The position numbers and the translations under genes were made by a program. The notes below the pieces were generated by a model that was given only the letters and a program-made list of their open reading frames with translations, was not told the origin of the DNA and did not search any database. Positions 1-59,168 of a DNA stretch of 59,168 nt are shown piece after piece (position 1 is the stretch's first letter; the number at the start of each line of letters is the position of its first letter). The DNA is from Caldilineaceae bacterium (GTDB lineage Bacteria > Chloroflexota > Anaerolineae > Caldilineales > Caldilineaceae), in contig JALHQH010000067.1 in NCBI GenBank assembly GCA_022842065.1, forward strand, positions 1-59,168, written 5' to 3'.

Positions 1-88
1 CAGTCGCGTGGTCTGGACGACGCGACTGAGCGACCACGCTACCATACGACCACTTTTCATTGTTATCGCATCATCGTCTTCAAGGCTG

Positions 89-643
89 CTACGCCTCTGG
101 CCGTACTTTAGCAAAGAGCAGGGAATCATGCAATGCGCCGGTCAAGGGATTCCGGCCTTCACAGCACAATGTGCCTTCCAAGGTAAAGTCCAGGCGGCGG
201 GCGACTGCGGCGTTACGCTCATTCGTGGCATCACAGACAATTTGGAGACGGCGCGCGCCTAATATTTCAAAGGCGAAGTTGGCAATCGCCGCGGCCGCTT
301 CGGTGATATACCCTTGTCCGGCAAAGGATGTGCGCGCCCAGTAACCAATCTCAAAGCGCGGCACCGCCCAATCCGGATCATGGAGCCCACTACAGCCGAC
401 CAAGGTCTCTGTCCCCTTCAAAAAGAGTAATAACCAAAGGTGTTCGCGTTGCAAAAACCGCGCTTGGCCTTTGCGCACATTGGCTTCGCTCTCGGCCACG
501 GTCGGCGCTTGTTGCGCCCACGGCATCCAAGGCTGTAACTCTGCCAACGATTCGAGGACAGCGGCGTTCAACACCGCGCCGTCACCCGGCTGCGGGCAGC
601 GAATGGTCAGGCGCTCGCTTTCAAAAGCTAATGGATAACACAA
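89..643 (-). CDS. GNAT family N-acetyltransferase (RimJ/RimL type)
   Basis: This 184-residue protein fits the single-domain GNAT fold that transfers acetyl from acetyl-CoA to an amine. The N-terminal ERLTIR strand is typical of the RimJ/RimL group. The central FEIGYWARTSFAGQGYITEA segment (about residues 96-115) corresponds to the acetyl-CoA-binding motif region. The ARRLQIVCDATNERNAAVARRLDF segment matches the C-terminal motif, where a neighbour residue ages into a new side-chain contact. The substrate cannot be read from sequence. The start appears to be TTG at 643. A perfect 28-bp-stem palindrome (647-706) ends only three bases upstream, leaving no normal ribosome-binding site, so the native 5' region may have been replaced by that element. 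Confidence 0.85.
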   Translation of the reverse strand: MCYPLAFESERLTIRCPQPGDGAVLNAAVLESLAELQPWMPWAQQAPTVAESEANVRKGQARFLQREHLWLLLFLKGTETLVGCSGLHDPDWAVPRFEIGYWARTSFAGQGYITEAAAAIANFAFEILGARRLQIVCDATNERNAAVARRLDFTLEGTLCCEGRNPLTGALHDSLLFAKVRPEA

Positions 644-646
644 TCA

Positions 647-706
647 AACCTGGCACAATCGTGTACTGCGCATCCCCTGATGCGCAGTACACGATTGTGC
701 CAGGTT
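647..706. repeat. Perfect 28-bp inverted repeat (hairpin element)
   Basis: Positions 647-674 are an exact reverse complement of 679-706, with a four-base CCCT loop. The core recurs at 36171-36220, where 23 bp pair around the same loop, and both copies are followed on the plus strand by TTTCTCTGCTTTCTCTAT. It is therefore a dispersed element rather than a terminator for one gene. Its edge lies three bases from the TTG start of the acetyltransferase. Confidence 0.9.
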
Positions 707-887
707 TCTCTGCTTTCTCTATAAGGGGATATCGCGCAAGATCGGGTCCATTGGTGTTACCTTATGTTCCACGTTGTGCATCAAAATTCAATTCATCTGT
801 TTCGGCTAAACACAAAGCGCGAGAATCGTTGTTCATTTTAGGATAAAAGCCAGAACTTCAAAAAAAATATACATGTCCAAACAGCGC

Positions 888-1610
888 TCACGCTAGTAGT
901 GTTGGCGCATTGGCGGTGAAGTGGGCCACCATGCACAATACGAGATTGCGCCGCCATAAATAGAGCAGTGTGAACACAAGTGTGCTGACCGCCACAATTG
1001 TCAGCGACTCAGTTAGCCCACTGCCGGCGAGGTGTACCACGACGAAGAGGGTAAACGAAACGACGCCGCCAACCCAGACCCGCCGCGTGATTGCGGTCAT
1101 GCGTTCGATCAGCAGGCCGCGAAAGAAGACTTCCTCCACAATGGCCGCATTCAAGATCAAGTTCAGTTGCCCCAGCCATGACAATCGATCAATAACTTGA
1201 TCCGCCGCCGTTGCCACCCCCGGCTGAAACCGTTGTACCAGCAGGAAGAGACCGATACCAACGATAACGCCTAGCCACCCGGCCACGGCCGCCCAATAAA
1301 AATCAGTTAACTGCGGCTGATAGAGACCAATGGAGCGCAGTGGCAAGCGCTCGACCCCAACCACAAAGAGCAAGAGCATCGCCGCAGCAACCCACCTGAT
1401 CAACATGGCGCTGGCGATTTGGCTTTCGAACGCTTGGGCGGAGGGCGCAAGCAGCCCAATGGTTTGCAAAAATTGCCCAATTGGTTGGCCAAACAGCCGA
1501 TTTAGTGATTGTGAATACCACAAGAGAACAGCGACAGCGATTGTGATCACTGGCGACACATACTGGCTTTGGAAGCCAGCCGCTTGGTTGAACATACCTG
1601 CTTTTGGCAC
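888..1610 (-). CDS. CPBP family intramembrane glutamic endopeptidase
   Basis: This is a 240-residue multi-pass membrane protein of the CPBP (CAAX protease and bacteriocin-processing, Abi) family. The catalytic signature is visible as EEVFFRG near residue 150 (the EExxxR motif) and a C-terminal HFTAN (HxxxN) motif. These form the membrane-embedded active site in this family. Several long hydrophobic segments flank them. I place the start at GTG 1610, because an AGGAGG ribosome-binding site sits at 1618-1623, seven bases upstream; an ATG further upstream would put this site inside the gene. The substrate is unknown. It stands alone, with no bacteriocin genes nearby. Confidence 0.85.
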   Translation of the reverse strand: MPKAGMFNQAAGFQSQYVSPVITIAVAVLLWYSQSLNRLFGQPIGQFLQTIGLLAPSAQAFESQIASAMLIRWVAAAMLLLFVVGVERLPLRSIGLYQPQLTDFYWAAVAGWLGVIVGIGLFLLVQRFQPGVATAADQVIDRLSWLGQLNLILNAAIVEEVFFRGLLIERMTAITRRVWVGGVVSFTLFVVVHLAGSGLTESLTIVAVSTLVFTLLYLWRRNLVLCMVAHFTANAPTLLA

Positions 1611-1617
1611 AGTGATT

Positions 1618-1623
1618 CCTCCT
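1618..1623 (-). promoter_or_regulatory. Ribosome-binding site deciding the CPBP protease start
   Basis: A perfect AGGAGG on the minus strand lies seven bases before GTG 1610. It favours that start over the ATG at 1655. Confidence 0.75.
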
Positions 1624-1816
1624 TCATAGAACAGAGGGAGATGACCGCTCGTCACTGCTGGATTTCAAGAACTTCGACAACACGATCTGAAAGCTGCTTA
1701 ACGTTTTTCAAAGAAACTTTTACGTTCTCTGTGCAAATAGCCAACTTATTATCTTTAACTCCGCACAATTTTGATGCAAAAGTTACGGTGTTATCGTTGT
1801 AATTTTCTAGCGCTAT

Positions 1817-2110
1817 TCATGTACTGGCAAACTCGACCTTACGCACATTCTCGAACGAAATATTTTGACGAATCTGCCATAAATCATAGCTATCCTGCAT
1901 CGCCAACCAACTTTCGGGTGTGCGTCCCAGCGCAATTGACAAGCGAAGCGCCATTTCGGGGCTGACACCGCTCTGTTTTTTGAGAATCCGATTGAAGGTA
2001 GAAGGTGAGACAGCTAGCTTTTCAGCCAAAAAACGACCACTCAACCCAAACGGCTTCATGTACACTTCTTCGATAAATTCCCCTGGATGGGGAGGATTAT
2101 ACATCGTCAT
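1817..2110 (-). CDS. higA: HigA-type antitoxin (XRE helix-turn-helix)
   Basis: This 97-residue protein opens with the YNPPHPGEFIEEVYMKPFGLS signature of the HigA addiction-module antidote family. A helix-turn-helix follows (LAEKLAVSPSTFNRILKKQSGVS), and then the MALRLSIALGRTPESWLAMQ helix pair typical of HigA. It should neutralise the upstream HigB and repress their shared promoter. Its ATG overlaps the toxin stop codon in a TAATG arrangement, which implies translational coupling. The toxin-first order is the normal one for higBA. Confidence 0.9.
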   Translation of the reverse strand: MTMYNPPHPGEFIEEVYMKPFGLSGRFLAEKLAVSPSTFNRILKKQSGVSPEMALRLSIALGRTPESWLAMQDSYDLWQIRQNISFENVRKVEFAST

Positions 2111-2388
2111 TAGTGATAGTCCTCGTAATCAACAATATAAATATTGCCTTGACTAAACTCAAAGGTGATGCGCCAGTTGCCGTTTACGGAAATCGACCAA
2201 ATCCCGCTGCGGTTACCTTTTAATGCGTGTAAGCGGAATCCTGGTAGATCTATATCATCAATCGTCTGTGCCGTATCCAAAGCGGACAGTTGCATCCGTA
2301 AACGGGTGGCGTGATTCGGTTGAATACCAGCAAAACTTCCGGTTTCAAAGAATCGCTTTAACCCTTTGTGTGCAAAAGATTTAATCAT
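2110..2388 (-). CDS. higB: HigB-type toxin (RelE/ParE superfamily)
   Basis: From ATG 2388 this is a 92-residue protein with the HigB pattern: MIKSFAHKGLKRFFETG at the N-terminus, then HATRLRMQLSALD, GFRLHALKG and a C-terminal GNWRITFEF strand followed by VDYEDYH. HigB toxins are ribosome-dependent mRNA endonucleases. I choose ATG 2388 over an upstream ATG at 2424 because this is the usual family length. The predicted -10 box ends seven bases before it, so the message may be leaderless. The gene overlaps higA at its end. Confidence 0.88.
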   Translation of the reverse strand: MIKSFAHKGLKRFFETGSFAGIQPNHATRLRMQLSALDTAQTIDDIDLPGFRLHALKGNRSGIWSISVNGNWRITFEFSQGNIYIVDYEDYH

Positions 2389-2395
2389 AGAATAG

Positions 2396-2424
2396 ATTGT
2401 ACCATATTGCGCAACGCGGGACAA
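2396..2424 (-). promoter_or_regulatory. Predicted higBA promoter
   Basis: On the minus strand TTGTCC (2424-2419) and TACAAT (2401-2396) are separated by exactly 17 bases. Start of transcription would fall at or next to the higB ATG, suggesting a leaderless transcript. It also overlaps the region where HigA would bind. Confidence 0.6.
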
Positions 2425-2539
2425 TCTGCTCTATTTGCTGTTCGGCACTTTTAATTAACTTACGGATTACCTTGCAGGATAAGAAGGAATCGAAGAATTG
2501 TCAATAACCTTTTTTTGACAGAGTATCCCAAAAACCCAG

Positions 2540-2568
2540 TTGACAAATCAAGCCCGCTCGCCGACAAT
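2540..2568 (+). promoter_or_regulatory. Predicted promoter for the enolase-superfamily gene
   Basis: A consensus TTGACA (2540-2545) is followed after 17 bases by GACAAT (2563-2568), about 50 bases before the ATG at 2619. The leader carries the AAGGAG ribosome-binding site at 2607-2612. Confidence 0.5.
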
Positions 2569-2618
2569 GCGCAACGCGACGACGTAACATCAATCCGCAG
2601 CGAATGAAGGAGCCAATC

Positions 2619-3770
2619 ATGGGAGCAGGGGTATTCGCCAGCCACATTGTGGCGGTGGAATGGGCACAGCTAGAAGGCACTCGGCCGCGCCACGCCGGGT
2701 CCAATGCGCGGTTAGGTGAACATGGGTTGACGGTACGTGTGCCCTTTGCGCGCCTGACCACTGATGATGGCAGCACTGGCATCGGCCACAGCCGCGCAAC
2801 GCAACTACAGGCGCAAGGGTTGCTTGGCTGTACGCTCGCCGAACTATTTCTGCCGGGACGCGGCAGCACAGCGCTGGGCCAGCCCTTTGACTTTGTGCTG
2901 TGGGATTTGATGGCAAAACGCGCCGGGTTGCCGGTTTATGCGTTGGCCGCCAGCTTTGTGGGTAAACAGCGCCCAACGCAACTGCGCGTCCCCTGCTATG
3001 ATACCTCGCTCTATTTTGATGATTTGCATTTGGCTGATCACGATGCGGCCGTCGCGTTGATCGCCGATGAGGCGAAGCAGGGCTATGCGCGCAACCATCG
3101 CCACTTCAAAATCAAAGTGGGGCGTGGGGCGCGCCATCTACCACTGGCAGCGGGGACCGCACGCGATATTGCCATCGTCAAGGCGGTGCGCGCCACGGTG
3201 GGCAACGCAGCCAAGATCATGCTGGATGCCAACAACGGCTACAATCTCAATCTCACGAAGCAGGTGCTTAGCGCCTGTGTGGACGCTGAAGTTTTCTGGA
3301 TGGAGGAAGCCTTCCACGAGGATCCGATCCTCTACCGCGATCTCAAGGATTGGCTGAAGGCGGAGGGATTGGCAACCCTGGTGGCCGATGGCGAAGGGCT
3401 GGCCGCGCCCCCACTGCTGGACTGGGCGAAAGGTGGTTTAGTCGATGTGATCCAGTATGACATTCACGGCCACAGCTTCACACAATGGCTAGCTCTGGGA
3501 CAACAGTTGGACAGTTGGGGGGTGCGCAGCGCGCCTCATCACTATGGGGGGCACATCGGCAACTATTCGGCACCTCATCTGGCCGCCGCCATCGATGGTT
3601 TTACCTTTGTGGAGTGGGATGAAGCGACCACCCCCGGCATCGCGACCGACGGTTATGTGGTGGACGAGGGACTGGTTGTGGTGCCGGCCACACCGGGCTT
3701 TGGCTTAACCCTCGATGAAGAGCTGTTTCAGCGCGCGGTGGCCCAAAATGGCTATCGGGTAGCAAGTTAG
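2619..3770 (+). CDS. Enolase-superfamily enzyme (mandelate racemase/muconate lactonizing type)
   Basis: This 383-residue protein has the MR/MLE architecture: an alpha/beta capping domain at the N-terminus (to about residue 125) and a TIM barrel. Visible barrel residues are the KIKVG catalytic lysine strand near 164, MLDANNGYN near 202 (metal-binding Asp), WMEEAFHED near 229 (metal-binding Glu), VADGEG (third metal-site region), and APHHYGGHIGNY near 306, which supplies the His side. Members abstract a proton alpha to a carboxylate, giving racemases, dehydratases or cycloisomerases. The exact substrate is not readable. The start is ATG 2619 because AAGGAG precedes it by six bases; an in-frame ATG at 2604 overlaps that site. 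Confidence 0.85.
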   Translation: MGAGVFASHIVAVEWAQLEGTRPRHAGSNARLGEHGLTVRVPFARLTTDDGSTGIGHSRATQLQAQGLLGCTLAELFLPGRGSTALGQPFDFVLWDLMAKRAGLPVYALAASFVGKQRPTQLRVPCYDTSLYFDDLHLADHDAAVALIADEAKQGYARNHRHFKIKVGRGARHLPLAAGTARDIAIVKAVRATVGNAAKIMLDANNGYNLNLTKQVLSACVDAEVFWMEEAFHEDPILYRDLKDWLKAEGLATLVADGEGLAAPPLLDWAKGGLVDVIQYDIHGHSFTQWLALGQQLDSWGVRSAPHHYGGHIGNYSAPHLAAAIDGFTFVEWDEATTPGIATDGYVVDEGLVVVPATPGFGLTLDEELFQRAVAQNGYRVAS

Positions 3771-3866
3771 CGTAGGTCAGCGCCTCCGGCGTGACAGGGC
3801 CTCGTTATGCCGGAGGCGCTAACTTACGGTGGGGGGAACTTGTCACGCCGGAGGCGCTGACCTACG
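3771..3866. repeat. Inverted repeat element with a GC-rich GCCGGAGGCGCTGACC theme
   Basis: Positions 3771-3796 are the exact reverse complement of 3841-3866 (26 bp). A third, degenerate copy of the arm lies between them at about 3807-3828. The element fills the gap between the two convergent genes and could fold into a large hairpin, possibly acting as a bidirectional terminator. Confidence 0.75.
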
Positions 3867-3871
3867 GGGAC

Positions 3872-4549
3872 TCAAGCCGGCCGACAGACCAACAACGCGA
3901 CATCCACCGCTTTGGTGACGCGCTTGAGCAGTGGCAGGGTGAGCGTCTGCATTTCAATGGTGATCTGCCAGCCCTCATCTTCCAGCGCGGCAATCACTTC
4001 GAGCGCTTGCGGACGGCTAGGATCGGTGAGGACGAGGCGGCCACCAGGGGCTAAATTCTGACGAAAGATGGGCAGCAGGTGGCGATGCATGGCGCGCTCA
4101 TACAGGATATCCGCGCCGAGAATCAGGTCATAACGCGTTTCGTGATCCCACGCCTGCCAGTCCGCGACAAATTGCTGGGGTGGGGCCAGATAATTCTGCC
4201 GCGCATTGTGGGCAGCGAGTTCCAGCAGATCGGCGCGGTGGTCGGTCTGCCAGACGTTGCCGCGGAGGCTACGCGCAACCAAGCCGGCCAAGCCGACGCC
4301 CGCGCCGAGTTCCAGGATCGACCGATTTTTGACGAGCGTCGGATTATTCACTAGCCACTCGGCCAGCATCACCGCCGACTCCCAGAGCAGAAAACCATAG
4401 GGCATCTGCTCGGCGTCGTTGACACCGTCGAGTAGGGCATCTTGATCAGTCACACAACTAATTTGCCAGGTGCGGGCGCCGATGCGCAGGGCGACGGTTT
4501 CCAGCGGATAGCGGTCGGCAAGGGTAGGTGGTAAGGGCAGAATGGTCAT
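3872..4549 (-). CDS. SAM-dependent methyltransferase (methyltransferase-16/FAM86-like)
   Basis: This 225-residue protein is a class I SAM-dependent methyltransferase. The glycine-rich SAM loop SILELGAGVGLAGLVA lies near residues 80-95 and the acidic post-strand region NVWQTDH follows. The LILGADILYERAMH motif near 145 is typical of the METTL16-type lysine methyltransferase group (PF10294). LAPGGRLVLTDPSRP completes the fold. The target, probably a protein, is unknown. No ribosome-binding site precedes the ATG, because a palindromic element with a TATACTCA end begins two or three bases upstream (about 4552). The native leader may have been lost, or a downstream start may be used. Confidence 0.8.
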   Translation of the reverse strand: MTILPLPPTLADRYPLETVALRIGARTWQISCVTDQDALLDGVNDAEQMPYGFLLWESAVMLAEWLVNNPTLVKNRSILELGAGVGLAGLVARSLRGNVWQTDHRADLLELAAHNARQNYLAPPQQFVADWQAWDHETRYDLILGADILYERAMHRHLLPIFRQNLAPGGRLVLTDPSRPQALEVIAALEDEGWQITIEMQTLTLPLLKRVTKAVDVALLVCRPA

Positions 4550-4551
4550 TT

Positions 4552-4692
4552 TATACTCAGTTCAGATTGAGAAGCGGCGTTTTCGTCACCCCATCTTCCC
4601 GGAAGGGGTCACAGATTGGCTCGTTGACGAGACTATTTTTGACCCCTTCCGGGAAGATTTGGCACAACCGTTTTCAAGTTGACTTGAGTATA
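4552..4692. mobile_element. MITE-like palindromic element
   Basis: The ends read TATACTCA...TGAGTATA, extended by imperfect terminal inverted repeats. Inside, 4593-4611 is the exact reverse complement of 4640-4658 (19 bp, CTTCCCGGAAGGGGTC theme). It has no coding capacity. It occupies the gap between the start of the methyltransferase gene and the end of the PLP enzyme gene. Confidence 0.55.
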
Positions 4693-4772
4693 GCTTCAAC
4701 TCTCTTTGAAAACGCGAAGTTTCTTTTCTGTGCGGGCGAGATTCTGCTTCGCTTTTTCAAAGCAACCGCAGT

Positions 4773-5900
4773 TTAGACCAACAACTGCTTGTGTTTAGTC
4801 AAACCATCGATCAGGCGGTTGACATCATGCATATTGTTGTAAAAGTGGGGCGAGATGCGTAGATTGTCATCGCGGCTGGAGACAATAATGTTATCCCCGG
4901 CCAGCCATTTCACCAGCAGATCGACCTTGTGCGAGCGCAAGGTCACCAGTGCGCCATGGCGATTGGGATCAACCGGGGAGACCAGATTCCAGCCGCGGCG
5001 CATGGCCCCTTCTTTGATTGCATTTGTCAATGTTAATACCTCACAGCGGATATTGGCCGGCCCGACTTGCTGCACCACTTTGATGCCGGCCAGGGTGGCA
5101 TAGAGATTAGGCACCGGCGGCGAACCGGCCTCAAATTTGCGGGCGTTGGGGGCAGGCGTATGCGCGCTGTTGTCCATGGCAAAGATGTTGGCCTGGGTAA
5201 ACCAGCCCACCGCGGTCGGATCAAGCGTCGGCAACAACTCTTTGCGCACATAGAGATAAGCTTGCCCCGACGACGCCAGCAGATATTTAAGCGTTCCCCC
5301 GACCAGGAAATCGACCCCGAGCGCTTTGACATCAATGGGCAGGGTACCCAAGCTCTGATAGGCATCAAGCAACACTAGCGCGCCCTTGCGGTGGGCAAGT
5401 TCGACAATCGCCTCGACATCGAGCATCACGCCGTTCCGGTAGCAGACATGGGTGATGGCCACCAGTTTGGTCTGCTCGTCAATGGCATCGGCAAAGCGTT
5501 CGAGCGGCACACTGTTGCCAGCGTTGGGTACATGCACTACCTTGACCCCGCGTCCCTCCTGCGCATGCCAATTCTGACCGATGGTGGGGAATTCAAAATC
5601 GCTGACCACCACTTTGTGGCGCCCGCTGCTAAAATCGAGCGCGCTGGCCAGGGCACTCACCCCGTGCGAAACCGAACCGGTGACCGCCACTTCATCCGGC
5701 AGGGCGTTGATCAACCCGGCAAAGGCATGGCGGGTCGCCTCCAATTTCTCGACCCACAGTTCCCAGGGCGAGCCCTGTTCTTCCCAGTCGCGCAGGTACT
5801 GGGCATAGGCGAGTTGCACATCAATCGAAAGCGCGCCCTGCGAGCAACTATTGAGATAGGTTTTGTTTTTAAAGATCGGAAAGCGTTCGCGTAAGGACAT
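4773..5900 (-). CDS. PLP-dependent aminotransferase class V-fold enzyme
   Basis: This 375-residue protein is a class-V fold-type I PLP enzyme, in the group containing cysteine desulfurases and isopenicillin-N epimerase-like proteins. TYLNSCSQGALS at the N-terminus is the substrate/cofactor glycine region. LVAITHVCYRNGVMLDVEAI and VLLDAYQSLGTLPID carry the conserved Asp that contacts the pyridine nitrogen. DFLVGGTLKYLL near residue 205 contains the Schiff-base Lys. No C-terminal active-site cysteine typical of NifS/IscS stands out, so a desulfurase role is not favoured. Its ATG follows the HepT stop after three bases (TAACCCATG), so it is probably co-translated with the MntA/HepT module. Confidence 0.85.
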   Translation of the reverse strand: MSLRERFPIFKNKTYLNSCSQGALSIDVQLAYAQYLRDWEEQGSPWELWVEKLEATRHAFAGLINALPDEVAVTGSVSHGVSALASALDFSSGRHKVVVSDFEFPTIGQNWHAQEGRGVKVVHVPNAGNSVPLERFADAIDEQTKLVAITHVCYRNGVMLDVEAIVELAHRKGALVLLDAYQSLGTLPIDVKALGVDFLVGGTLKYLLASSGQAYLYVRKELLPTLDPTAVGWFTQANIFAMDNSAHTPAPNARKFEAGSPPVPNLYATLAGIKVVQQVGPANIRCEVLTLTNAIKEGAMRRGWNLVSPVDPNRHGALVTLRSHKVDLLVKWLAGDNIIVSSRDDNLRISPHFYNNMHDVNRLIDGLTKHKQLLV

Positions 5901-5903
5901 GGG

Positions 5904-6257
5904 TTATTTTTCTGATCCAATATCAGCTGATACGATTTGTTCAAGTTCAAAAATAAGTGTAGGTAGAATATCTTCAACCGTATTCCAAACTATCATGCGA
6001 TCAATATTGCCGTAATCATGCACAATACGATTGCGCATACCTACCATTTTTTGCCATTCAAGTTGTTGATGTGACTGTCGCGTTCCCGCAGTCACTTTAG
6101 AAGCTGCTTCACCGATAATCATTAGACAGTGCGCGATCGCGTACGTAAGCAGTGCGTCATGGTACAAATCATCAATTGACTTGCCACGCGCGAACTCCTG
6201 CGCACGCTTTGCTTCCGTCAGCATATCAAGCAGGCGAATTTTATCTTTACTGTTCAT
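5904..6257 (-). CDS. hepT: HepT-like ribonuclease toxin (DUF86)
   Basis: This 117-residue all-helical HEPN protein has the RNRIVHDY motif at residues 75-82, matching the catalytic Rx4HxY signature of HepT RNases. It overlaps the upstream nucleotidyltransferase gene by 11 bp, the standard MntA/HepT arrangement. In characterised pairs the nucleotidyltransferase AMPylates a tyrosine close to this motif and silences the toxin; Tyr82 would be the candidate here. The downstream PLP enzyme starts three bases after its stop. Confidence 0.9.
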   Translation of the reverse strand: MNSKDKIRLLDMLTEAKRAQEFARGKSIDDLYHDALLTYAIAHCLMIIGEAASKVTAGTRQSHQQLEWQKMVGMRNRIVHDYGNIDRMIVWNTVEDILPTLIFELEQIVSADIGSEK

Positions 6258-6546
6258 ACACTACTTCAGCGTCCGCAAGAACTTTGGGCAACATGTGTGG
6301 ACTAAGCGATTGAACTGTATGTAGATCTACTTCACGGTTAAGGATGTGTTGGAGTCGTTCCTGCATATCGACAAAGGTAAAAAAGTTTACCTTCGCCGTC
6401 GGCGCGAACTCCACCAACACATCCACATCACTATCGGCGCGAAAATCTTCACGCAACACGGAACCAAAGAGCGCCAATTTGCGAATGGCATTGCGCCGGC
6501 AAAAGTCGGCAAGCTGTTGGGTGGGTAAGGATAATTGGATCGTCAT
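6247..6546 (-). CDS. mntA: MntA-type nucleotidyltransferase antitoxin
   Basis: This 99-residue minimal nucleotidyltransferase has the GSV(L)R and SDVDVLVEF motifs (residues 28-46) that build the metal-binding GSx10DxD site. The family transfers AMP to its HepT partner. Its stop overlaps the hepT start by 11 bp, consistent with one operon continuing into the PLP enzyme. Confidence 0.9.
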   Translation of the reverse strand: MTIQLSLPTQQLADFCRRNAIRKLALFGSVLREDFRADSDVDVLVEFAPTAKVNFFTFVDMQERLQHILNREVDLHTVQSLSPHMLPKVLADAEVVYEQ

Positions 6547-6598
6547 TGTTTTCTCCTGCCGCTGCGCCCAAGGGGATCCCGAACCGGCGGCTGATATG

Positions 6599-6619
6599 CA
6601 AAACCCGTTGAAACGGGTT
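6599..6619 (-). terminator. Weak intrinsic terminator after the LivF/VOC operon
   Basis: An 8-bp stem (6602-6609 with 6612-6619, two-base loop) is followed on the minus strand by a short T tract. It lies 27 bases after the VOC gene stop. The stem is short, so termination may be partial. Confidence 0.4.
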
Positions 6620-6645
6620 GTAGGGCAATGTATTGTCGGTGCCGC

Positions 6646-7524
6646 TCACCCTGGCAACCGGGCACGAATCGCTGCGTTGCCGGGGTGGTCGATAAACTCG
6701 TCGAACTCGATAAAGTAACCTTCGGGGTCAAAACCCAGGAAGTCGCGCACCTGATCCATCTCTAACATCACCGCGTCATTTTGCAGATCAAAAGTGGGCT
6801 GGGTCTGTAAGTAAGCAAACCACTCATCAACGTGGTCGGTAAAGAGTGAGACGGTTACGCCTTTTTGTGCGGTGTAGGGATGCAGCCCATCACCGGCGCG
6901 CACCGGCCCGATAAAACCGGAGGCGGAAGTAGGAAAGATCAGTGCAAAGCCCTGGTCGACGACCGCAGTCGACCCGATCACATCGCGCCAGAAGCGGCGC
7001 GCCCCTTCCAGATCGCGGTAGTAGAGCCAAGTCACCGTGGCTTTTACCCCTAGGTTGGGGGGCCGTGTGCTAGTTGGGGTGGCAACGCCATAGAGTGAAG
7101 GCAGGCCATCGATTAGCCCCATCAACTGTTCGTTTTCGGGATGCGGGTTAAAGCGCTCAAATTCAAGCAGGTACCCTTCTGGGTCAATCGCCACAAAGCC
7201 GTCGTGGGGTTTACCCGGTTGGTAGTTAAAATCCCAGCGCATCGGCACCCCTTGCCCAGAAAGATAATCCCACCAGCCCTCCAACTCGTCGGTAATAAAG
7301 GCAGTGGTCACCGTCTTCGGCTCGTCGGCGCTATGGCGGCCAATGCTGCCATCGATCAACATGAGAAATGAGGTCGATGCGACTTGAAAAAGTTTGCCGA
7401 AGCCATAATCCTCCACCAGTTCGAAGCCGAGAGTCTCCTGGTAGAAACGGGTGGCGCGGCCCAGATCATGGTAGTAGTAGAGCGCGCTGTTGGCGATCAC
7501 GGGCAATGCAGTAGAGCGGGTCAT
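6646..7524 (-). CDS. VOC-family protein with two glyoxalase-like modules
   Basis: This 292-residue protein has two vicinal-oxygen-chelate repeats. One (about residues 10-130) has YYYHDLGRATRFYQETLGFELV and DPEGYLLEFERF. The second (about 155-290) has VTWLYYRDLEGARRFWRDVIG and DPEGYFIEFDEF. The conserved His/Glu positions suggest a metal site as in glyoxalases and dioxygenases, but the reaction cannot be told. The gene is translationally coupled to the upstream ATPase: the TGA of livF is followed one base later by its ATG, and its ribosome-binding site lies inside livF. Confidence 0.8.
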   Translation of the reverse strand: MTRSTALPVIANSALYYYHDLGRATRFYQETLGFELVEDYGFGKLFQVASTSFLMLIDGSIGRHSADEPKTVTTAFITDELEGWWDYLSGQGVPMRWDFNYQPGKPHDGFVAIDPEGYLLEFERFNPHPENEQLMGLIDGLPSLYGVATPTSTRPPNLGVKATVTWLYYRDLEGARRFWRDVIGSTAVVDQGFALIFPTSASGFIGPVRAGDGLHPYTAQKGVTVSLFTDHVDEWFAYLQTQPTFDLQNDAVMLEMDQVRDFLGFDPEGYFIEFDEFIDHPGNAAIRARLPG

Positions 7525-7525
7525 G

Positions 7526-8257
7526 TCATCTTCCTAAATAGGCTTTGCGGAGTTCTTCATTGGCAAGTAAATTGGGGGCAGTATCGGCCAGCACCAGCCG
7601 CCCGGTCTGCAAGACATAGCCGCGATCCGCAATCGAGAGAGCCATCGTTGCATTTTGCTCGACCATAAAGATCGTCACCCCCTGCGCGTTGATTTCCTTG
7701 ATGATGGCAAAGTTTTGCTCAACCAGCAGCGGGGCCAGGCCCATTGATGGCTCATCCATGAGCAGCAACTTGGGACGGGACATCAGCGCGCGCGCCATTG
7801 CCAACATCTGCTGTTCACCGCCGCTGAGGGTGCTGCCCTGTTGGTGATAACGCTCACGCAGCCGGGGAAAGAGCGTCAACATCCGGTCGAGGTCAGCAGC
7901 GATGCCATCTTTGTCATCACGCAGATAGGCCCCCATCAGCAGATTTTCATGGACGCTCATCTCGCCAAAAATGCGCCGATTTTCAGGCACGACCGCCATC
8001 CCTTGGCCAATCCGGTAGCTGGTTGACTTGTCTTGGACCGCTTCGCCCAGAAACTCAACCTGGCCGCTAGTCGGGCGCACAATGCCCAGTATGGTCTTGA
8101 GCGTCGTCGACTTGCCCGACGCGTTGCCACCCAACAGGCAGACCAATTCCCCCGCATAGATCGCCAGATTCAGATCTTGCAAGATGTGAATCTGCCCATA
8201 GTAGGTATTCACCGCATCAAAACGGAGCAGCGGGCGTTGGGTGCTGACAGGTTGCAT
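7526..8257 (-). CDS. livF: LivF-type ABC transporter ATP-binding protein
   Basis: This 243-residue ABC ATPase has a Walker A (GGNASGKST near residue 38), a LSGGEQQMLAMARAL signature and a LLLMDEPSMGLAP Walker B. The short length, the SMGLAP segment and the MVEQNATMAL motif place it in the LivF branch serving branched-chain amino acid or related (HAAT) importers. The permease, LivG and binding protein are absent from the neighbourhood, so its partners must lie elsewhere. It forms a two-gene unit with the VOC protein. Confidence 0.85.
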   Translation of the reverse strand: MQPVSTQRPLLRFDAVNTYYGQIHILQDLNLAIYAGELVCLLGGNASGKSTTLKTILGIVRPTSGQVEFLGEAVQDKSTSYRIGQGMAVVPENRRIFGEMSVHENLLMGAYLRDDKDGIAADLDRMLTLFPRLRERYHQQGSTLSGGEQQMLAMARALMSRPKLLLMDEPSMGLAPLLVEQNFAIIKEINAQGVTIFMVEQNATMALSIADRGYVLQTGRLVLADTAPNLLANEELRKAYLGR

Positions 8258-8332
8258 GATCCCTACAAAGTGACAAGCTTAGTGTTTGAGCAGAAATAAG
8301 GTATAGGCGTTTTGCAGTAAAAAGCAAGTCCC

Positions 8333-9277
8333 TTAGCCGAAAAGCACGCTAATGCTCTCGCGGTGGTGGATACGGTGGATCGCATCGGCAAAGAGACCGG
8401 CGACGGAGACCACTTCAATCTTGTCGCAAAAGGGCACCTGATGGGTTTCGATCGAGTCGGTCACCAGCAGTTGGCGGATCGGGCTGGCCAGAATGCGCTC
8501 CATCGAGCCGGGTGAAAACGCAGCATGGGTAACGGCGGCGCAGACCTCACGCGCCCCTTGTTCCATCAGTTGCCGCGCCGCTTCGACCAACGTACCACCG
8601 GAAACCGTGAAATCATCAACGATGATCGCGGTCTTGTCCTTGACATCGCCGATAATCTCCATCACCTCGGCCCGTTCATCGTGGCCGTGGCGCTCTTTGT
8701 TGCCAATCGCCAGCCCCACCCCCAGATAGGTGGCATACTTGTGCGCCTGTTTGGCAAAGCCAATATCAGGCGAGACAATGACCACATTCTCCAACTGCTT
8801 CTGTTTAATCGTATCACAGAAGAGCTGAAGGGCGTAAAGATTGTCAACTGGCACATGAAAGAACCCTTGTAACTGGGGCGGCAACATGTCAAGGGTCACC
8901 ACCCGATCAGCACCGGTCACCTCCATCGCGTCGGCACAGACGCGGGCGCGGATCGAGACGCGGGGCTCATCTTTTTTATCCCCCTTGACATAGCTGAAGT
9001 AGGGCATGATCACCGTAACCGAGGCAGCACTGGCCCGCTTGAGCGCATCGATCCAGAAGAGTAACTCCATAAAGGCGTCGTTGCTGGGATAAACCACCGA
9101 TTGCACCAAATAGACATGGCGCCCGCGCACATTCTCGCCGACGCGCACAAAGGTATTGCCATCCGAAAAGCGGTGGACTTCGCCGCGCGCCGGTTGCATC
9201 CCCAACTGTTTACAAATATTGGCAGTGAGCTTTTTACTGGCACTACCGCCAAGCACCAGGATCTCTTGATCGCACAT
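8333..9277 (-). CDS. prs: Ribose-phosphate pyrophosphokinase, divergent
   Basis: Starting at ATG 9277 the product is 314 residues, the normal length for PRPP synthetase, which makes PRPP from ribose-5-phosphate and ATP. HRFSDGNTFVRVGENVRGRHVYLVQS is the N-terminal ribose-phosphate fold. MPYFSYVKGDKKDEPRVSIRARV corresponds to the catalytic flexible loop. IIVDDFTVSGGTLVEAA is the PRPP-binding loop, which differs from the usual DxIDTGGT. An alternative start at 9361 would add 28 poorly conserved residues. The divergent loops leave a small chance that it is a paralogue with another role. Confidence 0.82.
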   Translation of the reverse strand: MCDQEILVLGGSASKKLTANICKQLGMQPARGEVHRFSDGNTFVRVGENVRGRHVYLVQSVVYPSNDAFMELLFWIDALKRASAASVTVIMPYFSYVKGDKKDEPRVSIRARVCADAMEVTGADRVVTLDMLPPQLQGFFHVPVDNLYALQLFCDTIKQKQLENVVIVSPDIGFAKQAHKYATYLGVGLAIGNKERHGHDERAEVMEIIGDVKDKTAIIVDDFTVSGGTLVEAARQLMEQGAREVCAAVTHAAFSPGSMERILASPIRQLLVTDSIETHQVPFCDKIEVVSVAGLFADAIHRIHHRESISVLFG

Positions 9278-9454
9278 GATGATTGTCCCGCCACTTAATA
9301 TGATACTGCCGCTGCGTTCGTACGGGCATTGGTTGCCGGCCGAATCGAGTAGACGAACCAAAGCAAAATATATCTGACAACCACTCTATTTTACGGCAAA
9401 AGCAGTAGCGAGACAAGCAGCCGTCTCATTAAACTTAGGGTTCAATCGGATCTT

Positions 9455-9605
9455 AGGGAGTTGACAGCCCCGCCCCGCCGTCAACGCGCCCAGTGGGCAC
9501 CCAGGCTACGGGACAACGCCGAGTCCCCCCCTCCCTTAGCCGAGTTTACCCGGCGTTGTTCCTAGCCCTGCGGCTTTAGCCCAGGGCGATCTTGCCAACC
9601 CCCTA
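9455..9605. mobile_element. 151-bp dispersed palindromic element, copy A
   Basis: The sequence is very similar along its whole length to 51061-51211, including the CCCGCCGTCAACGCGCCCAG block, the TTTACCCGGCGTTGTT block and the CGGCTTTAGCCCAGGGCGAT block. The ends AGGGAGTTG and CAACCCCCT are inverted repeats of each other. The TTAG/GGTTCAAT flank resembles the right-hand flank of copy B. It is non-coding and sits upstream of the predicted small RNA. Confidence 0.8.
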
Positions 9606-9638
9606 CATTCCACTTGCGCTGAACTTAGAAGAAGATGC

Positions 9639-9667
9639 GTGACACTAACTTGTTCTCATGGTATACA
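9639..9667 (+). promoter_or_regulatory. Predicted promoter for a small RNA
   Basis: GTGACA (9639-9644) is followed after exactly 17 bases by TATACA (9662-9667). Transcription would begin near 9674, just before a series of three hairpins ending in a terminator. Confidence 0.55.
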
Positions 9668-9673
9668 AAAAAC

Positions 9674-9785
9674 GACAAGGTGCCCCGGACAGTACGGGGA
9701 TCGATAGTATAGTTGAAATACTATGCGCCTATTAGCGAGCTTGGCCTGACACCACACCAGTTTCTGGTGTGGTGTCGCTTTTTAG
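9674..9785 (+). ncRNA. Predicted intergenic small RNA of about 110 nt
   Basis: Downstream of the promoter at 9639-9667 the plus strand holds three successive hairpins. They are CCCCG/CGGGG at about 9683-9699, ATAGTAT/ATACTAT at about 9706-9725, and a 13-bp terminator stem at 9748-9776 followed by CTTTTT. No open reading frame with a ribosome-binding site is visible. The nearest plus-strand gene is more than 2 kb away, so this is not a leader. I do not recognise the family; it does not match the SRP, 6S, tmRNA or RNase P cores that I know. Confidence 0.55.
9748..9782 (+). terminator. Intrinsic terminator of the predicted small RNA
   Basis: A perfect 13-bp stem (9748-9760 with 9764-9776) has a three-base loop and is followed by a T tract on the plus strand only. 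It therefore serves plus-strand transcription, not the minus-strand creatininase gene ending at 9787. Confidence 0.8.
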
Positions 9786-9786
9786 G

Positions 9787-10650
9787 CTAATCGGTCGGGA
9801 AGGATAAGGGGAAAGTCGGCGCTGGGGTCTGGTGTTGGGTACGCGGCTCGATCTTGCGGTCATAGTACTCGGCCACAAAGCCGGCCAGGTTACGGCTGGC
9901 TTCCTCAAAAGCCAAGCGGCCTTTCTCTGGGGTCGCCTTTTCCGCTTCGCCCATGACGCCGCTGTCGCTGTATTGACTCGTCCATTCGACCAATCCCATT
10001 GGCCCGCTGCCAAAGAGATCGACATAGATATATTTGGATCCCATCTTATTGGTCTTGGCGATCTCACTCTTGATCTTGTCCATCCGCACGCTTTCCGGCG
10101 AGAGATACATCAGCATCGAAGTCTCCAACTCACCGGCATGGGCACAGCCGCCGGGAAAGACACTTTCGCGCCAACTGGGCAGGAAATCGGGGTTAACCGT
10201 CAACATCTGCCACCAACTGCAAAACGCGCAACTGGCGTCAGTCTCCACAATCAGCCGCCGCGCCACCAGTTCACAGAGCGGATGGTTCGAACCGTGGCCA
10301 TTGACAATGATCATCTTCTTAAAGCCGTGATAGGCTAGACTTTTACAGATATCGAGCGTGTACTGAATGAAGTGCTCAAAATGGATGTTGAGCGAACCGG
10401 GGAAATCCATAACATGGTGAACATAGCCATAACTCACTGGCGGCAAGACCAGGCTAAGTTCGGGACGCAAGCGCGCGGCTTCGGTGGCGACGGCATTCGC
10501 ACACAAATGATCAACCTTGAGCGGCAGGTGGTGACCATGTTGCTCCACCGAGCCGGTCGGGATAATCGGGATTTTGCCCATTGCCACGGCTTCGTTAACT
10601 TCCGGCCAGGTCAGCTCATCAAATTGATAAATTTCGCGCACAGAGGGCAT
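9787..10650 (-). CDS. Creatininase-family amidohydrolase
   Basis: This 287-residue protein has the metal-binding pattern of the creatinine amidohydrolase family: GSVEQHGHHLPLKVDH (residues 33-48, giving Glu36, His38 and Asp47), the HHVMDFPGSLNIHFE segment, IIVNGHGSN near 120, and AHAGELETS near 172 with the second metal-binding Glu. Relatives include creatininase, MftE and enzymes opening cyclic amides. The substrate is not evident. A GAAGGAA ribosome-binding site precedes ATG 10650. Confidence 0.87.
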   Translation of the reverse strand: MPSVREIYQFDELTWPEVNEAVAMGKIPIIPTGSVEQHGHHLPLKVDHLCANAVATEAARLRPELSLVLPPVSYGYVHHVMDFPGSLNIHFEHFIQYTLDICKSLAYHGFKKMIIVNGHGSNHPLCELVARRLIVETDASCAFCSWWQMLTVNPDFLPSWRESVFPGGCAHAGELETSMLMYLSPESVRMDKIKSEIAKTNKMGSKYIYVDLFGSGPMGLVEWTSQYSDSGVMGEAEKATPEKGRLAFEEASRNLAGFVAEYYDRKIEPRTQHQTPAPTFPLSFPTD

Positions 10651-10814
10651 AAGATGTTCCTTCTGGTATAGGTCATGATGGTTGATAGGGGCTTGTTGCT
10701 GATTGTAACGGAAAAACCCGACCGGAGCAACTGAATTTTTGGGGCAGGCGCGGTATGCCTTCGCCGCAGCGGGGATAGAGAGAGAAGGTGGGGACGCAGC
10801 GTAAGAGGGTAGGA

Positions 10815-10863
10815 CAGTGAGACAGTGAGACAGTGGGTCAGCTACTGTCTCACTGTCTCACTG
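10815..10863. repeat. 20-bp inverted repeat built from AGACAGTG units
   Basis: Positions 10815-10834 are the reverse complement of 10844-10863, and each arm is itself an 8-9 bp tandem repeat. It lies just beyond the stop of the Rieske gene and has no T tract. Confidence 0.75.
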
Positions 10864-10877
10864 AATGACTATATCGC

Positions 10878-11312
10878 TCAAAGATGCAAAACAACCAGTT
10901 CGTCTTCAATCGTCACGGGGAAGGTCTCGACGGCGGGATCTTCCCCGTCGGCACTGATTGCCTCTTTGACTAATTCGCCGCCCCGCTCCACGGTCACCTC
11001 GTAGGTCTTAACGCGCAACTTGTGCGGGTTAAAGACTGATTGCCCGGTCATAAGATCAAATTCCCAGCCATGCCAGGGACAACGTAGAATCTCGCCCTCG
11101 CGCGCCCAGTTATATTCACCCGGTTTGCTGGGCAAGGTTGTGCCGGTGACATAGCCCTTACACAGCGGTGCCAACTGGTGCGGACAGGCATTGCGCAGCG
11201 CGTAATAGGCCCCTTTGACATTAAAGACGCCAATCGTCCGGCCGTTGATCTCGACGATTTTTCGGGCACCGGGCGGCAGTTCACTCGTCGGGCCAACAAC
11301 ATGTTTGGTCAT
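10878..11312 (-). CDS. Rieske [2Fe-2S] ferredoxin-like protein
   Basis: This 144-residue single-domain protein has the two Rieske ligand pairs: CPH (Cys43, His45) and CPWHGW (Cys78, His81). The first pair lacks the usual following glycine, having HQLAPLC instead. The second is followed by EFDLMTG as in oxygenase-type Rieske ferredoxins. It would pass electrons to an oxygenase, but none is adjacent. It may act with the creatininase-family enzyme next to it, although a 227-base gap separates them. AGGAA precedes the ATG. Confidence 0.85.
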   Translation of the reverse strand: MTKHVVGPTSELPPGARKIVEINGRTIGVFNVKGAYYALRNACPHQLAPLCKGYVTGTTLPSKPGEYNWAREGEILRCPWHGWEFDLMTGQSVFNPHKLRVKTYEVTVERGGELVKEAISADGEDPAVETFPVTIEDELVVLHL

Positions 11313-11337
11313 AAAAGTTCCTCGTTATACTTGGCAC

Positions 11338-11386
11338 TGTCATCAATTCGCATTTTTACGCGTGTAGAAAATGCGAATTGATGACA
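11338..11386. repeat. 19-bp inverted repeat upstream of the Rieske gene
   Basis: Positions 11338-11356 pair exactly with 11368-11386 around an 11-base loop. It lies in the 5' region of the Rieske gene, so it could be an operator, a leader hairpin or another dispersed palindrome. Confidence 0.6.
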
Positions 11387-11510
11387 ACCGCGGGTATATC
11401 AGCATAGGACAATGCAATTGCCTGATTATAACAAAGATTGGCGTGGCTGACGAAGTGCGATAATAGAGCCAGGAGAGAGCTGCATAAGCCAGCGCGCAGC
11501 GGGTAAAAAC

Positions 11511-11543
11511 AAAGCGGTCGGCGCAAATTGCGCCGACCGCTTT
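11511..11543. repeat. 33-base near-perfect palindrome
   Basis: Positions 11511-11526 pair with 11528-11543 around a single base, with A and T tracts at the outer ends as in a bidirectional terminator. No gene ends nearby except the short reading frame starting at 11602. It may be a remnant of a lost gene unit. The rest of 11400-11600 shows nothing recognisable. Confidence 0.6.
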
Positions 11544-11601
11544 GTCGATCTGCCGTCACCCATTTCCAGCAGATCATTTATCAACCAAAGGAGAAATCAC
11601 C

Positions 11602-11712
11602 ATGCAAAAAACACCTTCGCTGTCCATTTTAGCATGGCTTTGGGCTTTACGACCTTTCAGCTACCTGTCAATCAAGCACCAGTACTTTAGTTTGCGGTCG
11701 TATGCTGACTGA
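11602..11712 (+). pseudogene. Short 5' gene remnant with a good ribosome-binding site
   Basis: An ATG preceded by AAAGGAG (11587-11593) opens a 36-codon frame beginning MQKTPSLSILAWLWAL. The frame runs straight into a reversed copy of the 3' end of the membrane-protein gene at 13005. The start therefore looks like the surviving 5' end of a gene cut off by a rearrangement. It could still encode a small hydrophobic peptide. Confidence 0.35.
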
Positions 11713-11790
11713 CTTCGATCGGTTGCCGTACAACCCGTGCCGGCCGCGCGGCACCGCCAAAGTCGATAGACGAGTGGCACGCACCACCAG
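11687..11790 (-). pseudogene. 3' remnant of a paralogue of the 13005-13334 membrane protein
   Basis: Read on the minus strand this ends DFGGAARPARVVRQPIEVSQHTTAN and a stop. The intact gene at 13005 ends DFGSAARPARVVRQPIEATQHTAAN. The DNA similarity extends past the stop into 11670-11686, matching 12991-13004. Upstream of the tail a frame slip breaks the match, so this is a degraded tail of a duplicated gene. Confidence 0.7.
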
Positions 11791-11891
11791 TGTTTGACTT
11801 TTCCTCTTAGGTTAGCGTTTTGTACGCATTCTCATACCACGAACTATTAAGATGATACCTTTCGGTCTTCAAAGAAAGGAGTCCACAAACA

Positions 11892-11930
11892 TTGTACAAA
11901 TTTTGTACAAATTGTATGCAAATTACATAC
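11892..11930. promoter_or_regulatory. Paired palindromes upstream of the fasciclin gene
   Basis: Two TTGTACAA palindromes lie in TTGTACAAATTTTGTACAA (11892-11910). They are followed by GTATG...CATAC (11914-11930). This AT-rich stretch, 85-125 bases before the ATG, looks like a binding region for a dimeric regulator. A clear -35/-10 pair could not be fixed. Confidence 0.4.
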
Positions 11931-12015
11931 AGAACAAAACAAGTATATTATCTTTGAAAATAGAAAGTAATTTCTACCTTCACAATAATTTACTCATGAC
12001 AAGGAGATCTATTCG

Positions 12016-12657
12016 ATGAAACGGTTCTTGGTCTATGCCTGTGTTGCCCTTATGGTTGCTCTTGGCTTTGTACCGGTGGCCCAAGTTGCGCAAGCCCAAA
12101 CCACCCAGGCTGACATTGTGGATACGGCGGTGAGCGCCGGTAGTTTCAACACGCTGGTGGCTGCGGTTGAGGCGGCTGGTTTGGTGGAGACGCTCAAAGG
12201 AAAAGGCCCCTTCACGGTTTTTGCGCCTACTGATGATGCTTTCGCCGCCCTCCCCAAAGAAACCCTCGATGCGCTGCTAGCCGACCCGACGGGTGATCTG
12301 ACCCAAATCCTCCTTTATCATGTGGTGCCGGGTAAGGTGATGGCGGCTGATGTGGCTGATGGTCTGGAAGCGACGACAGTGCAGGGCAGTACAGTGAAAT
12401 TCACCGTGGCTGATGGCAAGGTAATGATCAATGATGCGAACATCGTTACCACTGACATTGAGACCTCAAATGGTGTCATTCATGTCATTGATGCGGTAAT
12501 CCTGCCGCCGGCTGCCGAAGAACCGGAAACTTTGCCGGTGACGGGCAACAGCCTGCCCTATGGCACGAACTTGCTGATTGTGATGGCAATTTTGGTGGCG
12601 CTGGCTGTCGTAGCCCTGATCGGCCGCCGTACGGCTGGGGTACGGATTGATCAATAG
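12016..12657 (+). CDS. Exported fasciclin (FAS1) protein with LPxTG-type anchor
   Basis: This 213-residue protein has a signal peptide (residues 1 to about 28, ending AQVAQAQ). One FAS1 domain follows (about 30-165), with the H1 and H2 style motifs [10 protein letters not shown] and [10 protein letters not shown] and the final [12 protein letters not shown]. The tail is LPVTG at 173-177, a hydrophobic span and an RR stop, which together resemble a sortase sorting signal or a simple membrane anchor. FAS1 domains mediate adhesion. AAGGAG lies upstream of the ATG and a strong terminator follows, so it is a single-gene unit. Confidence 0.9.
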
Positions 12658-12684
12658 GGAACATCGTTTGTTGAGTTAAGATAG

Positions 12685-12743
12685 AGAGCTTGAGAGCATC
12701 AGCGATTGCGTTTCACAACTGCTAATGCTCTCAAGCTCTTTTT
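12685..12743 (+). terminator. Intrinsic terminator of the fasciclin gene
   Basis: A 15-bp stem (12685-12699 with 12725-12739) with a 25-base loop is followed by TTTT, starting 28 bases after the stop codon. Confidence 0.75.
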
Positions 12744-12768
12744 ATGCCACCGTATACGTTGGTAGACC

Positions 12769-12993
12769 CTAATCGAAGTTGTAATAGATGGTTTGTTGAG
12801 GCAAGCAGAAATCGAGTACATCCCGTCCAACGCGTTCGGACGATTCACCGTTAGCCAGAACACAGCCCATAAAGTCGGCAATCGTCACCATATCGGCCGC
12901 TGGCATCCCCATGCGTGTCACCTCAATCAATGACTTGATCGGTGCGTTAATATCGTATGTTAGCACGCTACACTGGAATACCCCGTTTATCAA
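12769..12993 (-). pseudogene. Probable C-terminal remnant resembling serine hydroxymethyltransferase
   Basis: The 74-residue frame contains EVTRMGMPAADMVTIADFM, which recalls the evTRxGM...M..IA.fi stretch near the C-terminus of glycine/serine hydroxymethyltransferases. No N-terminal domain exists upstream, where the next gene ends at 13005. I take it as the tail of a decayed gene; it could also be a small unknown protein. Confidence 0.35.
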
Positions 12994-13004
12994 GTGCCGG
13001 GACT

Positions 13005-13334
13005 TTAGTTTGCAGCCGTATGCTGTGTGGCTTCGATCGGTTGCCGCACAACGCGCGCCGGCCGCGCTGCGCTGCCAAAGTCAAGCCGCCAGAGTAGATA
13101 GACCAACGGCACCGCACCACATGACCAAGCCAGTAAGGCGACCATCTGCATCCAACCACTGTTGGAAAGCGTCAACAGAAAAGCGACCAGTTGAAAGAAA
13201 ACGGCGGTGACACAGCCGATCAGGACTAGTTTGAGGGCAAAGGCATAGATATGCGTAAAACGATGCCCCAGCAGGCCAAAAAGCCGGCGTTGAGGTTGGG
13301 CCCGGTAAGGGCCGTTGTGTAACATGTATTGCAT
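13005..13334 (-). CDS. Small two-pass membrane protein of unknown function
   Basis: From ATG 13334 this is a 109-residue protein with two hydrophobic helices (about residues 28-55 and 62-80). A basic, soluble tail follows (LDFGSAARPARVVRQPIEA). GAGGAG precedes the ATG by nine bases and decides this start over an upstream GTG/ATG. I do not recognise the family. A degraded copy of its 3' end lies at 11687-11790, so it was once duplicated. Confidence 0.6.
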   Translation of the reverse strand: MQYMLHNGPYRAQPQRRLFGLLGHRFTHIYAFALKLVLIGCVTAVFFQLVAFLLTLSNSGWMQMVALLAWSCGAVPLVYLLWRLDFGSAARPARVVRQPIEATQHTAAN

Positions 13335-13602
13335 AGGGGTAATCTCCTCACGAAATATGCTCTGCGGCAAAAGAGCGCAAACCAAAAACAGAACTCTTGT
13401 TCTATTATATCATCTCTTGTATGGTACAGCAAACACACCACGAACAAATGTGCTATTTTAGCACTAAACTTGCTCCTATGGGCTTACAACTCAATTACAA
13501 AATTGTTTTTTTGTCTATATAGATTGACGAGAAAGAGATTGTAAGGATATGCTGAATTTTTGGGGTTAGTTCTTGCGCAGAAGAAACGAGTGGGGAAACC
13601 GT

Positions 13603-13669
13603 GCCACAGCGCGCACAGCGAACACTGAGCGCTAACGACCGGCGCTGGGTTCGCTGCGCGCGCTGTGGC
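13603..13669. repeat. Imperfect 21-bp GC-rich inverted repeat
   Basis: Positions 13603-13623 pair with 13649-13669 with one mismatch (CCACAGCGCGC theme). It lies between the end of the caspase operon and the small membrane protein gene. The stretch 13335-13600 shows nothing else recognisable. Confidence 0.6.
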
Positions 13670-13718
13670 TAAGCTAAAAGCTGTGCGCTATCGCCGTAAA
13701 AATCAATACGATAGGGTT

Positions 13719-13772
13719 AAAAATCCCCGAAGGTACACAAAGCAATCCCATCCTTCGTGTGCCTTCGGGGAT
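13719..13772 (-). terminator. Intrinsic terminator of the large CHAT/caspase block
   Basis: A 16-bp stem with one mismatch (13723-13738 with 13757-13772) is followed on the minus strand by TTTTT. It lies 11 bases after the stop of the last gene of the block and marks its end. Confidence 0.8.
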
Positions 13773-13782
13773 CGGGTTTACC

Positions 13783-16700
13783 CTACCCTTCAAGGGGCAA
13801 CAGCTTTGCCAACTGTTCCAGCCCTGCCGTGGTATTGAAATAAGTCAAATGATCACAAGCGACCACGATGGCCTGGTCACCCATCGGCGCGTTACAGACA
13901 CTTTCCACCGTGACGGCGATGTCATTTGGTTGGCCAAAGAAGAGGGGCGCGGTCACTGTGTGTATCCAGGGCTTGGGCTTAAGTTTTGCCCAAAGCCGAC
14001 TGAAGAGCGTGCTGCCGCGCGCATCGGTTTCCAGTGCGGCCGCCATCAGGCTCGTGCTGCCGGCGATGATCGAATAGGGCACAGTTGGCTTGGGGCTGGC
14101 CGCCAGGTTTTTGAGGAAGTCGGAGCCGGGGGCCAGCTGCTCCAAGGCATTGTTAACCATCTCCAACCCCTCCACCAACATGCCAACAGCACTCGCCGGC
14201 CAGGCTACGGTTGCCAAGCCGTTAAAGCCGATACTCAGCGCCGTAATCGCATAATCCTCCACCGTCGGCCACGGGGAGCCATTATTGGGCGTACCACACA
14301 TCACCAGATGATCAACGACTTTGTCGCCCCCCTCACGCTCGATAAACCAGCGCGCCACCAGCCCCCCCATCGAATGGGCAACCACATGCAAGGTCTTGCC
14401 ATGATCAGGGCCAAGACCGGCATCCGCCAGGCGTGCCTTGAGCAGGCGTGCGGTATCTTCGATGATCGTGTGCAGATTTTCGTAATCAAAGGTGAGCACC
14501 AGGTCATAGCGATCACCAAGGCCGGCCACGGCCAAGGGTGGGTTCTTCAACGCCGGGAAAGCGCTTGCCGCCATGCCGCGTGTATCACCGATGATGCCGT
14601 GGACATAGAGCAGAACGCGCGCCGCCTTGGTTACCGCTTTTTTGACGGCGTTTGGATCTTTGTTATAACCAACCGGCTGCCCTTGCTCGATCCGCGCAAT
14701 CGCCAGTTGCGGATAGGTGTATTCCCAACCCAGGTGTTGACCGACAAGTTTCTGGAAGAGAATCTTGACCGAGCCTTTGAGATCGCGTGTGCCATTGGGG
14801 GCAGGCAAACGATCCAACATGACATCCACACCAGCAGCCGTGCGTTTAAAGCGGCCTAACGGCAGATAGAACTCGCCATCATAGCCCAGCGGCAACAGGG
14901 CTTCGTCCGGCTGTAGGGTCACATCTAACGAGACAACCAATGGTTCATCCGGCGTGACGACCGTGTGATCGACAACATCGATCAGTTCCAACACACTCAA
15001 CCCCGCTGCGCCGCTGCGACTGGGCGAGAGGGCCAGCGGCGCAAACATTTCCCCATTGTCGCGCAGTAGGGCAGGCAAGGGCGGGCTACCCAGATCGCGC
15101 GTGGTATCAGGCAAGGTGGTGAGCCGGGCGCGGGCGGACAGTTTTGAGTGGCCTTTGATCGTGACGGTGGGCGCGACTTTGTTTTTGGGATCACTAGAGC
15201 TAACCGGGGTTGCTGCCAGTGGGCGCACGGTCGTAAAGCTAACTTCCGCGGTCCGCCAATCAACCAGTTGTTCAGCATTAGCAGGTTGCATGGCAAAGCG
15301 CCTGGTGTGGACACGGTACATCAACCGGTTCAGGCTGTTGAGTACACTAAGGTTACGCGTAGTTGCCGCACCTTTGGTTACGACAACCGGCAGATCATCC
15401 TGGGCCAGCAGCGTGGCATCCCCTTCCTCGGTGCTGACCACCAATTTGAGCGCCTCTTTATACTCGACGACACCGGCTTGCCAGAGTTCATCCGGCACCA
15501 ACCCATAGATCGGTTCGCCATCGTTGGCCCAGACCTCCTGCTCCTTTTCCAGCCAAACACCACCCCCGGCCAGCAGTGGAAAGACGCCATAAGTTTCGGG
15601 CAGATCAAAGAGCATACAGTAAAGGCGGCGCTTGGTCTGGTTGGTGAGTTTAACTTTAAAGACTGGTTGCTGCCAGGCCCCCGCGTCAAAATAGTAATCG
15701 AGCCGCACTTCGCGATTGGCCGCCGCCGGTTGCCAATTACCGTCACCGTCGGGCACGAAAACGGTCAGTGTCACATCCTGCACGCCAAGTTTGCTGGCTG
15801 GGTTGTCGAGTTCCATAATTTTGGACCAACGGGCGATATGTTCCAACCGTTGGACAACCAGTTGTGCGCTTCCTTCATTAAAGCCAGGTGTATCAACCAC
15901 CAAGGCGTAGCCATCACCCTGTCGCCCGATGCGATAACGGTCAGCCGCAGCCGTGAGCGTTAGGTCAACGCCGGTGCCCGAACCTTCTGCCACCAGCAGC
16001 GAAGCCTCACCAGTGGGGCCGGCATGGGCCAAGGCGTCACGCACGAGGGCGAGGGCCCGGGGCTCGCCCTGCAAGGCCACCGTTAACTTGGTCAATGGCA
16101 AGGCAGTTACCAGGGCTTTGTAGGTGGTGCCAGGATCAACCGTCTGTCCAGCCACCAAACTGAGTTCAACGATGCTTTCGGTCGGCAGCACTTTTGCCAC
16201 AGTCGCGCTGCCGATGGCCTTTTCCAACGTTTGCAAATCGGTCACGTCGGTGTTAAAGGCAAAAAGCGCTAGGTGCGTCGTCTCATCACCAACGGGGACG
16301 GGTAGACCATGCACTGCGCCGCCATCGATCACCCAGCCGCGCGTTTTGTCATGGCGCAGGGTGTAGTAAGCCGGGGTTGGGGTGATGGCTCCGCCCAGGA
16401 AGGGTTGACCGAGGTCATCGCCTTGGGTTGCTTCCATCTGCGGCGACTGTGCAGAGACACGGGCGCGCACCAGGGCGTTGACCCGTTTGAAGAGATCGCG
16501 GTAGGTCAAGCCGTCGCCGCCCCGTTCCAATGATTCCAGCAGAAAGTAGGAGAACGCGCCGCGCTGTTCGCCGCCCAGGCGCAATTCTTTGGCCAGCTCT
16601 TCAGCGTTACAGGCGGAGAGCACTACATGGCGCCCCTTAGGTAACGAGTACCAGTCACCGGCCGCGTCACCGCCGCCCCGACTTAACGCGGTTGCTTGCG

Positions 16701-17247
16701 CCGCATCGACCAGGAAACTTGCGATGGGCCGCATGCGGTCATCGGTGGGCACACGGCGGACCAGTACCCCTTCATCCAGCAGGTCACGGGTGCCGGAACC
16801 GGAGTGACAGCAGTCGAGGATCACGGCGACGTGGGCATCAGTCGCGGCCACCTCGCTGATCAACTGGGCCAACTCTTTGTCGGCCAGATCCCAACCGCCG
16901 GGCAAGCGACTGTCATAACAGACCAGCGTTTCGTCCAGCCGATCCGGCTCCAGGTGCCAGAATTCTTGGGGCGAGTGGGATTGGGAGCCGTGGCCGCTGT
17001 AGTAAAAGAGCGCGACATCCCCCGCTTTAGCCTGGGCGAGATGGGTGCGAAAGCCATCAATGATCGCAGCACGTGTGGCCGCTTGGTCGGTCAGCACCAG
17101 GGGCGACCAGTGGTCGTCAGCACTGCTGACACGGGCCGCCAGCAACTGTTCCACACGGCGGATGTCATTCACACAGCCGTGTAAAGGGTTAACGCCAGGG
17201 GGATAGTGGTCGATGCCAACGAGCAGGGTATAGATGGTGCGGGTCAT
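13783..17247 (-). CDS. Caspase-domain protease fused to an alpha/beta-hydrolase
   Basis: This 1154-residue protein starts with a caspase (C14) domain: YTLLVGIDHYPPGVNPLHGCVNDI, the catalytic His in FYYSGHGSQSH near residue 87, and the catalytic Cys in ILDCCHSGSG near 146. The middle region is beta-rich and contains a segment (about 480-650) resembling the matching part of the neighbouring caspase protein. The C-terminal third is a PGAP1/lipase-like alpha/beta-hydrolase with LLYVHGIIGDT and the nucleophile elbow AHSMGG near 957. Ser, and probably Asp/His, are present, so it may be active on esters or lipids. There is no signal peptide. AAAGGAGG precedes ATG 17247. It is the last gene of the island and probably a protease-activated lipase effector (inference). 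Confidence 0.9.
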   Translation of the reverse strand: MTRTIYTLLVGIDHYPPGVNPLHGCVNDIRRVEQLLAARVSSADDHWSPLVLTDQAATRAAIIDGFRTHLAQAKAGDVALFYYSGHGSQSHSPQEFWHLEPDRLDETLVCYDSRLPGGWDLADKELAQLISEVAATDAHVAVILDCCHSGSGTRDLLDEGVLVRRVPTDDRMRPIASFLVDAAQATALSRGGGDAAGDWYSLPKGRHVVLSACNAEELAKELRLGGEQRGAFSYFLLESLERGGDGLTYRDLFKRVNALVRARVSAQSPQMEATQGDDLGQPFLGGAITPTPAYYTLRHDKTRGWVIDGGAVHGLPVPVGDETTHLALFAFNTDVTDLQTLEKAIGSATVAKVLPTESIVELSLVAGQTVDPGTTYKALVTALPLTKLTVALQGEPRALALVRDALAHAGPTGEASLLVAEGSGTGVDLTLTAAADRYRIGRQGDGYALVVDTPGFNEGSAQLVVQRLEHIARWSKIMELDNPASKLGVQDVTLTVFVPDGDGNWQPAAANREVRLDYYFDAGAWQQPVFKVKLTNQTKRRLYCMLFDLPETYGVFPLLAGGGVWLEKEQEVWANDGEPIYGLVPDELWQAGVVEYKEALKLVVSTEEGDATLLAQDDLPVVVTKGAATTRNLSVLNSLNRLMYRVHTRRFAMQPANAEQLVDWRTAEVSFTTVRPLAATPVSSSDPKNKVAPTVTIKGHSKLSARARLTTLPDTTRDLGSPPLPALLRDNGEMFAPLALSPSRSGAAGLSVLELIDVVDHTVVTPDEPLVVSLDVTLQPDEALLPLGYDGEFYLPLGRFKRTAAGVDVMLDRLPAPNGTRDLKGSVKILFQKLVGQHLGWEYTYPQLAIARIEQGQPVGYNKDPNAVKKAVTKAARVLLYVHGIIGDTRGMAASAFPALKNPPLAVAGLGDRYDLVLTFDYENLHTIIEDTARLLKARLADAGLGPDHGKTLHVVAHSMGGLVARWFIEREGGDKVVDHLVMCGTPNNGSPWPTVEDYAITALSIGFNGLATVAWPASAVGMLVEGLEMVNNALEQLAPGSDFLKNLAASPKPTVPYSIIAGSTSLMAAALETDARGSTLFSRLWAKLKPKPWIHTVTAPLFFGQPNDIAVTVESVCNAPMGDQAIVVACDHLTYFNTTAGLEQLAKLLPLEG

Positions 17248-17282
17248 GCTGACCTCCTTTAGCACAAGTATGAGTAGAACAG

Positions 17283-19310
17283 TTAATGGGATGATGGTGG
17301 TGCCTGGACACGCAGGGTCACATCATCTACGCTCCAAGCCGCCGCTGCCTCTGGGGCTTTGGTCAACTTAAAGGCGCGGGTCCGCGTCTCTTCACCGGTG
17401 ACGGACGCCAGCAATTGTTCCAGTGGATCGGTGATGCCTGACCTTTTGATGGTACGCTCAATCGGTGGCTGATCAAGGGCGGGTAATTCGAGCCAGTGGA
17501 AATCGGTGGTTGAACGGGTGGCAAAGACCTTGAAAATGTCATTGCTTTCAGTTTGCCCCTCAGGTAGATAGGCTTCAAACTCCAGTTCAATACTCTTGCC
17601 CGGATCAACCGGCTCAAAGGCGGCGGTCGCCGGGTAGATCTGGCTAATGCTCCAATCCGAGGAGAGGGCGAGGACCGCCACATTGAGCACCAGTTTGGGA
17701 TCATTCGGATCACGTGGATTGGGCTTTTGCGTATTGGTAACCTTGAGCGCGATCTGGTCACCGGGGTGAATCGGATCACCGGGCGTTTGTAGTGCTACAT
17801 CTAGCATGGCGCGCGCATCAGGGTCGGGCATGTCAAGCGCCAGGACATTACGATATTGGACGAGATGAACCAGCCGCTCGACCAGTTGGCGGGCGGCAGT
17901 TGGGTCATCAGTACGCAGGGCAGGGCGCAAATTAGAAAGAGGTGCCCCGGCTGTATCGGTGATGACAAATTCGCCGTCGTCCACCTTAATCACAAATTCG
18001 TCGGTGGTGCCGGCGAGCGTGACAAAACCGCGGCCGGCCTGCTTAATCGCCGCCTCCACTTGGCTGCGCAACCCGGTATCAGCGATTTCGACGCGCACAT
18101 CACGTTGCAGTTTGACATCTGTGGCATTGAGCATGACCGCCTGTGCCCCAACATCAATGGCCGCCGCCTGCCCCTCCGTAATCGTCGCCCAGCTATCGAC
18201 TTCGTTCACCTGGGCAACCGTAACCAGGGCAAGGCGGGTCTCCGCATCGTTAAAATCAGTGGTGCCGACGGGATAGACCGCGAATTGGGTACCTTGGCTG
18301 ATGCCATGCACGGCACCCGCCCCTAAACGCACCCGATTCTGCCCCGCCTCCACCGCCATCACCGCCACGGCATAGTGTGTCGTCAGCCGGTCGTGCCCAA
18401 AGACCCGAAAGTCAGTCTCGCCCTGAATCATCGGGGTTTGTAATTCAAACTGGCTATGCACCTTGGCTGTCACGCGGTCACCGACCATCTTCCAGGTAAA
18501 GTTGGGGCCGGCGTTACTCAGGGTATCAAGCAGCCAGTAGGTGAGCGCACCATTGCTCTCACGGCCATCAAAGGGATATTCAAAGGCAGATTCGCTGGCA
18601 CGACAGGCAGCAAAGAGGGTATAGCCCTTCGTCTCAAAACGCCAGTCCGTCTGTGATGCTACGCCGCGGGCGACTCCGACCTGATCGCCTTGCCAGTGGG
18701 CAATCAATTCGTTGAGGGGCGCCACCAGGCTATCGGTTGGAGCCAGCGAGGTGTCAGCCCCAGCAATGCCACGTTTGACGGCACCGCCAATATTGCGGGT
18801 CGCCCCGCCAGAGTGACAGCAATCAAAGACCACCGTCAGGCGAATCCCTTTGGCGACAATGCGCTGCAGCAGTTCGTGGACCTCGACATCGCGTAGATAG
18901 CGGGCGGTGGGGTCATCTTTTTTACCGATGTCAAGGGGGACCAAGCCCTCGTCAAACTCCCCTTCGCCTTTGATCGCTGGGAACATAGTGGTGGTGCGCC
19001 CGCCGTGGCCGGAAAATTGAATATAGAGCTGATCACCAGCCTGCGCCACCTCGGTAATCTCATTAAAGGCGTTGACCATGTTGGTATAGGTGGGCCACTG
19101 GCTGGGATCTTCCTTAGGCTGAGCGCCCCCCAGGCTGGCGGTAAGTTTGATGATCTGTTGGGGCTTAATACCCAGGCGCGCAGTCAGAAAGTTATAAACC
19201 TTGGTGATATCACGCACACAGCCGCCGAGCTTGGGGTAGTAGGTCCCGCCGGGCAGGCGATACTCGAAATAGTGATCAACACCGATCAGAAGCGCGTAGT
19301 GGTTGGACAT
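17283..19310 (-). CDS. Caspase-domain protease (C14)
   Basis: This 675-residue protein opens with a caspase domain: YALLIGVDHYFEY, His in IQFSGHGGRTTT near residue 101 and Cys in VVFDCCHSGGATRN near 163. After about residue 300 comes a beta-rich region like that of the downstream caspase-hydrolase protein. It includes ERLVHLVQYRNVLALDMPDPDARA and a DUF4384-like segment (KSIELEFEAYLPEG...DIFKVFATR). The two genes are therefore paralogues that diverged in their C-termini. No signal peptide is present. AAAGGAG precedes the ATG. Its stop lies about 35 bases before the next gene's start. Confidence 0.9.
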   Translation of the reverse strand: MSNHYALLIGVDHYFEYRLPGGTYYPKLGGCVRDITKVYNFLTARLGIKPQQIIKLTASLGGAQPKEDPSQWPTYTNMVNAFNEITEVAQAGDQLYIQFSGHGGRTTTMFPAIKGEGEFDEGLVPLDIGKKDDPTARYLRDVEVHELLQRIVAKGIRLTVVFDCCHSGGATRNIGGAVKRGIAGADTSLAPTDSLVAPLNELIAHWQGDQVGVARGVASQTDWRFETKGYTLFAACRASESAFEYPFDGRESNGALTYWLLDTLSNAGPNFTWKMVGDRVTAKVHSQFELQTPMIQGETDFRVFGHDRLTTHYAVAVMAVEAGQNRVRLGAGAVHGISQGTQFAVYPVGTTDFNDAETRLALVTVAQVNEVDSWATITEGQAAAIDVGAQAVMLNATDVKLQRDVRVEIADTGLRSQVEAAIKQAGRGFVTLAGTTDEFVIKVDDGEFVITDTAGAPLSNLRPALRTDDPTAARQLVERLVHLVQYRNVLALDMPDPDARAMLDVALQTPGDPIHPGDQIALKVTNTQKPNPRDPNDPKLVLNVAVLALSSDWSISQIYPATAAFEPVDPGKSIELEFEAYLPEGQTESNDIFKVFATRSTTDFHWLELPALDQPPIERTIKRSGITDPLEQLLASVTGEETRTRAFKLTKAPEAAAAWSVDDVTLRVQAPPSSH

Positions 19311-19534
19311 GGGTTTGCTCCTTTTTCATGCAGGTGGTGCAAATTTTCAATTGGCACAACGAAATGCTGACATCAGCGGTTTCCCTAATAAACGCTATTT
19401 AGCCATAAAATCCGACATTCGTAGGAGATGGCAACCAGCAGTGGCAACGATCGGTGGGTCATGGGTGATCGGGACCGCCCACAATCAGCCGGACAGGAAC
19501 CAGCACTGCTCGCAGTTGCATAAATCCTACTTTA

Positions 19535-22500
19535 TCACGGATGCTGCTCTGCAACCCCATTTGCATGGGACTGACCACGCTTCGCCCTGGTGCGGCGCCG
19601 CGGTGGCTCTTTTTGCGCGGCACCGGCCCGTTGCCGTTCAACTTGCGCTGGTTGCAGCGCGGTCGCGTCCGTCGTTTGGGGCACCACGGTCGGGTCCTGC
19701 GGGGTAGGCTCATCAACTTGTTCATCTGCGGTGCTGATACCGATGCCCGCGGGGTCAAAGAAACGAAAGTAGGGGTTGCCATAGTGTTGATAGGCCCCCC
19801 AGGTGCGCGTATCACCGGGTGGGGTGGCGATCAAACGCCGCGCTGCCATCATCGCTACATAGATCGGCAGCGGTTTGACGGCACGAAAGGCAGTGCTGTA
19901 GACCAACGAAGGTTGATTGGCCAGACTAAGCGGCTCTAGCCCAAGCATGCCGGCATAAAGGCTAAGCGCAAAATCGCGCGCCGCCCGGTCATCCACCGGC
20001 CACGCGGTGCAGACAAAATTGGTCACCCCGCGCGCAAAGAACGATTCAGCAAAGCTGGGCGCCAGTTCAACCGAGCGTTCGTCGGCGCGTGCCGGCGTAA
20101 TCCCCGATTCGCAGGCATTCGAGAAGACAAAGGCGGGGCTGCGGTCCACCCGCGTAAATTCGTAGGCACTCAGCCGTTCCCCATTACTAAAGATCCAACC
20201 CGACGCTGCGGGATTCTCTTTGTCGTAGAGACAGTGGCCGGCAAAGTGCAGCACATCATAGGTGCGCATCATCAGATGACGTAGCACGGTGGTGCGGGTT
20301 GCCTCGCGCGGGCCAAAGAGACGCACCACTTCCACCCGATTTTTGGTGGCGCTGTGGGCATGGACAATATTGAACTGTTCAAAGAGATCGGCCACGGCGA
20401 TGCCCTCTTCTTCAGCACCGGGCAGATGCGCATCCTCGGCCGGGTCGGCGACGACAAGCACGCGTAATTGGCGTTGGGCCGGCGGCGGTGGCTCCGGCGG
20501 CGGGGCATAGATGGTGCGCAGTTGCCGTGTGAAGCCCCGGCTGGTCCCCAAAAAGCGCAGATGGGGTTCTACTTGCGGCAGCCCATCTGCCAGTTCACCG
20601 GCCAGGTCGGATTGGGCGAGCAGTTCCCAGTGAATGCGCGCCGTGGTCGCGTCCAGCATCATCACCAGCGGGGCATTGGTGCTGAGTTGGCTGCGCAGGT
20701 CCGTGGGGATGAGCAGGCGCTGGACAAATTGGCCCAAGTTTAACTGGCGTTCGGGATCGGCTTCGGCGGCCAGTTCATCGTTGGCACGGTGTACCAACAC
20801 CGGATCAAGGGGGATCTCCCGTTCCGGGATCGAGGCATGTTCGGTGATCGCCCCAAAACGATATTTTTTACCCTCAACGCTGACGGTAATGCGTGTCGGG
20901 GCGACCTCGTTTACAGCAAGCTCGCCGGCCCATTGTTTTAGTGTTTGTTTCATTTGGCGCTGGACATACTCAAGCGCGGCACCGGCATAGGTGGTCCGTG
21001 CGGTCGGGGTTAGCGGTGTGTACCGAATCTCCATTCGCTTTTCGGACGCTAGCCGCACCTGTTCGCGGCGCAATGCCTCATCAAAGGCAAGCACTTTACG
21101 CGGGTCGGTAATGAAAAAGGTGATCTCTTCCAGCGCACGGGCGTGTTTCACTTCTTTGTCGGTTTTGGTCATACCGGTAATCGCCAGCTTAATCCCTCGC
21201 ACCCAGCCGGCAACCGCATCGGCAACACTCAGATTATCACGACCGACCCCAATTAAGACCGTGGCCAGATGTTTTTTATCCATCCGCCCCAACGACCAAC
21301 AGAGCTCACGGACCAGCACCGTCAATTCAGGCGTGCCAAAGCGCCCCGGTTCCCCCATCCCAGCGATGGTCAGGAGTCGTTCCGGATTGCGCGGGTCGGT
21401 TAGGAAAAAGGTCTGTGCCAGATCAGCCCGAATCGTCCCCCGTTGGGTATATTGGGTCAGCAACAGATCGGCATCCTGGGCGCGCGCGGCCCCATAACTG
21501 GAGAGCTCTTCGTCTGGATTTTCATCATTATCAGAGATGTTCCGCCCTTCTAACTTCCGGCTGATCTTGTAGTCGAGCGTCCGCAAGATACCATAGGGTT
21601 TGCTGCCGCTGTAATGACCAATGGCCAGTGCGTCCACCGCCTGGACCGCGGCAGGCAGTGCCAACAAATTATCGGTAATGTCGGCCGCGACGAGATTGAT
21701 CTTGATCGTCGGCACCCCCATGTCGATCAGGCGGTAGCTCAGTTTGGCGCGATCAGTTTCACCACTAAGGAAACCAAAGGTCAGCCGCTCTTCAATGTCA
21801 CGCGCCTCGACCGAGATAAAATTGCGCGTTGCCCCTTGCTCCCCGCGACTGTTTACCCGGCGCACCAGCGTTTCAAAGGCGTTGCGCACCTGGCTGCGGG
21901 GATTCATGGCAACAGGAGTTTCAGGCAGTGCCCACAGCTTGCGCACTTCGGTTTCGCGCCGGGTATTGATCAACGCAGAGGTGAGCGGTTGCAGCCCACA
22001 GACGGTCGCGTCACGGGCAGGTGCCCCGTCACTTGCCAATAGTTCGTTGATCGCCATCAGCACTTTGGGGTGGGAACAGAGATCACCATGCAGCGCGTCG
22101 GTGTAATAGGCAGGGATGTACTCCCCATCAACCGTGCGCAAGACGCCCAAGGGATGGGCCACCGTACCGTCGCCATTGGCGCCAAAACGATAAGCTTGTT
22201 GGATATAGAGCAACTCTTGTTCAGCATCCGGCTGCCGGGTCACCGTAAAATTGCGCAACTGGTTCAGGGTAACCCCGACAAAGGTCGGCTGATTATGGCC
22301 GGCCAGGTAGATCATCCGGGTCGGCTCAACAATTGCGCTGTCTAACTGCTGATGAAAGACCAGGGCATTGCTGAGGTGTTCTTGGGGCACGTTGAGTTCC
22401 CGCCCATAGGTGGAGGCTTGATAAAGGGCCGCCAGTTCGGCATCGATGGTCGGATTCGGTAAGAGCTGATAAAGACCGGGAAAGGATTTGAGGATTTCGC

Positions 22501-23239
22501 GGAAATCGGCACGATCATGGCGCGTATCGAGCAGGTCGATCCACTGGATCAGCCCTAAGTGGCCGGTAATCGCCTGGGGCGTCGTATAGATCCCATAGTT
22601 GGGCGTGCCGATCATGATCAGTTTGCTGTGGCCCAGTTGCCACCGTTCGGGGAATTGATGAATATAGGCGCGCGCGACCAGACCGCCGGCCGCATGGGCG
22701 ACCAGATGCACCTCTTCGCCAGCGGGGAACCAACTATCAATGCTGGCCTGAAGTTGCGCTGCGGCCAGCCGCATATCTTTGCGCCAATCATACGAAAAGG
22801 CATAGACATTGTACTGTTCGGCCAATGCCAACATCAATTCGCCGTAGTAGCGCTTCATGATCCCCGTGACCTGGATCGTATAGTCGCGGTTGGCTTCGGC
22901 CAGGCCATGCGCATCCAGGCGTAGCCGTTCCAAATGGCCGGCCACAATCTGGTGCGGGCTGAGCCAGACCCGTTCGCGCTGCTGTTGCCGATCAACCGAA
23001 GTCATCTCACAGCCCAGAGTGCCGGGGATCACCACGATATTCTTGCGCGGCTGGTTGCGCCGTTCATCGCGCACCATCTCCCCCCGCAAGACCAGATTGC
23101 GCAGCCGGCGAAAGCGCTCAGTGCCCAGGTAGATGCGCAGCACCTTCTCTTCGTCTGCCGCGGCGTGGAGAATCAGTTGGGCCAACTCCGCCGTGTTGGC
23201 TGCTTCGAGACGGGTGATGAGGGTGCGTTCGTCGATCAT
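19535..23239 (-). CDS. CHAT protease with N-terminal inactive alpha/beta-hydrolase domain
   Basis: This is a 1234-residue protein. Residues about 68-400 form an LCAT/PGAP1-like alpha/beta-hydrolase (IVVIPGTLGCEMTS, YDWRKDMR), but the nucleophile elbow reads AHAAGGL near 183, with Ala where the catalytic Ser should be. Residues about 470-720 have a macro/leucyl-aminopeptidase-N-like look (GHYSGSKPYG, ATVLIGVGRDNLSVADAVA). The C-terminus is a CHAT domain with VLHFAGH near 1000 and NACESGI near 1040, giving an intact His-Cys dyad, and ends in a basic, proline-rich tail. I infer that the hydrolase domain became a binding module and that CHAT is the active part. AAAGGAA lies about 13 bases before the ATG. 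Confidence 0.88.
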   Translation of the reverse strand: MIDERTLITRLEAANTAELAQLILHAAADEEKVLRIYLGTERFRRLRNLVLRGEMVRDERRNQPRKNIVVIPGTLGCEMTSVDRQQQRERVWLSPHQIVAGHLERLRLDAHGLAEANRDYTIQVTGIMKRYYGELMLALAEQYNVYAFSYDWRKDMRLAAAQLQASIDSWFPAGEEVHLVAHAAGGLVARAYIHQFPERWQLGHSKLIMIGTPNYGIYTTPQAITGHLGLIQWIDLLDTRHDRADFREILKSFPGLYQLLPNPTIDAELAALYQASTYGRELNVPQEHLSNALVFHQQLDSAIVEPTRMIYLAGHNQPTFVGVTLNQLRNFTVTRQPDAEQELLYIQQAYRFGANGDGTVAHPLGVLRTVDGEYIPAYYTDALHGDLCSHPKVLMAINELLASDGAPARDATVCGLQPLTSALINTRRETEVRKLWALPETPVAMNPRSQVRNAFETLVRRVNSRGEQGATRNFISVEARDIEERLTFGFLSGETDRAKLSYRLIDMGVPTIKINLVAADITDNLLALPAAVQAVDALAIGHYSGSKPYGILRTLDYKISRKLEGRNISDNDENPDEELSSYGAARAQDADLLLTQYTQRGTIRADLAQTFFLTDPRNPERLLTIAGMGEPGRFGTPELTVLVRELCWSLGRMDKKHLATVLIGVGRDNLSVADAVAGWVRGIKLAITGMTKTDKEVKHARALEEITFFITDPRKVLAFDEALRREQVRLASEKRMEIRYTPLTPTARTTYAGAALEYVQRQMKQTLKQWAGELAVNEVAPTRITVSVEGKKYRFGAITEHASIPEREIPLDPVLVHRANDELAAEADPERQLNLGQFVQRLLIPTDLRSQLSTNAPLVMMLDATTARIHWELLAQSDLAGELADGLPQVEPHLRFLGTSRGFTRQLRTIYAPPPEPPPPAQRQLRVLVVADPAEDAHLPGAEEEGIAVADLFEQFNIVHAHSATKNRVEVVRLFGPREATRTTVLRHLMMRTYDVLHFAGHCLYDKENPAASGWIFSNGERLSAYEFTRVDRSPAFVFSNACESGITPARADERSVELAPSFAESFFARGVTNFVCTAWPVDDRAARDFALSLYAGMLGLEPLSLANQPSLVYSTAFRAVKPLPIYVAMMAARRLIATPPGDTRTWGAYQHYGNPYFRFFDPAGIGISTADEQVDEPTPQDPTVVPQTTDATALQPAQVERQRAGAAQKEPPRRRTRAKRGQSHANGVAEQHP

Positions 23240-23425
23240 GGGATGGGTTTTCCTTTGGACGTTAGGACTGACCAGAGAGACTTAATCCTGCAAACAGGTA
23301 AACGACTATGCCATGTAAACTTGTCAATTCACCTTCTATCATGTATAACCGTAAAACTGTTAAATTATGGCGTTGCTCAGTATAGATTTTTTATCTGGTG
23401 CACAAGCGCTGCATTGAGCAGACCA

Positions 23426-23965
23426 CTAACTTGCACACTTAAATTCTAGACATCGAGCCAGATCTTCTATCGCAATTGCTGGATCTTGACAATCGAGTCC
23501 TTCTTCATTGAGAACGACACAGGGTTCAATGACACCAGGACCAGATTGAAGAACACGAACAGCGCGAAATTTTGTATTATTTGTCCGGTCCTGTCGTAAT
23601 TGGAATCGCCACTCGATATCTGGATTATCGCGCAGTTCTATATCGCGGATAATCGGGATGCGCAATTCTACATCACGGGCGTCTGCGCCAACGTGTGACC
23701 AGACAGCACGAAAGTTTCGGGACGAGATGTCCGATTCATTGCCATGCGCTTCAAAGTCAAATGAAATTAGATCTTTACGCCGATGCAAAATATACGAAGG
23801 CTCTTGGTCACCTACCTTTTGTAAGCCTAAAATGAACTCACCATCAATGACCGATGGCCGGCCGACTTCATACTCATCCAAAGGGAACTCTTTGACCTCT
23901 TCGCGTATTATTTCATCGTCACGGATTGCAAAGGTGATGACGAACTTGATTTCCGTATTAGCCAT
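23426..23965 (-). CDS. Conserved-looking hypothetical protein between protease genes
   Basis: From ATG 23965, preceded by AAGGAG, this is a 179-residue soluble protein without a recognised domain. It is acidic, with many beta-strand-like stretches (IKFVITFAIRDDEIIREEV, ELRIPIIRDIELRDN, EWRFQLRQDR). No signal peptide or membrane span is visible. It directly follows the metallopeptidase gene (gap about 41 bases) and precedes the CHAT-hydrolase gene. It could be an inhibitor, substrate or adaptor for one of them; that is context only. Confidence 0.6.
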   Translation of the reverse strand: MANTEIKFVITFAIRDDEIIREEVKEFPLDEYEVGRPSVIDGEFILGLQKVGDQEPSYILHRRKDLISFDFEAHGNESDISSRNFRAVWSHVGADARDVELRIPIIRDIELRDNPDIEWRFQLRQDRTNNTKFRAVRVLQSGPGVIEPCVVLNEEGLDCQDPAIAIEDLARCLEFKCAS

Positions 23966-24006
23966 TGGATTAGTCTCCTTACGTTCTTTATCTGTATGAA
24001 CATTGA

Positions 24007-25896
24007 TCACTGTGGAGCAATACGCAAGTAATTGTGCACTACGTCACCGGCATTTACACTGAATTCTTGACCCAGGTCCAAGAATTTGTCGTTCTCAGGT
24101 ATGGCGGACGAAGACTCTGCAGATTCCTCGCCTGTGTCTATCGAGAATGCCAATTCGCTACCCACAGGCAGTTGCGCTGCGATCTTATCTTGTCGCGTTG
24201 GACTCGGTCCCAACTCAAAAGGGTACATACCCGCAATCGATTGAATATCATGTTTATGCATACCACCAAATAATTGTTGATCGGCTATAATGAGTGCCCA
24301 AATACCCATTCCGAAGCTGGACCATCGGGTTAGGAAAAATATACTGTTTGCAATGAGTCGATCAGCGATTTCCGGACCAAGGGTATGGCGGAGATGCCAT
24401 AGATAGCGCGCCCAATGATTTCCCCACTTGTAGATGAGCGCACGGATTTCTCTGTCCTCAGTTGGCAGTTCAATGCGCCTCGTCCGGTACGGAATTGTAA
24501 GATCAGGCGCTTCTCCTAAGCTTCGATGTTCATCAGCTCTAAACTCTACTTTCTGAAGGTCAGGATCAACCATAACTAACTGATAAATCTGAGGGGGATC
24601 TAGCTGACCGCTTTGCATCCCCATCGAACAGGCGAAATAGTCAGCTAGTCCTTCATCTATGGCCGCAGCTTGTATCATTTCTAACTGACGAGGGTTCTCA
24701 GAATCCATCGTATTCTGTCGACTCAACCGCGCAATTGCATCAGTAACGGCATGTACAAATTCGTGGTACACAACAAGGGGCGAACGGGCCTCTGTCCATT
24801 CATCCACTGTTGCGCCTGGAATCTGTCTAAAAAAAATAGTTTTCTTTTGGCTGTCATAGTACGTGAAGGTATCACTGCCTTTATATAACACAACTTGTAA
24901 CGGGTTTAACTCTGGATATTCGTCCAACACCGTAAGCCCCAGTTCACGAAAATATCTTTGTATTTGATCAATATGATAGTAGGCCATGACGCGATCAAAA
25001 TGAGATGAATTGCTTGACGGATCGGCAAAAATTTCGATCTGAAGAGGGCTGTCACTCCATATTAGGTTGATTTGATCGTTCACTTCAACATATTTTCCCG
25101 CCAAAGAATGCTTTGTGTTTGTCAGATCTCGTAGCACTGCCTTTTGAGGCTTCGTACGTAAACCAGCGAGATGTTGGTGTATCCAGTTACCACTGTATAC
25201 ATTCGAAATACCAGTGCGTAAATGGCTACTCTCTACATGAACAGAATACATCGTACGCTTCTTATCATCATTATTGAGAAGCAATACATACGCGCCGACA
25301 TCTGTGGATATTTTGACACGTAAATATTGTTTATACACCCCAGCTTTCCAATCGGGCTGCCAAATGAGTCCACACCGCTCTACACTAATAATTGAGAACT
25401 GTTTCATTAACGTCTCTAGTGCACTTTGGAGCTTCGCGTCTGTATCAAAATTCTCTAAATATTCAAACCGCGTTAGTTGTTGGTAAACGGCTGACAGCAT
25501 AATCACTGTCATGTTGTGATCAAGGTGTACGACGAAATTTGTCTCACAAATTTCCTGCCCTTGATTGCGCAACCCTAAAATACAGTGATAGCCCATGGCG
25601 CTCCGATGAACATGTATTAGATAGAGTTGACGAACAAAGATTGCTTTTTTGATACCCAGCTGTATATGAAAATTCCGTAAAAATGCAACTGCTCGTCTTT
25701 CAACGGAATTTTCAGGCAGTTCCCACTCCATCGGTGCGGAAAGATTGTTCGAAATTACCCATTCTAAATTTCGCAGCTCATCATTGATTTTAAAGAAAAG
25801 TTTAGGAACTTCTACATGATCTCGTAACAATTGATAATATTCTCTGATCCGTTCCACCCCTACTTCTACTTGAAATTCAGTCGATTTGGCGTTCAT
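24007..25896 (-). CDS. M4-like (gluzincin) zinc metallopeptidase in the island
   Basis: This 629-residue protein has HEFVHAVTDA near residue 377 (HExxH) and DEGLADYFACSMG about 33 residues after the second His. This matches the gluzincin pattern in which the Glu is the third zinc ligand and the nearby Asp supports it (as in M4/M36). The spacing is longer than in thermolysin. The first 300 residues are not recognised. There is no signal peptide, unlike typical M4 enzymes, so it probably acts inside the cell. The stop of the upstream CHAT-STAND gene is about 126 bases away. GGAGGGG decides ATG 25896. Base composition is noticeably more AT-rich than in neighbouring genes. Confidence 0.75.
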   Translation of the reverse strand: MNAKSTEFQVEVGVERIREYYQLLRDHVEVPKLFFKINDELRNLEWVISNNLSAPMEWELPENSVERRAVAFLRNFHIQLGIKKAIFVRQLYLIHVHRSAMGYHCILGLRNQGQEICETNFVVHLDHNMTVIMLSAVYQQLTRFEYLENFDTDAKLQSALETLMKQFSIISVERCGLIWQPDWKAGVYKQYLRVKISTDVGAYVLLLNNDDKKRTMYSVHVESSHLRTGISNVYSGNWIHQHLAGLRTKPQKAVLRDLTNTKHSLAGKYVEVNDQINLIWSDSPLQIEIFADPSSNSSHFDRVMAYYHIDQIQRYFRELGLTVLDEYPELNPLQVVLYKGSDTFTYYDSQKKTIFFRQIPGATVDEWTEARSPLVVYHEFVHAVTDAIARLSRQNTMDSENPRQLEMIQAAAIDEGLADYFACSMGMQSGQLDPPQIYQLVMVDPDLQKVEFRADEHRSLGEAPDLTIPYRTRRIELPTEDREIRALIYKWGNHWARYLWHLRHTLGPEIADRLIANSIFFLTRWSSFGMGIWALIIADQQLFGGMHKHDIQSIAGMYPFELGPSPTRQDKIAAQLPVGSELAFSIDTGEESAESSSAIPENDKFLDLGQEFSVNAGDVVHNYLRIAPQ

Positions 25897-26022
25897 TGCC
25901 CCTCCAACATCTTGAACTTGATTTATCAAAAACTATGAGAGTTGATGCTCTATCAGAAAACAGTAGCTGTATTATTACACAACTCTGTCTGCTCACTGTT
26001 TAGGTAAATAACTGTGCTACCC

Positions 26023-29000
26023 CTACTTCATCTGGTAGTGCAGCCATTCCGTAATATCAGCTTTCCATAAACCTTTATCAGTATTAACCCAAAGAATTGT
26101 TCGATGTTCAACTGGTTCAACTTGTATTGAAAAGACATTTCTGGACTGGCCGAGATCTGTATTTGAAGCGAAGGTTTGAGCCCGTGAAAGATCCGAGCGC
26201 CACCAAACTAATGTTCCAGCAGTTGTCCCACCGATGTAAACAGGTGTCGACTCATTCAGGACGAGCGAACTAACAATTGTTGTCGTAATAATCGATTGGA
26301 TATTCCCATTCGTATGGATTGCCGAAGCCTCTAGTAATCCGCCGGCAACTATCCATTCACCGGCTTGCTCTACACTAAACACATTGCGCAGTGGACTTTC
26401 CGGTGCGATTTGTTGCCATTGGCCGTCAGGTGACCAAAGATACAATCCATCACTCGCCCCTACATAAAGCTGCTCATCTAACCAGTTTAGACTTCGAATT
26501 TGATTGAATGGTCCATCAGCGATTGGCTGCCATCCAACTTCCCCACGATCTCTACGCCATATGCGTCCCATTACATCACCTACGTACAAATCACCTGCGG
26601 AAGAGATGGTTATATCTATCTTGACTTCCTGACTACTATCGTTTATAGGCACCCAAGTTTGACCATCATCTTCGCTGCGTACTAAACCTACACCTTTTTT
26701 GTCAAACGCATACATACGTTGCGGTGTTACTGGATCGAGAAAGAGATCATTTACGCCAACGCCACTTTCTATGTATCTCTCCGTTTGAAATTGCCCGTTT
26801 CGATTCAAGACTGCGATTTTCGCCTCATCCATCAATCCAACATAAACCGCATTATCTCCACTCCAAATCGTCTCGCTCGTTCGGATATTTCGCAACTCAG
26901 CAATTGACTCCCAATGAATGATTGGTGGTTCAAAGGGCCACCGTTCCGTTTGGCCGGCAAAGAATAAGTAGACCAAGATGGGAACAGCAAAAATCAGCAA
27001 CGCACGCGTAACCCATCGCAATTGATTTATCCGCGTATGCTTGACCGATGCATCAAGAAACTCTCTTTCTGTAAGACTGATGCGGCCAGGGTGTTCATGA
27101 AGCCACTTGCGCGCACGATTCAACCTTTGTCCTTGATAGAGGTAGCTATCGCTGTATGTCTCGGTTCGCCAAACAACGGCGGCGTCGCGTATTTGACGAA
27201 ATATTCTGCCAGATTCCAGATCTTCCTCTAACCAATCACGTAGTCTGGGCCACTCGCGGATCAGCGCCTCGTGCGCTACTTCCACTTCCTCTTGGTCGGT
27301 CTGTGTATTGTGGCTGGTGACCAAGAGCCGCGCAGCCGCCAGTTGCTGGATCAGCGCCATGATGGGGGGCCGTTCCTCTGCCGTCGGGATCAACTCGTCA
27401 ACCACCACCCGCCGCCGCGTATCCCGCCGCGTCTCGCCTGGCAGCGCTTCTTCATCGAGCCGGGTCAGACGGAGCAAGAGCGCACGCATCCGTTCCTGAT
27501 CCGCGGCGAACAATCCTTGATAAATCGCCTCCGCGCTCCCGGCAACCGCCCGCTTGATCCCCCCCATCTCCCGGTATGCCACCGCCGGCAGCCACCGCCC
27601 ATAGCGCCGCTGCCACAACGCACGCAACCCATGTTGGAGGAGCGGCATTGCGCCCGGCTCACCCGCCACATCGTCGAGGATCGTGTTGGCCAGATCCGCC
27701 TCAAAACGCAAGCCCACGGTGCGCGCCTGTTGCTCCATCGCCGCCCGCAACTCACTGCTTGTCATGGGGCCGATGAGCAGTTGGTGTGCCAACATCCGGT
27801 CACGCAGAGGGGGATAACTCGCACACTCGCCCCAGAAGTCGGCGCGCATGGTCAGGATTACCCGCGGTGGCGGCTGCGCCCCCTTTGCCGAATCGGTTCC
27901 CCCGCCCGGCGCAACCAGGGCCAGCAGTTGTTGGAAGAAGCGCCGGCGCAGGGATTCGTCCGTACAGAGCGTGAAGCTCTCTTCAAATTGGTCCACGACC
28001 AGCAATGTCGGTTGCGCCACTTCTTCTTGATCTACCCCCAGTTGCGCAACGGCAACGGCAAGCGCGACAACCGGTTCGGCCCCCGGTGTCATGACATGGA
28101 CGGCGATTGTTGCGTATTGCTTTTGTAGCGCCGGAATCAGCCCGGCCAACACCAGCGACGACTTGCCGGAACCGGATGGCCCGAGAATCGCCAGAAAAGG
28201 CTGGTGTGCCAATCGTTCTCGCACCTGCTCGACCAACCCTTCGCGGCCAAAGAAGAAGGGCTGATCAGCCACCCCAAAGGCGATCAACCCGCGAAAGGGG
28301 CAGCGCGCATCGTACGCCGGTGGCGCGTTGCCCAGGCAGAGCGCCTTGAAACTCAGCTCAATCGCGCTGTCTGCGATCTGTTCGACCGTCATCTGCGCAT
28401 TGCGCCGTTCCATCACTTGCGCATCGGTTAACGACAGCTGGTCACGCTCCAGGTAGCGCCGCCACCCGTCAGCCGCAAACTGAAACTCTGTCTCTAGCAC
28501 CGGTGCCCGTTCAGCCACGAGTTTGCCCAGCGTATCCAGCCCATCAGCAATTTCCATGACAGTCAGTTCACGGTCCAGCGATTGGCTAAAGAGCGGCTGC
28601 CCACCGAGCCGGCTGTAGATCGCAGGCACGGTTACGTCGCTGCGTTCGGCAATCGCGTTGGTGGCCTCGACCAGCGCCCGGTCGACCTCGCCATGTTTCT
28701 GCAGATGGGCGTAGAAGCTGCCGGTGAGCAGTTGGGCCGTAGTAATCGAGACCTTTTCGGTCATGGCGATGACCGCGGGCATGCCCAATTCGCGCACAAG
28801 CCGCTGGGCCAGCCCCCCGAGCGCGCCTTCCGCTTCCGGCGCCGCGCTGTCACAGGTGGCGAGAAAGGCAAAGTGCGGTAGCCCCCGCCGCCCCCGCAGC
28901 CGCCCCAGCCGCCCCAGCCGTTCCAGCAGCTGGGTCGCGGTGACCCGAGCGAGTTCATGGTCACTGTTGGCCAGGAAGAGGCTCGTTTCGCCGCTCTTGT

Positions 29001-29703
29001 GATCGTAGTGGCCGTGGCAAACGACATGCACCAATGTATACGGCTGTTCCGTCAGCCGTTGACAGAGCGCATCGAGGCTGGCCGGACCAACAGCCTCCGG
29101 CACGCCATTTCCTGCTACATCCATATCGCCATCGGTGTAGGCAGCGGGGCTAGTCAGGAGGTCGAAGGGGATCCCGCCCAATGCCTGTCGCACCTGACCG
29201 GCTGTGGCTGCGGCATTGAAGTCAACGAGTCCATATTGGTCCAAACCGCTTGGGCAGGCAATGAGGACAAGGGCGCGTAGGTCACGACGCCCAATCGGCG
29301 GGTAGCGCCGGTCGGTCAGGCTGGGCAGATAGAGCGAGAAGAGGGTGCGTTGGTTGAGCAACAGAAAGTCCCACCCATTGCCGTTCTCGCCGGCAAAGGG
29401 TGCACAGAGCCGCTCCCAGCGCAGCACGCGCAATTCATCGGTCTCAACAAAGAGCAGCACCCGCATATCTTCGTTACTTTCGGCCAGGGCGCGCACAAAG
29501 GCATCGCGAATGGGCCCTTGGAAGAGCGCCTCGCCCAGCAATGTGCCGTAGGCCCGTGGCGTAACAGCCCGCAGCAACATACGCTGGTCAAGGGCCAGCA
29601 ACCCCTCGCTGCGGATCGGCAAGAAACCGGGCCGGATCTGCTCGGCAATCAGCGGCCAGCCATCATCAGTTTTGCGTTGGATCGTGAGTTCCAGTGTGAG
29701 CAT
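26023..29703 (-). CDS. CHAT protease fused to nSTAND NTPase and beta-propeller
   Basis: This is a 1226-residue protein. Residues 1 to about 390 form a CHAT domain (VVCHGHY near 229, FLATCDSAAPE near 283), so the His-Cys dyad is present. Residues about 480-880 form an nSTAND-type P-loop NTPase with GPSGSGKSSL near 513, LLVVDQFEESFTLC near 571 and helical winged-helix-like modules with EVAHEALIREWPRLRDW. A single membrane span lies near 905-925 (LLIFAVPILVYLFFAG). The C-terminus (about 950-1226) is a beta-propeller with repeats such as LYVGASDGLYLW. The logic resembles eukaryotic apoptosome-like switches: ligand on the propeller, NTP-driven oligomerisation, protease output. It starts 10 bases after the preceding gene. 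Confidence 0.9.
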   Translation of the reverse strand: MLTLELTIQRKTDDGWPLIAEQIRPGFLPIRSEGLLALDQRMLLRAVTPRAYGTLLGEALFQGPIRDAFVRALAESNEDMRVLLFVETDELRVLRWERLCAPFAGENGNGWDFLLLNQRTLFSLYLPSLTDRRYPPIGRRDLRALVLIACPSGLDQYGLVDFNAAATAGQVRQALGGIPFDLLTSPAAYTDGDMDVAGNGVPEAVGPASLDALCQRLTEQPYTLVHVVCHGHYDHKSGETSLFLANSDHELARVTATQLLERLGRLGRLRGRRGLPHFAFLATCDSAAPEAEGALGGLAQRLVRELGMPAVIAMTEKVSITTAQLLTGSFYAHLQKHGEVDRALVEATNAIAERSDVTVPAIYSRLGGQPLFSQSLDRELTVMEIADGLDTLGKLVAERAPVLETEFQFAADGWRRYLERDQLSLTDAQVMERRNAQMTVEQIADSAIELSFKALCLGNAPPAYDARCPFRGLIAFGVADQPFFFGREGLVEQVRERLAHQPFLAILGPSGSGKSSLVLAGLIPALQKQYATIAVHVMTPGAEPVVALAVAVAQLGVDQEEVAQPTLLVVDQFEESFTLCTDESLRRRFFQQLLALVAPGGGTDSAKGAQPPPRVILTMRADFWGECASYPPLRDRMLAHQLLIGPMTSSELRAAMEQQARTVGLRFEADLANTILDDVAGEPGAMPLLQHGLRALWQRRYGRWLPAVAYREMGGIKRAVAGSAEAIYQGLFAADQERMRALLLRLTRLDEEALPGETRRDTRRRVVVDELIPTAEERPPIMALIQQLAAARLLVTSHNTQTDQEEVEVAHEALIREWPRLRDWLEEDLESGRIFRQIRDAAVVWRTETYSDSYLYQGQRLNRARKWLHEHPGRISLTEREFLDASVKHTRINQLRWVTRALLIFAVPILVYLFFAGQTERWPFEPPIIHWESIAELRNIRTSETIWSGDNAVYVGLMDEAKIAVLNRNGQFQTERYIESGVGVNDLFLDPVTPQRMYAFDKKGVGLVRSEDDGQTWVPINDSSQEVKIDITISSAGDLYVGDVMGRIWRRDRGEVGWQPIADGPFNQIRSLNWLDEQLYVGASDGLYLWSPDGQWQQIAPESPLRNVFSVEQAGEWIVAGGLLEASAIHTNGNIQSIITTTIVSSLVLNESTPVYIGGTTAGTLVWWRSDLSRAQTFASNTDLGQSRNVFSIQVEPVEHRTILWVNTDKGLWKADITEWLHYQMK

Positions 29704-29713
29704 AATTGTTCTG

Positions 29714-32700
29714 CTATTCCCGCTTCAAAGCATCTAACGTCGCCGCATCAAAAATCACCGCCGGCTCTTCCCCTGCTTCCAACCGTGCGATCCACTCCTC
29801 CCGCAGCGCAACATCGCCACCACTTGCCTCAATAAAGAAGCGAAAATCTTCCAGTGCCCCCTCGATATCACCGGTCAGGGCACGGGCCAGACCGCGGCTG
29901 TCACGGTAAGCGGCAACATTGTCTTGTGGGGTGGCATCGGCCACCGCCCATGCACACGCCCCATTGACCACTTGCGCGGCAAAGCCATAGAGGCTACCCC
30001 ACCAACAGAGTTGATCCCAGGCCAGCGCCGCATCGGTCAGGTGGAATTGCCCCAGCTCTAACGCCAGCTCAATGTGTGCGAGCACAGTGGCGTCGTCATC
30101 AGCGGCCACCAAGTTGGCAATGGTCTCGACCACCGCCAGAAACGTCGCGGCCCTGGCGGCCACAACTGGATCAGGGAGAGACGCCAATGTGGGATCCAAT
30201 GCATACGCCTGGGCAAAGAGGGTGATGGCATGGGCAACTTCTCCCATGGCGGCCATGCGTTCCCCTTCTGCAACCAGTGCCCGTGCGGTAACAATTTCAT
30301 TTGTTATCTCTGTCACCGTCAATTTGTAGGCCGCCGAACTGCCTTCGCGACCGGCGATGATGATGTAGTTGCCGGCTTCCGGTAAAGTCACCTCTTGGAT
30401 TAACGCATCATAGCCATCGTGACCGCCGCCACTGTCGTCATCTTCGATAAGCGTTTCTCCGTTGGGCCCAATGAGTGTGAGGTAGGGATCAAAGTTACCC
30501 TCTTCGGTATCGACCAGCGAAATAGTGACCATTTGGCCGGCTATGGCAGTAAAGTACCACCTGGAGTGAATCTCCGTTGTAGAGGTGACCGGCGTGCCAA
30601 TCGTGATTGCTTGTGGCACGAGCCGCCTCGCTTCTTGTTCCGGTTTAAGATCCAACTCTAGATCGAGGTTAACTGCCTCTTCAAATTTCTGGGTAGCATG
30701 GATAATCTCACCGATACGGGCCAACTTCTGCCCCTGTTCAATAAGCGCTGGTACCGCAAAGTCCTTTAGCTCTTGAATTGGGACAATGTCCAAACCAGGA
30801 TCGAGAGCCAGCGCTTCAGTAAATTTTAGCGTAGCGCTGAGCACCTCTCCGATTCGAGCCATGTCTCGGCCCTCTTCAACGAGAGTCGGTGCAAAGAGTT
30901 GTCTAGCATATACCTCTGGAACAATGCTTAATTGAGGATCTAATCGTAAAGCTTCTTCAAATTTAATTGTGGCACTGATCATATTACCTGCCTGGGCTAA
31001 CCCAGTTCCTATTTCCATTGGTGAACAAGTTGGCCTATGGGGGGTATCTGGCAGGTATCTATTCCACTCAGCTTCTGTCATATTTCGTCCAGCTTGTTGA
31101 CAAGCTGTAGCAGCCATTTCGTTTAAGTCTATTGTCCAGATACGAACTGTGCCGTCGCTACTACCAGAAATTAACCTTGTCATATCAGGTGAAAATGCGA
31201 CACTATTTGTTCGATTTTCATGACCCGTAAATGCAAATGGTGGAGCTGCTAAATTTGTCATATCCCAAATACAGATAGAGTTGTCAGAACTTGCAGATGC
31301 AAGTTTCTCGCCTGAATTTCCGAATGCAACAGACGTTATATCGCTTAGGTGGCAGGGCAAAGAGTTTAGCGGTTGAAGTGTTTGTACATCCCATAACACT
31401 ATGTTGAAATCACTGCCGCCCGTGGCAAGCCAATGTCCATCGGGACTAAATGCGGCAGAAGAAAAGCTACTATCTCCTTCAAAAGTCGCGAGTAGCTCCC
31501 CAGTAAGAGGATTCCAAAGTCTTATTGTTCCATCTTCTCCGGCTGTTACTAGTGTGGCTCCATCAGGGCTAAAGTTTACAGCCCATACTGCTGCTTCTGT
31601 ATGTCCTAGAAGTGTAGCGAGTTGCTGCCCTGTACGTACATCCCATAGGCGTGCAGATCTATCCCAGCTAGCACTAGCAATCCTTGATCCATCTGGACTG
31701 AAAGATATTGATGAAACGCTGTCTGTGTGACCTTGGAATATTGCTGACTCCTCACCTAAATTGATATTCCAAATTCTAAACGTATTATCGGCGCTTGCCG
31801 ATGCCAACACACTATTATCGGGACTTATTGCAATGGACGTAACCCAGCTTTGATGACCAACAAAAGCACGTGGCTTTCTACCGATGTCATCAAGTCTCCA
31901 CTGATATATTACAGAGCCTGCTGCTGCAAAAATGCTAAGCCCATCGGGACTTACTGCGATGCTGCTTACGTTGTCTCCAACATCTACTATAGTGACCAAA
32001 CTTTGGCCCAGCACATCACGTAATGCGCGATCAAGCAACCAATGAATGTTCCGTCCTTCATCTGGATTGATCCGTACTGCTTCTGCAGCCAAAAGACGAG
32101 CTAACTCCTTTTGTTTGAATCTTTCCGTAAGAAGTTCTGGTGCTGTTGAAGCCAACACTTGAGCCAGTGCAATACGACTTTGTACGTCTGCTCGCTCTGA
32201 CTGAATGTGAGCATCATAGTTTGCACGATCGCCTTCATTACGCAATTGACGACCTTGGCGTGCCAGATAGATTGATGACACTAATGCCATCAGAGCAATC
32301 GCAGTTAACCCAATGGATAAATAACCAAATATACGAATCCGTCGCCGCTGCCGGGCATCCTGTTCCGTCCGCGCCCAAGCCGCCCGGCACGCGGCATAAA
32401 ACGCCTCCTCTGTCTCTGTCCACCCCTTGGGCAGCGTCGGAAATTGCTGGATCAGCGCGTAAAGCTCCGCCCCATGCAACACCAATCCTTCCAGCCGTCC
32501 CGCCCTGTCCCAGGCCGCGGCCTGCCGTTGAAACGGGCTCAGGTTGTGCGCGAACCATGCCTCATTCTCCCCCTGCACGGGCGCTAGCAGCCGGTCGTGG
32601 GCCAGTTCGAACCAGGTGGCACCGCGGCGTTTCTCGGCGCGTAGAAGGTGGGCATCGACCAATTGCCAAATCGCCACGTTCTGCAAGCCTACCGTGCGAT

Positions 32701-33787
32701 TTTGGCCCATCAACACCTGGCCACGGATGCCACTCTCGGTGATCAGTTGCGCGTTGACCCATTCACGCAGCAACCGGCCACCAACATCGGTTGCCAGGGC
32801 AACCCGGTCAACGGTCTCGGTGTAGTAGGCACGCAGGGCACTGTCCACGTCGCCAAAGGCGTCGACATCATCGACGCCAATCTCGTCGTCATTCGCAGCC
32901 AATCCTTGCCACAGACGCAGACAGACCACCTGTAGTTGCACCGGCTCGACAAAATCACCCAACGCAGCGTGGGTGCTGCCGTCCGTTTCCATGACCTGGA
33001 CAGTGCGCAGATCGTTGATCAATTTGTCGGCGGCAGTATCAGTGAAGGTGACGCCTTGCGCTGCCGCCGGTCTCTGCATGGCCTGGCGGGCCGCGTCCGG
33101 TCCCAGCAGTTCCAGGCGAAAGGTGGTGGCAAAGCGAGTGGGAATGGCGCGCAGATAGGGATCGAGACCGGCAAGAAACTCTTCGCGCATGGCAAAGAGC
33201 GCCCACCGTTGGCGATCCTGCAACACCTCGCCCACCTGGCGGAAGAACTCATGTTTGGCGTCACGGTCGGTGGGGTCGACGGTGAGGATCTCCTCAAACT
33301 GGTCAAAGATCAGCACATCGCCATGCCACTCATTCGCCCACGGCTCCTCGGCAACGGGGGCGTCCGCCGGTTCGTCAGGGGCCGGTGCGCGGTGGGGCGT
33401 ACGCAGCGCAAGGTATTCTGCCAGTGTCATAGCCGCCAGGTCACTGTGGGGCAGTGGCGCAAGCGCGTCGGGCAAATGGGCTTCCCACGAAAGCAACAGG
33501 CTGAAGATGTAGCGGTTGGCGATGCCACTGACCTGCTCTTCTGCCCCCAGGCTCACGCGCGCGGGGCGAAAGACGCGGAAGCCTTCCCGCGCCAATTCCG
33601 GGATCAGTGCCGCCTGAATGAGCGAAGTTTTGCCCGCGCCGGAGGGGGAGTAGAGCAGCACAATGCGCTCGGCGATCAACAGGTTGAGCAGTTGGCGCGT
33701 CTCGCGCGGGCGCCCGTAGAGCGTTTCGCCAATCTGAAAGGAAACGGGGCCAGGGTAGGGATTCGTGCGGATGTTTGGCTCTGTCAT
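29714..33787 (-). CDS. nSTAND NTPase with WD40, TPR-like and PPC domains
   Basis: This is a 1357-residue protein. The N-terminal nSTAND ATPase has LLYSPSGAGKTSL near residue 49 and VLIFDQFEEILTVDP near 163, then ELAHDRLLAPVQ. One membrane span lies near 490-515. Seven WD40-type repeats follow (about 600-900, e.g. VTSIAISPDNSVLASASADN). TPR-like EEAL/TEAL helical repeats come next (about 905-1045). A bacterial pre-peptidase C-terminal (PPC) beta-sandwich (WYFTAIAGQMVTISL...PYLTLIGPNGE, about 1055-1150) and another helical block end the protein. It has no visible effector domain, so it is a likely sensor/scaffold for the CHAT proteins on either side. Its ATG lies three bases after the CHAT-SIR2 stop, indicating coupling. 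Confidence 0.9.
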   Translation of the reverse strand: MTEPNIRTNPYPGPVSFQIGETLYGRPRETRQLLNLLIAERIVLLYSPSGAGKTSLIQAALIPELAREGFRVFRPARVSLGAEEQVSGIANRYIFSLLLSWEAHLPDALAPLPHSDLAAMTLAEYLALRTPHRAPAPDEPADAPVAEEPWANEWHGDVLIFDQFEEILTVDPTDRDAKHEFFRQVGEVLQDRQRWALFAMREEFLAGLDPYLRAIPTRFATTFRLELLGPDAARQAMQRPAAAQGVTFTDTAADKLINDLRTVQVMETDGSTHAALGDFVEPVQLQVVCLRLWQGLAANDDEIGVDDVDAFGDVDSALRAYYTETVDRVALATDVGGRLLREWVNAQLITESGIRGQVLMGQNRTVGLQNVAIWQLVDAHLLRAEKRRGATWFELAHDRLLAPVQGENEAWFAHNLSPFQRQAAAWDRAGRLEGLVLHGAELYALIQQFPTLPKGWTETEEAFYAACRAAWARTEQDARQRRRIRIFGYLSIGLTAIALMALVSSIYLARQGRQLRNEGDRANYDAHIQSERADVQSRIALAQVLASTAPELLTERFKQKELARLLAAEAVRINPDEGRNIHWLLDRALRDVLGQSLVTIVDVGDNVSSIAVSPDGLSIFAAAGSVIYQWRLDDIGRKPRAFVGHQSWVTSIAISPDNSVLASASADNTFRIWNINLGEESAIFQGHTDSVSSISFSPDGSRIASASWDRSARLWDVRTGQQLATLLGHTEAAVWAVNFSPDGATLVTAGEDGTIRLWNPLTGELLATFEGDSSFSSAAFSPDGHWLATGGSDFNIVLWDVQTLQPLNSLPCHLSDITSVAFGNSGEKLASASSDNSICIWDMTNLAAPPFAFTGHENRTNSVAFSPDMTRLISGSSDGTVRIWTIDLNEMAATACQQAGRNMTEAEWNRYLPDTPHRPTCSPMEIGTGLAQAGNMISATIKFEEALRLDPQLSIVPEVYARQLFAPTLVEEGRDMARIGEVLSATLKFTEALALDPGLDIVPIQELKDFAVPALIEQGQKLARIGEIIHATQKFEEAVNLDLELDLKPEQEARRLVPQAITIGTPVTSTTEIHSRWYFTAIAGQMVTISLVDTEEGNFDPYLTLIGPNGETLIEDDDSGGGHDGYDALIQEVTLPEAGNYIIIAGREGSSAAYKLTVTEITNEIVTARALVAEGERMAAMGEVAHAITLFAQAYALDPTLASLPDPVVAARAATFLAVVETIANLVAADDDATVLAHIELALELGQFHLTDAALAWDQLCWWGSLYGFAAQVVNGACAWAVADATPQDNVAAYRDSRGLARALTGDIEGALEDFRFFIEASGGDVALREEWIARLEAGEEPAVIFDAATLDALKRE

Positions 33788-33790
33788 CGC

Positions 33791-35866
33791 CTATTTCAAC
33801 CTTTCCAGCAACGCTTGTTGGAAATCATCGACACTGCCCCAGAAGATTGCCACATCGGTGTCCTGAAAGCGCGCTTCCAGATATTGGCGCGCCCCGATCG
33901 GCTCCAGAATGCGCTCCTCTTCGGGATTGATCTGGGCGGCGATGTGGGGATAGCGACTGCGCCGCTGTCCCCCTTCCCGCTGCATGATGCTGCGAAAGAG
34001 CACACGGAAGTCCCAATCATCGATCCGGAAGCCAAGAAAGAGCAGCCCCGTATCGGAAAAGACTCGCCGGACTTCGGAGGGAATCAAGTCGTTGTTGCTG
34101 GTAACCCCAATCAGATAGTCAAAGTAGTCATCCTCGGTGAGCACCAGTGACTCCGGCGCAGAGAGGTGGCCAAAGAGATGATAGATGAGCGGTCGTTCCG
34201 GTGCCGGCGGCTCATCCTCGTTCTCATCGTAGCGCAGCGGCAGTTGTTCAATCCCGGCGTTCCAGCGGCAAAACTCGTAGATCGGCTCCTTCCCTTGCGC
34301 CTTCAGCGCGTCAAAGAGCAGATTATCGGAGCTAGTTGTGATATAGATGGGCAGATCAAGCTGCGCCAACAGTTGGTAGATCGTCGGCTCCTGTTGACTG
34401 CGATAGAGGGCCCCTGCCGCACTCAGCAACTCTTCTAACGGGGCATCTTCCAGCGTCGCATCAAGCGCCTTGCCAAACTTCTGCCAGACTTCTCTGCGCA
34501 CATGCTCTTCCAGTTCAGACTCCAACAGGTAGCGTTGTTGGATCACGCTGACAAACTGGGCAACCTGCGGCAGATCCTCGCGTTGATGGGGTTCCAGCGG
34601 AAAGGCATACGTCTCCGCCCAGCGCTGCGCGATTTCCCGCCGCGAGCCGAGTAAGTTGTCGCCAATGCCCGGGCCAAGGATCGGTGTGCATTTCTTGCGT
34701 TTGATTGCATTCAGCAGCGCCGGCCACTGTTTCAGCCCCTGTCGATCATCCCCAAAGCCCGGCACATACCAGATCCGCCCGCTCTTGAGCCGCATAAACA
34801 AGACCGGCATCCACCAGTCGTGACGGTCACGCACCCGTCCACGCGCTGCGGCCATCGCTCGGTCAATTTGCCCGTCGCGGCGCAATTCCTCGAAGAAGTG
34901 CGGCATGAATTGGCGCACGGTCGCCATACTGATCTTGCCCTGCATTGCCAGTACCGCGGGCACGCCTACTTCGGCCAGCCGCGGTCCCAGCCCTGCCAGT
35001 GCACCGTCGTCCTGGGCAGTGACATCGCTATTCCCGTCCCCCGCACTCTGGCACGAAGCAAGTACCACCAATCGGGGACGCACGGAAAGTTCCCGCAGAC
35101 GCGTCACCAACTCGCTGCCGCGGGTGGGCTTGGTCTGGCCGCTCTCGTCTTCCAGATAAAGGACCGGTTCGCCGTTGGCCAGCGCACCGTGCGCCACCAG
35201 ATAGAGAATATCAACCTCATTGCGCAGGTGGTCGATGAGGTTGTCGAGCGTTGCCGTGCCCGGTTGGGCGATCGCGGTGCAGGCAATATCGCCCAACCCT
35301 ATGCGCGCGGTTTCCAGTTCCTGTTTCACGTTGACCGTGGCCATCTTCCACCGTTCGGTGATGTCGCCAGGCGCGGCAATGACCACCAGCGCGCGCAACT
35401 CCCGCTGGGGACGCAGCCGCACCGGCCGCCAATCGAGGCTGCTGAGGTAGCGGGAGAAGATGATATTTTCGTTGGTCAACAGCGGCGTAGCGGCTGCTGG
35501 ATCGGCAGCGCGATCTGTGGTGGGATCGATGAGGGTCTCCCAGCGCAGGTTGTGGAGTTCGGGCGCGCTGGGACCGATGAAGAGGCGCACCCGCAATGGT
35601 ACAGCTAAGCTTTGGGCCGCAGTCAGGGCTTTTTCAAAGGCAGCTTGGACCTTGGTCTCAACAAAGAGTGCTTGGGCCAAAGCTTGGCCTTGTGCCATCG
35701 GATCTGCCGCGCGCAACAGCGCCGCGCGATCAATGCGCAGCGGTTCCAGTTCACCATAGGCTGGGCGCACATCTGCGTCACTCTCCGGCTGGGCAAAGCG
35801 TAGGTCAACGTTGTAACTGTCTGCGTCACGGCGGTGGAGGGCAATTTCGAGTTCGGCTGCGGTCAT
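33791..35866 (-). CDS. CHAT protease fused to a SIR2 domain
   Basis: This is a 691-residue protein. The N-terminal half is a CHAT domain (LYLVAHGAL near 224, VVLASCQSAGDG near 270), with the catalytic dyad intact. The C-terminal half is a SIR2_2-like domain: KKCTPILGPGIGDNLLGS near 393 for NAD binding, PIYITTSSDNLLFDAL (the usual TTNYD-like motif) and YHLFGHL near 563 for the catalytic His region. Then come EDDYFDYL and LLFLGFRIDDWDFRVLF, typical of SIR2 domains in antiphage NADases. Expected outputs are proteolysis and NAD hydrolysis. A gene scar with a MITE lies immediately upstream. The upstream ribosome-binding site is weak. Confidence 0.9.
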   Translation of the reverse strand: MTAAELEIALHRRDADSYNVDLRFAQPESDADVRPAYGELEPLRIDRAALLRAADPMAQGQALAQALFVETKVQAAFEKALTAAQSLAVPLRVRLFIGPSAPELHNLRWETLIDPTTDRAADPAAATPLLTNENIIFSRYLSSLDWRPVRLRPQRELRALVVIAAPGDITERWKMATVNVKQELETARIGLGDIACTAIAQPGTATLDNLIDHLRNEVDILYLVAHGALANGEPVLYLEDESGQTKPTRGSELVTRLRELSVRPRLVVLASCQSAGDGNSDVTAQDDGALAGLGPRLAEVGVPAVLAMQGKISMATVRQFMPHFFEELRRDGQIDRAMAAARGRVRDRHDWWMPVLFMRLKSGRIWYVPGFGDDRQGLKQWPALLNAIKRKKCTPILGPGIGDNLLGSRREIAQRWAETYAFPLEPHQREDLPQVAQFVSVIQQRYLLESELEEHVRREVWQKFGKALDATLEDAPLEELLSAAGALYRSQQEPTIYQLLAQLDLPIYITTSSDNLLFDALKAQGKEPIYEFCRWNAGIEQLPLRYDENEDEPPAPERPLIYHLFGHLSAPESLVLTEDDYFDYLIGVTSNNDLIPSEVRRVFSDTGLLFLGFRIDDWDFRVLFRSIMQREGGQRRSRYPHIAAQINPEEERILEPIGARQYLEARFQDTDVAIFWGSVDDFQQALLERLK

Positions 35867-35988
35867 GCTGTTTTGTCCAATAAAAATTTAAAGGCGGTTT
35901 GGATCCATTATCGTGCAAAGAAGCTAACAGCGGACTGTTACCACTCTATCACATTGCTATCAGGACCCTTTGTACGATCAGGCCTTGC

Positions 35989-36385
35989 TCAACGCGGCGC
36001 GGCGTTTGTATTTGTTCCAAGCGTTAAGCCAATCAAGATCGGGTCGTGATCTGCAGAGCGGTAGGGCTCGGGCGCGTAATAGCCCGGCGGGGTTGAAGCG
36101 TATACCATAATCAGTAAACCGCAACGCTCGGCGGCTGAGCGGGGCCCTTATAGAGAAAACATGTAGAGTTGGCACAATTGTGTACTGCGCATCCCCTGAT
36201 GCGCAGTACACAATTGTGCCATGTTTCTCTGCTTTCTCTATTAGGGCGCGAAGCCAGAGAGCGTTGCGGTTTACTGATTATTGAGCACGTCGGGCTCATC
36301 CGCATTGATGTGCCAAACTGTTGCGCCGGTAACTTGGGGAAGAGAGTATTGCCGGCCAGGAGATGATCAACGTAGCCTGAATGGC
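35989..36385 (-). pseudogene. C-terminal remnant of an ExeM/NucH-like extracellular nuclease, split by a MITE
   Basis: On the minus strand the parts read GYVDHLLAGNTLFP, then (after a one-base slip) VTGATVWHINADEPDVLN, then, beyond the MITE, VYASTPPGYYAPEPY and RSADHDPILIGLTL to a stop at 35989. WHINADEP and SxDHDPxxxGL are hallmarks of extracellular nucleases of the endonuclease/exonuclease/phosphatase fold. Removing 36110-36278 plus one TA copy rejoins the last two parts in frame. The rest of the gene is missing; upstream lies a fragment of another gene. Confidence 0.7.
36110..36278. mobile_element. 169-bp MITE with TA target duplication
   Basis: Terminal inverted repeats of 20 bp (ATCAGTAAACCGCAACGCTC) are perfect and each is flanked by TA, as for IS630/Tc1-mariner-type elements. 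The centre carries the 23-bp palindrome 36171-36193/36198-36220, related to that at 647-706. It has no coding capacity. Excision with one TA restores the nuclease reading frame. Confidence 0.8.
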
Positions 36386-36395
36386 TGGCGCAAGA

Positions 36396-36511
36396 TAGCC
36401 ACCGGCGAACTGTTGTTCGTGACTCACGGCCAGCTCAACCGGGTAGCCAGTGGTGGTTGGGGTAAGGATGCGGAGTTCGAGTTCTCTGCCATTACTCTCG
36501 CCTTCTCTCAA
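36396..36511 (-). pseudogene. 5' remnant of a CHAT-type gene
   Basis: The minus-strand frame reads RELELRILTPTTTGYPVELA followed by VSHEQQFAGGYLAP. This resembles the N-terminal strand pattern that opens several CHAT proteins, such as LEIALHRRDADSYNVDL in the next gene. It stops matching where the nuclease remnant begins. An ATG with AAGGCGAG upstream lies one frame off, suggesting an indel. The island probably once held another CHAT gene here. Confidence 0.4.
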
Positions 36512-36549
36512 TCGATGTATCGACCTGCATCAGGTGTCCCTGCCGGCCC

Positions 36550-37233
36550 CTACCGCCCAATCACCGGCCGGCTCGCATTGCGCTCGGCGTGTTTGTCCAT
36601 CAACTCTTTGATCTTGGCAATCGCATCGTCGGTGGCGTCTTCGAGTTCGGCTTGGACGGTATCTAAGTCGCTGGTGTAGGCGAGGCGGGTCCAGTAGCTG
36701 TTGTAGATGATGCCCAGCCAGGTGATAAACTGGAGATTCTCTTCGAGCGCCTGCAGGGGGCGGTTGAGAAAGTAGCCCAGGAAGGCGGCGACACTTAGCC
36801 CACCAAAGATGCCGGCGGTTGCGGCCCCTTGTCCGAATAGGGCAGCCAGTGCGGCCACCACAAAGGCGGCTACCCCCACGCCAAACAAAATGCGATACAT
36901 CCAGACGGTCGTCCAGTAGGGATTCATAAAACCAGTGAGCACCTGCTCGAACATGGTCTGGTTGTTCTCGAAGCCACGGCGCATGTGGTCACGCCAGGCC
37001 GCGTAGAGTTCGGGGTCAGCTTCAAGCAGTGACTTGCCGGGGGTGGGTGAGGTGGGAATGGGTGACCGTGACACCCCTTCGTCGCGGAGGAGCCCGCGAG
37101 CGGTTGATACATCCTCAGCAGTTGCCGCTGACACGGACAGATCCAGGTCAGCAGGCTGGTGATTGTTTGCCATATTTTGGATTAAGCCTTCCGGCGCGGT
37201 CACCACTGTCGCGGGACTGCGTTGATTACTCAT
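36550..37233 (-). CDS. Two-pass membrane protein, possible signalling adaptor
   Basis: This 227-residue protein has a polar N-terminal segment (residues 1-75) and an amphipathic helix ending FMNPYWTTVWMYRI. Two membrane spans follow (about 113-135 and 138-158, rich in Ala, Val and Gly). A helical tail has LQALEENLQFITWLGIIYNSYWTRLAY and then an acidic coiled coil (TVQAELEDATDDAIAKIKEL). The layout resembles the two-TM TRADD-N-associated domain proposed in bacterial conflict systems, but I cannot confirm membership. AAAGGAA precedes the ATG. In the island it could anchor the STAND/CHAT proteins to the membrane. Confidence 0.7.
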   Translation of the reverse strand: MSNQRSPATVVTAPEGLIQNMANNHQPADLDLSVSAATAEDVSTARGLLRDEGVSRSPIPTSPTPGKSLLEADPELYAAWRDHMRRGFENNQTMFEQVLTGFMNPYWTTVWMYRILFGVGVAAFVVAALAALFGQGAATAGIFGGLSVAAFLGYFLNRPLQALEENLQFITWLGIIYNSYWTRLAYTSDLDTVQAELEDATDDAIAKIKELMDKHAERNASRPVIGR

Positions 37234-37262
37234 TGGATTTCCTTTCTGCTAGGGCTTTGTTG

Positions 37263-37290
37263 GTAGGGGCATGATGCATCATGCCCCTAC
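37263..37290. repeat. 28-base perfect palindrome between island genes
   Basis: GTAGGGGCATGATG and its reverse complement are joined without a loop, between the gene ending at 37312 and the membrane protein starting at 37233. It may attenuate transcription inside the block, or be another dispersed repeat. Confidence 0.7.
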
Positions 37291-37311
37291 GCCCCAGTAA
37301 TACGCAAGTTT

Positions 37312-38100
37312 TCACCACGCCATATGGCTGATCTGATCCCACGCACCAATCGGGGCAAAGACAATGCCAAGGGCAAAACCTTGAAGACGATAGCCTTCCA
37401 CATCCAGCTCACCTGTTAACGGTGCGCCCAGTTGCTGTTGGCGGGCGTAGACCAGCAGTGCCGATTCATTGACCAGGGGAATGTTGCGTGCGTTCCAGAG
37501 GGCAGCGCGCAACGTTTCGAAGCTGGGGGTGCCCGGCTCCACTGGGTTGGTCCCCGCGCTACGCCGTTCGGCCTGCCAGACGGCAAACCAGGAGACATGT
37601 TGGTTGTTGGGCAGCCCGCCGCCGACCACCACATCCGCCGCGCCATGGGGACAGAACGCCCAGGCACCGATTTCGCCGCGCTCGGGGCTAAAGTGATTCC
37701 AGATCGGTTGGTTACCCCAGCCGGAGCGCTCCTTTGGGCTGATCTTCATCTTGATAAATTGGGAAAAGTTGGGATCCCCCAACAGGTGCGCACCGTCGGA
37801 CCAGCAGAGCACCAGATCGGCTGTGCGCAGGGCCTGCCCATTTTCGTCAAGCACGCGGGCAAAGAGATTGTGATCGCCGCCGGCATCGTCGAAATATTCG
37901 GGATGGTGGGGCGGCAGCAAGTAGCTGTCACGCGCCCACTGGTCAAGCGATCCTGGGTTTGGTGAGGGATCCCACGAGCCGTCACGCGTGGTAAAGAGAT
38001 CCTTAAGCCGATAGACAATTTCACCTGCCGGCTGATCGGGCCGATCTTCACAGCGAATCACCTTTGCATTAAAACGGGTTGCCCAGTTACCGATGCGCAT
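37312..38100 (-). CDS. Hypothetical protein, island member
   Basis: From ATG 38100 (AAAGGAG six bases upstream) this is a 262-residue soluble protein I do not recognise. It is rich in Trp, Pro and Gly, with segments such as VLCWSDGAHLLGDPNFSQFI, WGNQPIWNHFSPERGEIGAW and HVSWFAVWQAERRSAG. It has no signal peptide or membrane span. It sits directly downstream of the GH-M23 giant and may be its partner; the open frame upstream to 38517 is only translation of the 9-bp repeat. The leader contains an 11-copy tandem repeat. Confidence 0.65.
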   Translation of the reverse strand: MRIGNWATRFNAKVIRCEDRPDQPAGEIVYRLKDLFTTRDGSWDPSPNPGSLDQWARDSYLLPPHHPEYFDDAGGDHNLFARVLDENGQALRTADLVLCWSDGAHLLGDPNFSQFIKMKISPKERSGWGNQPIWNHFSPERGEIGAWAFCPHGAADVVVGGGLPNNQHVSWFAVWQAERRSAGTNPVEPGTPSFETLRAALWNARNIPLVNESALLVYARQQQLGAPLTGELDVEGYRLQGFALGIVFAPIGAWDQISHMAW

Positions 38101-38122
38101 TGTAGTCTCCTTTGAGTGCGAT

Positions 38123-38220
38123 GTTGCAGGGTTGCAGGGTTGCAGGGTTGCAGGGTTGCAGGGTTGCAGGGTTGCAGGGTTGCAGGGTTGCAGGGTTGCA
38201 GGGTTGCAGGGTTGCAGGGT
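38123..38220. repeat. 9-bp tandem repeat, about 11 copies
   Basis: GTTGCAGGG is repeated perfectly about 10.9 times. It lies 15 bases before the ribosome-binding site of the 262-residue protein gene and 50 bases after the stop of the GH-M23 gene. Degenerate units continue to about 38262. Slippage would change leader length in 9-base steps. Confidence 0.95.
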
Positions 38221-38269
38221 GTACTTTGCCACCTTGCAACTTTGCCCCTTTGCAACTCTGCAACCTTTT

Positions 38270-41200
38270 CTACGGTCTTTGCCGCCCAGGTAGTTCGGGG
38301 GCCATGGGATTGGGTTGATTGGCGAGCGAACGGATGCCGACGAGTTGGGCCGGATCCAGCAAGGGCGTCGGGTCGCAGAAACCGCCCCAGCCATCGGTGC
38401 GGCGGTAAGGGAAGAGGCGAATGCCAAAATGCAAATGGGGGCCTGTCCCGGCCCCGCTCTTGCCGGAAAGGCCAATCGCGGCACCGCTGGCCACCGGGGT
38501 GCCATGTGCGATCCCAATTTGCTCTAGATGGGCATAAAGCGATTCCCCCCAACTGTGGGTGATGATAATGAAATTGCCAAAGCCGCCGGGCTCAAAGTCC
38601 ACGCGCGTTACGGTGCCTTCGTCAACGGCCAACAGTTGGGTGCCCATTGGCGTGCCAAAGTCAAGGCCATTGTGCCCTTTCAGGGGGACGCCATCGTAGT
38701 TGAACTGTTGGTAAAATTCGGGCCAACTGCCCCAGCCCTGCGTCAGCCCCCAGCCCCCGGCAAAGGGGTGATTGATGCGGAGCGCGGCGGCAACAGGCGC
38801 GGGGGTGATCAAGCGCTGTCCTTCCCCGGCGGCAATCGCCACCCAGCCGTTGACCGCGCGGCCATCGGCCAACGCCCCGTCAACTTGCAGCCAATCCAGC
38901 CCATCGGCAACTTGCGGGCCGGCCAGCACGCGCAACTTGGTACCACGTTCGACGGTTGCAACGACGGTTGCCCCTAAACCAGCGACTTGACGCAAATTAG
39001 CCGCAGGCGAGACCACGGTGGCGGCGCTGCCCACGGCAAAGGAACGGCCCAGATAGCCCGGCATAGTATCACTACCATCGGCCGCCGTAATCACTTCTTT
39101 GGGTGGTGGTGGTGGCGTGCCATCGATCAACTTGATGCCGTTGGGATCAACTTCGGCAACCCAGCCTTCGGCAACACGATTGTCGGGCAAGGGTGCGCGG
39201 ACGCGCCACCAGGTCAGCCCATCCACACTTTGCGGCCCATCCAGGATGATGATCGGTGCCCCGTGGGTAATCTCGCCGATCACATGGTCGCCGGGTTTGC
39301 CGACATAGCCGGGATCTTGGCGCAGGTTGACATAGGTTTGGGTGAAGGCTTGTTGCAGACCAGTGGCGACCGCACGGGTTGTCGCCCCGCGCCCGCGGGC
39401 AACAGCCCGTGGCGCAGCAATTGCCAACAGGACGCCATTGGCGTTGGCCTGTGCTGCCCAGCCGTTGACCGCTGCGCCGTTAAGCGTCGTCTGCACCGGA
39501 TACCAGATTAGCCCATCTTGGTTGACTGCGGCCCCTGTGACGGTGAGCGAGGTACCAGGTGCAATCTGGCCCAACACGTTATTGCCCCCCAGATGACCAG
39601 CGGAACTGCGCACGTTGAGCCAGTCCTGGGCAAAGACAGTCTGGCCGCCGGCAAAGGCGGTGGGCGTCTCATCTTCACCGGTAAGCTTTTTCTTGATTAG
39701 TGGTCGCCCATTCGCATCGACCTGCGCCAGTGCTGCCCCACGCTCACGATAAAGCCGGACCAGATTATCCCAGTCACTGTGGAAAACCCGATCCATCCCC
39801 GACAGGCGATCGCCATCACCGTTGTCCGGCGTGGCCATAAAGCCCCATTGCAGGTAGCCGCGCGCGCCAAGGCCAAACCACTTGTTCATATCTGCCGCGA
39901 TCCGTTCACTGCGATCTTGACCGTTGGGGGCATCAAAGCCTGCTTCTTCAATAATAAAGGGCAGCCCCAATTCACGGGCCACCGGGCTGTCATCTTCTTC
40001 ATTTAGCCCTTGGTAGGCATGGATCGTGACAAAGTCGAGATGGGGTGACGCATACAGACGACGCTTGAGGGCCGGCGTAAAGAGCCAGGCATGGCGCGTG
40101 CTGATCATCCCCGTGGTGATCAGATGGTTGTGATCAAGCCCCCGAATAAAGGCAGCGACCGTATGCACAAAATCAATGTAATGGAGCGGGTTCGGGTCGT
40201 TATCATCACCCTTGTTAGCCCGATCCAGCTTGAGTTCGTTGCCGATCTCCCAGGCCAGGATCTGCGGTTCAGCCTGGAAGTTCTCCACGACCTGGCGCAC
40301 AAAAGGCAGATAGTTCTCGCGATAGCCGCCGGTGAAAAAGTCTTTGACCAGCACATTATCCTGGTAGAAACGGTCATCGCCCGGCACGCGCAGGTTGACA
40401 TCGGCATAGAGATTGGCCAGCGCCGGCAGCAGGTAGAGATCGGGGAAATTTTGTTTGACCAAGCCAATTAAGTCACGAAAGCGCGCAATCGTTTGGGCGA
40501 CATCAGCTTTGACACTGGGCAGGAAGATGCGCACGACGCGACCGCCGGCAGCATAGGCCGCCTGCAACTGTGCCATGCGGTGCTCGGCGGGCGCGGCAGG
40601 CAAGGTCGCATTGTCGCCATAGTGGACGATGCCGCGGATATTCGCCCCGACAAAGCGGAAGGGGCGATCGTGGCGCACAAACTCGTCGCCGGCCACGCCG
40701 ATAAAGTCGCTCTTTAAACTGCGGGTGGTTGGCGCGGTTACAGCCTGGAGCGTAACGGGAACCGTCAGATCGTCCTGGCTGGAAAAACCGGTGGTAAAGG
40801 GCCAATAGCCATCGGCCCGCACATCAAGGCGATATTCACCCGCCGGCAGGTCGGCAAAGGTGAATTGACCACGCGCGCCGGTCACCATACTCACTGTATA
40901 TTCGCGCTGGCCAGTGTTGCGCGGCAAGGTATAACGTGCTGCGGACGCGAGCTTGCCATTGGTTGTCAACTGTGGATTGTAGTCAGCGAACGCCGCTTTG
41001 AAGGCTACGTAGGTCAGCCCGACCACCTTGTTCTCCACACACTGTTGCCAGCAAGCCCAGAGCGAGCCGGCAAAGCCGGTGAGCGGGCGATCCCAGACGC
41101 TCGCAAGTGGATAGGGGTTTTCGGGCAAAACATAGGTGCGATCCGCGGTGAACTTGCCCCCATTTTCGGCTAACGCACCGTTGTAAATGCCGACCAGTTG

Positions 41201-42859
41201 TTTGAATTCAGCATAGGTCAACCCGGCCACTTCGCCGGCCACATATTTGCGCCAACAAGTTGCGACCGAGCCCCCAAAACCGCTGATGGCACGCGTCCAG
41301 GTCACCGCACTGCCGGTCGCCACCGCGGCCTCGCGTACGGTGCCAAGCGTCGCTTCGTCACCCACCAGTTGGACCAGCGCGCCGGCCACTCCTCTGCCAT
41401 CCGCACTAACGGTGCCCCGGATTGTGATGGGCGGCAAGGGTGCGCGTGGCGTTGGGAGCACTGGGCCGCGCGGCTGCACACCACGGGGCTGCGCACCATC
41501 CTTGAGCGCCACCAACCGATCAACCAGACCAAGCGGGCGGCCATTCTGATCCGGTCCCAAGTGGCGGAAAGTAGCCCAATCGCCATGATGGCCAACCTCA
41601 TAGAGACAGGCGCCGATCACATAGTCATCGGCGGTCAACTGGCCGTTGTACCAGGCGAGTGATTGCCAATATTGATCCTCGGTCAACGGTGAAGCTGCGT
41701 TAAGCCAGCCCACATCGCCCCAGGCTGGGTTCTGGTACATGCGCGTCAACCCCGCTTCGGTAATGATCACCCGGTGACGGTCACCATAACGGGCACGGAT
41801 ACCTTCCAGGCAAGGCCGGTAAGTAGCGGCGCTGGTGGCGCTGTCGGCGGCGGGGTAGAGGGTGGGCCAGCCATATTCATGAAAGCCCAGGTAAACATAT
41901 TCGGCCAAGGTCTGAGGGAAATGGTCGAGATAGTGGGCAGCGCTGCCAAAATTGCCCGCGCCAAAATTGAAGGCAATCGCTTCGACCCCCGCCGCCTGCA
42001 AGCGTTGGCGAAAGGCAACCTGGAAGCGGTCATAGTGGTTGAGCAGGCGGGCGGTGGCCGCCGGTTGCTGGCGAAATTGATCCGAGCCGGGCCCCGGCAC
42101 CGCTTCGTTGAGACTCATCCAGGCGTCGATCAGCAGGCGCCCATTGGCCCCCCGTTTGGTAGCCAAGCCAAAGTTATAGTTCAGAATCTCCTCAGCCATC
42201 AAGCGCCCCTGGGTTTCGGGGTCGTCTCGTTCCAGGATCTGGCGCTGGGTGTGGACATCTTTGTAGAGGCGGCCAATCACAAAGGTGTCGGGTGCGCGAA
42301 AGCGGCGCATCTCCTCCAGCAACATCGTGTTGGCTGTGTCGGCGTGAATGAGCACCACCGGCGGTTGAACGCGGCTGACGGCTTCCCACATGCCATGTTG
42401 ATCGGTGGAAAGATGCAGATAGAAGCCCAGTTTATTGCCCTGGCCTGGGGTGGGCGGCGCAACGGGCGCTTCCACCCGAATATCGATCCAGAGCCGCTCG
42501 CCAAACCATTCACCAGCTGGGTTGCGCAATTTCCAGTAGCTGCGGTACGTACCAGGTGCGGTTGGGGCCGTGAAGACAAGGGGCAACTCCACCTCTGCAC
42601 CTGGCCCCGTGGCCGGTACAGGTATGGCAGTCGTTTCGCCCAGTTGATCACCGCCCAGAAAGGCCAATTCATAACCCGCCCCCCAAGGTGCCGCGCCACT
42701 GTTGCGCACCGTCCACCGCTGGTCAACCGCCGCGCCGGGTGCAAAGCGACTGCCATCGGCGATGCGGTCGCGCAGATAGGTGGCGTGCTCGTGGACACCG
42801 GCGGTGCGGGCGATTGGGTCAACTGCTGTCACAATATTGCGGCTTTTACGTGAGGCCAT
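38270..42859 (-). CDS. Giant multidomain glycosidase/peptidoglycan hydrolase
   Basis: This is a 1529-residue protein. Residues about 25-135 form an NBR1-type Ig-like domain (WTVRNSGAAPWGAGYELAF). About 143-460 is a TIM-barrel glycosidase-like domain (VIITEAGLTR near 363). About 475-715 holds a carboxypeptidase-regulatory-like beta domain interrupted by two WxxxxxGFxGSxxxCW repeats. About 720-1060 is a GH5-like domain with WEIGNE near 878 and IIEEAGFD near 971 as the acid/base and nucleophile Glu. Three SH3-like domains follow (about 1078, 1173 and 1271; VNLRQDPG pattern). The C-terminus is an M23 endopeptidase (GHNGLDFGTP near 1395, HLHFG near 1476). No signal peptide is visible (MASRKSRNIVTAVDP). 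AAGGAGA precedes the ATG. An unsecreted wall-lytic enzyme suggests a self-lysis or late-export role (inference). Confidence 0.85.
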   Translation of the reverse strand: MASRKSRNIVTAVDPIARTAGVHEHATYLRDRIADGSRFAPGAAVDQRWTVRNSGAAPWGAGYELAFLGGDQLGETTAIPVPATGPGAEVELPLVFTAPTAPGTYRSYWKLRNPAGEWFGERLWIDIRVEAPVAPPTPGQGNKLGFYLHLSTDQHGMWEAVSRVQPPVVLIHADTANTMLLEEMRRFRAPDTFVIGRLYKDVHTQRQILERDDPETQGRLMAEEILNYNFGLATKRGANGRLLIDAWMSLNEAVPGPGSDQFRQQPAATARLLNHYDRFQVAFRQRLQAAGVEAIAFNFGAGNFGSAAHYLDHFPQTLAEYVYLGFHEYGWPTLYPAADSATSAATYRPCLEGIRARYGDRHRVIITEAGLTRMYQNPAWGDVGWLNAASPLTEDQYWQSLAWYNGQLTADDYVIGACLYEVGHHGDWATFRHLGPDQNGRPLGLVDRLVALKDGAQPRGVQPRGPVLPTPRAPLPPITIRGTVSADGRGVAGALVQLVGDEATLGTVREAAVATGSAVTWTRAISGFGGSVATCWRKYVAGEVAGLTYAEFKQLVGIYNGALAENGGKFTADRTYVLPENPYPLASVWDRPLTGFAGSLWACWQQCVENKVVGLTYVAFKAAFADYNPQLTTNGKLASAARYTLPRNTGQREYTVSMVTGARGQFTFADLPAGEYRLDVRADGYWPFTTGFSSQDDLTVPVTLQAVTAPTTRSLKSDFIGVAGDEFVRHDRPFRFVGANIRGIVHYGDNATLPAAPAEHRMAQLQAAYAAGGRVVRIFLPSVKADVAQTIARFRDLIGLVKQNFPDLYLLPALANLYADVNLRVPGDDRFYQDNVLVKDFFTGGYRENYLPFVRQVVENFQAEPQILAWEIGNELKLDRANKGDDNDPNPLHYIDFVHTVAAFIRGLDHNHLITTGMISTRHAWLFTPALKRRLYASPHLDFVTIHAYQGLNEEDDSPVARELGLPFIIEEAGFDAPNGQDRSERIAADMNKWFGLGARGYLQWGFMATPDNGDGDRLSGMDRVFHSDWDNLVRLYRERGAALAQVDANGRPLIKKKLTGEDETPTAFAGGQTVFAQDWLNVRSSAGHLGGNNVLGQIAPGTSLTVTGAAVNQDGLIWYPVQTTLNGAAVNGWAAQANANGVLLAIAAPRAVARGRGATTRAVATGLQQAFTQTYVNLRQDPGYVGKPGDHVIGEITHGAPIIILDGPQSVDGLTWWRVRAPLPDNRVAEGWVAEVDPNGIKLIDGTPPPPPKEVITAADGSDTMPGYLGRSFAVGSAATVVSPAANLRQVAGLGATVVATVERGTKLRVLAGPQVADGLDWLQVDGALADGRAVNGWVAIAAGEGQRLITPAPVAAALRINHPFAGGWGLTQGWGSWPEFYQQFNYDGVPLKGHNGLDFGTPMGTQLLAVDEGTVTRVDFEPGGFGNFIIITHSWGESLYAHLEQIGIAHGTPVASGAAIGLSGKSGAGTGPHLHFGIRLFPYRRTDGWGGFCDPTPLLDPAQLVGIRSLANQPNPMAPELPGRQRP

Positions 42860-42900
42860 CGATTCTCTCTCCTTGTTCTGTTGTGATGCTCTGACCTTGA

Positions 42901-45900
42901 TTATTGTGTTACCGTCAGCAGATCGATTAGTTGACTGGCACTAGCAGTCGGATCGACCTGGATTGAATAGAGATCTGCCGCCGCCTGATAAAGTGCCACC
43001 GCGCGCGGTACCGTGTCCAGTGCATCGGCAGCGGCAATTCCGGCAGTGTAACTTTGTTGAGCAGCGCTTTGGTCACCAAGCGCGACCAGGGCAAGCCCTT
43101 GATTAAAGTAGTAACGCAGCTCGGTTGGGTTGCGGGCAATCAGGGCGGCCCACAACGTTGTGGCCTGTGCATAGTCGCCGCGCAGATAGGCTACCCAGGC
43201 GGCCGTGTCATCGTCAGCAGCCAATTCCAGCGCTTGCTCATAGGCTGCTAAGCTTTCTGGCCCCTGCTCAAGCTGACGCTGCACCCGCCCCAACAAGAGA
43301 TGGGCTTCTACACTTTCCGGATTCAGTTTAAGCGCCTCCTGTGCAGCCTCCACCGCAGACTGATAACGAGTAAGGACAGAAGCCGCGGTTGGGAATTTAT
43401 CACCCCAGCGTTGGTAGGCTTGTGCCTTCAACAGCAAAATCTCCAGACGATCAGGATATAGCACTAACGCTCGATCCAGGGCAACAACCGCCAGACCAAA
43501 GGTATCGCGCCCAAGCTCGGCTTGAGCAATTTCCAGCAGTTTAGCATAGGGATCCGTCCCGACAGACACGCCTAACAGGAGCGTTAACACCGCGGCACCA
43601 GAATCAGTTTGGCTAACCGCATAACCGTCGATCAGTGCCGTGCGCAATGGGATCCAGTAACGGAAGGCAGTTGGATCAAGCCGCACCGCCTGTACCAACA
43701 ATGGCACGGCCAGCGCATATTGCTTATCTGTTAAGGCTGCTTGTCCAGCTTCAAAGTAGCCACTGGCCGTACGCGTGACAATTGTCAGCTCTGGGAGCAG
43801 GGTATCAACAATGCTCAAGGCCAAGGGAACAGCATCATTGGTGACTGGGGCCGGTGCGATCAGTACATCTTTAATGGCTTTGGCGTAGATCGGCAAACGG
43901 GAACTTTGGTCGGCCAAAGCGGCTGTTGCCTGGTTGCCGGCACGATAAGCCGTTTGGGCTTGGGCCAGGTTACCCAACAGTAGATGCATAAGCCCTAGTT
44001 CATAGCTGAGTGAGGGATTGTCGAGCTGTAACTTGGCCACTTTGGTCAAAGCGGCTTGGGCTTGAACTGGTGCTCCCAGACGCTGGAAGGCCTGGGCCTG
44101 AATCAAGTATGCTTCAGCAGCGTTAGGATCAGCGGCAATCGCGATGGCTGCGGCTTTGATAGCTAACGTCCAATCGCCACGAGTCAACTCTTTCCTGGCT
44201 AATTGGGTAAAGTTCGGTTTAATCGGCTTTGGCTGATCAGATTTTTCCTGCATCGTCGCTACGATCCGCTCAAAGGCCTGCGCAGATGTACGGCCAAGCT
44301 TGGCATAGATCGCCGGTAGTGAGTCATATGGCCGTGGGTAATTGGGATCTTGCTTCAGCGCGTTGAGATTACTTTGGACGGCGGCTTCACGGGCCGTTCG
44401 CGCCTCACTGTTGCGGCCGGTTTTTTCAAGGTTAGTGGCTAATTCCTGATAGATCGTCCCCTGCCGCCAATGCCACTCTACCGGTGGATCATTCGCCAGG
44501 GCAAGATCATAGTCAGCTACGGCTTTGCCCAGGTATTCAATCTTAGCATCCGGTTCACAATAGCTCAGGATATAGTAAAGTTGGGCGCGAGTACGAAAGA
44601 AGAAGCCATTGCCGCTATCGGCAGCAACGCCCTGTGTAAAGGCCTCGACGGCGGCTTCGATCTGAGCTTGGTAATCGGCTTTGAGGACTGGGTCGATGCC
44701 GGCAATACAATTACCGGGGATACTCTCATTACTGATATACCAATGCATCCACCCCAACCCATTGTATGCTGGTGAGTAGGTCGGATCTTTGGCAATCGCT
44801 GTCGAAAACTCGGTGATCGCAGCTTCAAAGTACTGGCGCCGGACTGCTTTTTCCGCCGGCGGGTGTTCGGAGCGCAGATAAAACAGTGTCCACCCTTTCC
44901 CGACATAACTAGCAGGTTCAGCGGGATTTTGCGCAATGAGCCACTCGTAATCTCGCTTTGCGTGGGTAAAGTATTCAAGCGCTGGTTGCCAGCCTTGGTC
45001 AAGCGCATAGTACATTGTACCCAGCTCATGCCAGGTTGCCGCGCGCAATTCGTGGGCCGACCATTGATTCGCTTTTTCGTCATCACGCAAACTGGGTGCG
45101 TTGTCTAAGCCGGCAATGACCTGATCATATTCAGCCAGCGCCTGGCGATAATATTGCTCGCGCGTGGGGAAGTCTTTGGTTGTGGCGGCCCACTCGCGAT
45201 AGGCCAGCGCCAGATTTAGCGAATAGTTCAACTCGCTCGGATTCCCCTGCTGCGCAGCTTGATAGGCTTCCAGCGCTTTTTCATATTCCTTTAATTGGAG
45301 ATAAACATTGCCCAAGCTGTTATAGACATAGGCTTCTTGGCGCAGGCTTAGCGTTTCTGTGTAACGCGTTAACGCCTGTTGGTACTCCCTTTCGGCAGCT
45401 TTTTCGTCTTGGCCTTTCAGCTTTTCAGCTTGGAGAAAGTGGCCATTGGCTTGGGCTAGGGAATCAAAGCTACGCAACTCTTGTTTGATCGTCCAGAACG
45501 CAAAGCCAATTGCCAACGCGGCAATGATGACTGAGCCATTGGCGTAGAAGCGCAAACGGTTAGCCCGCTGCGTGATCAGGAAATGTTGATGGAGCGCAAA
45601 GCCGGCCAGGAGGATCGTCAGCGCGCTCAAAAGTAGATCGGGACGACCGAAGGGCAGATGCCAGCGGTGGAATTGGAAAAGGCTGAAGATGCCCAAACCT
45701 AAACTGGCCAAGGCAATGCCGCGCAAGGTTGTACGGCGCGGTTGCCGGATCAAATAATTACGGATCGATTGGATCACAAACCAGTAGACCGCGGCCAGGG
45801 CACCGGCTAGGAAGAGTAGCCCATAGAGATCGGCTGGCGTGTAGGGCAAAAAAAGCAATGGTGTGATGGCCAATGGTGAATTGGTCACAATCAACCCGAC

Positions 45901-48498
45901 AAAGGCAATGAACAACGCCAGCACAATCGTCAGTAGCCAACCAAAAAAGCCAAAGGGCAGCGCATAGCCCGTGTTGATACGCAAGACTTGTGGTGGTAGC
46001 CGGCGGGCTAAATAGGCTTGGGTGAGCGTCCAATAATGGCGGACGTTGCCGGCAATATTGATATAACTATCTGCGTCGAGCAAAGTTACACTCGAGACGA
46101 GTTCAAGCAACCCGCCAAAGAGCAGCCGTTGATTCATAATGTATGTCCGCACATCCGCCCAATACAAACGTGTGCGAATCTGCTTATTCTCCACTTCGAC
46201 AATCGTCGTTTCATCCACTTCCAGCCAACATTCCTGTTGCGCCTGTACATTCCCCATCGTCGTTTTCGTGATCAGGTAGAGTCCTAACACCGTATACAAA
46301 CTTAGGTAAGCGAGCAAGGCACCGGCAATACTGGTGCCCAGAAAACGACTACGCAAGTGTGGCGCTACCTGTTTTTGGATTTCCGACAACACTTCACCAC
46401 TAGCTGCCCCAACAGTTGGTTTAAAGGCCGCGACCAATTCGGCCTCTGTTGGCAGTTTGAGGATCGCGGTGGCCCCAATCATCGTGCCGCTTTCGCTACG
46501 AATGCTGGTTAATAAGGCGATAAAGATCACAACCCAGAGCATAATGGTGGCATACCGTTGGAATGTAGCCATTGTTGGATGGACAAAACGCGTTTCATAA
46601 ACACGCTGTGGGTTCTGCTGTTGTGCAGTAGCCAACTGTTCATTCGCAAGCGCAGAAAGTTCGGCACGACTACCAAGCAGTTCCATCGCATGCAGCAGAT
46701 CTGTAACTCTGGCGGTGTTGCCCACTTTTTGCCAGGCGACTAGGGCCGCCTGGTAGGCAGCCATTGCTGCGTCCCCACGCCTGGCCTGCGCAGCAATAGT
46801 ACCCAAACGACTTTGTGTTTGCGCAATGCGCCGTGTATGGTTCAGTCGTGTAAAGATCGGCAACGCTTGTTGCAACAAACGTTCCGCCTCGTCAAGCTGG
46901 TGCTGGCGCAACAGCGCTTCGGCCAGTTCCAAGTGGGCGAGTGCCTGTTGATAACTATCCACCGGCGCGTTTGCCGCCACTTGCCGGAAGATGGCTGTTG
47001 CAGCTTGCCCATGATTCAGGGCGAGATAGAGCCGCCCCAAACTGACCTGTGTCCGTTTCAACCCGATTTGATCATCTAATTGCTGATAGATCGCTTCTGC
47101 TTGTCGGAACCACACGATTGCTTCACTAAATAGGCGGGCAACTACCCAATCCATGCCACGCCCGAGCCGCCACCAGATCCGCACATCCCAGTTCAGGTTG
47201 AGTTTCCAGACCAGAAAGAAAATCAGGGGTAGACGAGCCACAAAGCTGATCCCTTTTGCAAACTGGGAGCCAAGTGACTCATCCAAATCGAACTCGTCAC
47301 TGTGGCCATAGGCGGTTTGCGCAATGTTTAAATAGGTGTCACCCAGATTCGCCATTGTTTCGGCGACTTCGCGCGAATTTTGCTGTTGCTGGAAGAGCGC
47401 TAACGCAGCATGATGATGCTGGCTCGCTTCAACCCAATTTTGCTTGGCGACCAGTGCCAGGCCAAGTCCCCGTTCCACGCGCGCACGTAGATTGGGTGGC
47501 AGATCGGGGCGCGCAAGCAACTCTTGAAAAGTTTGTTGGGCAACAGCGTCGCGCTGGTTGAGATGGTGCAGCCAGCCTTCCGCATAATCGATCCAAGCGC
47601 TATATGCGCTGGGCAAACGTGGCTGTAATTCCTTGAGCACCCAAACATACTGGCGTGCCGCTTCTAATTGATAGTTGTCTTCCGCCTTTTGCATCAGTTC
47701 GCCCAAACGCACCACGCCTGCAGCAGGGTCGGCAAGAAAAGTGTGATAGAGATGCGCTTGGACCAGACGCGTATAAGCAGCCGGTTGCAGCGGCGGGTTC
47801 AGATCCAGGCGCTGTTGTAAATGAGCCAAAATTTGTTGATTTTGTGCTTGAAAACCAGTGGGATCAGCTTCCCAACTTTGGAGTAGCAGCCGCCGCGCCA
47901 GGCGACTGTAGGTATAGTGCTCGGCCCAGGCATAGACAAAGGAAAAGTGGCTGAGCTTTTCCAAAATGATCGGTTCGCGGCCATCGTGGCGATTGCGAAT
48001 TGCGGCTAACAGCCCTTCATCCCACCAGAGGGGAATGGCACAGGCCGCCAACAAAGTTGCCAAAGTTGGCTGCTGCTCTTTGATTTCAAAAAGCAACTGG
48101 GCCATCATGGCTTCAAGTTCATGCTCAACCCCAGGCGCTGGTGGCGCGCCATAGGCAATGGCGTCATCCAGGGCAGCAAGTGCGGCGGTGATCTGTTGCT
48201 TCAATTCATCGCTGATCGCGGCAATGGCGGCGGCTTGGGTATAATGTTGGCGGGCTTGTGCCGTTTGGCCGGCGACAGCGAGTGCCGCAGCCGTCGTCAT
48301 CAACACCTGCGCCGCCTTATTGGCCGCGGCTGTCCGCTGATTTGGCAGATCGTTTAGAATATAACGCAGCGGGATGCCATATTTGCTATGCGTAAGCCCC
48401 AAATTTTGCGCGGCGCGCAACAATCGCTCGGCCTCATCCCAAACCTGGGTATCAATTGCATGTTCAAGTTCAGCTAGTAGCGGGTGGCGGCGGCTCAT
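42901..48498 (-). CDS. Giant TPR-repeat membrane protein
   Basis: This is an 1865-residue protein. The N-terminal 600 residues are TPR-like helical repeats (e.g. ALAHLELAEALLRQHQLDEA). A central region from about 640 to 1015 has about seven hydrophobic spans (IMLWVVIFIALLTSI, GALLAYLSLYTVLGLYLI, WLLTIVLALFIAFVGLIV and others). Residues about 1030-1865 hold many canonical TPRs (e.g. YVYNSLGNVYLQLKEYEKAL, AHLLLGRVQRQLEQG). No catalytic domain is apparent, so it is a scaffold bringing cytoplasmic TPR arms to the membrane. It starts 15 bases after the small NTPase gene and ends 41 bases before the GH-M23 gene. TPR arms often bind CHAT proteins, as in gRAMP/TPR-CHAT, which fits its place here. Confidence 0.88.
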   Translation of the reverse strand: MSRRHPLLAELEHAIDTQVWDEAERLLRAAQNLGLTHSKYGIPLRYILNDLPNQRTAAANKAAQVLMTTAAALAVAGQTAQARQHYTQAAAIAAISDELKQQITAALAALDDAIAYGAPPAPGVEHELEAMMAQLLFEIKEQQPTLATLLAACAIPLWWDEGLLAAIRNRHDGREPIILEKLSHFSFVYAWAEHYTYSRLARRLLLQSWEADPTGFQAQNQQILAHLQQRLDLNPPLQPAAYTRLVQAHLYHTFLADPAAGVVRLGELMQKAEDNYQLEAARQYVWVLKELQPRLPSAYSAWIDYAEGWLHHLNQRDAVAQQTFQELLARPDLPPNLRARVERGLGLALVAKQNWVEASQHHHAALALFQQQQNSREVAETMANLGDTYLNIAQTAYGHSDEFDLDESLGSQFAKGISFVARLPLIFFLVWKLNLNWDVRIWWRLGRGMDWVVARLFSEAIVWFRQAEAIYQQLDDQIGLKRTQVSLGRLYLALNHGQAATAIFRQVAANAPVDSYQQALAHLELAEALLRQHQLDEAERLLQQALPIFTRLNHTRRIAQTQSRLGTIAAQARRGDAAMAAYQAALVAWQKVGNTARVTDLLHAMELLGSRAELSALANEQLATAQQQNPQRVYETRFVHPTMATFQRYATIMLWVVIFIALLTSIRSESGTMIGATAILKLPTEAELVAAFKPTVGAASGEVLSEIQKQVAPHLRSRFLGTSIAGALLAYLSLYTVLGLYLITKTTMGNVQAQQECWLEVDETTIVEVENKQIRTRLYWADVRTYIMNQRLLFGGLLELVSSVTLLDADSYINIAGNVRHYWTLTQAYLARRLPPQVLRINTGYALPFGFFGWLLTIVLALFIAFVGLIVTNSPLAITPLLFLPYTPADLYGLLFLAGALAAVYWFVIQSIRNYLIRQPRRTTLRGIALASLGLGIFSLFQFHRWHLPFGRPDLLLSALTILLAGFALHQHFLITQRANRLRFYANGSVIIAALAIGFAFWTIKQELRSFDSLAQANGHFLQAEKLKGQDEKAAEREYQQALTRYTETLSLRQEAYVYNSLGNVYLQLKEYEKALEAYQAAQQGNPSELNYSLNLALAYREWAATTKDFPTREQYYRQALAEYDQVIAGLDNAPSLRDDEKANQWSAHELRAATWHELGTMYYALDQGWQPALEYFTHAKRDYEWLIAQNPAEPASYVGKGWTLFYLRSEHPPAEKAVRRQYFEAAITEFSTAIAKDPTYSPAYNGLGWMHWYISNESIPGNCIAGIDPVLKADYQAQIEAAVEAFTQGVAADSGNGFFFRTRAQLYYILSYCEPDAKIEYLGKAVADYDLALANDPPVEWHWRQGTIYQELATNLEKTGRNSEARTAREAAVQSNLNALKQDPNYPRPYDSLPAIYAKLGRTSAQAFERIVATMQEKSDQPKPIKPNFTQLARKELTRGDWTLAIKAAAIAIAADPNAAEAYLIQAQAFQRLGAPVQAQAALTKVAKLQLDNPSLSYELGLMHLLLGNLAQAQTAYRAGNQATAALADQSSRLPIYAKAIKDVLIAPAPVTNDAVPLALSIVDTLLPELTIVTRTASGYFEAGQAALTDKQYALAVPLLVQAVRLDPTAFRYWIPLRTALIDGYAVSQTDSGAAVLTLLLGVSVGTDPYAKLLEIAQAELGRDTFGLAVVALDRALVLYPDRLEILLLKAQAYQRWGDKFPTAASVLTRYQSAVEAAQEALKLNPESVEAHLLLGRVQRQLEQGPESLAAYEQALELAADDDTAAWVAYLRGDYAQATTLWAALIARNPTELRYYFNQGLALVALGDQSAAQQSYTAGIAAADALDTVPRAVALYQAAADLYSIQVDPTASASQLIDLLTVTQ

Positions 48499-48513
48499 GG
48501 GTTGGTTTAATCC

Positions 48514-49380
48514 TTAGATCCACGGTTCTGGTTCTTTTTTTAATTCGTCCAACAGTGCATTGTCGGCCATCTTACCGAGTAGACCGGGATGGCCGCGCGA
48601 GAGAAGCATCAGTGTTTCACGCGAGATATTTGGTCGCCCCGTCAAGCCGCGTTTCACAATAAACTCATCAATGTGATCATCAGTGAAAAGATCCAGCCCG
48701 GTCTTGGCCACGGTATCGTTCCAACTTTGGTCAAGCTCTGGCACCTCGCGTCCGGCAATAATCAGTAGCACATTGTCCAGCTCATCGTTGCGCAGACGCC
48801 ACAGCAGGTTGTTTACAATCCAGTCTAGTGCTGATGCTGGGGCCAGATCAGCCGTATCAAAGAGAAAGACCACCTGCCCCAACTGCACCAGGCTCTGTAA
48901 ACAAACAAAAAAGGCATCATTGATGCGAATTTCCATATTGCGTCGCACCAGATCGCTATCGGTTTGGATGGTCGCGAAGTTGTCGGTGGTTAATTTTACT
49001 TCGCTCACGTTGATCGGGCTATTGACCAATTGACTGTCCGCAATTGCCACATTCACCGCGACGTTTTCAACCCGCAGGCTGGTTACCTCATTAATCACTT
49101 GGGTTAGATAGTTGAAATTCGCGCTGCCCAGTTGATCACGCGCTTGGCGGACAAGGGTCAAGTAATCCCACGGTTGGCGCTGGCTAAAGTCCATCAAGGC
49201 AACCGGCAGATTTCGACTGCGGCACTCGTGGTAGAGCCGTTGGATTAACCAAGTCTTGCCCATTTCGGCGGGGGCTTTGACGATCATGATTTGCTTGGGG
49301 GTCTTCTTCTCCAGCATCATCATGAACCCACGCCGCTGTTTATCACGGTTAACAAACCATTCAACATAATCGCTAGCCAT
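48514..49380 (-). CDS. P-loop NTPase (STAND-like) linked to the CHAT gene
   Basis: This 288-residue protein has a Walker A-like IVKAPAEMGKTWLIQ near residue 35 and a Walker B-like QVVFLFDTADLAP near 165. A sensor-like VLLIIAGREVPEL strand and a C-terminal helical region (SRETLMLLSRGHPGLLGKM) follow. This is a minimal STAND/AAA-like core. An inserted beta segment contains SQLVNSPINVSEVKL (about 112-126), whose NSPIN core recurs in the adjacent CHAT protein. AAAGGAA precedes the ATG. The pair could form one switch: NTPase plus separate protease. Confidence 0.78.
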   Translation of the reverse strand: MASDYVEWFVNRDKQRRGFMMMLEKKTPKQIMIVKAPAEMGKTWLIQRLYHECRSRNLPVALMDFSQRQPWDYLTLVRQARDQLGSANFNYLTQVINEVTSLRVENVAVNVAIADSQLVNSPINVSEVKLTTDNFATIQTDSDLVRRNMEIRINDAFFVCLQSLVQLGQVVFLFDTADLAPASALDWIVNNLLWRLRNDELDNVLLIIAGREVPELDQSWNDTVAKTGLDLFTDDHIDEFIVKRGLTGRPNISRETLMLLSRGHPGLLGKMADNALLDELKKEPEPWI

Positions 49381-49423
49381 GGTTTACGTTCCTTTATTGG
49401 GAAGATGGCGAGTATCATAAAAG

Positions 49424-50974
49424 TCAAACTGAGACATTGGCGCGCTTGATTGCGGCTTGAATGTCAACCGGAATCTGCCAGATCAACTGGCGTGCCTGTG
49501 CGACATAGGCCGGTAGTAAGGTTTCTAGCTGTTGCACATGTTGCGCAATCTGCGTTTGCAACATCGCCTTTTCCTGCTTGTCGTCACTGAACAACTGTTG
49601 ATTTTCCAACGCCAGTAAGCTACGGTAGAGCCGCCGAACGATGCCTTCATCATTCGTCAATTGTAAGGCAAACCGGTCGGATCGCGTGACGTCAGTTACA
49701 CGAATCGGTTCTGACAACGAGTTTTGGGTTGGGCCAGCCTGAATATTGATTGGTGAATTGCTTAGCGTACTCCGGTCAATTTGGAACGCGATGCCCAGCC
49801 CATTGCCGGTTGACGACAATTTAGCTGTAGCCTTGCTTTCAGCTACGACGGTGTCTACCGTAGGCGTCAGAATCTGGTTATCAGCCGACCGGCTAAACAA
49901 CACTGGCGTCCCCCACTCCCGTTCATCGCCGGCGGCGTAGAGCGCTTTGCGCGCTTCGGTCACGGCGGCGTCCACGGCGTAACCATCGGCTACGGCGCGA
50001 TAGAATTCGTAGGCAAGCGCAATCGCCGCTTGGTCGCTCACCGGGAACTGCATCGCCACTACCGCCGGCATACCCTGTTGCACCAACTTCTGCGCCACGC
50101 CGGCAAAGGGATCGCTCTGCCCGCCTTGGGCCCCCTGGCAGGCATTGAGTAGCACCAGGCGCAATGATTGATGGTCGTGGAGCAAAGTCGCCAAACGTTC
50201 GGCGCTAACCGGATGGCTTTTGCCGGCGTTGTCGGCAAAGATCAAGGTACCCGTGTTGTGGTCGGCGTCAAAGGTACCGTGGCCGATGAAGTGCAGAATG
50301 TGCAACGGCGATCCGCGCAGACGCGCCTGTAACATCGGCAGCGTCGCTTTTTCCAGTCGCTCCAAAACGACCAGCCGGCGTTCGCTTAAATCAGCCAAGG
50401 CGGCTTGTAGTTGGTGCCACTCCTTTTCCACATCAAGTTGGACAACGTCGCTGGGATCGGCAACCACAGCGAGAATATGTAAAGGGGGCGCAACAGCTAA
50501 TGTTTCCTCCCCCAGCGCTAATTCGACGTAGCGCACCAACGGTGTTTGGGCGGAAAGTGCCAGGTGACGATCAAGATCGGTCGCATAGAGATACTCCCAG
50601 GGCAAGTCGGCCAGTTCCAGCACATCCCCCAAGCGTAAGCGAATGCGCAGCTTGTCCTTGCTGAGATCCAAGCTGCGCGCAAAGACTTTCCCCACCTCCC
50701 CCGCAAAGACTGCGGCATAGAGCCGTGCCCCAAATGCTTTTGGATCAAGGATCACAGTGGGTGGCTCTACGGTCACCAGCCGTAGTTGCCGGGAGAGCCG
50801 GCCCGCGAGCCAGAAGAAGCTGCGCAGCTCTGCAGGGCTAAAGGGCAGGACAAAATCCACATTTGCCTGGCCGGCAGGTGAGCTAATCACACGCGCATTA
50901 TAGCCACCGCCACTACGGGTAACGAGGAGATCAAAATTTTGATAGGTTGTCATCATACCGTTCCAACTGGGCAC
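49424..50974 (-). CDS. CHAT protease, stand-alone
   Basis: This 516-residue protein has an N-terminal helical and beta lead-in and a CHAT domain with LHFIGHGTF near residue 230 and LLNACQGAQGG near 277. Downstream WGTPVLFSRS is the usual final strand. The C-terminal 150 residues contain STLSNSPINIQAGPTQN, like the NSPIN segment of the next gene, and a coiled helical tail. The start is uncertain: GTG 50974 or ATG 50956; neither has a good ribosome-binding site. It lies 44 bases upstream of the NTPase gene and downstream of a mobile element (51061-51211). Confidence 0.88.
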   Translation of the reverse strand: MPSWNGMMTTYQNFDLLVTRSGGGYNARVISSPAGQANVDFVLPFSPAELRSFFWLAGRLSRQLRLVTVEPPTVILDPKAFGARLYAAVFAGEVGKVFARSLDLSKDKLRIRLRLGDVLELADLPWEYLYATDLDRHLALSAQTPLVRYVELALGEETLAVAPPLHILAVVADPSDVVQLDVEKEWHQLQAALADLSERRLVVLERLEKATLPMLQARLRGSPLHILHFIGHGTFDADHNTGTLIFADNAGKSHPVSAERLATLLHDHQSLRLVLLNACQGAQGGQSDPFAGVAQKLVQQGMPAVVAMQFPVSDQAAIALAYEFYRAVADGYAVDAAVTEARKALYAAGDEREWGTPVLFSRSADNQILTPTVDTVVAESKATAKLSSTGNGLGIAFQIDRSTLSNSPINIQAGPTQNSLSEPIRVTDVTRSDRFALQLTNDEGIVRRLYRSLLALENQQLFSDDKQEKAMLQTQIAQHVQQLETLLPAYVAQARQLIWQIPVDIQAAIKRANVSV

Positions 50975-51060
50975 ATCCTGCTGTCCGACCCGAGATTATC
51001 GTTCGTGCCAAACAGTTTGTTGCATGATTTGTAGAAAAAAGTTTGGCTCAACCGGAATTC

Positions 51061-51211
51061 AGGGGGTTGCCATCCCGCCCCGCCGTCAACGCGCCCAGTG
51101 GGCACCCGGGCTACCCAACAATGCCGGGTACCCCCCTCCCTTAGCCGGGTTTACCCGGCGTTGTTCGGTAGCCCTGCGGCTTTAGCCCAGGGCGATCTTG
51201 TCAACCCCCTA
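51061..51211. mobile_element. 151-bp dispersed palindromic element, copy B
   Basis: This copy is near-identical in layout and length to 9455-9605, in the same orientation. Ends AGGGGGTTG and CAACCCCCT are inverted repeats. It lies in the only large gap (265 bases) between the transglutaminase-fold gene and the CHAT gene, so it may split the block into transcripts. Confidence 0.8.
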
Positions 51212-51239
51212 AGATCCCATTGAACCAAAAGTTTAAAGC

Positions 51240-52478
51240 TCATTCCAACGGCGTAATCCCATACTTAGTGCGCAATTCGCGTACCGGCCAGCGTTTGAAC
51301 GATTGTTCATTCGCCGCCAATCCTTCAAATGTGGTGGCCTGTTCTTTGCCCAACTTGCGTGCCTCTTCAAACGAAGCCAGGCCGATCTTAGTTGTCTCTA
51401 AATATTCCCATTGACCGCTATTTTTGCCGGTCTCCCACGCGACCAGGGCGTGGCCAGGGATGATCACCAGCGCTGGGCTGAGCGAGGCGGCTTCGAGCAG
51501 GCTGGCAAAGAGTAATACGCCGTCGATACAGTTGGCCTGTTGTTCGGCCAGGCTTTGGCGCGGCAGGCGCACGCGCTGGGTGCGGGCGCTTTGGTCTGGG
51601 TTAAAATTCACCGTCGAGTTGACATAGGTGATCCCCGCATCGGCCTGTAACGCGTCAAAAATCGCACACACCTGGGCCTCGACATCCCGTCCGGCTTGGT
51701 AACCAAAGAGTTGTTTCTGCTCATGTCGCGCCGCGGCCTTACGCAGAAAGGCCATCACCGTCGGCTCGTTCGGGGTGACAAAGGCACCCAGATAACGGGT
51801 GAGGTTGTTCCAGCCGCCGGTCGCCGGGTCACGCACATAGAGCGGGGCGGCGTTGCGCGCCAGCAGCCAGATCGGCTTGGTCTGGTGAATTTCGATCTTG
51901 CCATCGAGATCGTCGACCAAGATATTGAGCGTTGCCCGCGTCAACTCATGTAGATCGCGCAACCGTTCGGGGAAGAGGGTCGGCAGTTGCGTCACCTGGC
52001 CACTTGTATTAGCGGGCAGCTCGATGCTGTCGATCGCCTGGGCAGAATAGCCTTCGATGTAGGAAGTGATGCGCAGCCGGCGTGTTTCGCCTGAACTGTT
52101 GCTCACGTCGCAGGTGATCAGCGGGTCCGCTTCGGCGTCGAGCAGGTGATAGATGCCGGTGGGAATCTGCGCCATTTTGAGCTGCACCGTTGCCTCTAGC
52201 CCAGTGGTCGCGCTGCCACGCGTCACACCACTGCGGGTGACTGGCCCGGACGCGGCGTTTTCGATGGAGAGGATCAGGCCACGCTCACCATCGGCCAGGG
52301 ACTGGGTCGCCAGTACGGCTTCAGCCGCCACCAGTTGTTGCTGGGTCGCAGCCAGCGTGGCAAGCAGTTCCTGGCGCGCCGTCCCATCGTCAACGTCGTG
52401 CAGTAACTGGGTGAGGCGGTTAATCGTCAGGCGTAAATCATAGGCCTCTTCATGCAAGGCAATTGATTGAGCGGGCAT
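51240..52478 (-). CDS. Transglutaminase-fold protein of the island
   Basis: This 412-residue protein opens with a coiled helical segment (residues 1-60), then an Ig-like beta region (about 65-190). A papain/transglutaminase-like core follows: QANCIDGVLLFASLLEAASL with the candidate Cys near 316, IIPGHALVAWE with His near 343, and YLETT near 358 for the third residue. This order of Cys, His and acidic residue is the transglutaminase-like triad, so it may be a peptidase or crosslinking enzyme. No signal peptide is present. GAAGGA precedes the ATG. It shares the operon with the astacin gene upstream. Confidence 0.8.
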   Translation of the reverse strand: MPAQSIALHEEAYDLRLTINRLTQLLHDVDDGTARQELLATLAATQQQLVAAEAVLATQSLADGERGLILSIENAASGPVTRSGVTRGSATTGLEATVQLKMAQIPTGIYHLLDAEADPLITCDVSNSSGETRRLRITSYIEGYSAQAIDSIELPANTSGQVTQLPTLFPERLRDLHELTRATLNILVDDLDGKIEIHQTKPIWLLARNAAPLYVRDPATGGWNNLTRYLGAFVTPNEPTVMAFLRKAAARHEQKQLFGYQAGRDVEAQVCAIFDALQADAGITYVNSTVNFNPDQSARTQRVRLPRQSLAEQQANCIDGVLLFASLLEAASLSPALVIIPGHALVAWETGKNSGQWEYLETTKIGLASFEEARKLGKEQATTFEGLAANEQSFKRWPVRELRTKYGITPLE

Positions 52479-52520
52479 AAGACGGGTCCTTCATTGCAGC
52501 ACTTCGTGTGTCTTCGTGGA

Positions 52521-53261
52521 TCAAGCTTTCTTCGGATAAAGTTGCGCGATAAATGCCTTATCCGTGGCCGAAAGTTCGGTATTTGTTGGCGTCGCCGAGC
52601 CATCGGTGGTCAACTCGGCGGGGAAGAAGTAGAGCATGATCGAGTCACGGTCGAAGCGGGTAAATTTGTCGGCCGCGACTTTATTGAATACCTGGGCACG
52701 CGTCTGCTGCTCCGACCAGCCATTGGTGCGCTTGAAATAAGCGTAGACCTTCTCTTCGTCCCACGGAATCGTCACCGAAGGCGAAAGATGTTCGTGGACC
52801 AGCCCTAGCGCATGGCCAAATTCATGGAGCACGACGCGACGGTACTCCTGCTCTTTGGTGGTCGGTGTCAGCCAGCCATAGTTCATGCTCGGGCGGCCAA
52901 ACAGCCAGAACGCATTTGAACGCACCCCCAGGTGTGACCACGAGCCGCCCTTGGGATCAAAGCTGATGCGAATATCAGCGTTTGGTCCTTTGACAAAGCG
53001 GAAGGTGAGATTGGCGTATTGGCTCCACTCGTGGGCAATCGGCTCAATGCGCTTGTGGACCGCCGGATCACCTTCGAGAAAACAGACCGTGATCGTCTTG
53101 CCATTCGGCCAGAGGTAACGGGTTTCAGTCGCCCCTTCCAGCGGATCATCGGGGTTGAACTGCGGTGCGTTGGCCGGGTTCTCGTTGATTGCGTGCAGGC
53201 GCAATTCTTCGAGCACTTCGGCGGGGATGATTGGATCGAGACAGAGTTGATAATGGTCCAT
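52521..53261 (-). CDS. Astacin-type zinc metallopeptidase (M12A)
   Basis: This 246-residue protein is a compact astacin-like catalytic domain. The zinc motif HEFGHALGLVHEH spans about residues 144-156, and SIMLYFFP near 207 supplies the Met-turn and the Tyr. There is no signal peptide or long propeptide, unlike secreted astacins. The N-terminal 50 residues may act as a short pro-region. AGGAGG precedes the ATG. It is the first gene of the co-directional block, and a promoter is expected in 53262-53400, although no clear one was found. Confidence 0.88.
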   Translation of the reverse strand: MDHYQLCLDPIIPAEVLEELRLHAINENPANAPQFNPDDPLEGATETRYLWPNGKTITVCFLEGDPAVHKRIEPIAHEWSQYANLTFRFVKGPNADIRISFDPKGGSWSHLGVRSNAFWLFGRPSMNYGWLTPTTKEQEYRRVVLHEFGHALGLVHEHLSPSVTIPWDEEKVYAYFKRTNGWSEQQTRAQVFNKVAADKFTRFDRDSIMLYFFPAELTTDGSATPTNTELSATDKAFIAQLYPKKA

Positions 53262-53433
53262 GGGAGCCTCCTAGGGAAAACACAACAGATTACACAAAGG
53301 GTGAGCAGCGGTATTTACCTTAAACGTTATCGATGGGGCGTAAGGTTTCACTGAGACAAAAAGCTGGTGTGTTTCGCACTGCCCTTACGCTGAATTACCG
53401 AGAAGCTGGCGACAAGCTGTTATGCAATCAACG

Positions 53434-53621
53434 TTATGGTTGTCCGCTTTGCGACACGAGGGCGGCGAGCGTTGCGGACAGGGTGTAACCTGGCTGAAAC
53501 TTCAGGTGCTGGTGCAGGCGGTCAGCGCTAAAACGCCAGCGTTGGGCGTAGAGTTGCGCTGCTGTAGTGCTTGGACAACAAATTGGCCGGTCATCCCGGT
53601 CGCGCCGGTGACGAGAATCAT
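53434..53621 (-). pseudogene. Internally deleted SDR/NmrA-type NAD(P)-binding gene
   Basis: The minus strand begins MILVTGATGMTGQFVVQAL with the Rossmann GxxGxxG motif. It then jumps, in another frame, to LYAQRWRFSADRLHQHLKF and a tail (GYTLSATLAALVS) like the C-terminus of NAD-dependent epimerases, ending at 53434. The catalytic core is missing, so this is a deletion remnant. Confidence 0.6.
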
Positions 53622-53699
53622 GGTGGTTGCCTCCGCTTTGGTGCTGTTAGCCCATGTGGTAGAATCTCTGTATATGTAATTTAGGCTCTTCACGAATTC

Positions 53700-53790
53700 A
53701 GGGGGTTGAGATGGATCCTTCCTGGAAGAGGCAGAAAGTTCTCCGTCTGGGCAGAATCGTTGCGCCTCTTCCAGGAAGGGTCACCCCCTA
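53700..53790. mobile_element. Palindromic element C with the same ends as copies A and B
   Basis: The flank and end GAATTCAGGGGGTTG and the right end ACCCCCTAAGATCC match those of the 51061 element, but the core differs. The core is an inverted repeat CCTTCCTGGAAGAGGC/GCCTCTTCCAGGAAGG. It abuts the promoter of the PIN-domain gene. Confidence 0.6.
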
Positions 53791-53809
53791 AGATCCAGTA
53801 GAACCGTAA

Positions 53810-53838
53810 TTTACAGAACATCTACGACTGAGTACTAT
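53810..53838 (+). promoter_or_regulatory. Predicted promoter of the PIN-domain module
   Basis: TTTACA (53810-53815) and TACTAT (53833-53838) are 17 bases apart. The leader to ATG 53857 would be only about 12 bases. Confidence 0.5.
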
Positions 53839-53856
53839 TGGTAAGGTAGCTGAGAC

Positions 53857-54324
53857 ATGAACGATCAATCAGCCAGTTCTATCAAACGTGTCTACTTGGA
53901 TGTGTGCGTTCTATGCCGGCCATTTGATGACCAGCAGCAGATGCGTATTCGATTGGAAACCAGTGCTGCCGAACTCATTCTAACTCATTTACAAGTAGAT
54001 AGGCGACAACTTATTTTCGCTTCTGTTCATCAAGTCGAAATTGCGGCCATTCGTAACACAGAAGAAAGACAACAATTGCTACTATTGTTAGAGCAAGTTG
54101 GAACAGCCGCCCATTGCAATCTGGCGTTAGCCCGTCAGCGAGCCGAAGAGCTTACTGCCCAGGGTATGGGAGCGGCAGATGCGGCGCATGTCGCTTTCGC
54201 AGAGCAAACACTAGCAGATTTTGTCTCTGTGGATAGCCGGCTCTTAAAACAATGTCAGCGTCTCAAGATCAAAATTTGGTATGGCACACCTCAAGCATAT
54301 TGTGAAAAGGAGAATCTGCAATGA
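53857..54324 (+). CDS. PIN-domain ribonuclease (VapC-like toxin candidate)
   Basis: This 155-residue protein has VYLDVCVLCRPFDD at residues 12-25 with the first acidic residue of the PIN active site. Further on it has AADAAHVAFAEQTLADFVSVDSRLL, which supplies the other acidic residues and the typical C-terminal strand. PIN domains cleave RNA, as in VapC toxins. The next gene overlaps it by four bases (ATGA), as expected for a partner antitoxin placed downstream. Confidence 0.8.
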   Translation: MNDQSASSIKRVYLDVCVLCRPFDDQQQMRIRLETSAAELILTHLQVDRRQLIFASVHQVEIAAIRNTEERQQLLLLLEQVGTAAHCNLALARQRAEELTAQGMGAADAAHVAFAEQTLADFVSVDSRLLKQCQRLKIKIWYGTPQAYCEKENLQ

Positions 54325-54554
54325 CCACTGCAACTTACCTTTCTGATGACGAGTTAATTACGCGCGGTTTAGATGCATTGATGCAGGCGCTCGGCCCTGT
54401 GGAAGCAACACGCTTTCTAACCCTATCCAAGTCTCAGCGATTAGAGTCTGTCGAACAGCACCGCCGCTGGCAGGAATCTTTAGATGTTGAGTCCTTCTTT
54501 GATCAAGTGTTTGGTGCTCCTGTTCAGAATGTTGACAGCTCGTTACTCCGTTAA
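54321..54554 (+). CDS. Small putative antitoxin partner of the PIN protein
   Basis: This 77-residue protein is predicted helical (LITRGLDALMQALGPVEATRFL) with an acidic C-terminal tail (DVESFFDQVF). It overlaps the PIN gene by four bases, so translation is coupled. No DNA-binding fold is certain. The antitoxin role is by context. Confidence 0.6.
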   Translation: MTTATYLSDDELITRGLDALMQALGPVEATRFLTLSKSQRLESVEQHRRWQESLDVESFFDQVFGAPVQNVDSSLLR

Positions 54555-54567
54555 GGGAGGTACAGAA

Positions 54568-54957
54568 ATGACCATGACCATCACGCTCTCTGACAGTATC
54601 GCTGAACGCCTGCAAGCCTATGCTAACCAATTTCAGCTATCGGCCGATGCACTGGCAGAAAAGTTGCTTGCCGATGCGTTGCCGGTTAGTAAAACCAATG
54701 GCTTTCATCTACCGCCGGCTGACGATGATCTATCATCGCTGGAGCAAGTGGTTGCCAAGATTAAGGCAATGCCGCCGAATCCTGCTGCGATTGAACCTGG
54801 CGCTAAGGTTGGTGACATGGCTTATATCCAATCCTTACTCGACAATCCGCCGACCGACACGGTAACAGTTGCGGAATGGGAAGAGCATTGGTCTGCCTTT
54901 GAGCAAGAACTAAAAGCGCTTGATCGTGCCCAAGCGATTGCGGAAGGACAGATCTAA
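54568..54957 (+). CDS. Small protein with ribbon-helix-helix-like N-terminus
   Basis: From ATG 54568 (AAGGGAGG upstream) this is a 129-residue protein. The first 40 residues (MTITLSDSIAERLQAYANQF then ALAEKLLADAL) resemble an MetJ/Arc-type antitoxin N-terminus. The rest is acidic with a helical end. It probably belongs to the same module as the PIN gene, from which it is separated by 13 bases, or is an antitoxin whose toxin has been lost. Confidence 0.6.
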   Translation: MTMTITLSDSIAERLQAYANQFQLSADALAEKLLADALPVSKTNGFHLPPADDDLSSLEQVVAKIKAMPPNPAAIEPGAKVGDMAYIQSLLDNPPTDTVTVAEWEEHWSAFEQELKALDRAQAIAEGQI

Positions 54958-55040
54958 AATTGCAAACGTCATCCGCCGCCGTCTGTAGTTGTGGACAAGG
55001 TACACCTCTCGACGGGACGATGACTGGAATCGTTACAAAT

Positions 55041-55517
55041 TTATACTTCTTCACCCAAGACGCGATCGAGTGCCTCTTCGACTTCATTGATGCTCAGTTC
55101 CGGCTCGACACTGAACGCGCTGGGGGCGGCGGCACCGCGTGGCGTCTGGATAATCCAATGGGGACCAAAGAGGCGCACGGCGGTGTACATTTTGAGCGCA
55201 CGCGCGGTCGAAACCCCATCGGTGATCATCGCGTCATAGAACATGCGGTGGACAGCGGCACTGGGTCGGGTGCGCTCGACACAGGCGACATCGTGCAGCA
55301 CAGTGGCGCGGCGGTAGTCACCCACATAGGGCGTGCCATTGGTGGCCGACCACAACATCTCGGGGATGCTGGCCCCATCAATAATGCTCCCCGCCGGCGC
55401 CACCCAGCGCACACCGCGGTCATCGACGAAAACAAACTCCGCCAGCAGCTTCATCATGCGGTCTTCACCACCGTGACGCAGCCACTCGACACGTACTTCA
55501 CCTTCATAGTGGGCCAT
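55041..55517 (-). CDS. DUF1353 family protein
   Basis: This 158-residue protein has the DUF1353 features APAGSIIDGASIP, a following glycine-rich turn (TPYVGDYRRATVLHDVACVE) with the conserved His-Asp, and a helix ending in MYTAVRLFGPHW. The role is unknown; some members are phage-encoded. A broken paralogue lies at 56364-56620. Confidence 0.8.
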   Translation of the reverse strand: MAHYEGEVRVEWLRHGGEDRMMKLLAEFVFVDDRGVRWVAPAGSIIDGASIPEMLWSATNGTPYVGDYRRATVLHDVACVERTRPSAAVHRMFYDAMITDGVSTARALKMYTAVRLFGPHWIIQTPRGAAAPSAFSVEPELSINEVEEALDRVLGEEV

Positions 55518-55707
55518 CGAATTGCTCCTCTCGTTACAAAATGGGGGAAAGTAAGGGCGTTTTGCTCTTTGATGAGCAAGATGGCTTTACTTTAGCACAG
55601 CAAGCGTTGAACAAGCGTTGCATAAGCGTTTCTGCTGGTGTGTCGTCATGTACGCACAGTGTAAGAGATCCTAGCTACCGTAGGGTTTTCTTTGGACAGG
55701 GAATCCG

Positions 55708-55820
55708 CCCGGCGATAAATCGCCGGGCTACGTAGCAACGCCCGGTAAACCGGGCTTTTCCGATGGACTAAGCCCGGTTTACCGGGCGTTGCTACGTAGC
55801 CAGGGGACTTCAGCCCCTGG
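55708..55820. repeat. Triple hairpin element related to copies A and B
   Basis: The main arms 55727-55757 and 55770-55800 are exact 31-bp inverted repeats around 12 bases. Smaller hairpins flank them (GCCCGGCGA/TCGCCGGGC, and CCAGGGG/CCCCTGG). The wording, CCCGGTTTACCGGGCGTTG and TTCAGCCCCTGGCG, recalls the cores of the 151-bp elements. The rest of 55518-55839 shows nothing else. Confidence 0.75.
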
Positions 55821-55839
55821 CGTACTCCGCTGAAGCCTT

Positions 55840-56115
55840 CTAACCCTCCGCGGTCGTCGGGTCGATGACGGCCTTCACCTCGCTAATTGTGTTGGCAGGA
55901 AAGCCGGACTTCGCGGCGTGTTGGCGGATCAGATCTTCCGACGGCGCAATGTAGACACAGTAGGTCTTGTTGGCGGCGACATAGCTCTCCACCCACTGGA
56001 TCTGCGGGCCAAGCTCTGTGAGCACACTGCACGACTTCTGCGCAATGCCGACGGCCTCCTGGGGCGAGACGCTGCCGATGTTGGGGATTTCACGTTCAAT
56101 GACATACTTTGGCAT
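55840..56115 (-). CDS. DUF4242 (SCO4226-like nickel-binding) protein
   Basis: This 91-residue protein from ATG 56115 (AAAGGA upstream) starts MPKYVIEREIPNIGSVSPQE. It includes IQWVESYVAANKTYCVYIAPSEDLIRQHA, the conserved ferredoxin-like DUF4242 pattern. SCO4226 from this group binds nickel, but metal binding is not certain here. The open frame upstream to 56289 is unlikely to be translated. The gap 56116-56363 has no other feature. Confidence 0.8.
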   Translation of the reverse strand: MPKYVIEREIPNIGSVSPQEAVGIAQKSCSVLTELGPQIQWVESYVAANKTYCVYIAPSEDLIRQHAAKSGFPANTISEVKAVIDPTTAEG

Positions 56116-56363
56116 GGGAAAGTCCTTTCTAAATAAAGTTGCGGTTGGCGAATTCACCGGCGGTGTCCACAGCTTTCTTAAAGTGAGCTCTGTTTGAAAA
56201 CGGTTGTTACACTCACTGGTAGAGAAGAGTATGGAAGGTGATGCTGTACTAAAATAGCTGCTTGCACCTGATCGCCGTCTATTGGACAACTAACGAACGA
56301 CTGATCGATCGACAAATTGACCGCTTTGGCCCACCCACCGCCGGCCAACCACGCCGCCACACT

Positions 56364-56620
56364 TCATCGTGAAGCTGTCACCGGCCTGCCATTGCCAAAG
56401 CGCAACATAGGTTCCTTTTGATGCAGTTGTTGCCGAAGCGGGACAATCCACTCATCGTAACAACTGGGCAACAGTTCGCCGCTATACAATTCTTCACCCA
56501 AGACACGATCAAGCGCAGCCTCGACCTCGTCGATGGTCAAGGCTGGTTCGACCGCCACGGTGCGGGCGACTGCGGTCCCACGGACGGTTTGTATTTTCCA
56601 ATGGGGACCGAAGAGACAAC
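56364..56620 (-). pseudogene. 3' remnant of a second DUF1353 gene
   Basis: The minus strand reads LFGPHWKIQTVRGTAVARTV then VEPALTIDEVEAALDRVLGEEL, parallel to the end of the gene at 55041 (LFGPHWIIQTPRG, VEPELSINEVEEALDRVLGEEV). The 5' two-thirds is absent: the sequence breaks off at about 56618, where a palindromic element begins. Confidence 0.7.
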
Positions 56621-56770
56621 TAGTTCTTGTTGCGAAACAAGATTTCTACCGCCAAGGGCACCAAGAGCGCGAAGGAATCGCAAAGAAATTTCAGAGAAAA
56701 CCCTTTGCGAAACTTTGTGTCCTTCGCGCTCTTGGCGGTGATTAAGCCCTTTCGCAACAGAAACTAGCTA
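56618..56770. mobile_element. MITE-like element with long imperfect inverted repeats
   Basis: The left arm ACTAGTTCTTGTTGCGAAA and the right arm TTTCGCAACAGAAACTAGCT mirror each other. Further inside, CCGCCAAGGGCACCAAGAGC mirrors CTTTGTGTCCTTCGCGCTC. It truncates the DUF1353 paralogue. A short similar relic (TTCGTGTGTCTTCGTGGA) is at about 52503-52520. Confidence 0.6.
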
Positions 56771-56799
56771 GTCACAGAGTCAGTTGGCCAACAACAAAA

Positions 56800-59031
56800 T
56801 TATCTCCCGATGAGAGGTAGGTAATACTGATGCGAACTGGTACCGAGGACGACCGTGACGGTAATGGTTACGGTTGCCGTGCTACTGCCACCATTGCCAT
56901 CGAAAACTGCATAGGTAAAACGATCGGTACCCACAAATCCGCCAGTGGGCCGATAGACATAGGTGCCATTTGCATTGAGAAGCAGTGAGCCATTGGTTGG
57001 TCCGGTCACTGGCGTCGTGTTGATTGCAAGCAAATCACCATCAGGGTCGCTATCATTGGCAAGGAGTGACGGCCCGTTGAGCGTCGTGTCTTGCGCCGTC
57101 GTGGCTGAATCCGGGTTGGCAACCGGTGGGCGATTGGTCTTCTGTACAGTAATGCGTACGGTGGCCGTGTCACTGCCGCCCTTACCATCCGTAACTTCAT
57201 AGACGAAGCTGTCATTGCCCACAAAGCCGGGGTTGGGGGTATAAACGTAACTACCATTGCCATTCAGCACGAGCGAGCCGTTACTCGGCCCACTGATCGG
57301 TGTAACACTAACGGTCAGCGGATCACCATCGGGATCGCTGTCATTGCCAAGCACGGTAGTACCGTTGAGCGTTGTATTCTGTTGCACCGTGGCGGCGTCA
57401 TCATTCGCGACGGGTGGACGGTTAACTGGTTGCGCAGTGATGGTGACGCTGATGGTGACGGTGGCCGTGTCACTGCCGCCCTTACCATCCGTAACTTCAT
57501 AGACGAAGCTGTCATTGCCCAAAAAGCCTGGGTTGGGGGTATAAACGTAACTACCGTTGCCATTCAGCACGAGCGAGCCATTACTCGGCCCACTGATCGG
57601 TGTCGCAGTAACGGTCAGCGGATCACCATCGGGGTCGCTGTCATTGGCAAGCACGCTAGCACCAGTGAGCGTTGTATTCTGTTGGACCGTGGCGGTGTCA
57701 TCATTCGCGACGGGTGGACGGTTAACTGGTTGCGCAGTGCTGGTGACGCTGATGGTGACGGTGGCCGTGTCACTGCCGCCCTTACCATCCGCAACTTCAT
57801 AGACGAAGCTGTCATTGCCCACAAAGCCTGGGTTGGGGGTATAAACGTAACTACCGTTGCCATTCAGTACGAGCGAGCCATTACTTGGCCCACTGATCGG
57901 TGTCGCAGTAACGGTCAGCGGATCACCATCGGGATCGCTGTCATTGGCAAGCACGCTAGCACCAGTGAGCGTTGTATTCTGTTGGACCGTTGCAGTGTCA
58001 TCGTTGGCAATTGGTAGCGTATTGGCTGCGGCAACCAGGCGACCGATACCCATTAGACTTGGATTTCGGTGAGTCGCGTCAGCAAGCGAATTCCAGGCTA
58101 ATTTGTGTTCTCGCTCGCCGCCGTCATCGTCGTCATGCGCATGCACATCCAAGCCGAATAGGTATCCCGGTGTCGGCGGCAGCCCGATTTCAGCCAATGG
58201 CAAGCGCAGCTCAACCCGATAGCCAGTTGTTGTACTGACAATACTTTTTTGCAAGCCGGGCGGCAGCGTCGGCGATTGCGTACTCTTATGGGTGATTGGA
58301 TCATTCCAACGGAAATAGGTGGCACGATCATCAACATTGTCATAGGTTAGACCGCGGCTAAAATTAGGATCAAGATATAATTCCACCGTATCATCTAACG
58401 CCGTCCGATTACCAGAATCGTTGTAAAGGGCATCATCGGTGGTTTCGAGCAACACATATAAGTTGTTGCTGTCGTATAGTCCGCGAAAGGTAACCGAGAA
58501 ATCAGCAGCAGTAATCGGCCCATTACCGATAATTAGATTTTTAAGTGAATAGCTGCTGGCCGACTGCCACGCGCTATCGACAAGCCCATCGATCAGCGGG
58601 GCCGTTCTTGTTTCCCGAATTTCTGCAACATTGTCGACAGCATCTAAACATGGATAGGAGAGGACGATGCCCGTCAGCAACGCAGTGTCGCCGTTGCCCG
58701 CCGGTGATTCAATGGTGAAGTCGAGTTGTTGAGTTCCTCTAGGAACATCTTCAAGGACTAATTCTACGATGTTGAAAGTGCCCTCAATATTGGGGATTAC
58801 ATTGGTTCGTGAGACTTCAACACCACCAGCAGATGTGCGAACGATTATAGAACGCGCAGGATCAAGATTACCAAAGTAGACCCCGGTCACTTTGATGTCT
58901 GTTGGGGCGGCAAGTGGATAGAAGTAAATTTTCTCGACTACTTTCTCAGATTGACTATCAATATAGCGGAGCGTTGGTTCGAAGATATTGACATACGGAC
59001 TGTCGCTTGCATATGTCTGATACAGAACCAA
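56800..59031 (-). CDS. Exported-type protein with CBM9-like and cadherin-like repeats
   Basis: This 743-residue frame has an N-terminal beta domain. A CBM9-like region follows (APLIDGLVDSAWQSA, LDDTVELYLDPN, GYRVELRLPLAEIG; about residues 130-340). Four tandem VCBS/cadherin-like repeats of about 100 residues come next (RPPVANDDTATVQQNTTL, ANDSDPDGDPL, YVYTPNPGFVGNDSFVY). It ends SSHQYYLPLIGR, a tail I recall as common in Chloroflexota exported proteins. It starts at TTG 59031 without a signal peptide, but the neighbouring frame at 59140-59040 encodes one (MDFAHLAILALFCLFDICF). A frameshift near 59040 is likely. Adhesion or polysaccharide binding is probable. Confidence 0.75.
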   Translation of the reverse strand: MVLYQTYASDSPYVNIFEPTLRYIDSQSEKVVEKIYFYPLAAPTDIKVTGVYFGNLDPARSIIVRTSAGGVEVSRTNVIPNIEGTFNIVELVLEDVPRGTQQLDFTIESPAGNGDTALLTGIVLSYPCLDAVDNVAEIRETRTAPLIDGLVDSAWQSASSYSLKNLIIGNGPITAADFSVTFRGLYDSNNLYVLLETTDDALYNDSGNRTALDDTVELYLDPNFSRGLTYDNVDDRATYFRWNDPITHKSTQSPTLPPGLQKSIVSTTTGYRVELRLPLAEIGLPPTPGYLFGLDVHAHDDDDGGEREHKLAWNSLADATHRNPSLMGIGRLVAAANTLPIANDDTATVQQNTTLTGASVLANDSDPDGDPLTVTATPISGPSNGSLVLNGNGSYVYTPNPGFVGNDSFVYEVADGKGGSDTATVTISVTSTAQPVNRPPVANDDTATVQQNTTLTGASVLANDSDPDGDPLTVTATPISGPSNGSLVLNGNGSYVYTPNPGFLGNDSFVYEVTDGKGGSDTATVTISVTITAQPVNRPPVANDDAATVQQNTTLNGTTVLGNDSDPDGDPLTVSVTPISGPSNGSLVLNGNGSYVYTPNPGFVGNDSFVYEVTDGKGGSDTATVRITVQKTNRPPVANPDSATTAQDTTLNGPSLLANDSDPDGDLLAINTTPVTGPTNGSLLLNANGTYVYRPTGGFVGTDRFTYAVFDGNGGSSTATVTITVTVVLGTSSHQYYLPLIGR
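57121..58010. repeat. 300-bp tandem repeats within the cadherin-like gene
   Basis: Three successive 300-bp units (about 57121, 57421 and 57721) are nearly identical at DNA level, especially the last two. This indicates recent duplication and scope for copy-number change. Confidence 0.9.
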
Positions 59032-59140
59032 GCCAAGAGGTAATGTGTTGGTAACTATTCAGGCATAAACAAAAGAGAAACAAAAAACAAATATCAAACA
59101 AACAGAAAAGAGCGAGAATAGCAAGATGAGCAAAGTCCAA
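59032..59140 (-). pseudogene. Likely out-of-frame signal peptide of the repeat protein
   Basis: The frame from ATG 59140 gives MDFAHLAILALFCLFDICF and a further hydrophobic stretch typical of a signal peptide. It then enters the 59031 gene in the wrong frame. An indel between them, or a sequencing error, would explain the missing signal sequence. Confidence 0.45.
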
Positions 59141-59168
59141 GTGCCGAACGGTGACGTAATTCGCAAAC

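Follow-up and report, generated by a model that had tools for sequence, protein, structure and literature searches.

Sixteen adjacent genes on one strand of a Caldilineaceae-related bacterium combine caspases, CHAT proteases, STAND NTPases and enzymes acting on lipids and the cell wall, and the question that they raise is whether they act as one system and, if so, to what end. They occupy positions 13783-53261 (minus strand) of the window, i.e., the whole 59,168-nucleotide stretch of DNA that was analysed. The initial annotation took them for a single, unusually large 40-kb network for death or defence, made of about 16 minus-strand genes in front of one terminator. Its count agrees with ours, a hairpin and T run following g16, and its inventory is borne out by Pfam and motifs: two caspases, four CHAT proteases, two nSTAND1 proteins, one CHAT-SIR2 protein, a transglutaminase-fold (TG) protein, an M23 giant that also carries N_BRCA1_IG and SH3, a TPR/TM giant and two zincins, one of which is recognised from its motif alone. 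The features are as follows.

52521..53261, minus: g01, 246 aa, M10/astacin-like zincin with HEFGHALGLVH motif (Pfam Peptidase_M10, 39.0 bits against a cut-off of 24)
51240..52478, minus: g02, 412 aa, transglutaminase-fold protein with helical hairpin, beta-sandwich and papain-like domain (fold, triad)
49424..50974, minus: g03, 516 aa, CHAT protease, His and Cys motifs present (Pfam CHAT, 113 bits)
48514..49380, minus: g04, 288 aa, small STAND-like NTPase, a weak assignment (AAA_35 21.2 and iSTAND 18.2 bits, neither reaching its cut-off)
42901..48498, minus: g05, 1865 aa, TPR, six TM-like segments (645-1004), TPR (Pfam TPR_12 and others; hydropathy)
38270..42859, minus: g06, 1529 aa, N_BRCA1_IG, TIM-barrel-like part (weak GH5), SH3 and M23 endopeptidase (Pfam, structure matches, M23 motifs)
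38123..38220: tandem array of an 8-bp unit between g06 and g07, with 12.2 perfect copies (sequence)
37312..38100, minus: g07, 262 aa, family without a Pfam name (BLAST)
36550..37233, minus: g08, 227 aa, 2-TM helical domain that fits no Pfam family clearly; candidate hub (profile search, hydropathy, model)
36107..36281: imperfect inverted repeat of about 175 bp in the g08-g09 gap (sequence)
33791..35866, minus: g09, 691 aa, CHAT and SIR2_2, the SIR2 TTN motif reading TTS (Pfam, motifs)
29714..33787, minus: g10, 1357 aa, nSTAND1, TM-like segment (484-502), WD40 (Pfam, motifs)
26023..29703, minus: g11, 1226 aa, CHAT, nSTAND1, TM-like segment (895-913), unnamed C-terminal part (Pfam, motifs)
24007..25929, minus: g12, 640 aa, gluzincin-like motif, low GC (motif)
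23426..24010, minus: g13, 194 aa, unknown, overlapping g12, low GC (Pfam, structure search)
19535..23239, minus: g14, 1234 aa, LCAT-like hydrolase (below cut-off) and CHAT with His/Cys motifs (Pfam CHAT)
17283..19310, minus: g15, 675 aa, caspase (C14) with His/Cys motifs (Pfam; PADLOC caspase, 116.8 bits)
13783..17265, minus: g16, 1160 aa, caspase (C14) and alpha/beta hydrolase (DUF7379) with HSMGG (Pfam, PADLOC, motifs)
13718..13772, minus: intrinsic-terminator-like hairpin and T run, 3' of g16 (read from sequence)

Active-site motifs are present in the caspases, whose C14 His-Cys dyad appears as SGHG and DCCHSG in g15 and g16, in the TG, M10 and M23 enzymes and in the g16 hydrolase. CHAT scores above the Pfam cut-off in g03, g09, g11 and g14; pattern matching finds the His and Cys motifs in g03 and g14 and the His motif in g11, and the Cys motifs of g09 and g11 were identified by eye. 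No Pfam family matched g02, which has the papain-like fold and Cys-His-Asp/Glu triad of the Transglutaminase-like superfamily (Cys317-His343-Glu361) and a C-terminal tail ITP[LM]E. The two nSTAND1 matches reach 375 and 99.9 bits (cut-off 27.1); the P-loop of g11 (GPSGSGKS) follows the GxxxxGK[ST] consensus, that of g10 (SPSGAGKT) departs from it, and g04 has a P-loop-like APAEMGKT. The conserved Asn of the SIR2 TTN motif is catalytic. In g09 this position is Ser, with the His present, and a homologue in locus L110 has Asn; the g09 SIR2 looks catalytically damaged or inactive, and the earlier reading of SIR2 as an active effector thus loses its support. The g14 hydrolase, with its nucleophile changed from Ser to Ala, likewise looks damaged or inactive. 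The match of g15 to caspase_w_EACC1 (21.5 bits) does not reach the cut-off of 140.

The island is probably not a single operon, since gaps of 169-683 bp divide it. GC content is 0.435 in g12 and 0.446 in g13 against 0.51-0.61 in the other island genes, and g12 is an apparent late insert; as a part common to relatives it was rejected, having a weak relative in 1 of 298 genomes. Neither the core of the inverted repeat nor, by BLAST, the element has a copy in the relative loci examined.

Relatives argue against a single 40-kb network. The whole set was seen once and in no relative examined, and what recurs are sub-blocks of two to five genes, on one strand and in changing combinations: M10–TG–muramidase/2TM–caspase-hydrolase (L003), caspase–CHAT–nSTAND (L106), CHAT-SIR2–nSTAND and TG–LCAT. 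Further arrangements are g06-like–caspase–CHAT/nSTAND1/WD40–g07 (L103), CHAT-SIR2–nSTAND1/WD40–C25-like–2TM (L110), muramidase–g07–C25-like–CHAT-SIR2 (L141) and EAD1-nSTAND1-FGE adjoining TG (L006); a g01 homologue lies upstream of TG in L003 and L044. The gene order expected in other Chloroflexota was thus found for sub-blocks, but the full order in none examined. For g04, g05 and g13, no match at E<=1e-8 was found in the 38 loci compared.

That the parts associate beyond chance nevertheless holds, as families of both island halves are neighbours on other contigs of Chloroflexota and 19 control stretches from the same genomes (256,289 bp, picked by arbitrary contig numbers without a random generator) contain nothing homologous to an island protein at E<=1e-8. 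The match lists of TG, 2-TM and caspase give 10 exact same-size contig pairings over eight sizes, one of them L003 itself and one chromosome-sized, with about 0.3 expected from near misses. Among 10 genomes with strong caspase matches, five have no other island family nearby, one of these being a polyketide locus. The listed homologues that have organism names belong to Caldilineaceae or Chloroflexota.

The most informative part of the island is g08, which the initial annotation did not pick out. Its 2-TM domain occurs in 8 of 298 genomes of the class, and at all eight loci, each of which was inspected, it is fused to or adjoins either a peptidase of clan CD type or a muramidase. Four are fusions to a PF11860 muramidase (G003, G121, G260 and G250, where the contig stops within the 2-TM part), one to a C14 caspase domain (G099) and one to a C25-like domain (G191; 19.9 bits against a cut-off of 23); in the remaining two the domain lies immediately upstream of a C11 clostripain gene (G201) or adjoins a C25-like gene (20.9 bits, same cut-off) in a CHAT-SIR2/nSTAND1 locus (G015). 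The G099 caspase has SGYG in place of SGHG and may be inactive. Eight PF11860 genes were found among 15 genomes and four of them are the 2-TM fusions, a rate that is not independent because these genomes were chosen as carriers of island families. Among the 120 g08 homologues listed, restricted to 0.55-1.75 times the query length, PF11860 occurs in 17 and N_BRCA1_IG, also present in g06, in five. The g08 of the window is itself without a muramidase fusion, and its wall-enzyme neighbour has M23 instead. A phylum-wide search of 400 genomes found the domain in the centre genome alone; it is therefore rare outside the class, and its co-location rests on few genomes.

The model of g08 is helical and barely informative (pLDDT 70), a fold search with it matched no solved fold (best E 2.0), and charge does not settle the orientation. 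Named families were considered and rejected: among 36 members scanned the commonest hit was DUF2207_C (nine members, best E 0.0019), the lowest E of any match was 0.0017, for DUF2157 in a single member, and the TRADD-N-associated TM family is absent among the 25 of 34 families listed for 2-TM members.

For most of the wall hydrolases, and for g06, no signal peptide is evident. Peak hydropathy within the first 40 positions is 0.41-1.46 in nine of ten, the tenth (L115) peaking at 1.75 at residue 38, against 1.82-2.52 in four of five putative secreted controls and only 0.76 in the fifth; start sites are uncertain for several of the proteins compared. A g07-related domain is in frame with an M23-like part in L144, L145, L146 and L148 by BLAST, with Pfam M23 checked in L146 only.

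Since the 2-TM protein ties proteases to wall-cutting enzymes, the island's parts, their recurring pieces and this link suggest a built-in self-lysis programme. We favour, with a probability of about 0.42, a modular regulated-lysis island directed at membrane and wall, in which STAND proteins would switch on a protease relay that ends in autolysis. The membrane-anchored g10 and g11, perhaps with g04 and the scaffold g05, would be switched on through beta-propeller or TPR sensing, candidate triggers being phages, competitors and developmental cues, and would activate the CHAT proteases g03, g09, g11 and g14, which in turn would act on the caspases g15 and g16 and/or the TG enzyme. At the inner membrane g08 would collect the proteases together with the wall hydrolase (g06/g07), which would not be secreted; cleavage or clustering there would breach the membrane and give the hydrolase access to peptidoglycan, and the g16 hydrolase may target lipids. 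Lysis of the cell would then resemble that by a holin-endolysin pair or a bacterial gasdermin operon, but would proceed through g08.

A bolder and rather doubtful extension makes g08-type proteins gasdermin-independent executioners peculiar to multicellular Anaerolineae-type Chloroflexota, i.e., membrane hubs that join clan CD proteases with unsecreted muramidases or endopeptidases and convert STAND-triggered proteolysis into autolysis. Bacterial caspase-type cascades may then kill without gasdermin or NAD loss, through a membrane domain that different genomes join physically either to a wall-cutting muramidase or to a protease domain. Should this hold, it would give caspase/CHAT/STAND systems of multicellular Chloroflexota a testable executioner step, and the 2-TM domain would be a new marker for finding them.

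Possibly, the locus is instead an accumulation of independent conflict modules of two to five genes, co-directional by chance as in a defence island (TG/M10; CHAT/STAND/TPR; wall lysis; CHAT-SIR2/STAND; caspase pair). Sub-blocks do recur separately and in differing combinations, the gaps and the inverted repeat separate blocks, g12-g13 stand apart in GC, and several CHAT-STAND-type units would be redundant within one pathway; however, the opposite-end families g01, g02, g08 and g16 adjoin one another in L003 and occur on common contigs in other cases, and the 2-TM domain links the wall and protease modules. Abortive infection, with STANDs that sense phage and proteases and hydrolases that kill the infected cell, is possible but on the unlikely side: caspase, CHAT, nSTAND1 and SIR2 families are described for such systems in the available parts of the literature, the distribution is patchy and TG partly resembles NCBIfam antiphage_ProA, yet no phage trigger is known, and in g10, perhaps also in g11, the propeller follows a TM segment and may be outward-facing. 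By Pfam the left flank is metabolic; on the right, apart from a cadherin-type surface protein, those scanned carry no family name, and no defence family appears among the flanking proteins scanned. With the TG and 2-TM profiles no relative could be confirmed in viral contigs, TG has no match in phages, and plasmids yield three weak partial TG matches (27-34% identity); a mobile origin was accordingly rejected. Of the death-or-defence proposal, regulated death or conflict is supported in part, by the known caspase, CHAT and nSTAND families, but defence as such is not supported.

Two further explanations are improbable to different degrees. Caldilineaceae and Chloroflexota include filamentous members. 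A developmental device for filament fragmentation, combining controlled wall cutting with HetF-like control of death or division, would suit that habit (described in the available part of PMC10907252), the resemblance of part of g03 to HetF, the placement in this group of the listed homologues with organism names and the unsecreted-looking hydrolases, and it is improbable: the g03 match to NCBIfam HetF (84.5 bits) falls far under the cut-off of 1200, and the families are patchy (TG in 13 and 2-TM in 8 of 298 genomes), unlike a core developmental pathway. A role for the hydrolases as the payload with which a contractile injection system attacks other bacteria is most improbable; signal peptides are not evident and sheath genes occur in 8 of 15 genomes checked, but 0 of 14 sheath matches lie on contigs with a listed 2-TM or g07 match, many contigs being short.

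The lysis reading is closest to bacterial gasdermin operons, for which the available part of PMC9612521 describes caspase-like proteases, a nearby lysozyme or amidase and 'holin-endolysin mimicry'. Both encode caspase-like (C14/CHAT) proteases, NLR/NACHT-type genes, wall enzymes and a phospholipase together, and here too a caspase-like protease adjoins a membrane or wall effector. The difference is that no gasdermin is recognised and that the 2-TM domain, elsewhere fused to muramidase or protease, would take its membrane place; gasdermin is named neither in the island's Pfam results nor in solved-structure matches of g03, g06, g07, g12, g13, g16 and the g08 profile, from libraries that may lack a gasdermin model. 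NTP-dependent conflict systems of multicellular bacteria (PMC7159879, PMC8195603, available parts) share nSTAND1, caspase and TG-like peptidase, and one couples an EAD1-linked lysozyme domain; the relative locus L006 carries EAD1 next to TG. However, MoxR, vWA, VMAP and EAD are absent from the 30 window proteins scanned (16 island, 14 flanking), and a 2-TM link is not described in those parts. The available excerpts of the open-licence PMC literature yielded no account of this gene set or of a muramidase- or caspase-linked 2-TM domain, and that literature held no paper describing antiphage_ProA (NF058533), a 1903-aa model that residues 134-349 of the 412-aa g02 match with 96.5 bits (cut-off 1500). 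With HetF, a cyanobacterial CHAT divisome protein (PMC8406250, in part), only the CHAT region of g03 is shared. Craspase (type III-E TPR-CHAT; PMC9729208, in part) and SAVED-CHAT (PADLOC model; 8tl0) have in common with the island a CHAT relay in a proteolytic response, but neither a Cas domain nor a SAVED part was found in the 30 proteins, and the activator would here be STAND in a cascade that we infer. PADLOC, applied to 10 island proteins, matches SAVED_CHAT to the CHAT region only of g03 (53.6 bits), and 8tl0 is a solved relative of that protein.

Sixteen co-directional genes on the minus strand occupy 13783..53261, with 95% coding density.

Genes of the island, in the direction of transcription
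g01, minus strand, M10-type zincin, first transcribed
g02, minus strand, transglutaminase-fold protein (TG)
g03, 49424-50974, minus strand, CHAT
g04, 48514-49380, minus strand, small STAND-like NTPase, scores below Pfam cut-offs
g05, minus strand, TPR/TM/TPR giant
g06, minus strand, N_BRCA1_IG–TIM-barrel-like–SH3–M23 giant
g07, start 38100, minus strand, 262 aa, unnamed family
g08, minus strand, two-TM (2-TM) protein
g09, minus strand, CHAT-SIR2
g10, minus strand, nSTAND1–TM–WD40
g11, minus strand, CHAT–nSTAND1–TM
g12, minus strand, gluzincin-like, by motif
g13, minus strand, no assignment
g14, minus strand, LCAT-like–CHAT
g15, minus strand, caspase
g16, minus strand, caspase–alpha/beta hydrolase, last transcribed

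The inventory of the initial annotation holds apart from small corrections: g07 does not start at 38517, the two nSTAND proteins are joined by a third, weak STAND-like protein, and there are three metallopeptidases, M23 included, instead of two. The terminator placed after the island can be read from the sequence as a hairpin and T run 3′ of g16 (13772-13718). Among the proteins scanned in the flanks, those on the left are ordinary enzymes and one transporter ATPase, and those on the right comprise three ORFs without a name and one cadherin/CBM9 protein. This last one, a CBM9 and cadherin/Big_9 protein (56800-59031), contains 2.8 tandem copies of a 300-bp repeat that are 95% alike. A search for tRNAs found none in the window, and the gathering score of an Rfam family was never reached there. 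The short motif NSPIN[IV] is common to g03 and g04, either by chance or as a shared interaction segment.

What is really new is that the 2-TM domain links clan CD-type proteases to wall hydrolases that seem not to be secreted. There are 166 homologues of g08, of which 120 are listed, and an alignment of 36 displays two hydrophobic helices with conserved flanks; a scan of 36 members gave no clear Pfam family, the best E-value to a solved relative was only 0.11, and a fold search with the g08 model (pLDDT 70) returned no match. Loci were inspected in all eight class genomes that carry the domain. It is fused to a PF11860 muramidase in four (G003, G121, G260 and, truncated where the contig stops, G250) and to a C25-like domain (below cut-off) in G191, and in G099 it shares one frame (L114 5879-7654) with a C14 caspase domain whose His motif SGHG is changed to SGYG, so that this may be an inactive pseudo-caspase. 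A standalone 2-TM gene is directly followed by a C11 clostripain gene in G201, and in G015 one adjoins a C25-like gene (below cut-off) in a CHAT-SIR2/nSTAND1 locus; the three C25-like proteins are mutually homologous (34-44% identity). The 15 genomes chosen for island families contain only eight PF11860 genes, half of them (4/8) 2-TM fusions; ten of these genomes together have 21 caspases, with three lacking any. From these neighbours, fusions and counts we conclude that the 2-TM domain is the mark of a connection, be it physical or functional, of clan CD-type peptidases to wall cutting at the membrane.

Simple hydropathy was used to compare the N-termini of g06 and related wall hydrolases (ten in all) with those of five putative secreted controls. 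Values were 0.41-1.46 in nine of the ten, the tenth (L115) reaching 1.75 at residue 38, against 1.82-2.52 in four controls; the fifth, with an uncertain start, gave 0.76. By this measure most of the wall hydrolases probably remain intracellular, as endolysins do, although several have uncertain start sites. PHROGs endolysin families are matched by the muramidase part in L003 and, among other families, by the M23 domain of g06.

The nearest described logic is that of bacterial gasdermin operons, in which lysozymes or amidases are encoded alongside NLR/NACHT genes and caspase-like proteases, and for which 'holin-endolysin mimicry' was proposed (PMC9612521). For the conflict systems of multicellular bacteria, Kaur and colleagues describe TG-like peptidases, caspase and nSTAND1 as well as an EAD1-linked lysozyme domain (PMC7159879, PMC8195603); MoxR, vWA and EADs, by which these systems are defined, were not found in the window proteins scanned. 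A link of nSTAND1 and CHAT proteins to DGRs is described in PMC10907252, and no reverse transcriptase was found among the window proteins scanned. The island would work like these systems, yet lacks tested defining features of the named ones. A lysis hub without gasdermin, built on the 2-TM domain, would be new in kind; this reading is tentative, with a probability of roughly 0.3.

The observed domains, motifs and associations allow a proposal for the order of events up to a putative lysis, in which STAND proteins would act as switches, activated CHAT proteases would signal to the caspases and the TG enzyme, and g08 would collect proteases and wall hydrolase at the membrane; a membrane breach would then give the hydrolase access to peptidoglycan, and the g16 hydrolase may target lipids. 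In g10 as in g11, a single TM-like segment lies C-terminal to the NTPase. Because positive charge is somewhat higher on its N-terminal than on its C-terminal side (5 vs 3 in g10, 3 vs 1 in g11), the NTPase and CHAT parts are predicted to be inside the cell and the C-terminal part possibly outside.

The initial annotation regarded the island as a single network; its inventory stands and its interpretation is supported in part. The 16 genes probably form several modules rather than one proven network, with sub-blocks in varied orders among relatives.

Gene orders in loci of relatives
L003 (Caldilineaceae genome G003): M10–TG–SH3/muramidase/2TM–caspase-hydrolase (52% along almost the entire length), all on the same strand
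L103: g06-like–caspase (one stop)–CHAT/nSTAND1/WD40–small ORFs–g07
L106: caspase–CHAT–nSTAND
L110: CHAT-SIR2–nSTAND1/WD40–C25-like–2TM
L141: muramidase–g07–C25-like–CHAT-SIR2
L007: 2TM–TG–LCAT
L001/L058: TG–LCAT-CHAT
L002: TG (one stop)–LCAT
L044: M10–TG
L006/L057: EAD1-nSTAND1-FGE–TG

Six Chloroflexota genomes have a TG of at least 45% identity over at least 200 residues (G001, G002, G003, G004, G011 and G177), and in four of them tblastn places a second island family nearby. A CHAT gene near the TG of G011 scores 23.4 against a cut-off of 24 bits, and no island family other than TG was found near that of G177 by tblastn. Among the TG genes more distant than these, which mainly sit in longer frames, the majority have no other island family nearby. 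For caspase matches at E≤1e-60, the fetched stretches of five of ten genomes contain an island family other than caspase (G003, G060, G101, G034, G135) and those of the other five do not (G204, in a polyketide locus; G281, on a contig of only 3.6 kb; G100, G174, G121). Control stretches from arbitrary places in ten of the same genomes (19 stretches, 256,289 bp) gave zero matches to any of the 16 island proteins at E≤1e-8 and to the muramidase/C25-like/C11/C14 query set at E≤1e-3.

Contig sharing was compiled by hand from hits whose contigs reach at least about 5 kb (66 TG, 28 2-TM and 100 caspase-hydrolase, each among 120 matches listed). Among these, hits of the three families fell on contigs of identical size ten times, at eight sizes: 98,016 bp, common to all three, and 54,187, 14,547, 189,241, 17,485 (L003), 5,784, 117,694 and 2,729,891 bp. 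About 0.3 exact matches are expected by chance, since unequal sizes within 20 bp occurred 11 times over 40 offsets. Only on the short contigs does such sharing mean that the genes are adjacent.

The island is more likely to be transcribed as several units than as a single one. Gaps from g01 to g16 measure 42, 265, 43, 15, 41, 169, 78, 683, 3, 10, 93, -4, 186, 224 and 17 bp, and counts of promoter and terminator patterns showed no excess over shuffled sequence. The 169-bp gap immediately upstream of g07 holds a perfect 8-bp array of GTTGCAGG (38123-38220, 12.2 copies), a candidate for length variation affecting expression, and the 683-bp g08-g09 gap an imperfect, MITE-like inverted repeat of 175 bp (36107-36281), copies of which were not found in the fetched loci of relatives. 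The g12-g13 pair (23426-25929) looks like a late insert, because its GC is low (0.435-0.446 vs 0.506-0.610 in the remaining island genes) and g12 has only one weak relative among 298 class genomes.

In this sample, the class of G003, g02-type genes occur in 13 of 298 genomes (3/46 in its order), g16-type in 33 (E≤1e-30), g08-type in eight (E≤1e-5) and g07-type in 40 (E≤1e-8, many matches partial). Among the matches listed, g02 homologues with organism names belong to Caldilineaceae, Caldilinea or Chloroflexota; the caspase-hydrolase architecture of g16 is broader (1947 homologues), the matches listed including cyanobacteria and Herpetosiphonaceae. A TG homologue from the actinobacterium Nonomuraea guangzhouensis (L004) has 55% identity over residues 87-378, with no other island family in the fetched stretch. 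Two FHIPEP proteins are encoded downstream of TG–LCAT-CHAT in L058 (11002-17593), one FlhA-like with an added TPR part (1636 aa) and the other of 564 aa. In L102 (493-12408), polyketide synthase genes and luciferase-like monooxygenase genes are found close to a caspase-hydrolase homologue that is full-length (42%), and four C14 caspase matches within about 20 kb of G101:C84 (218-20301, partly L104) form a possible caspase cluster.
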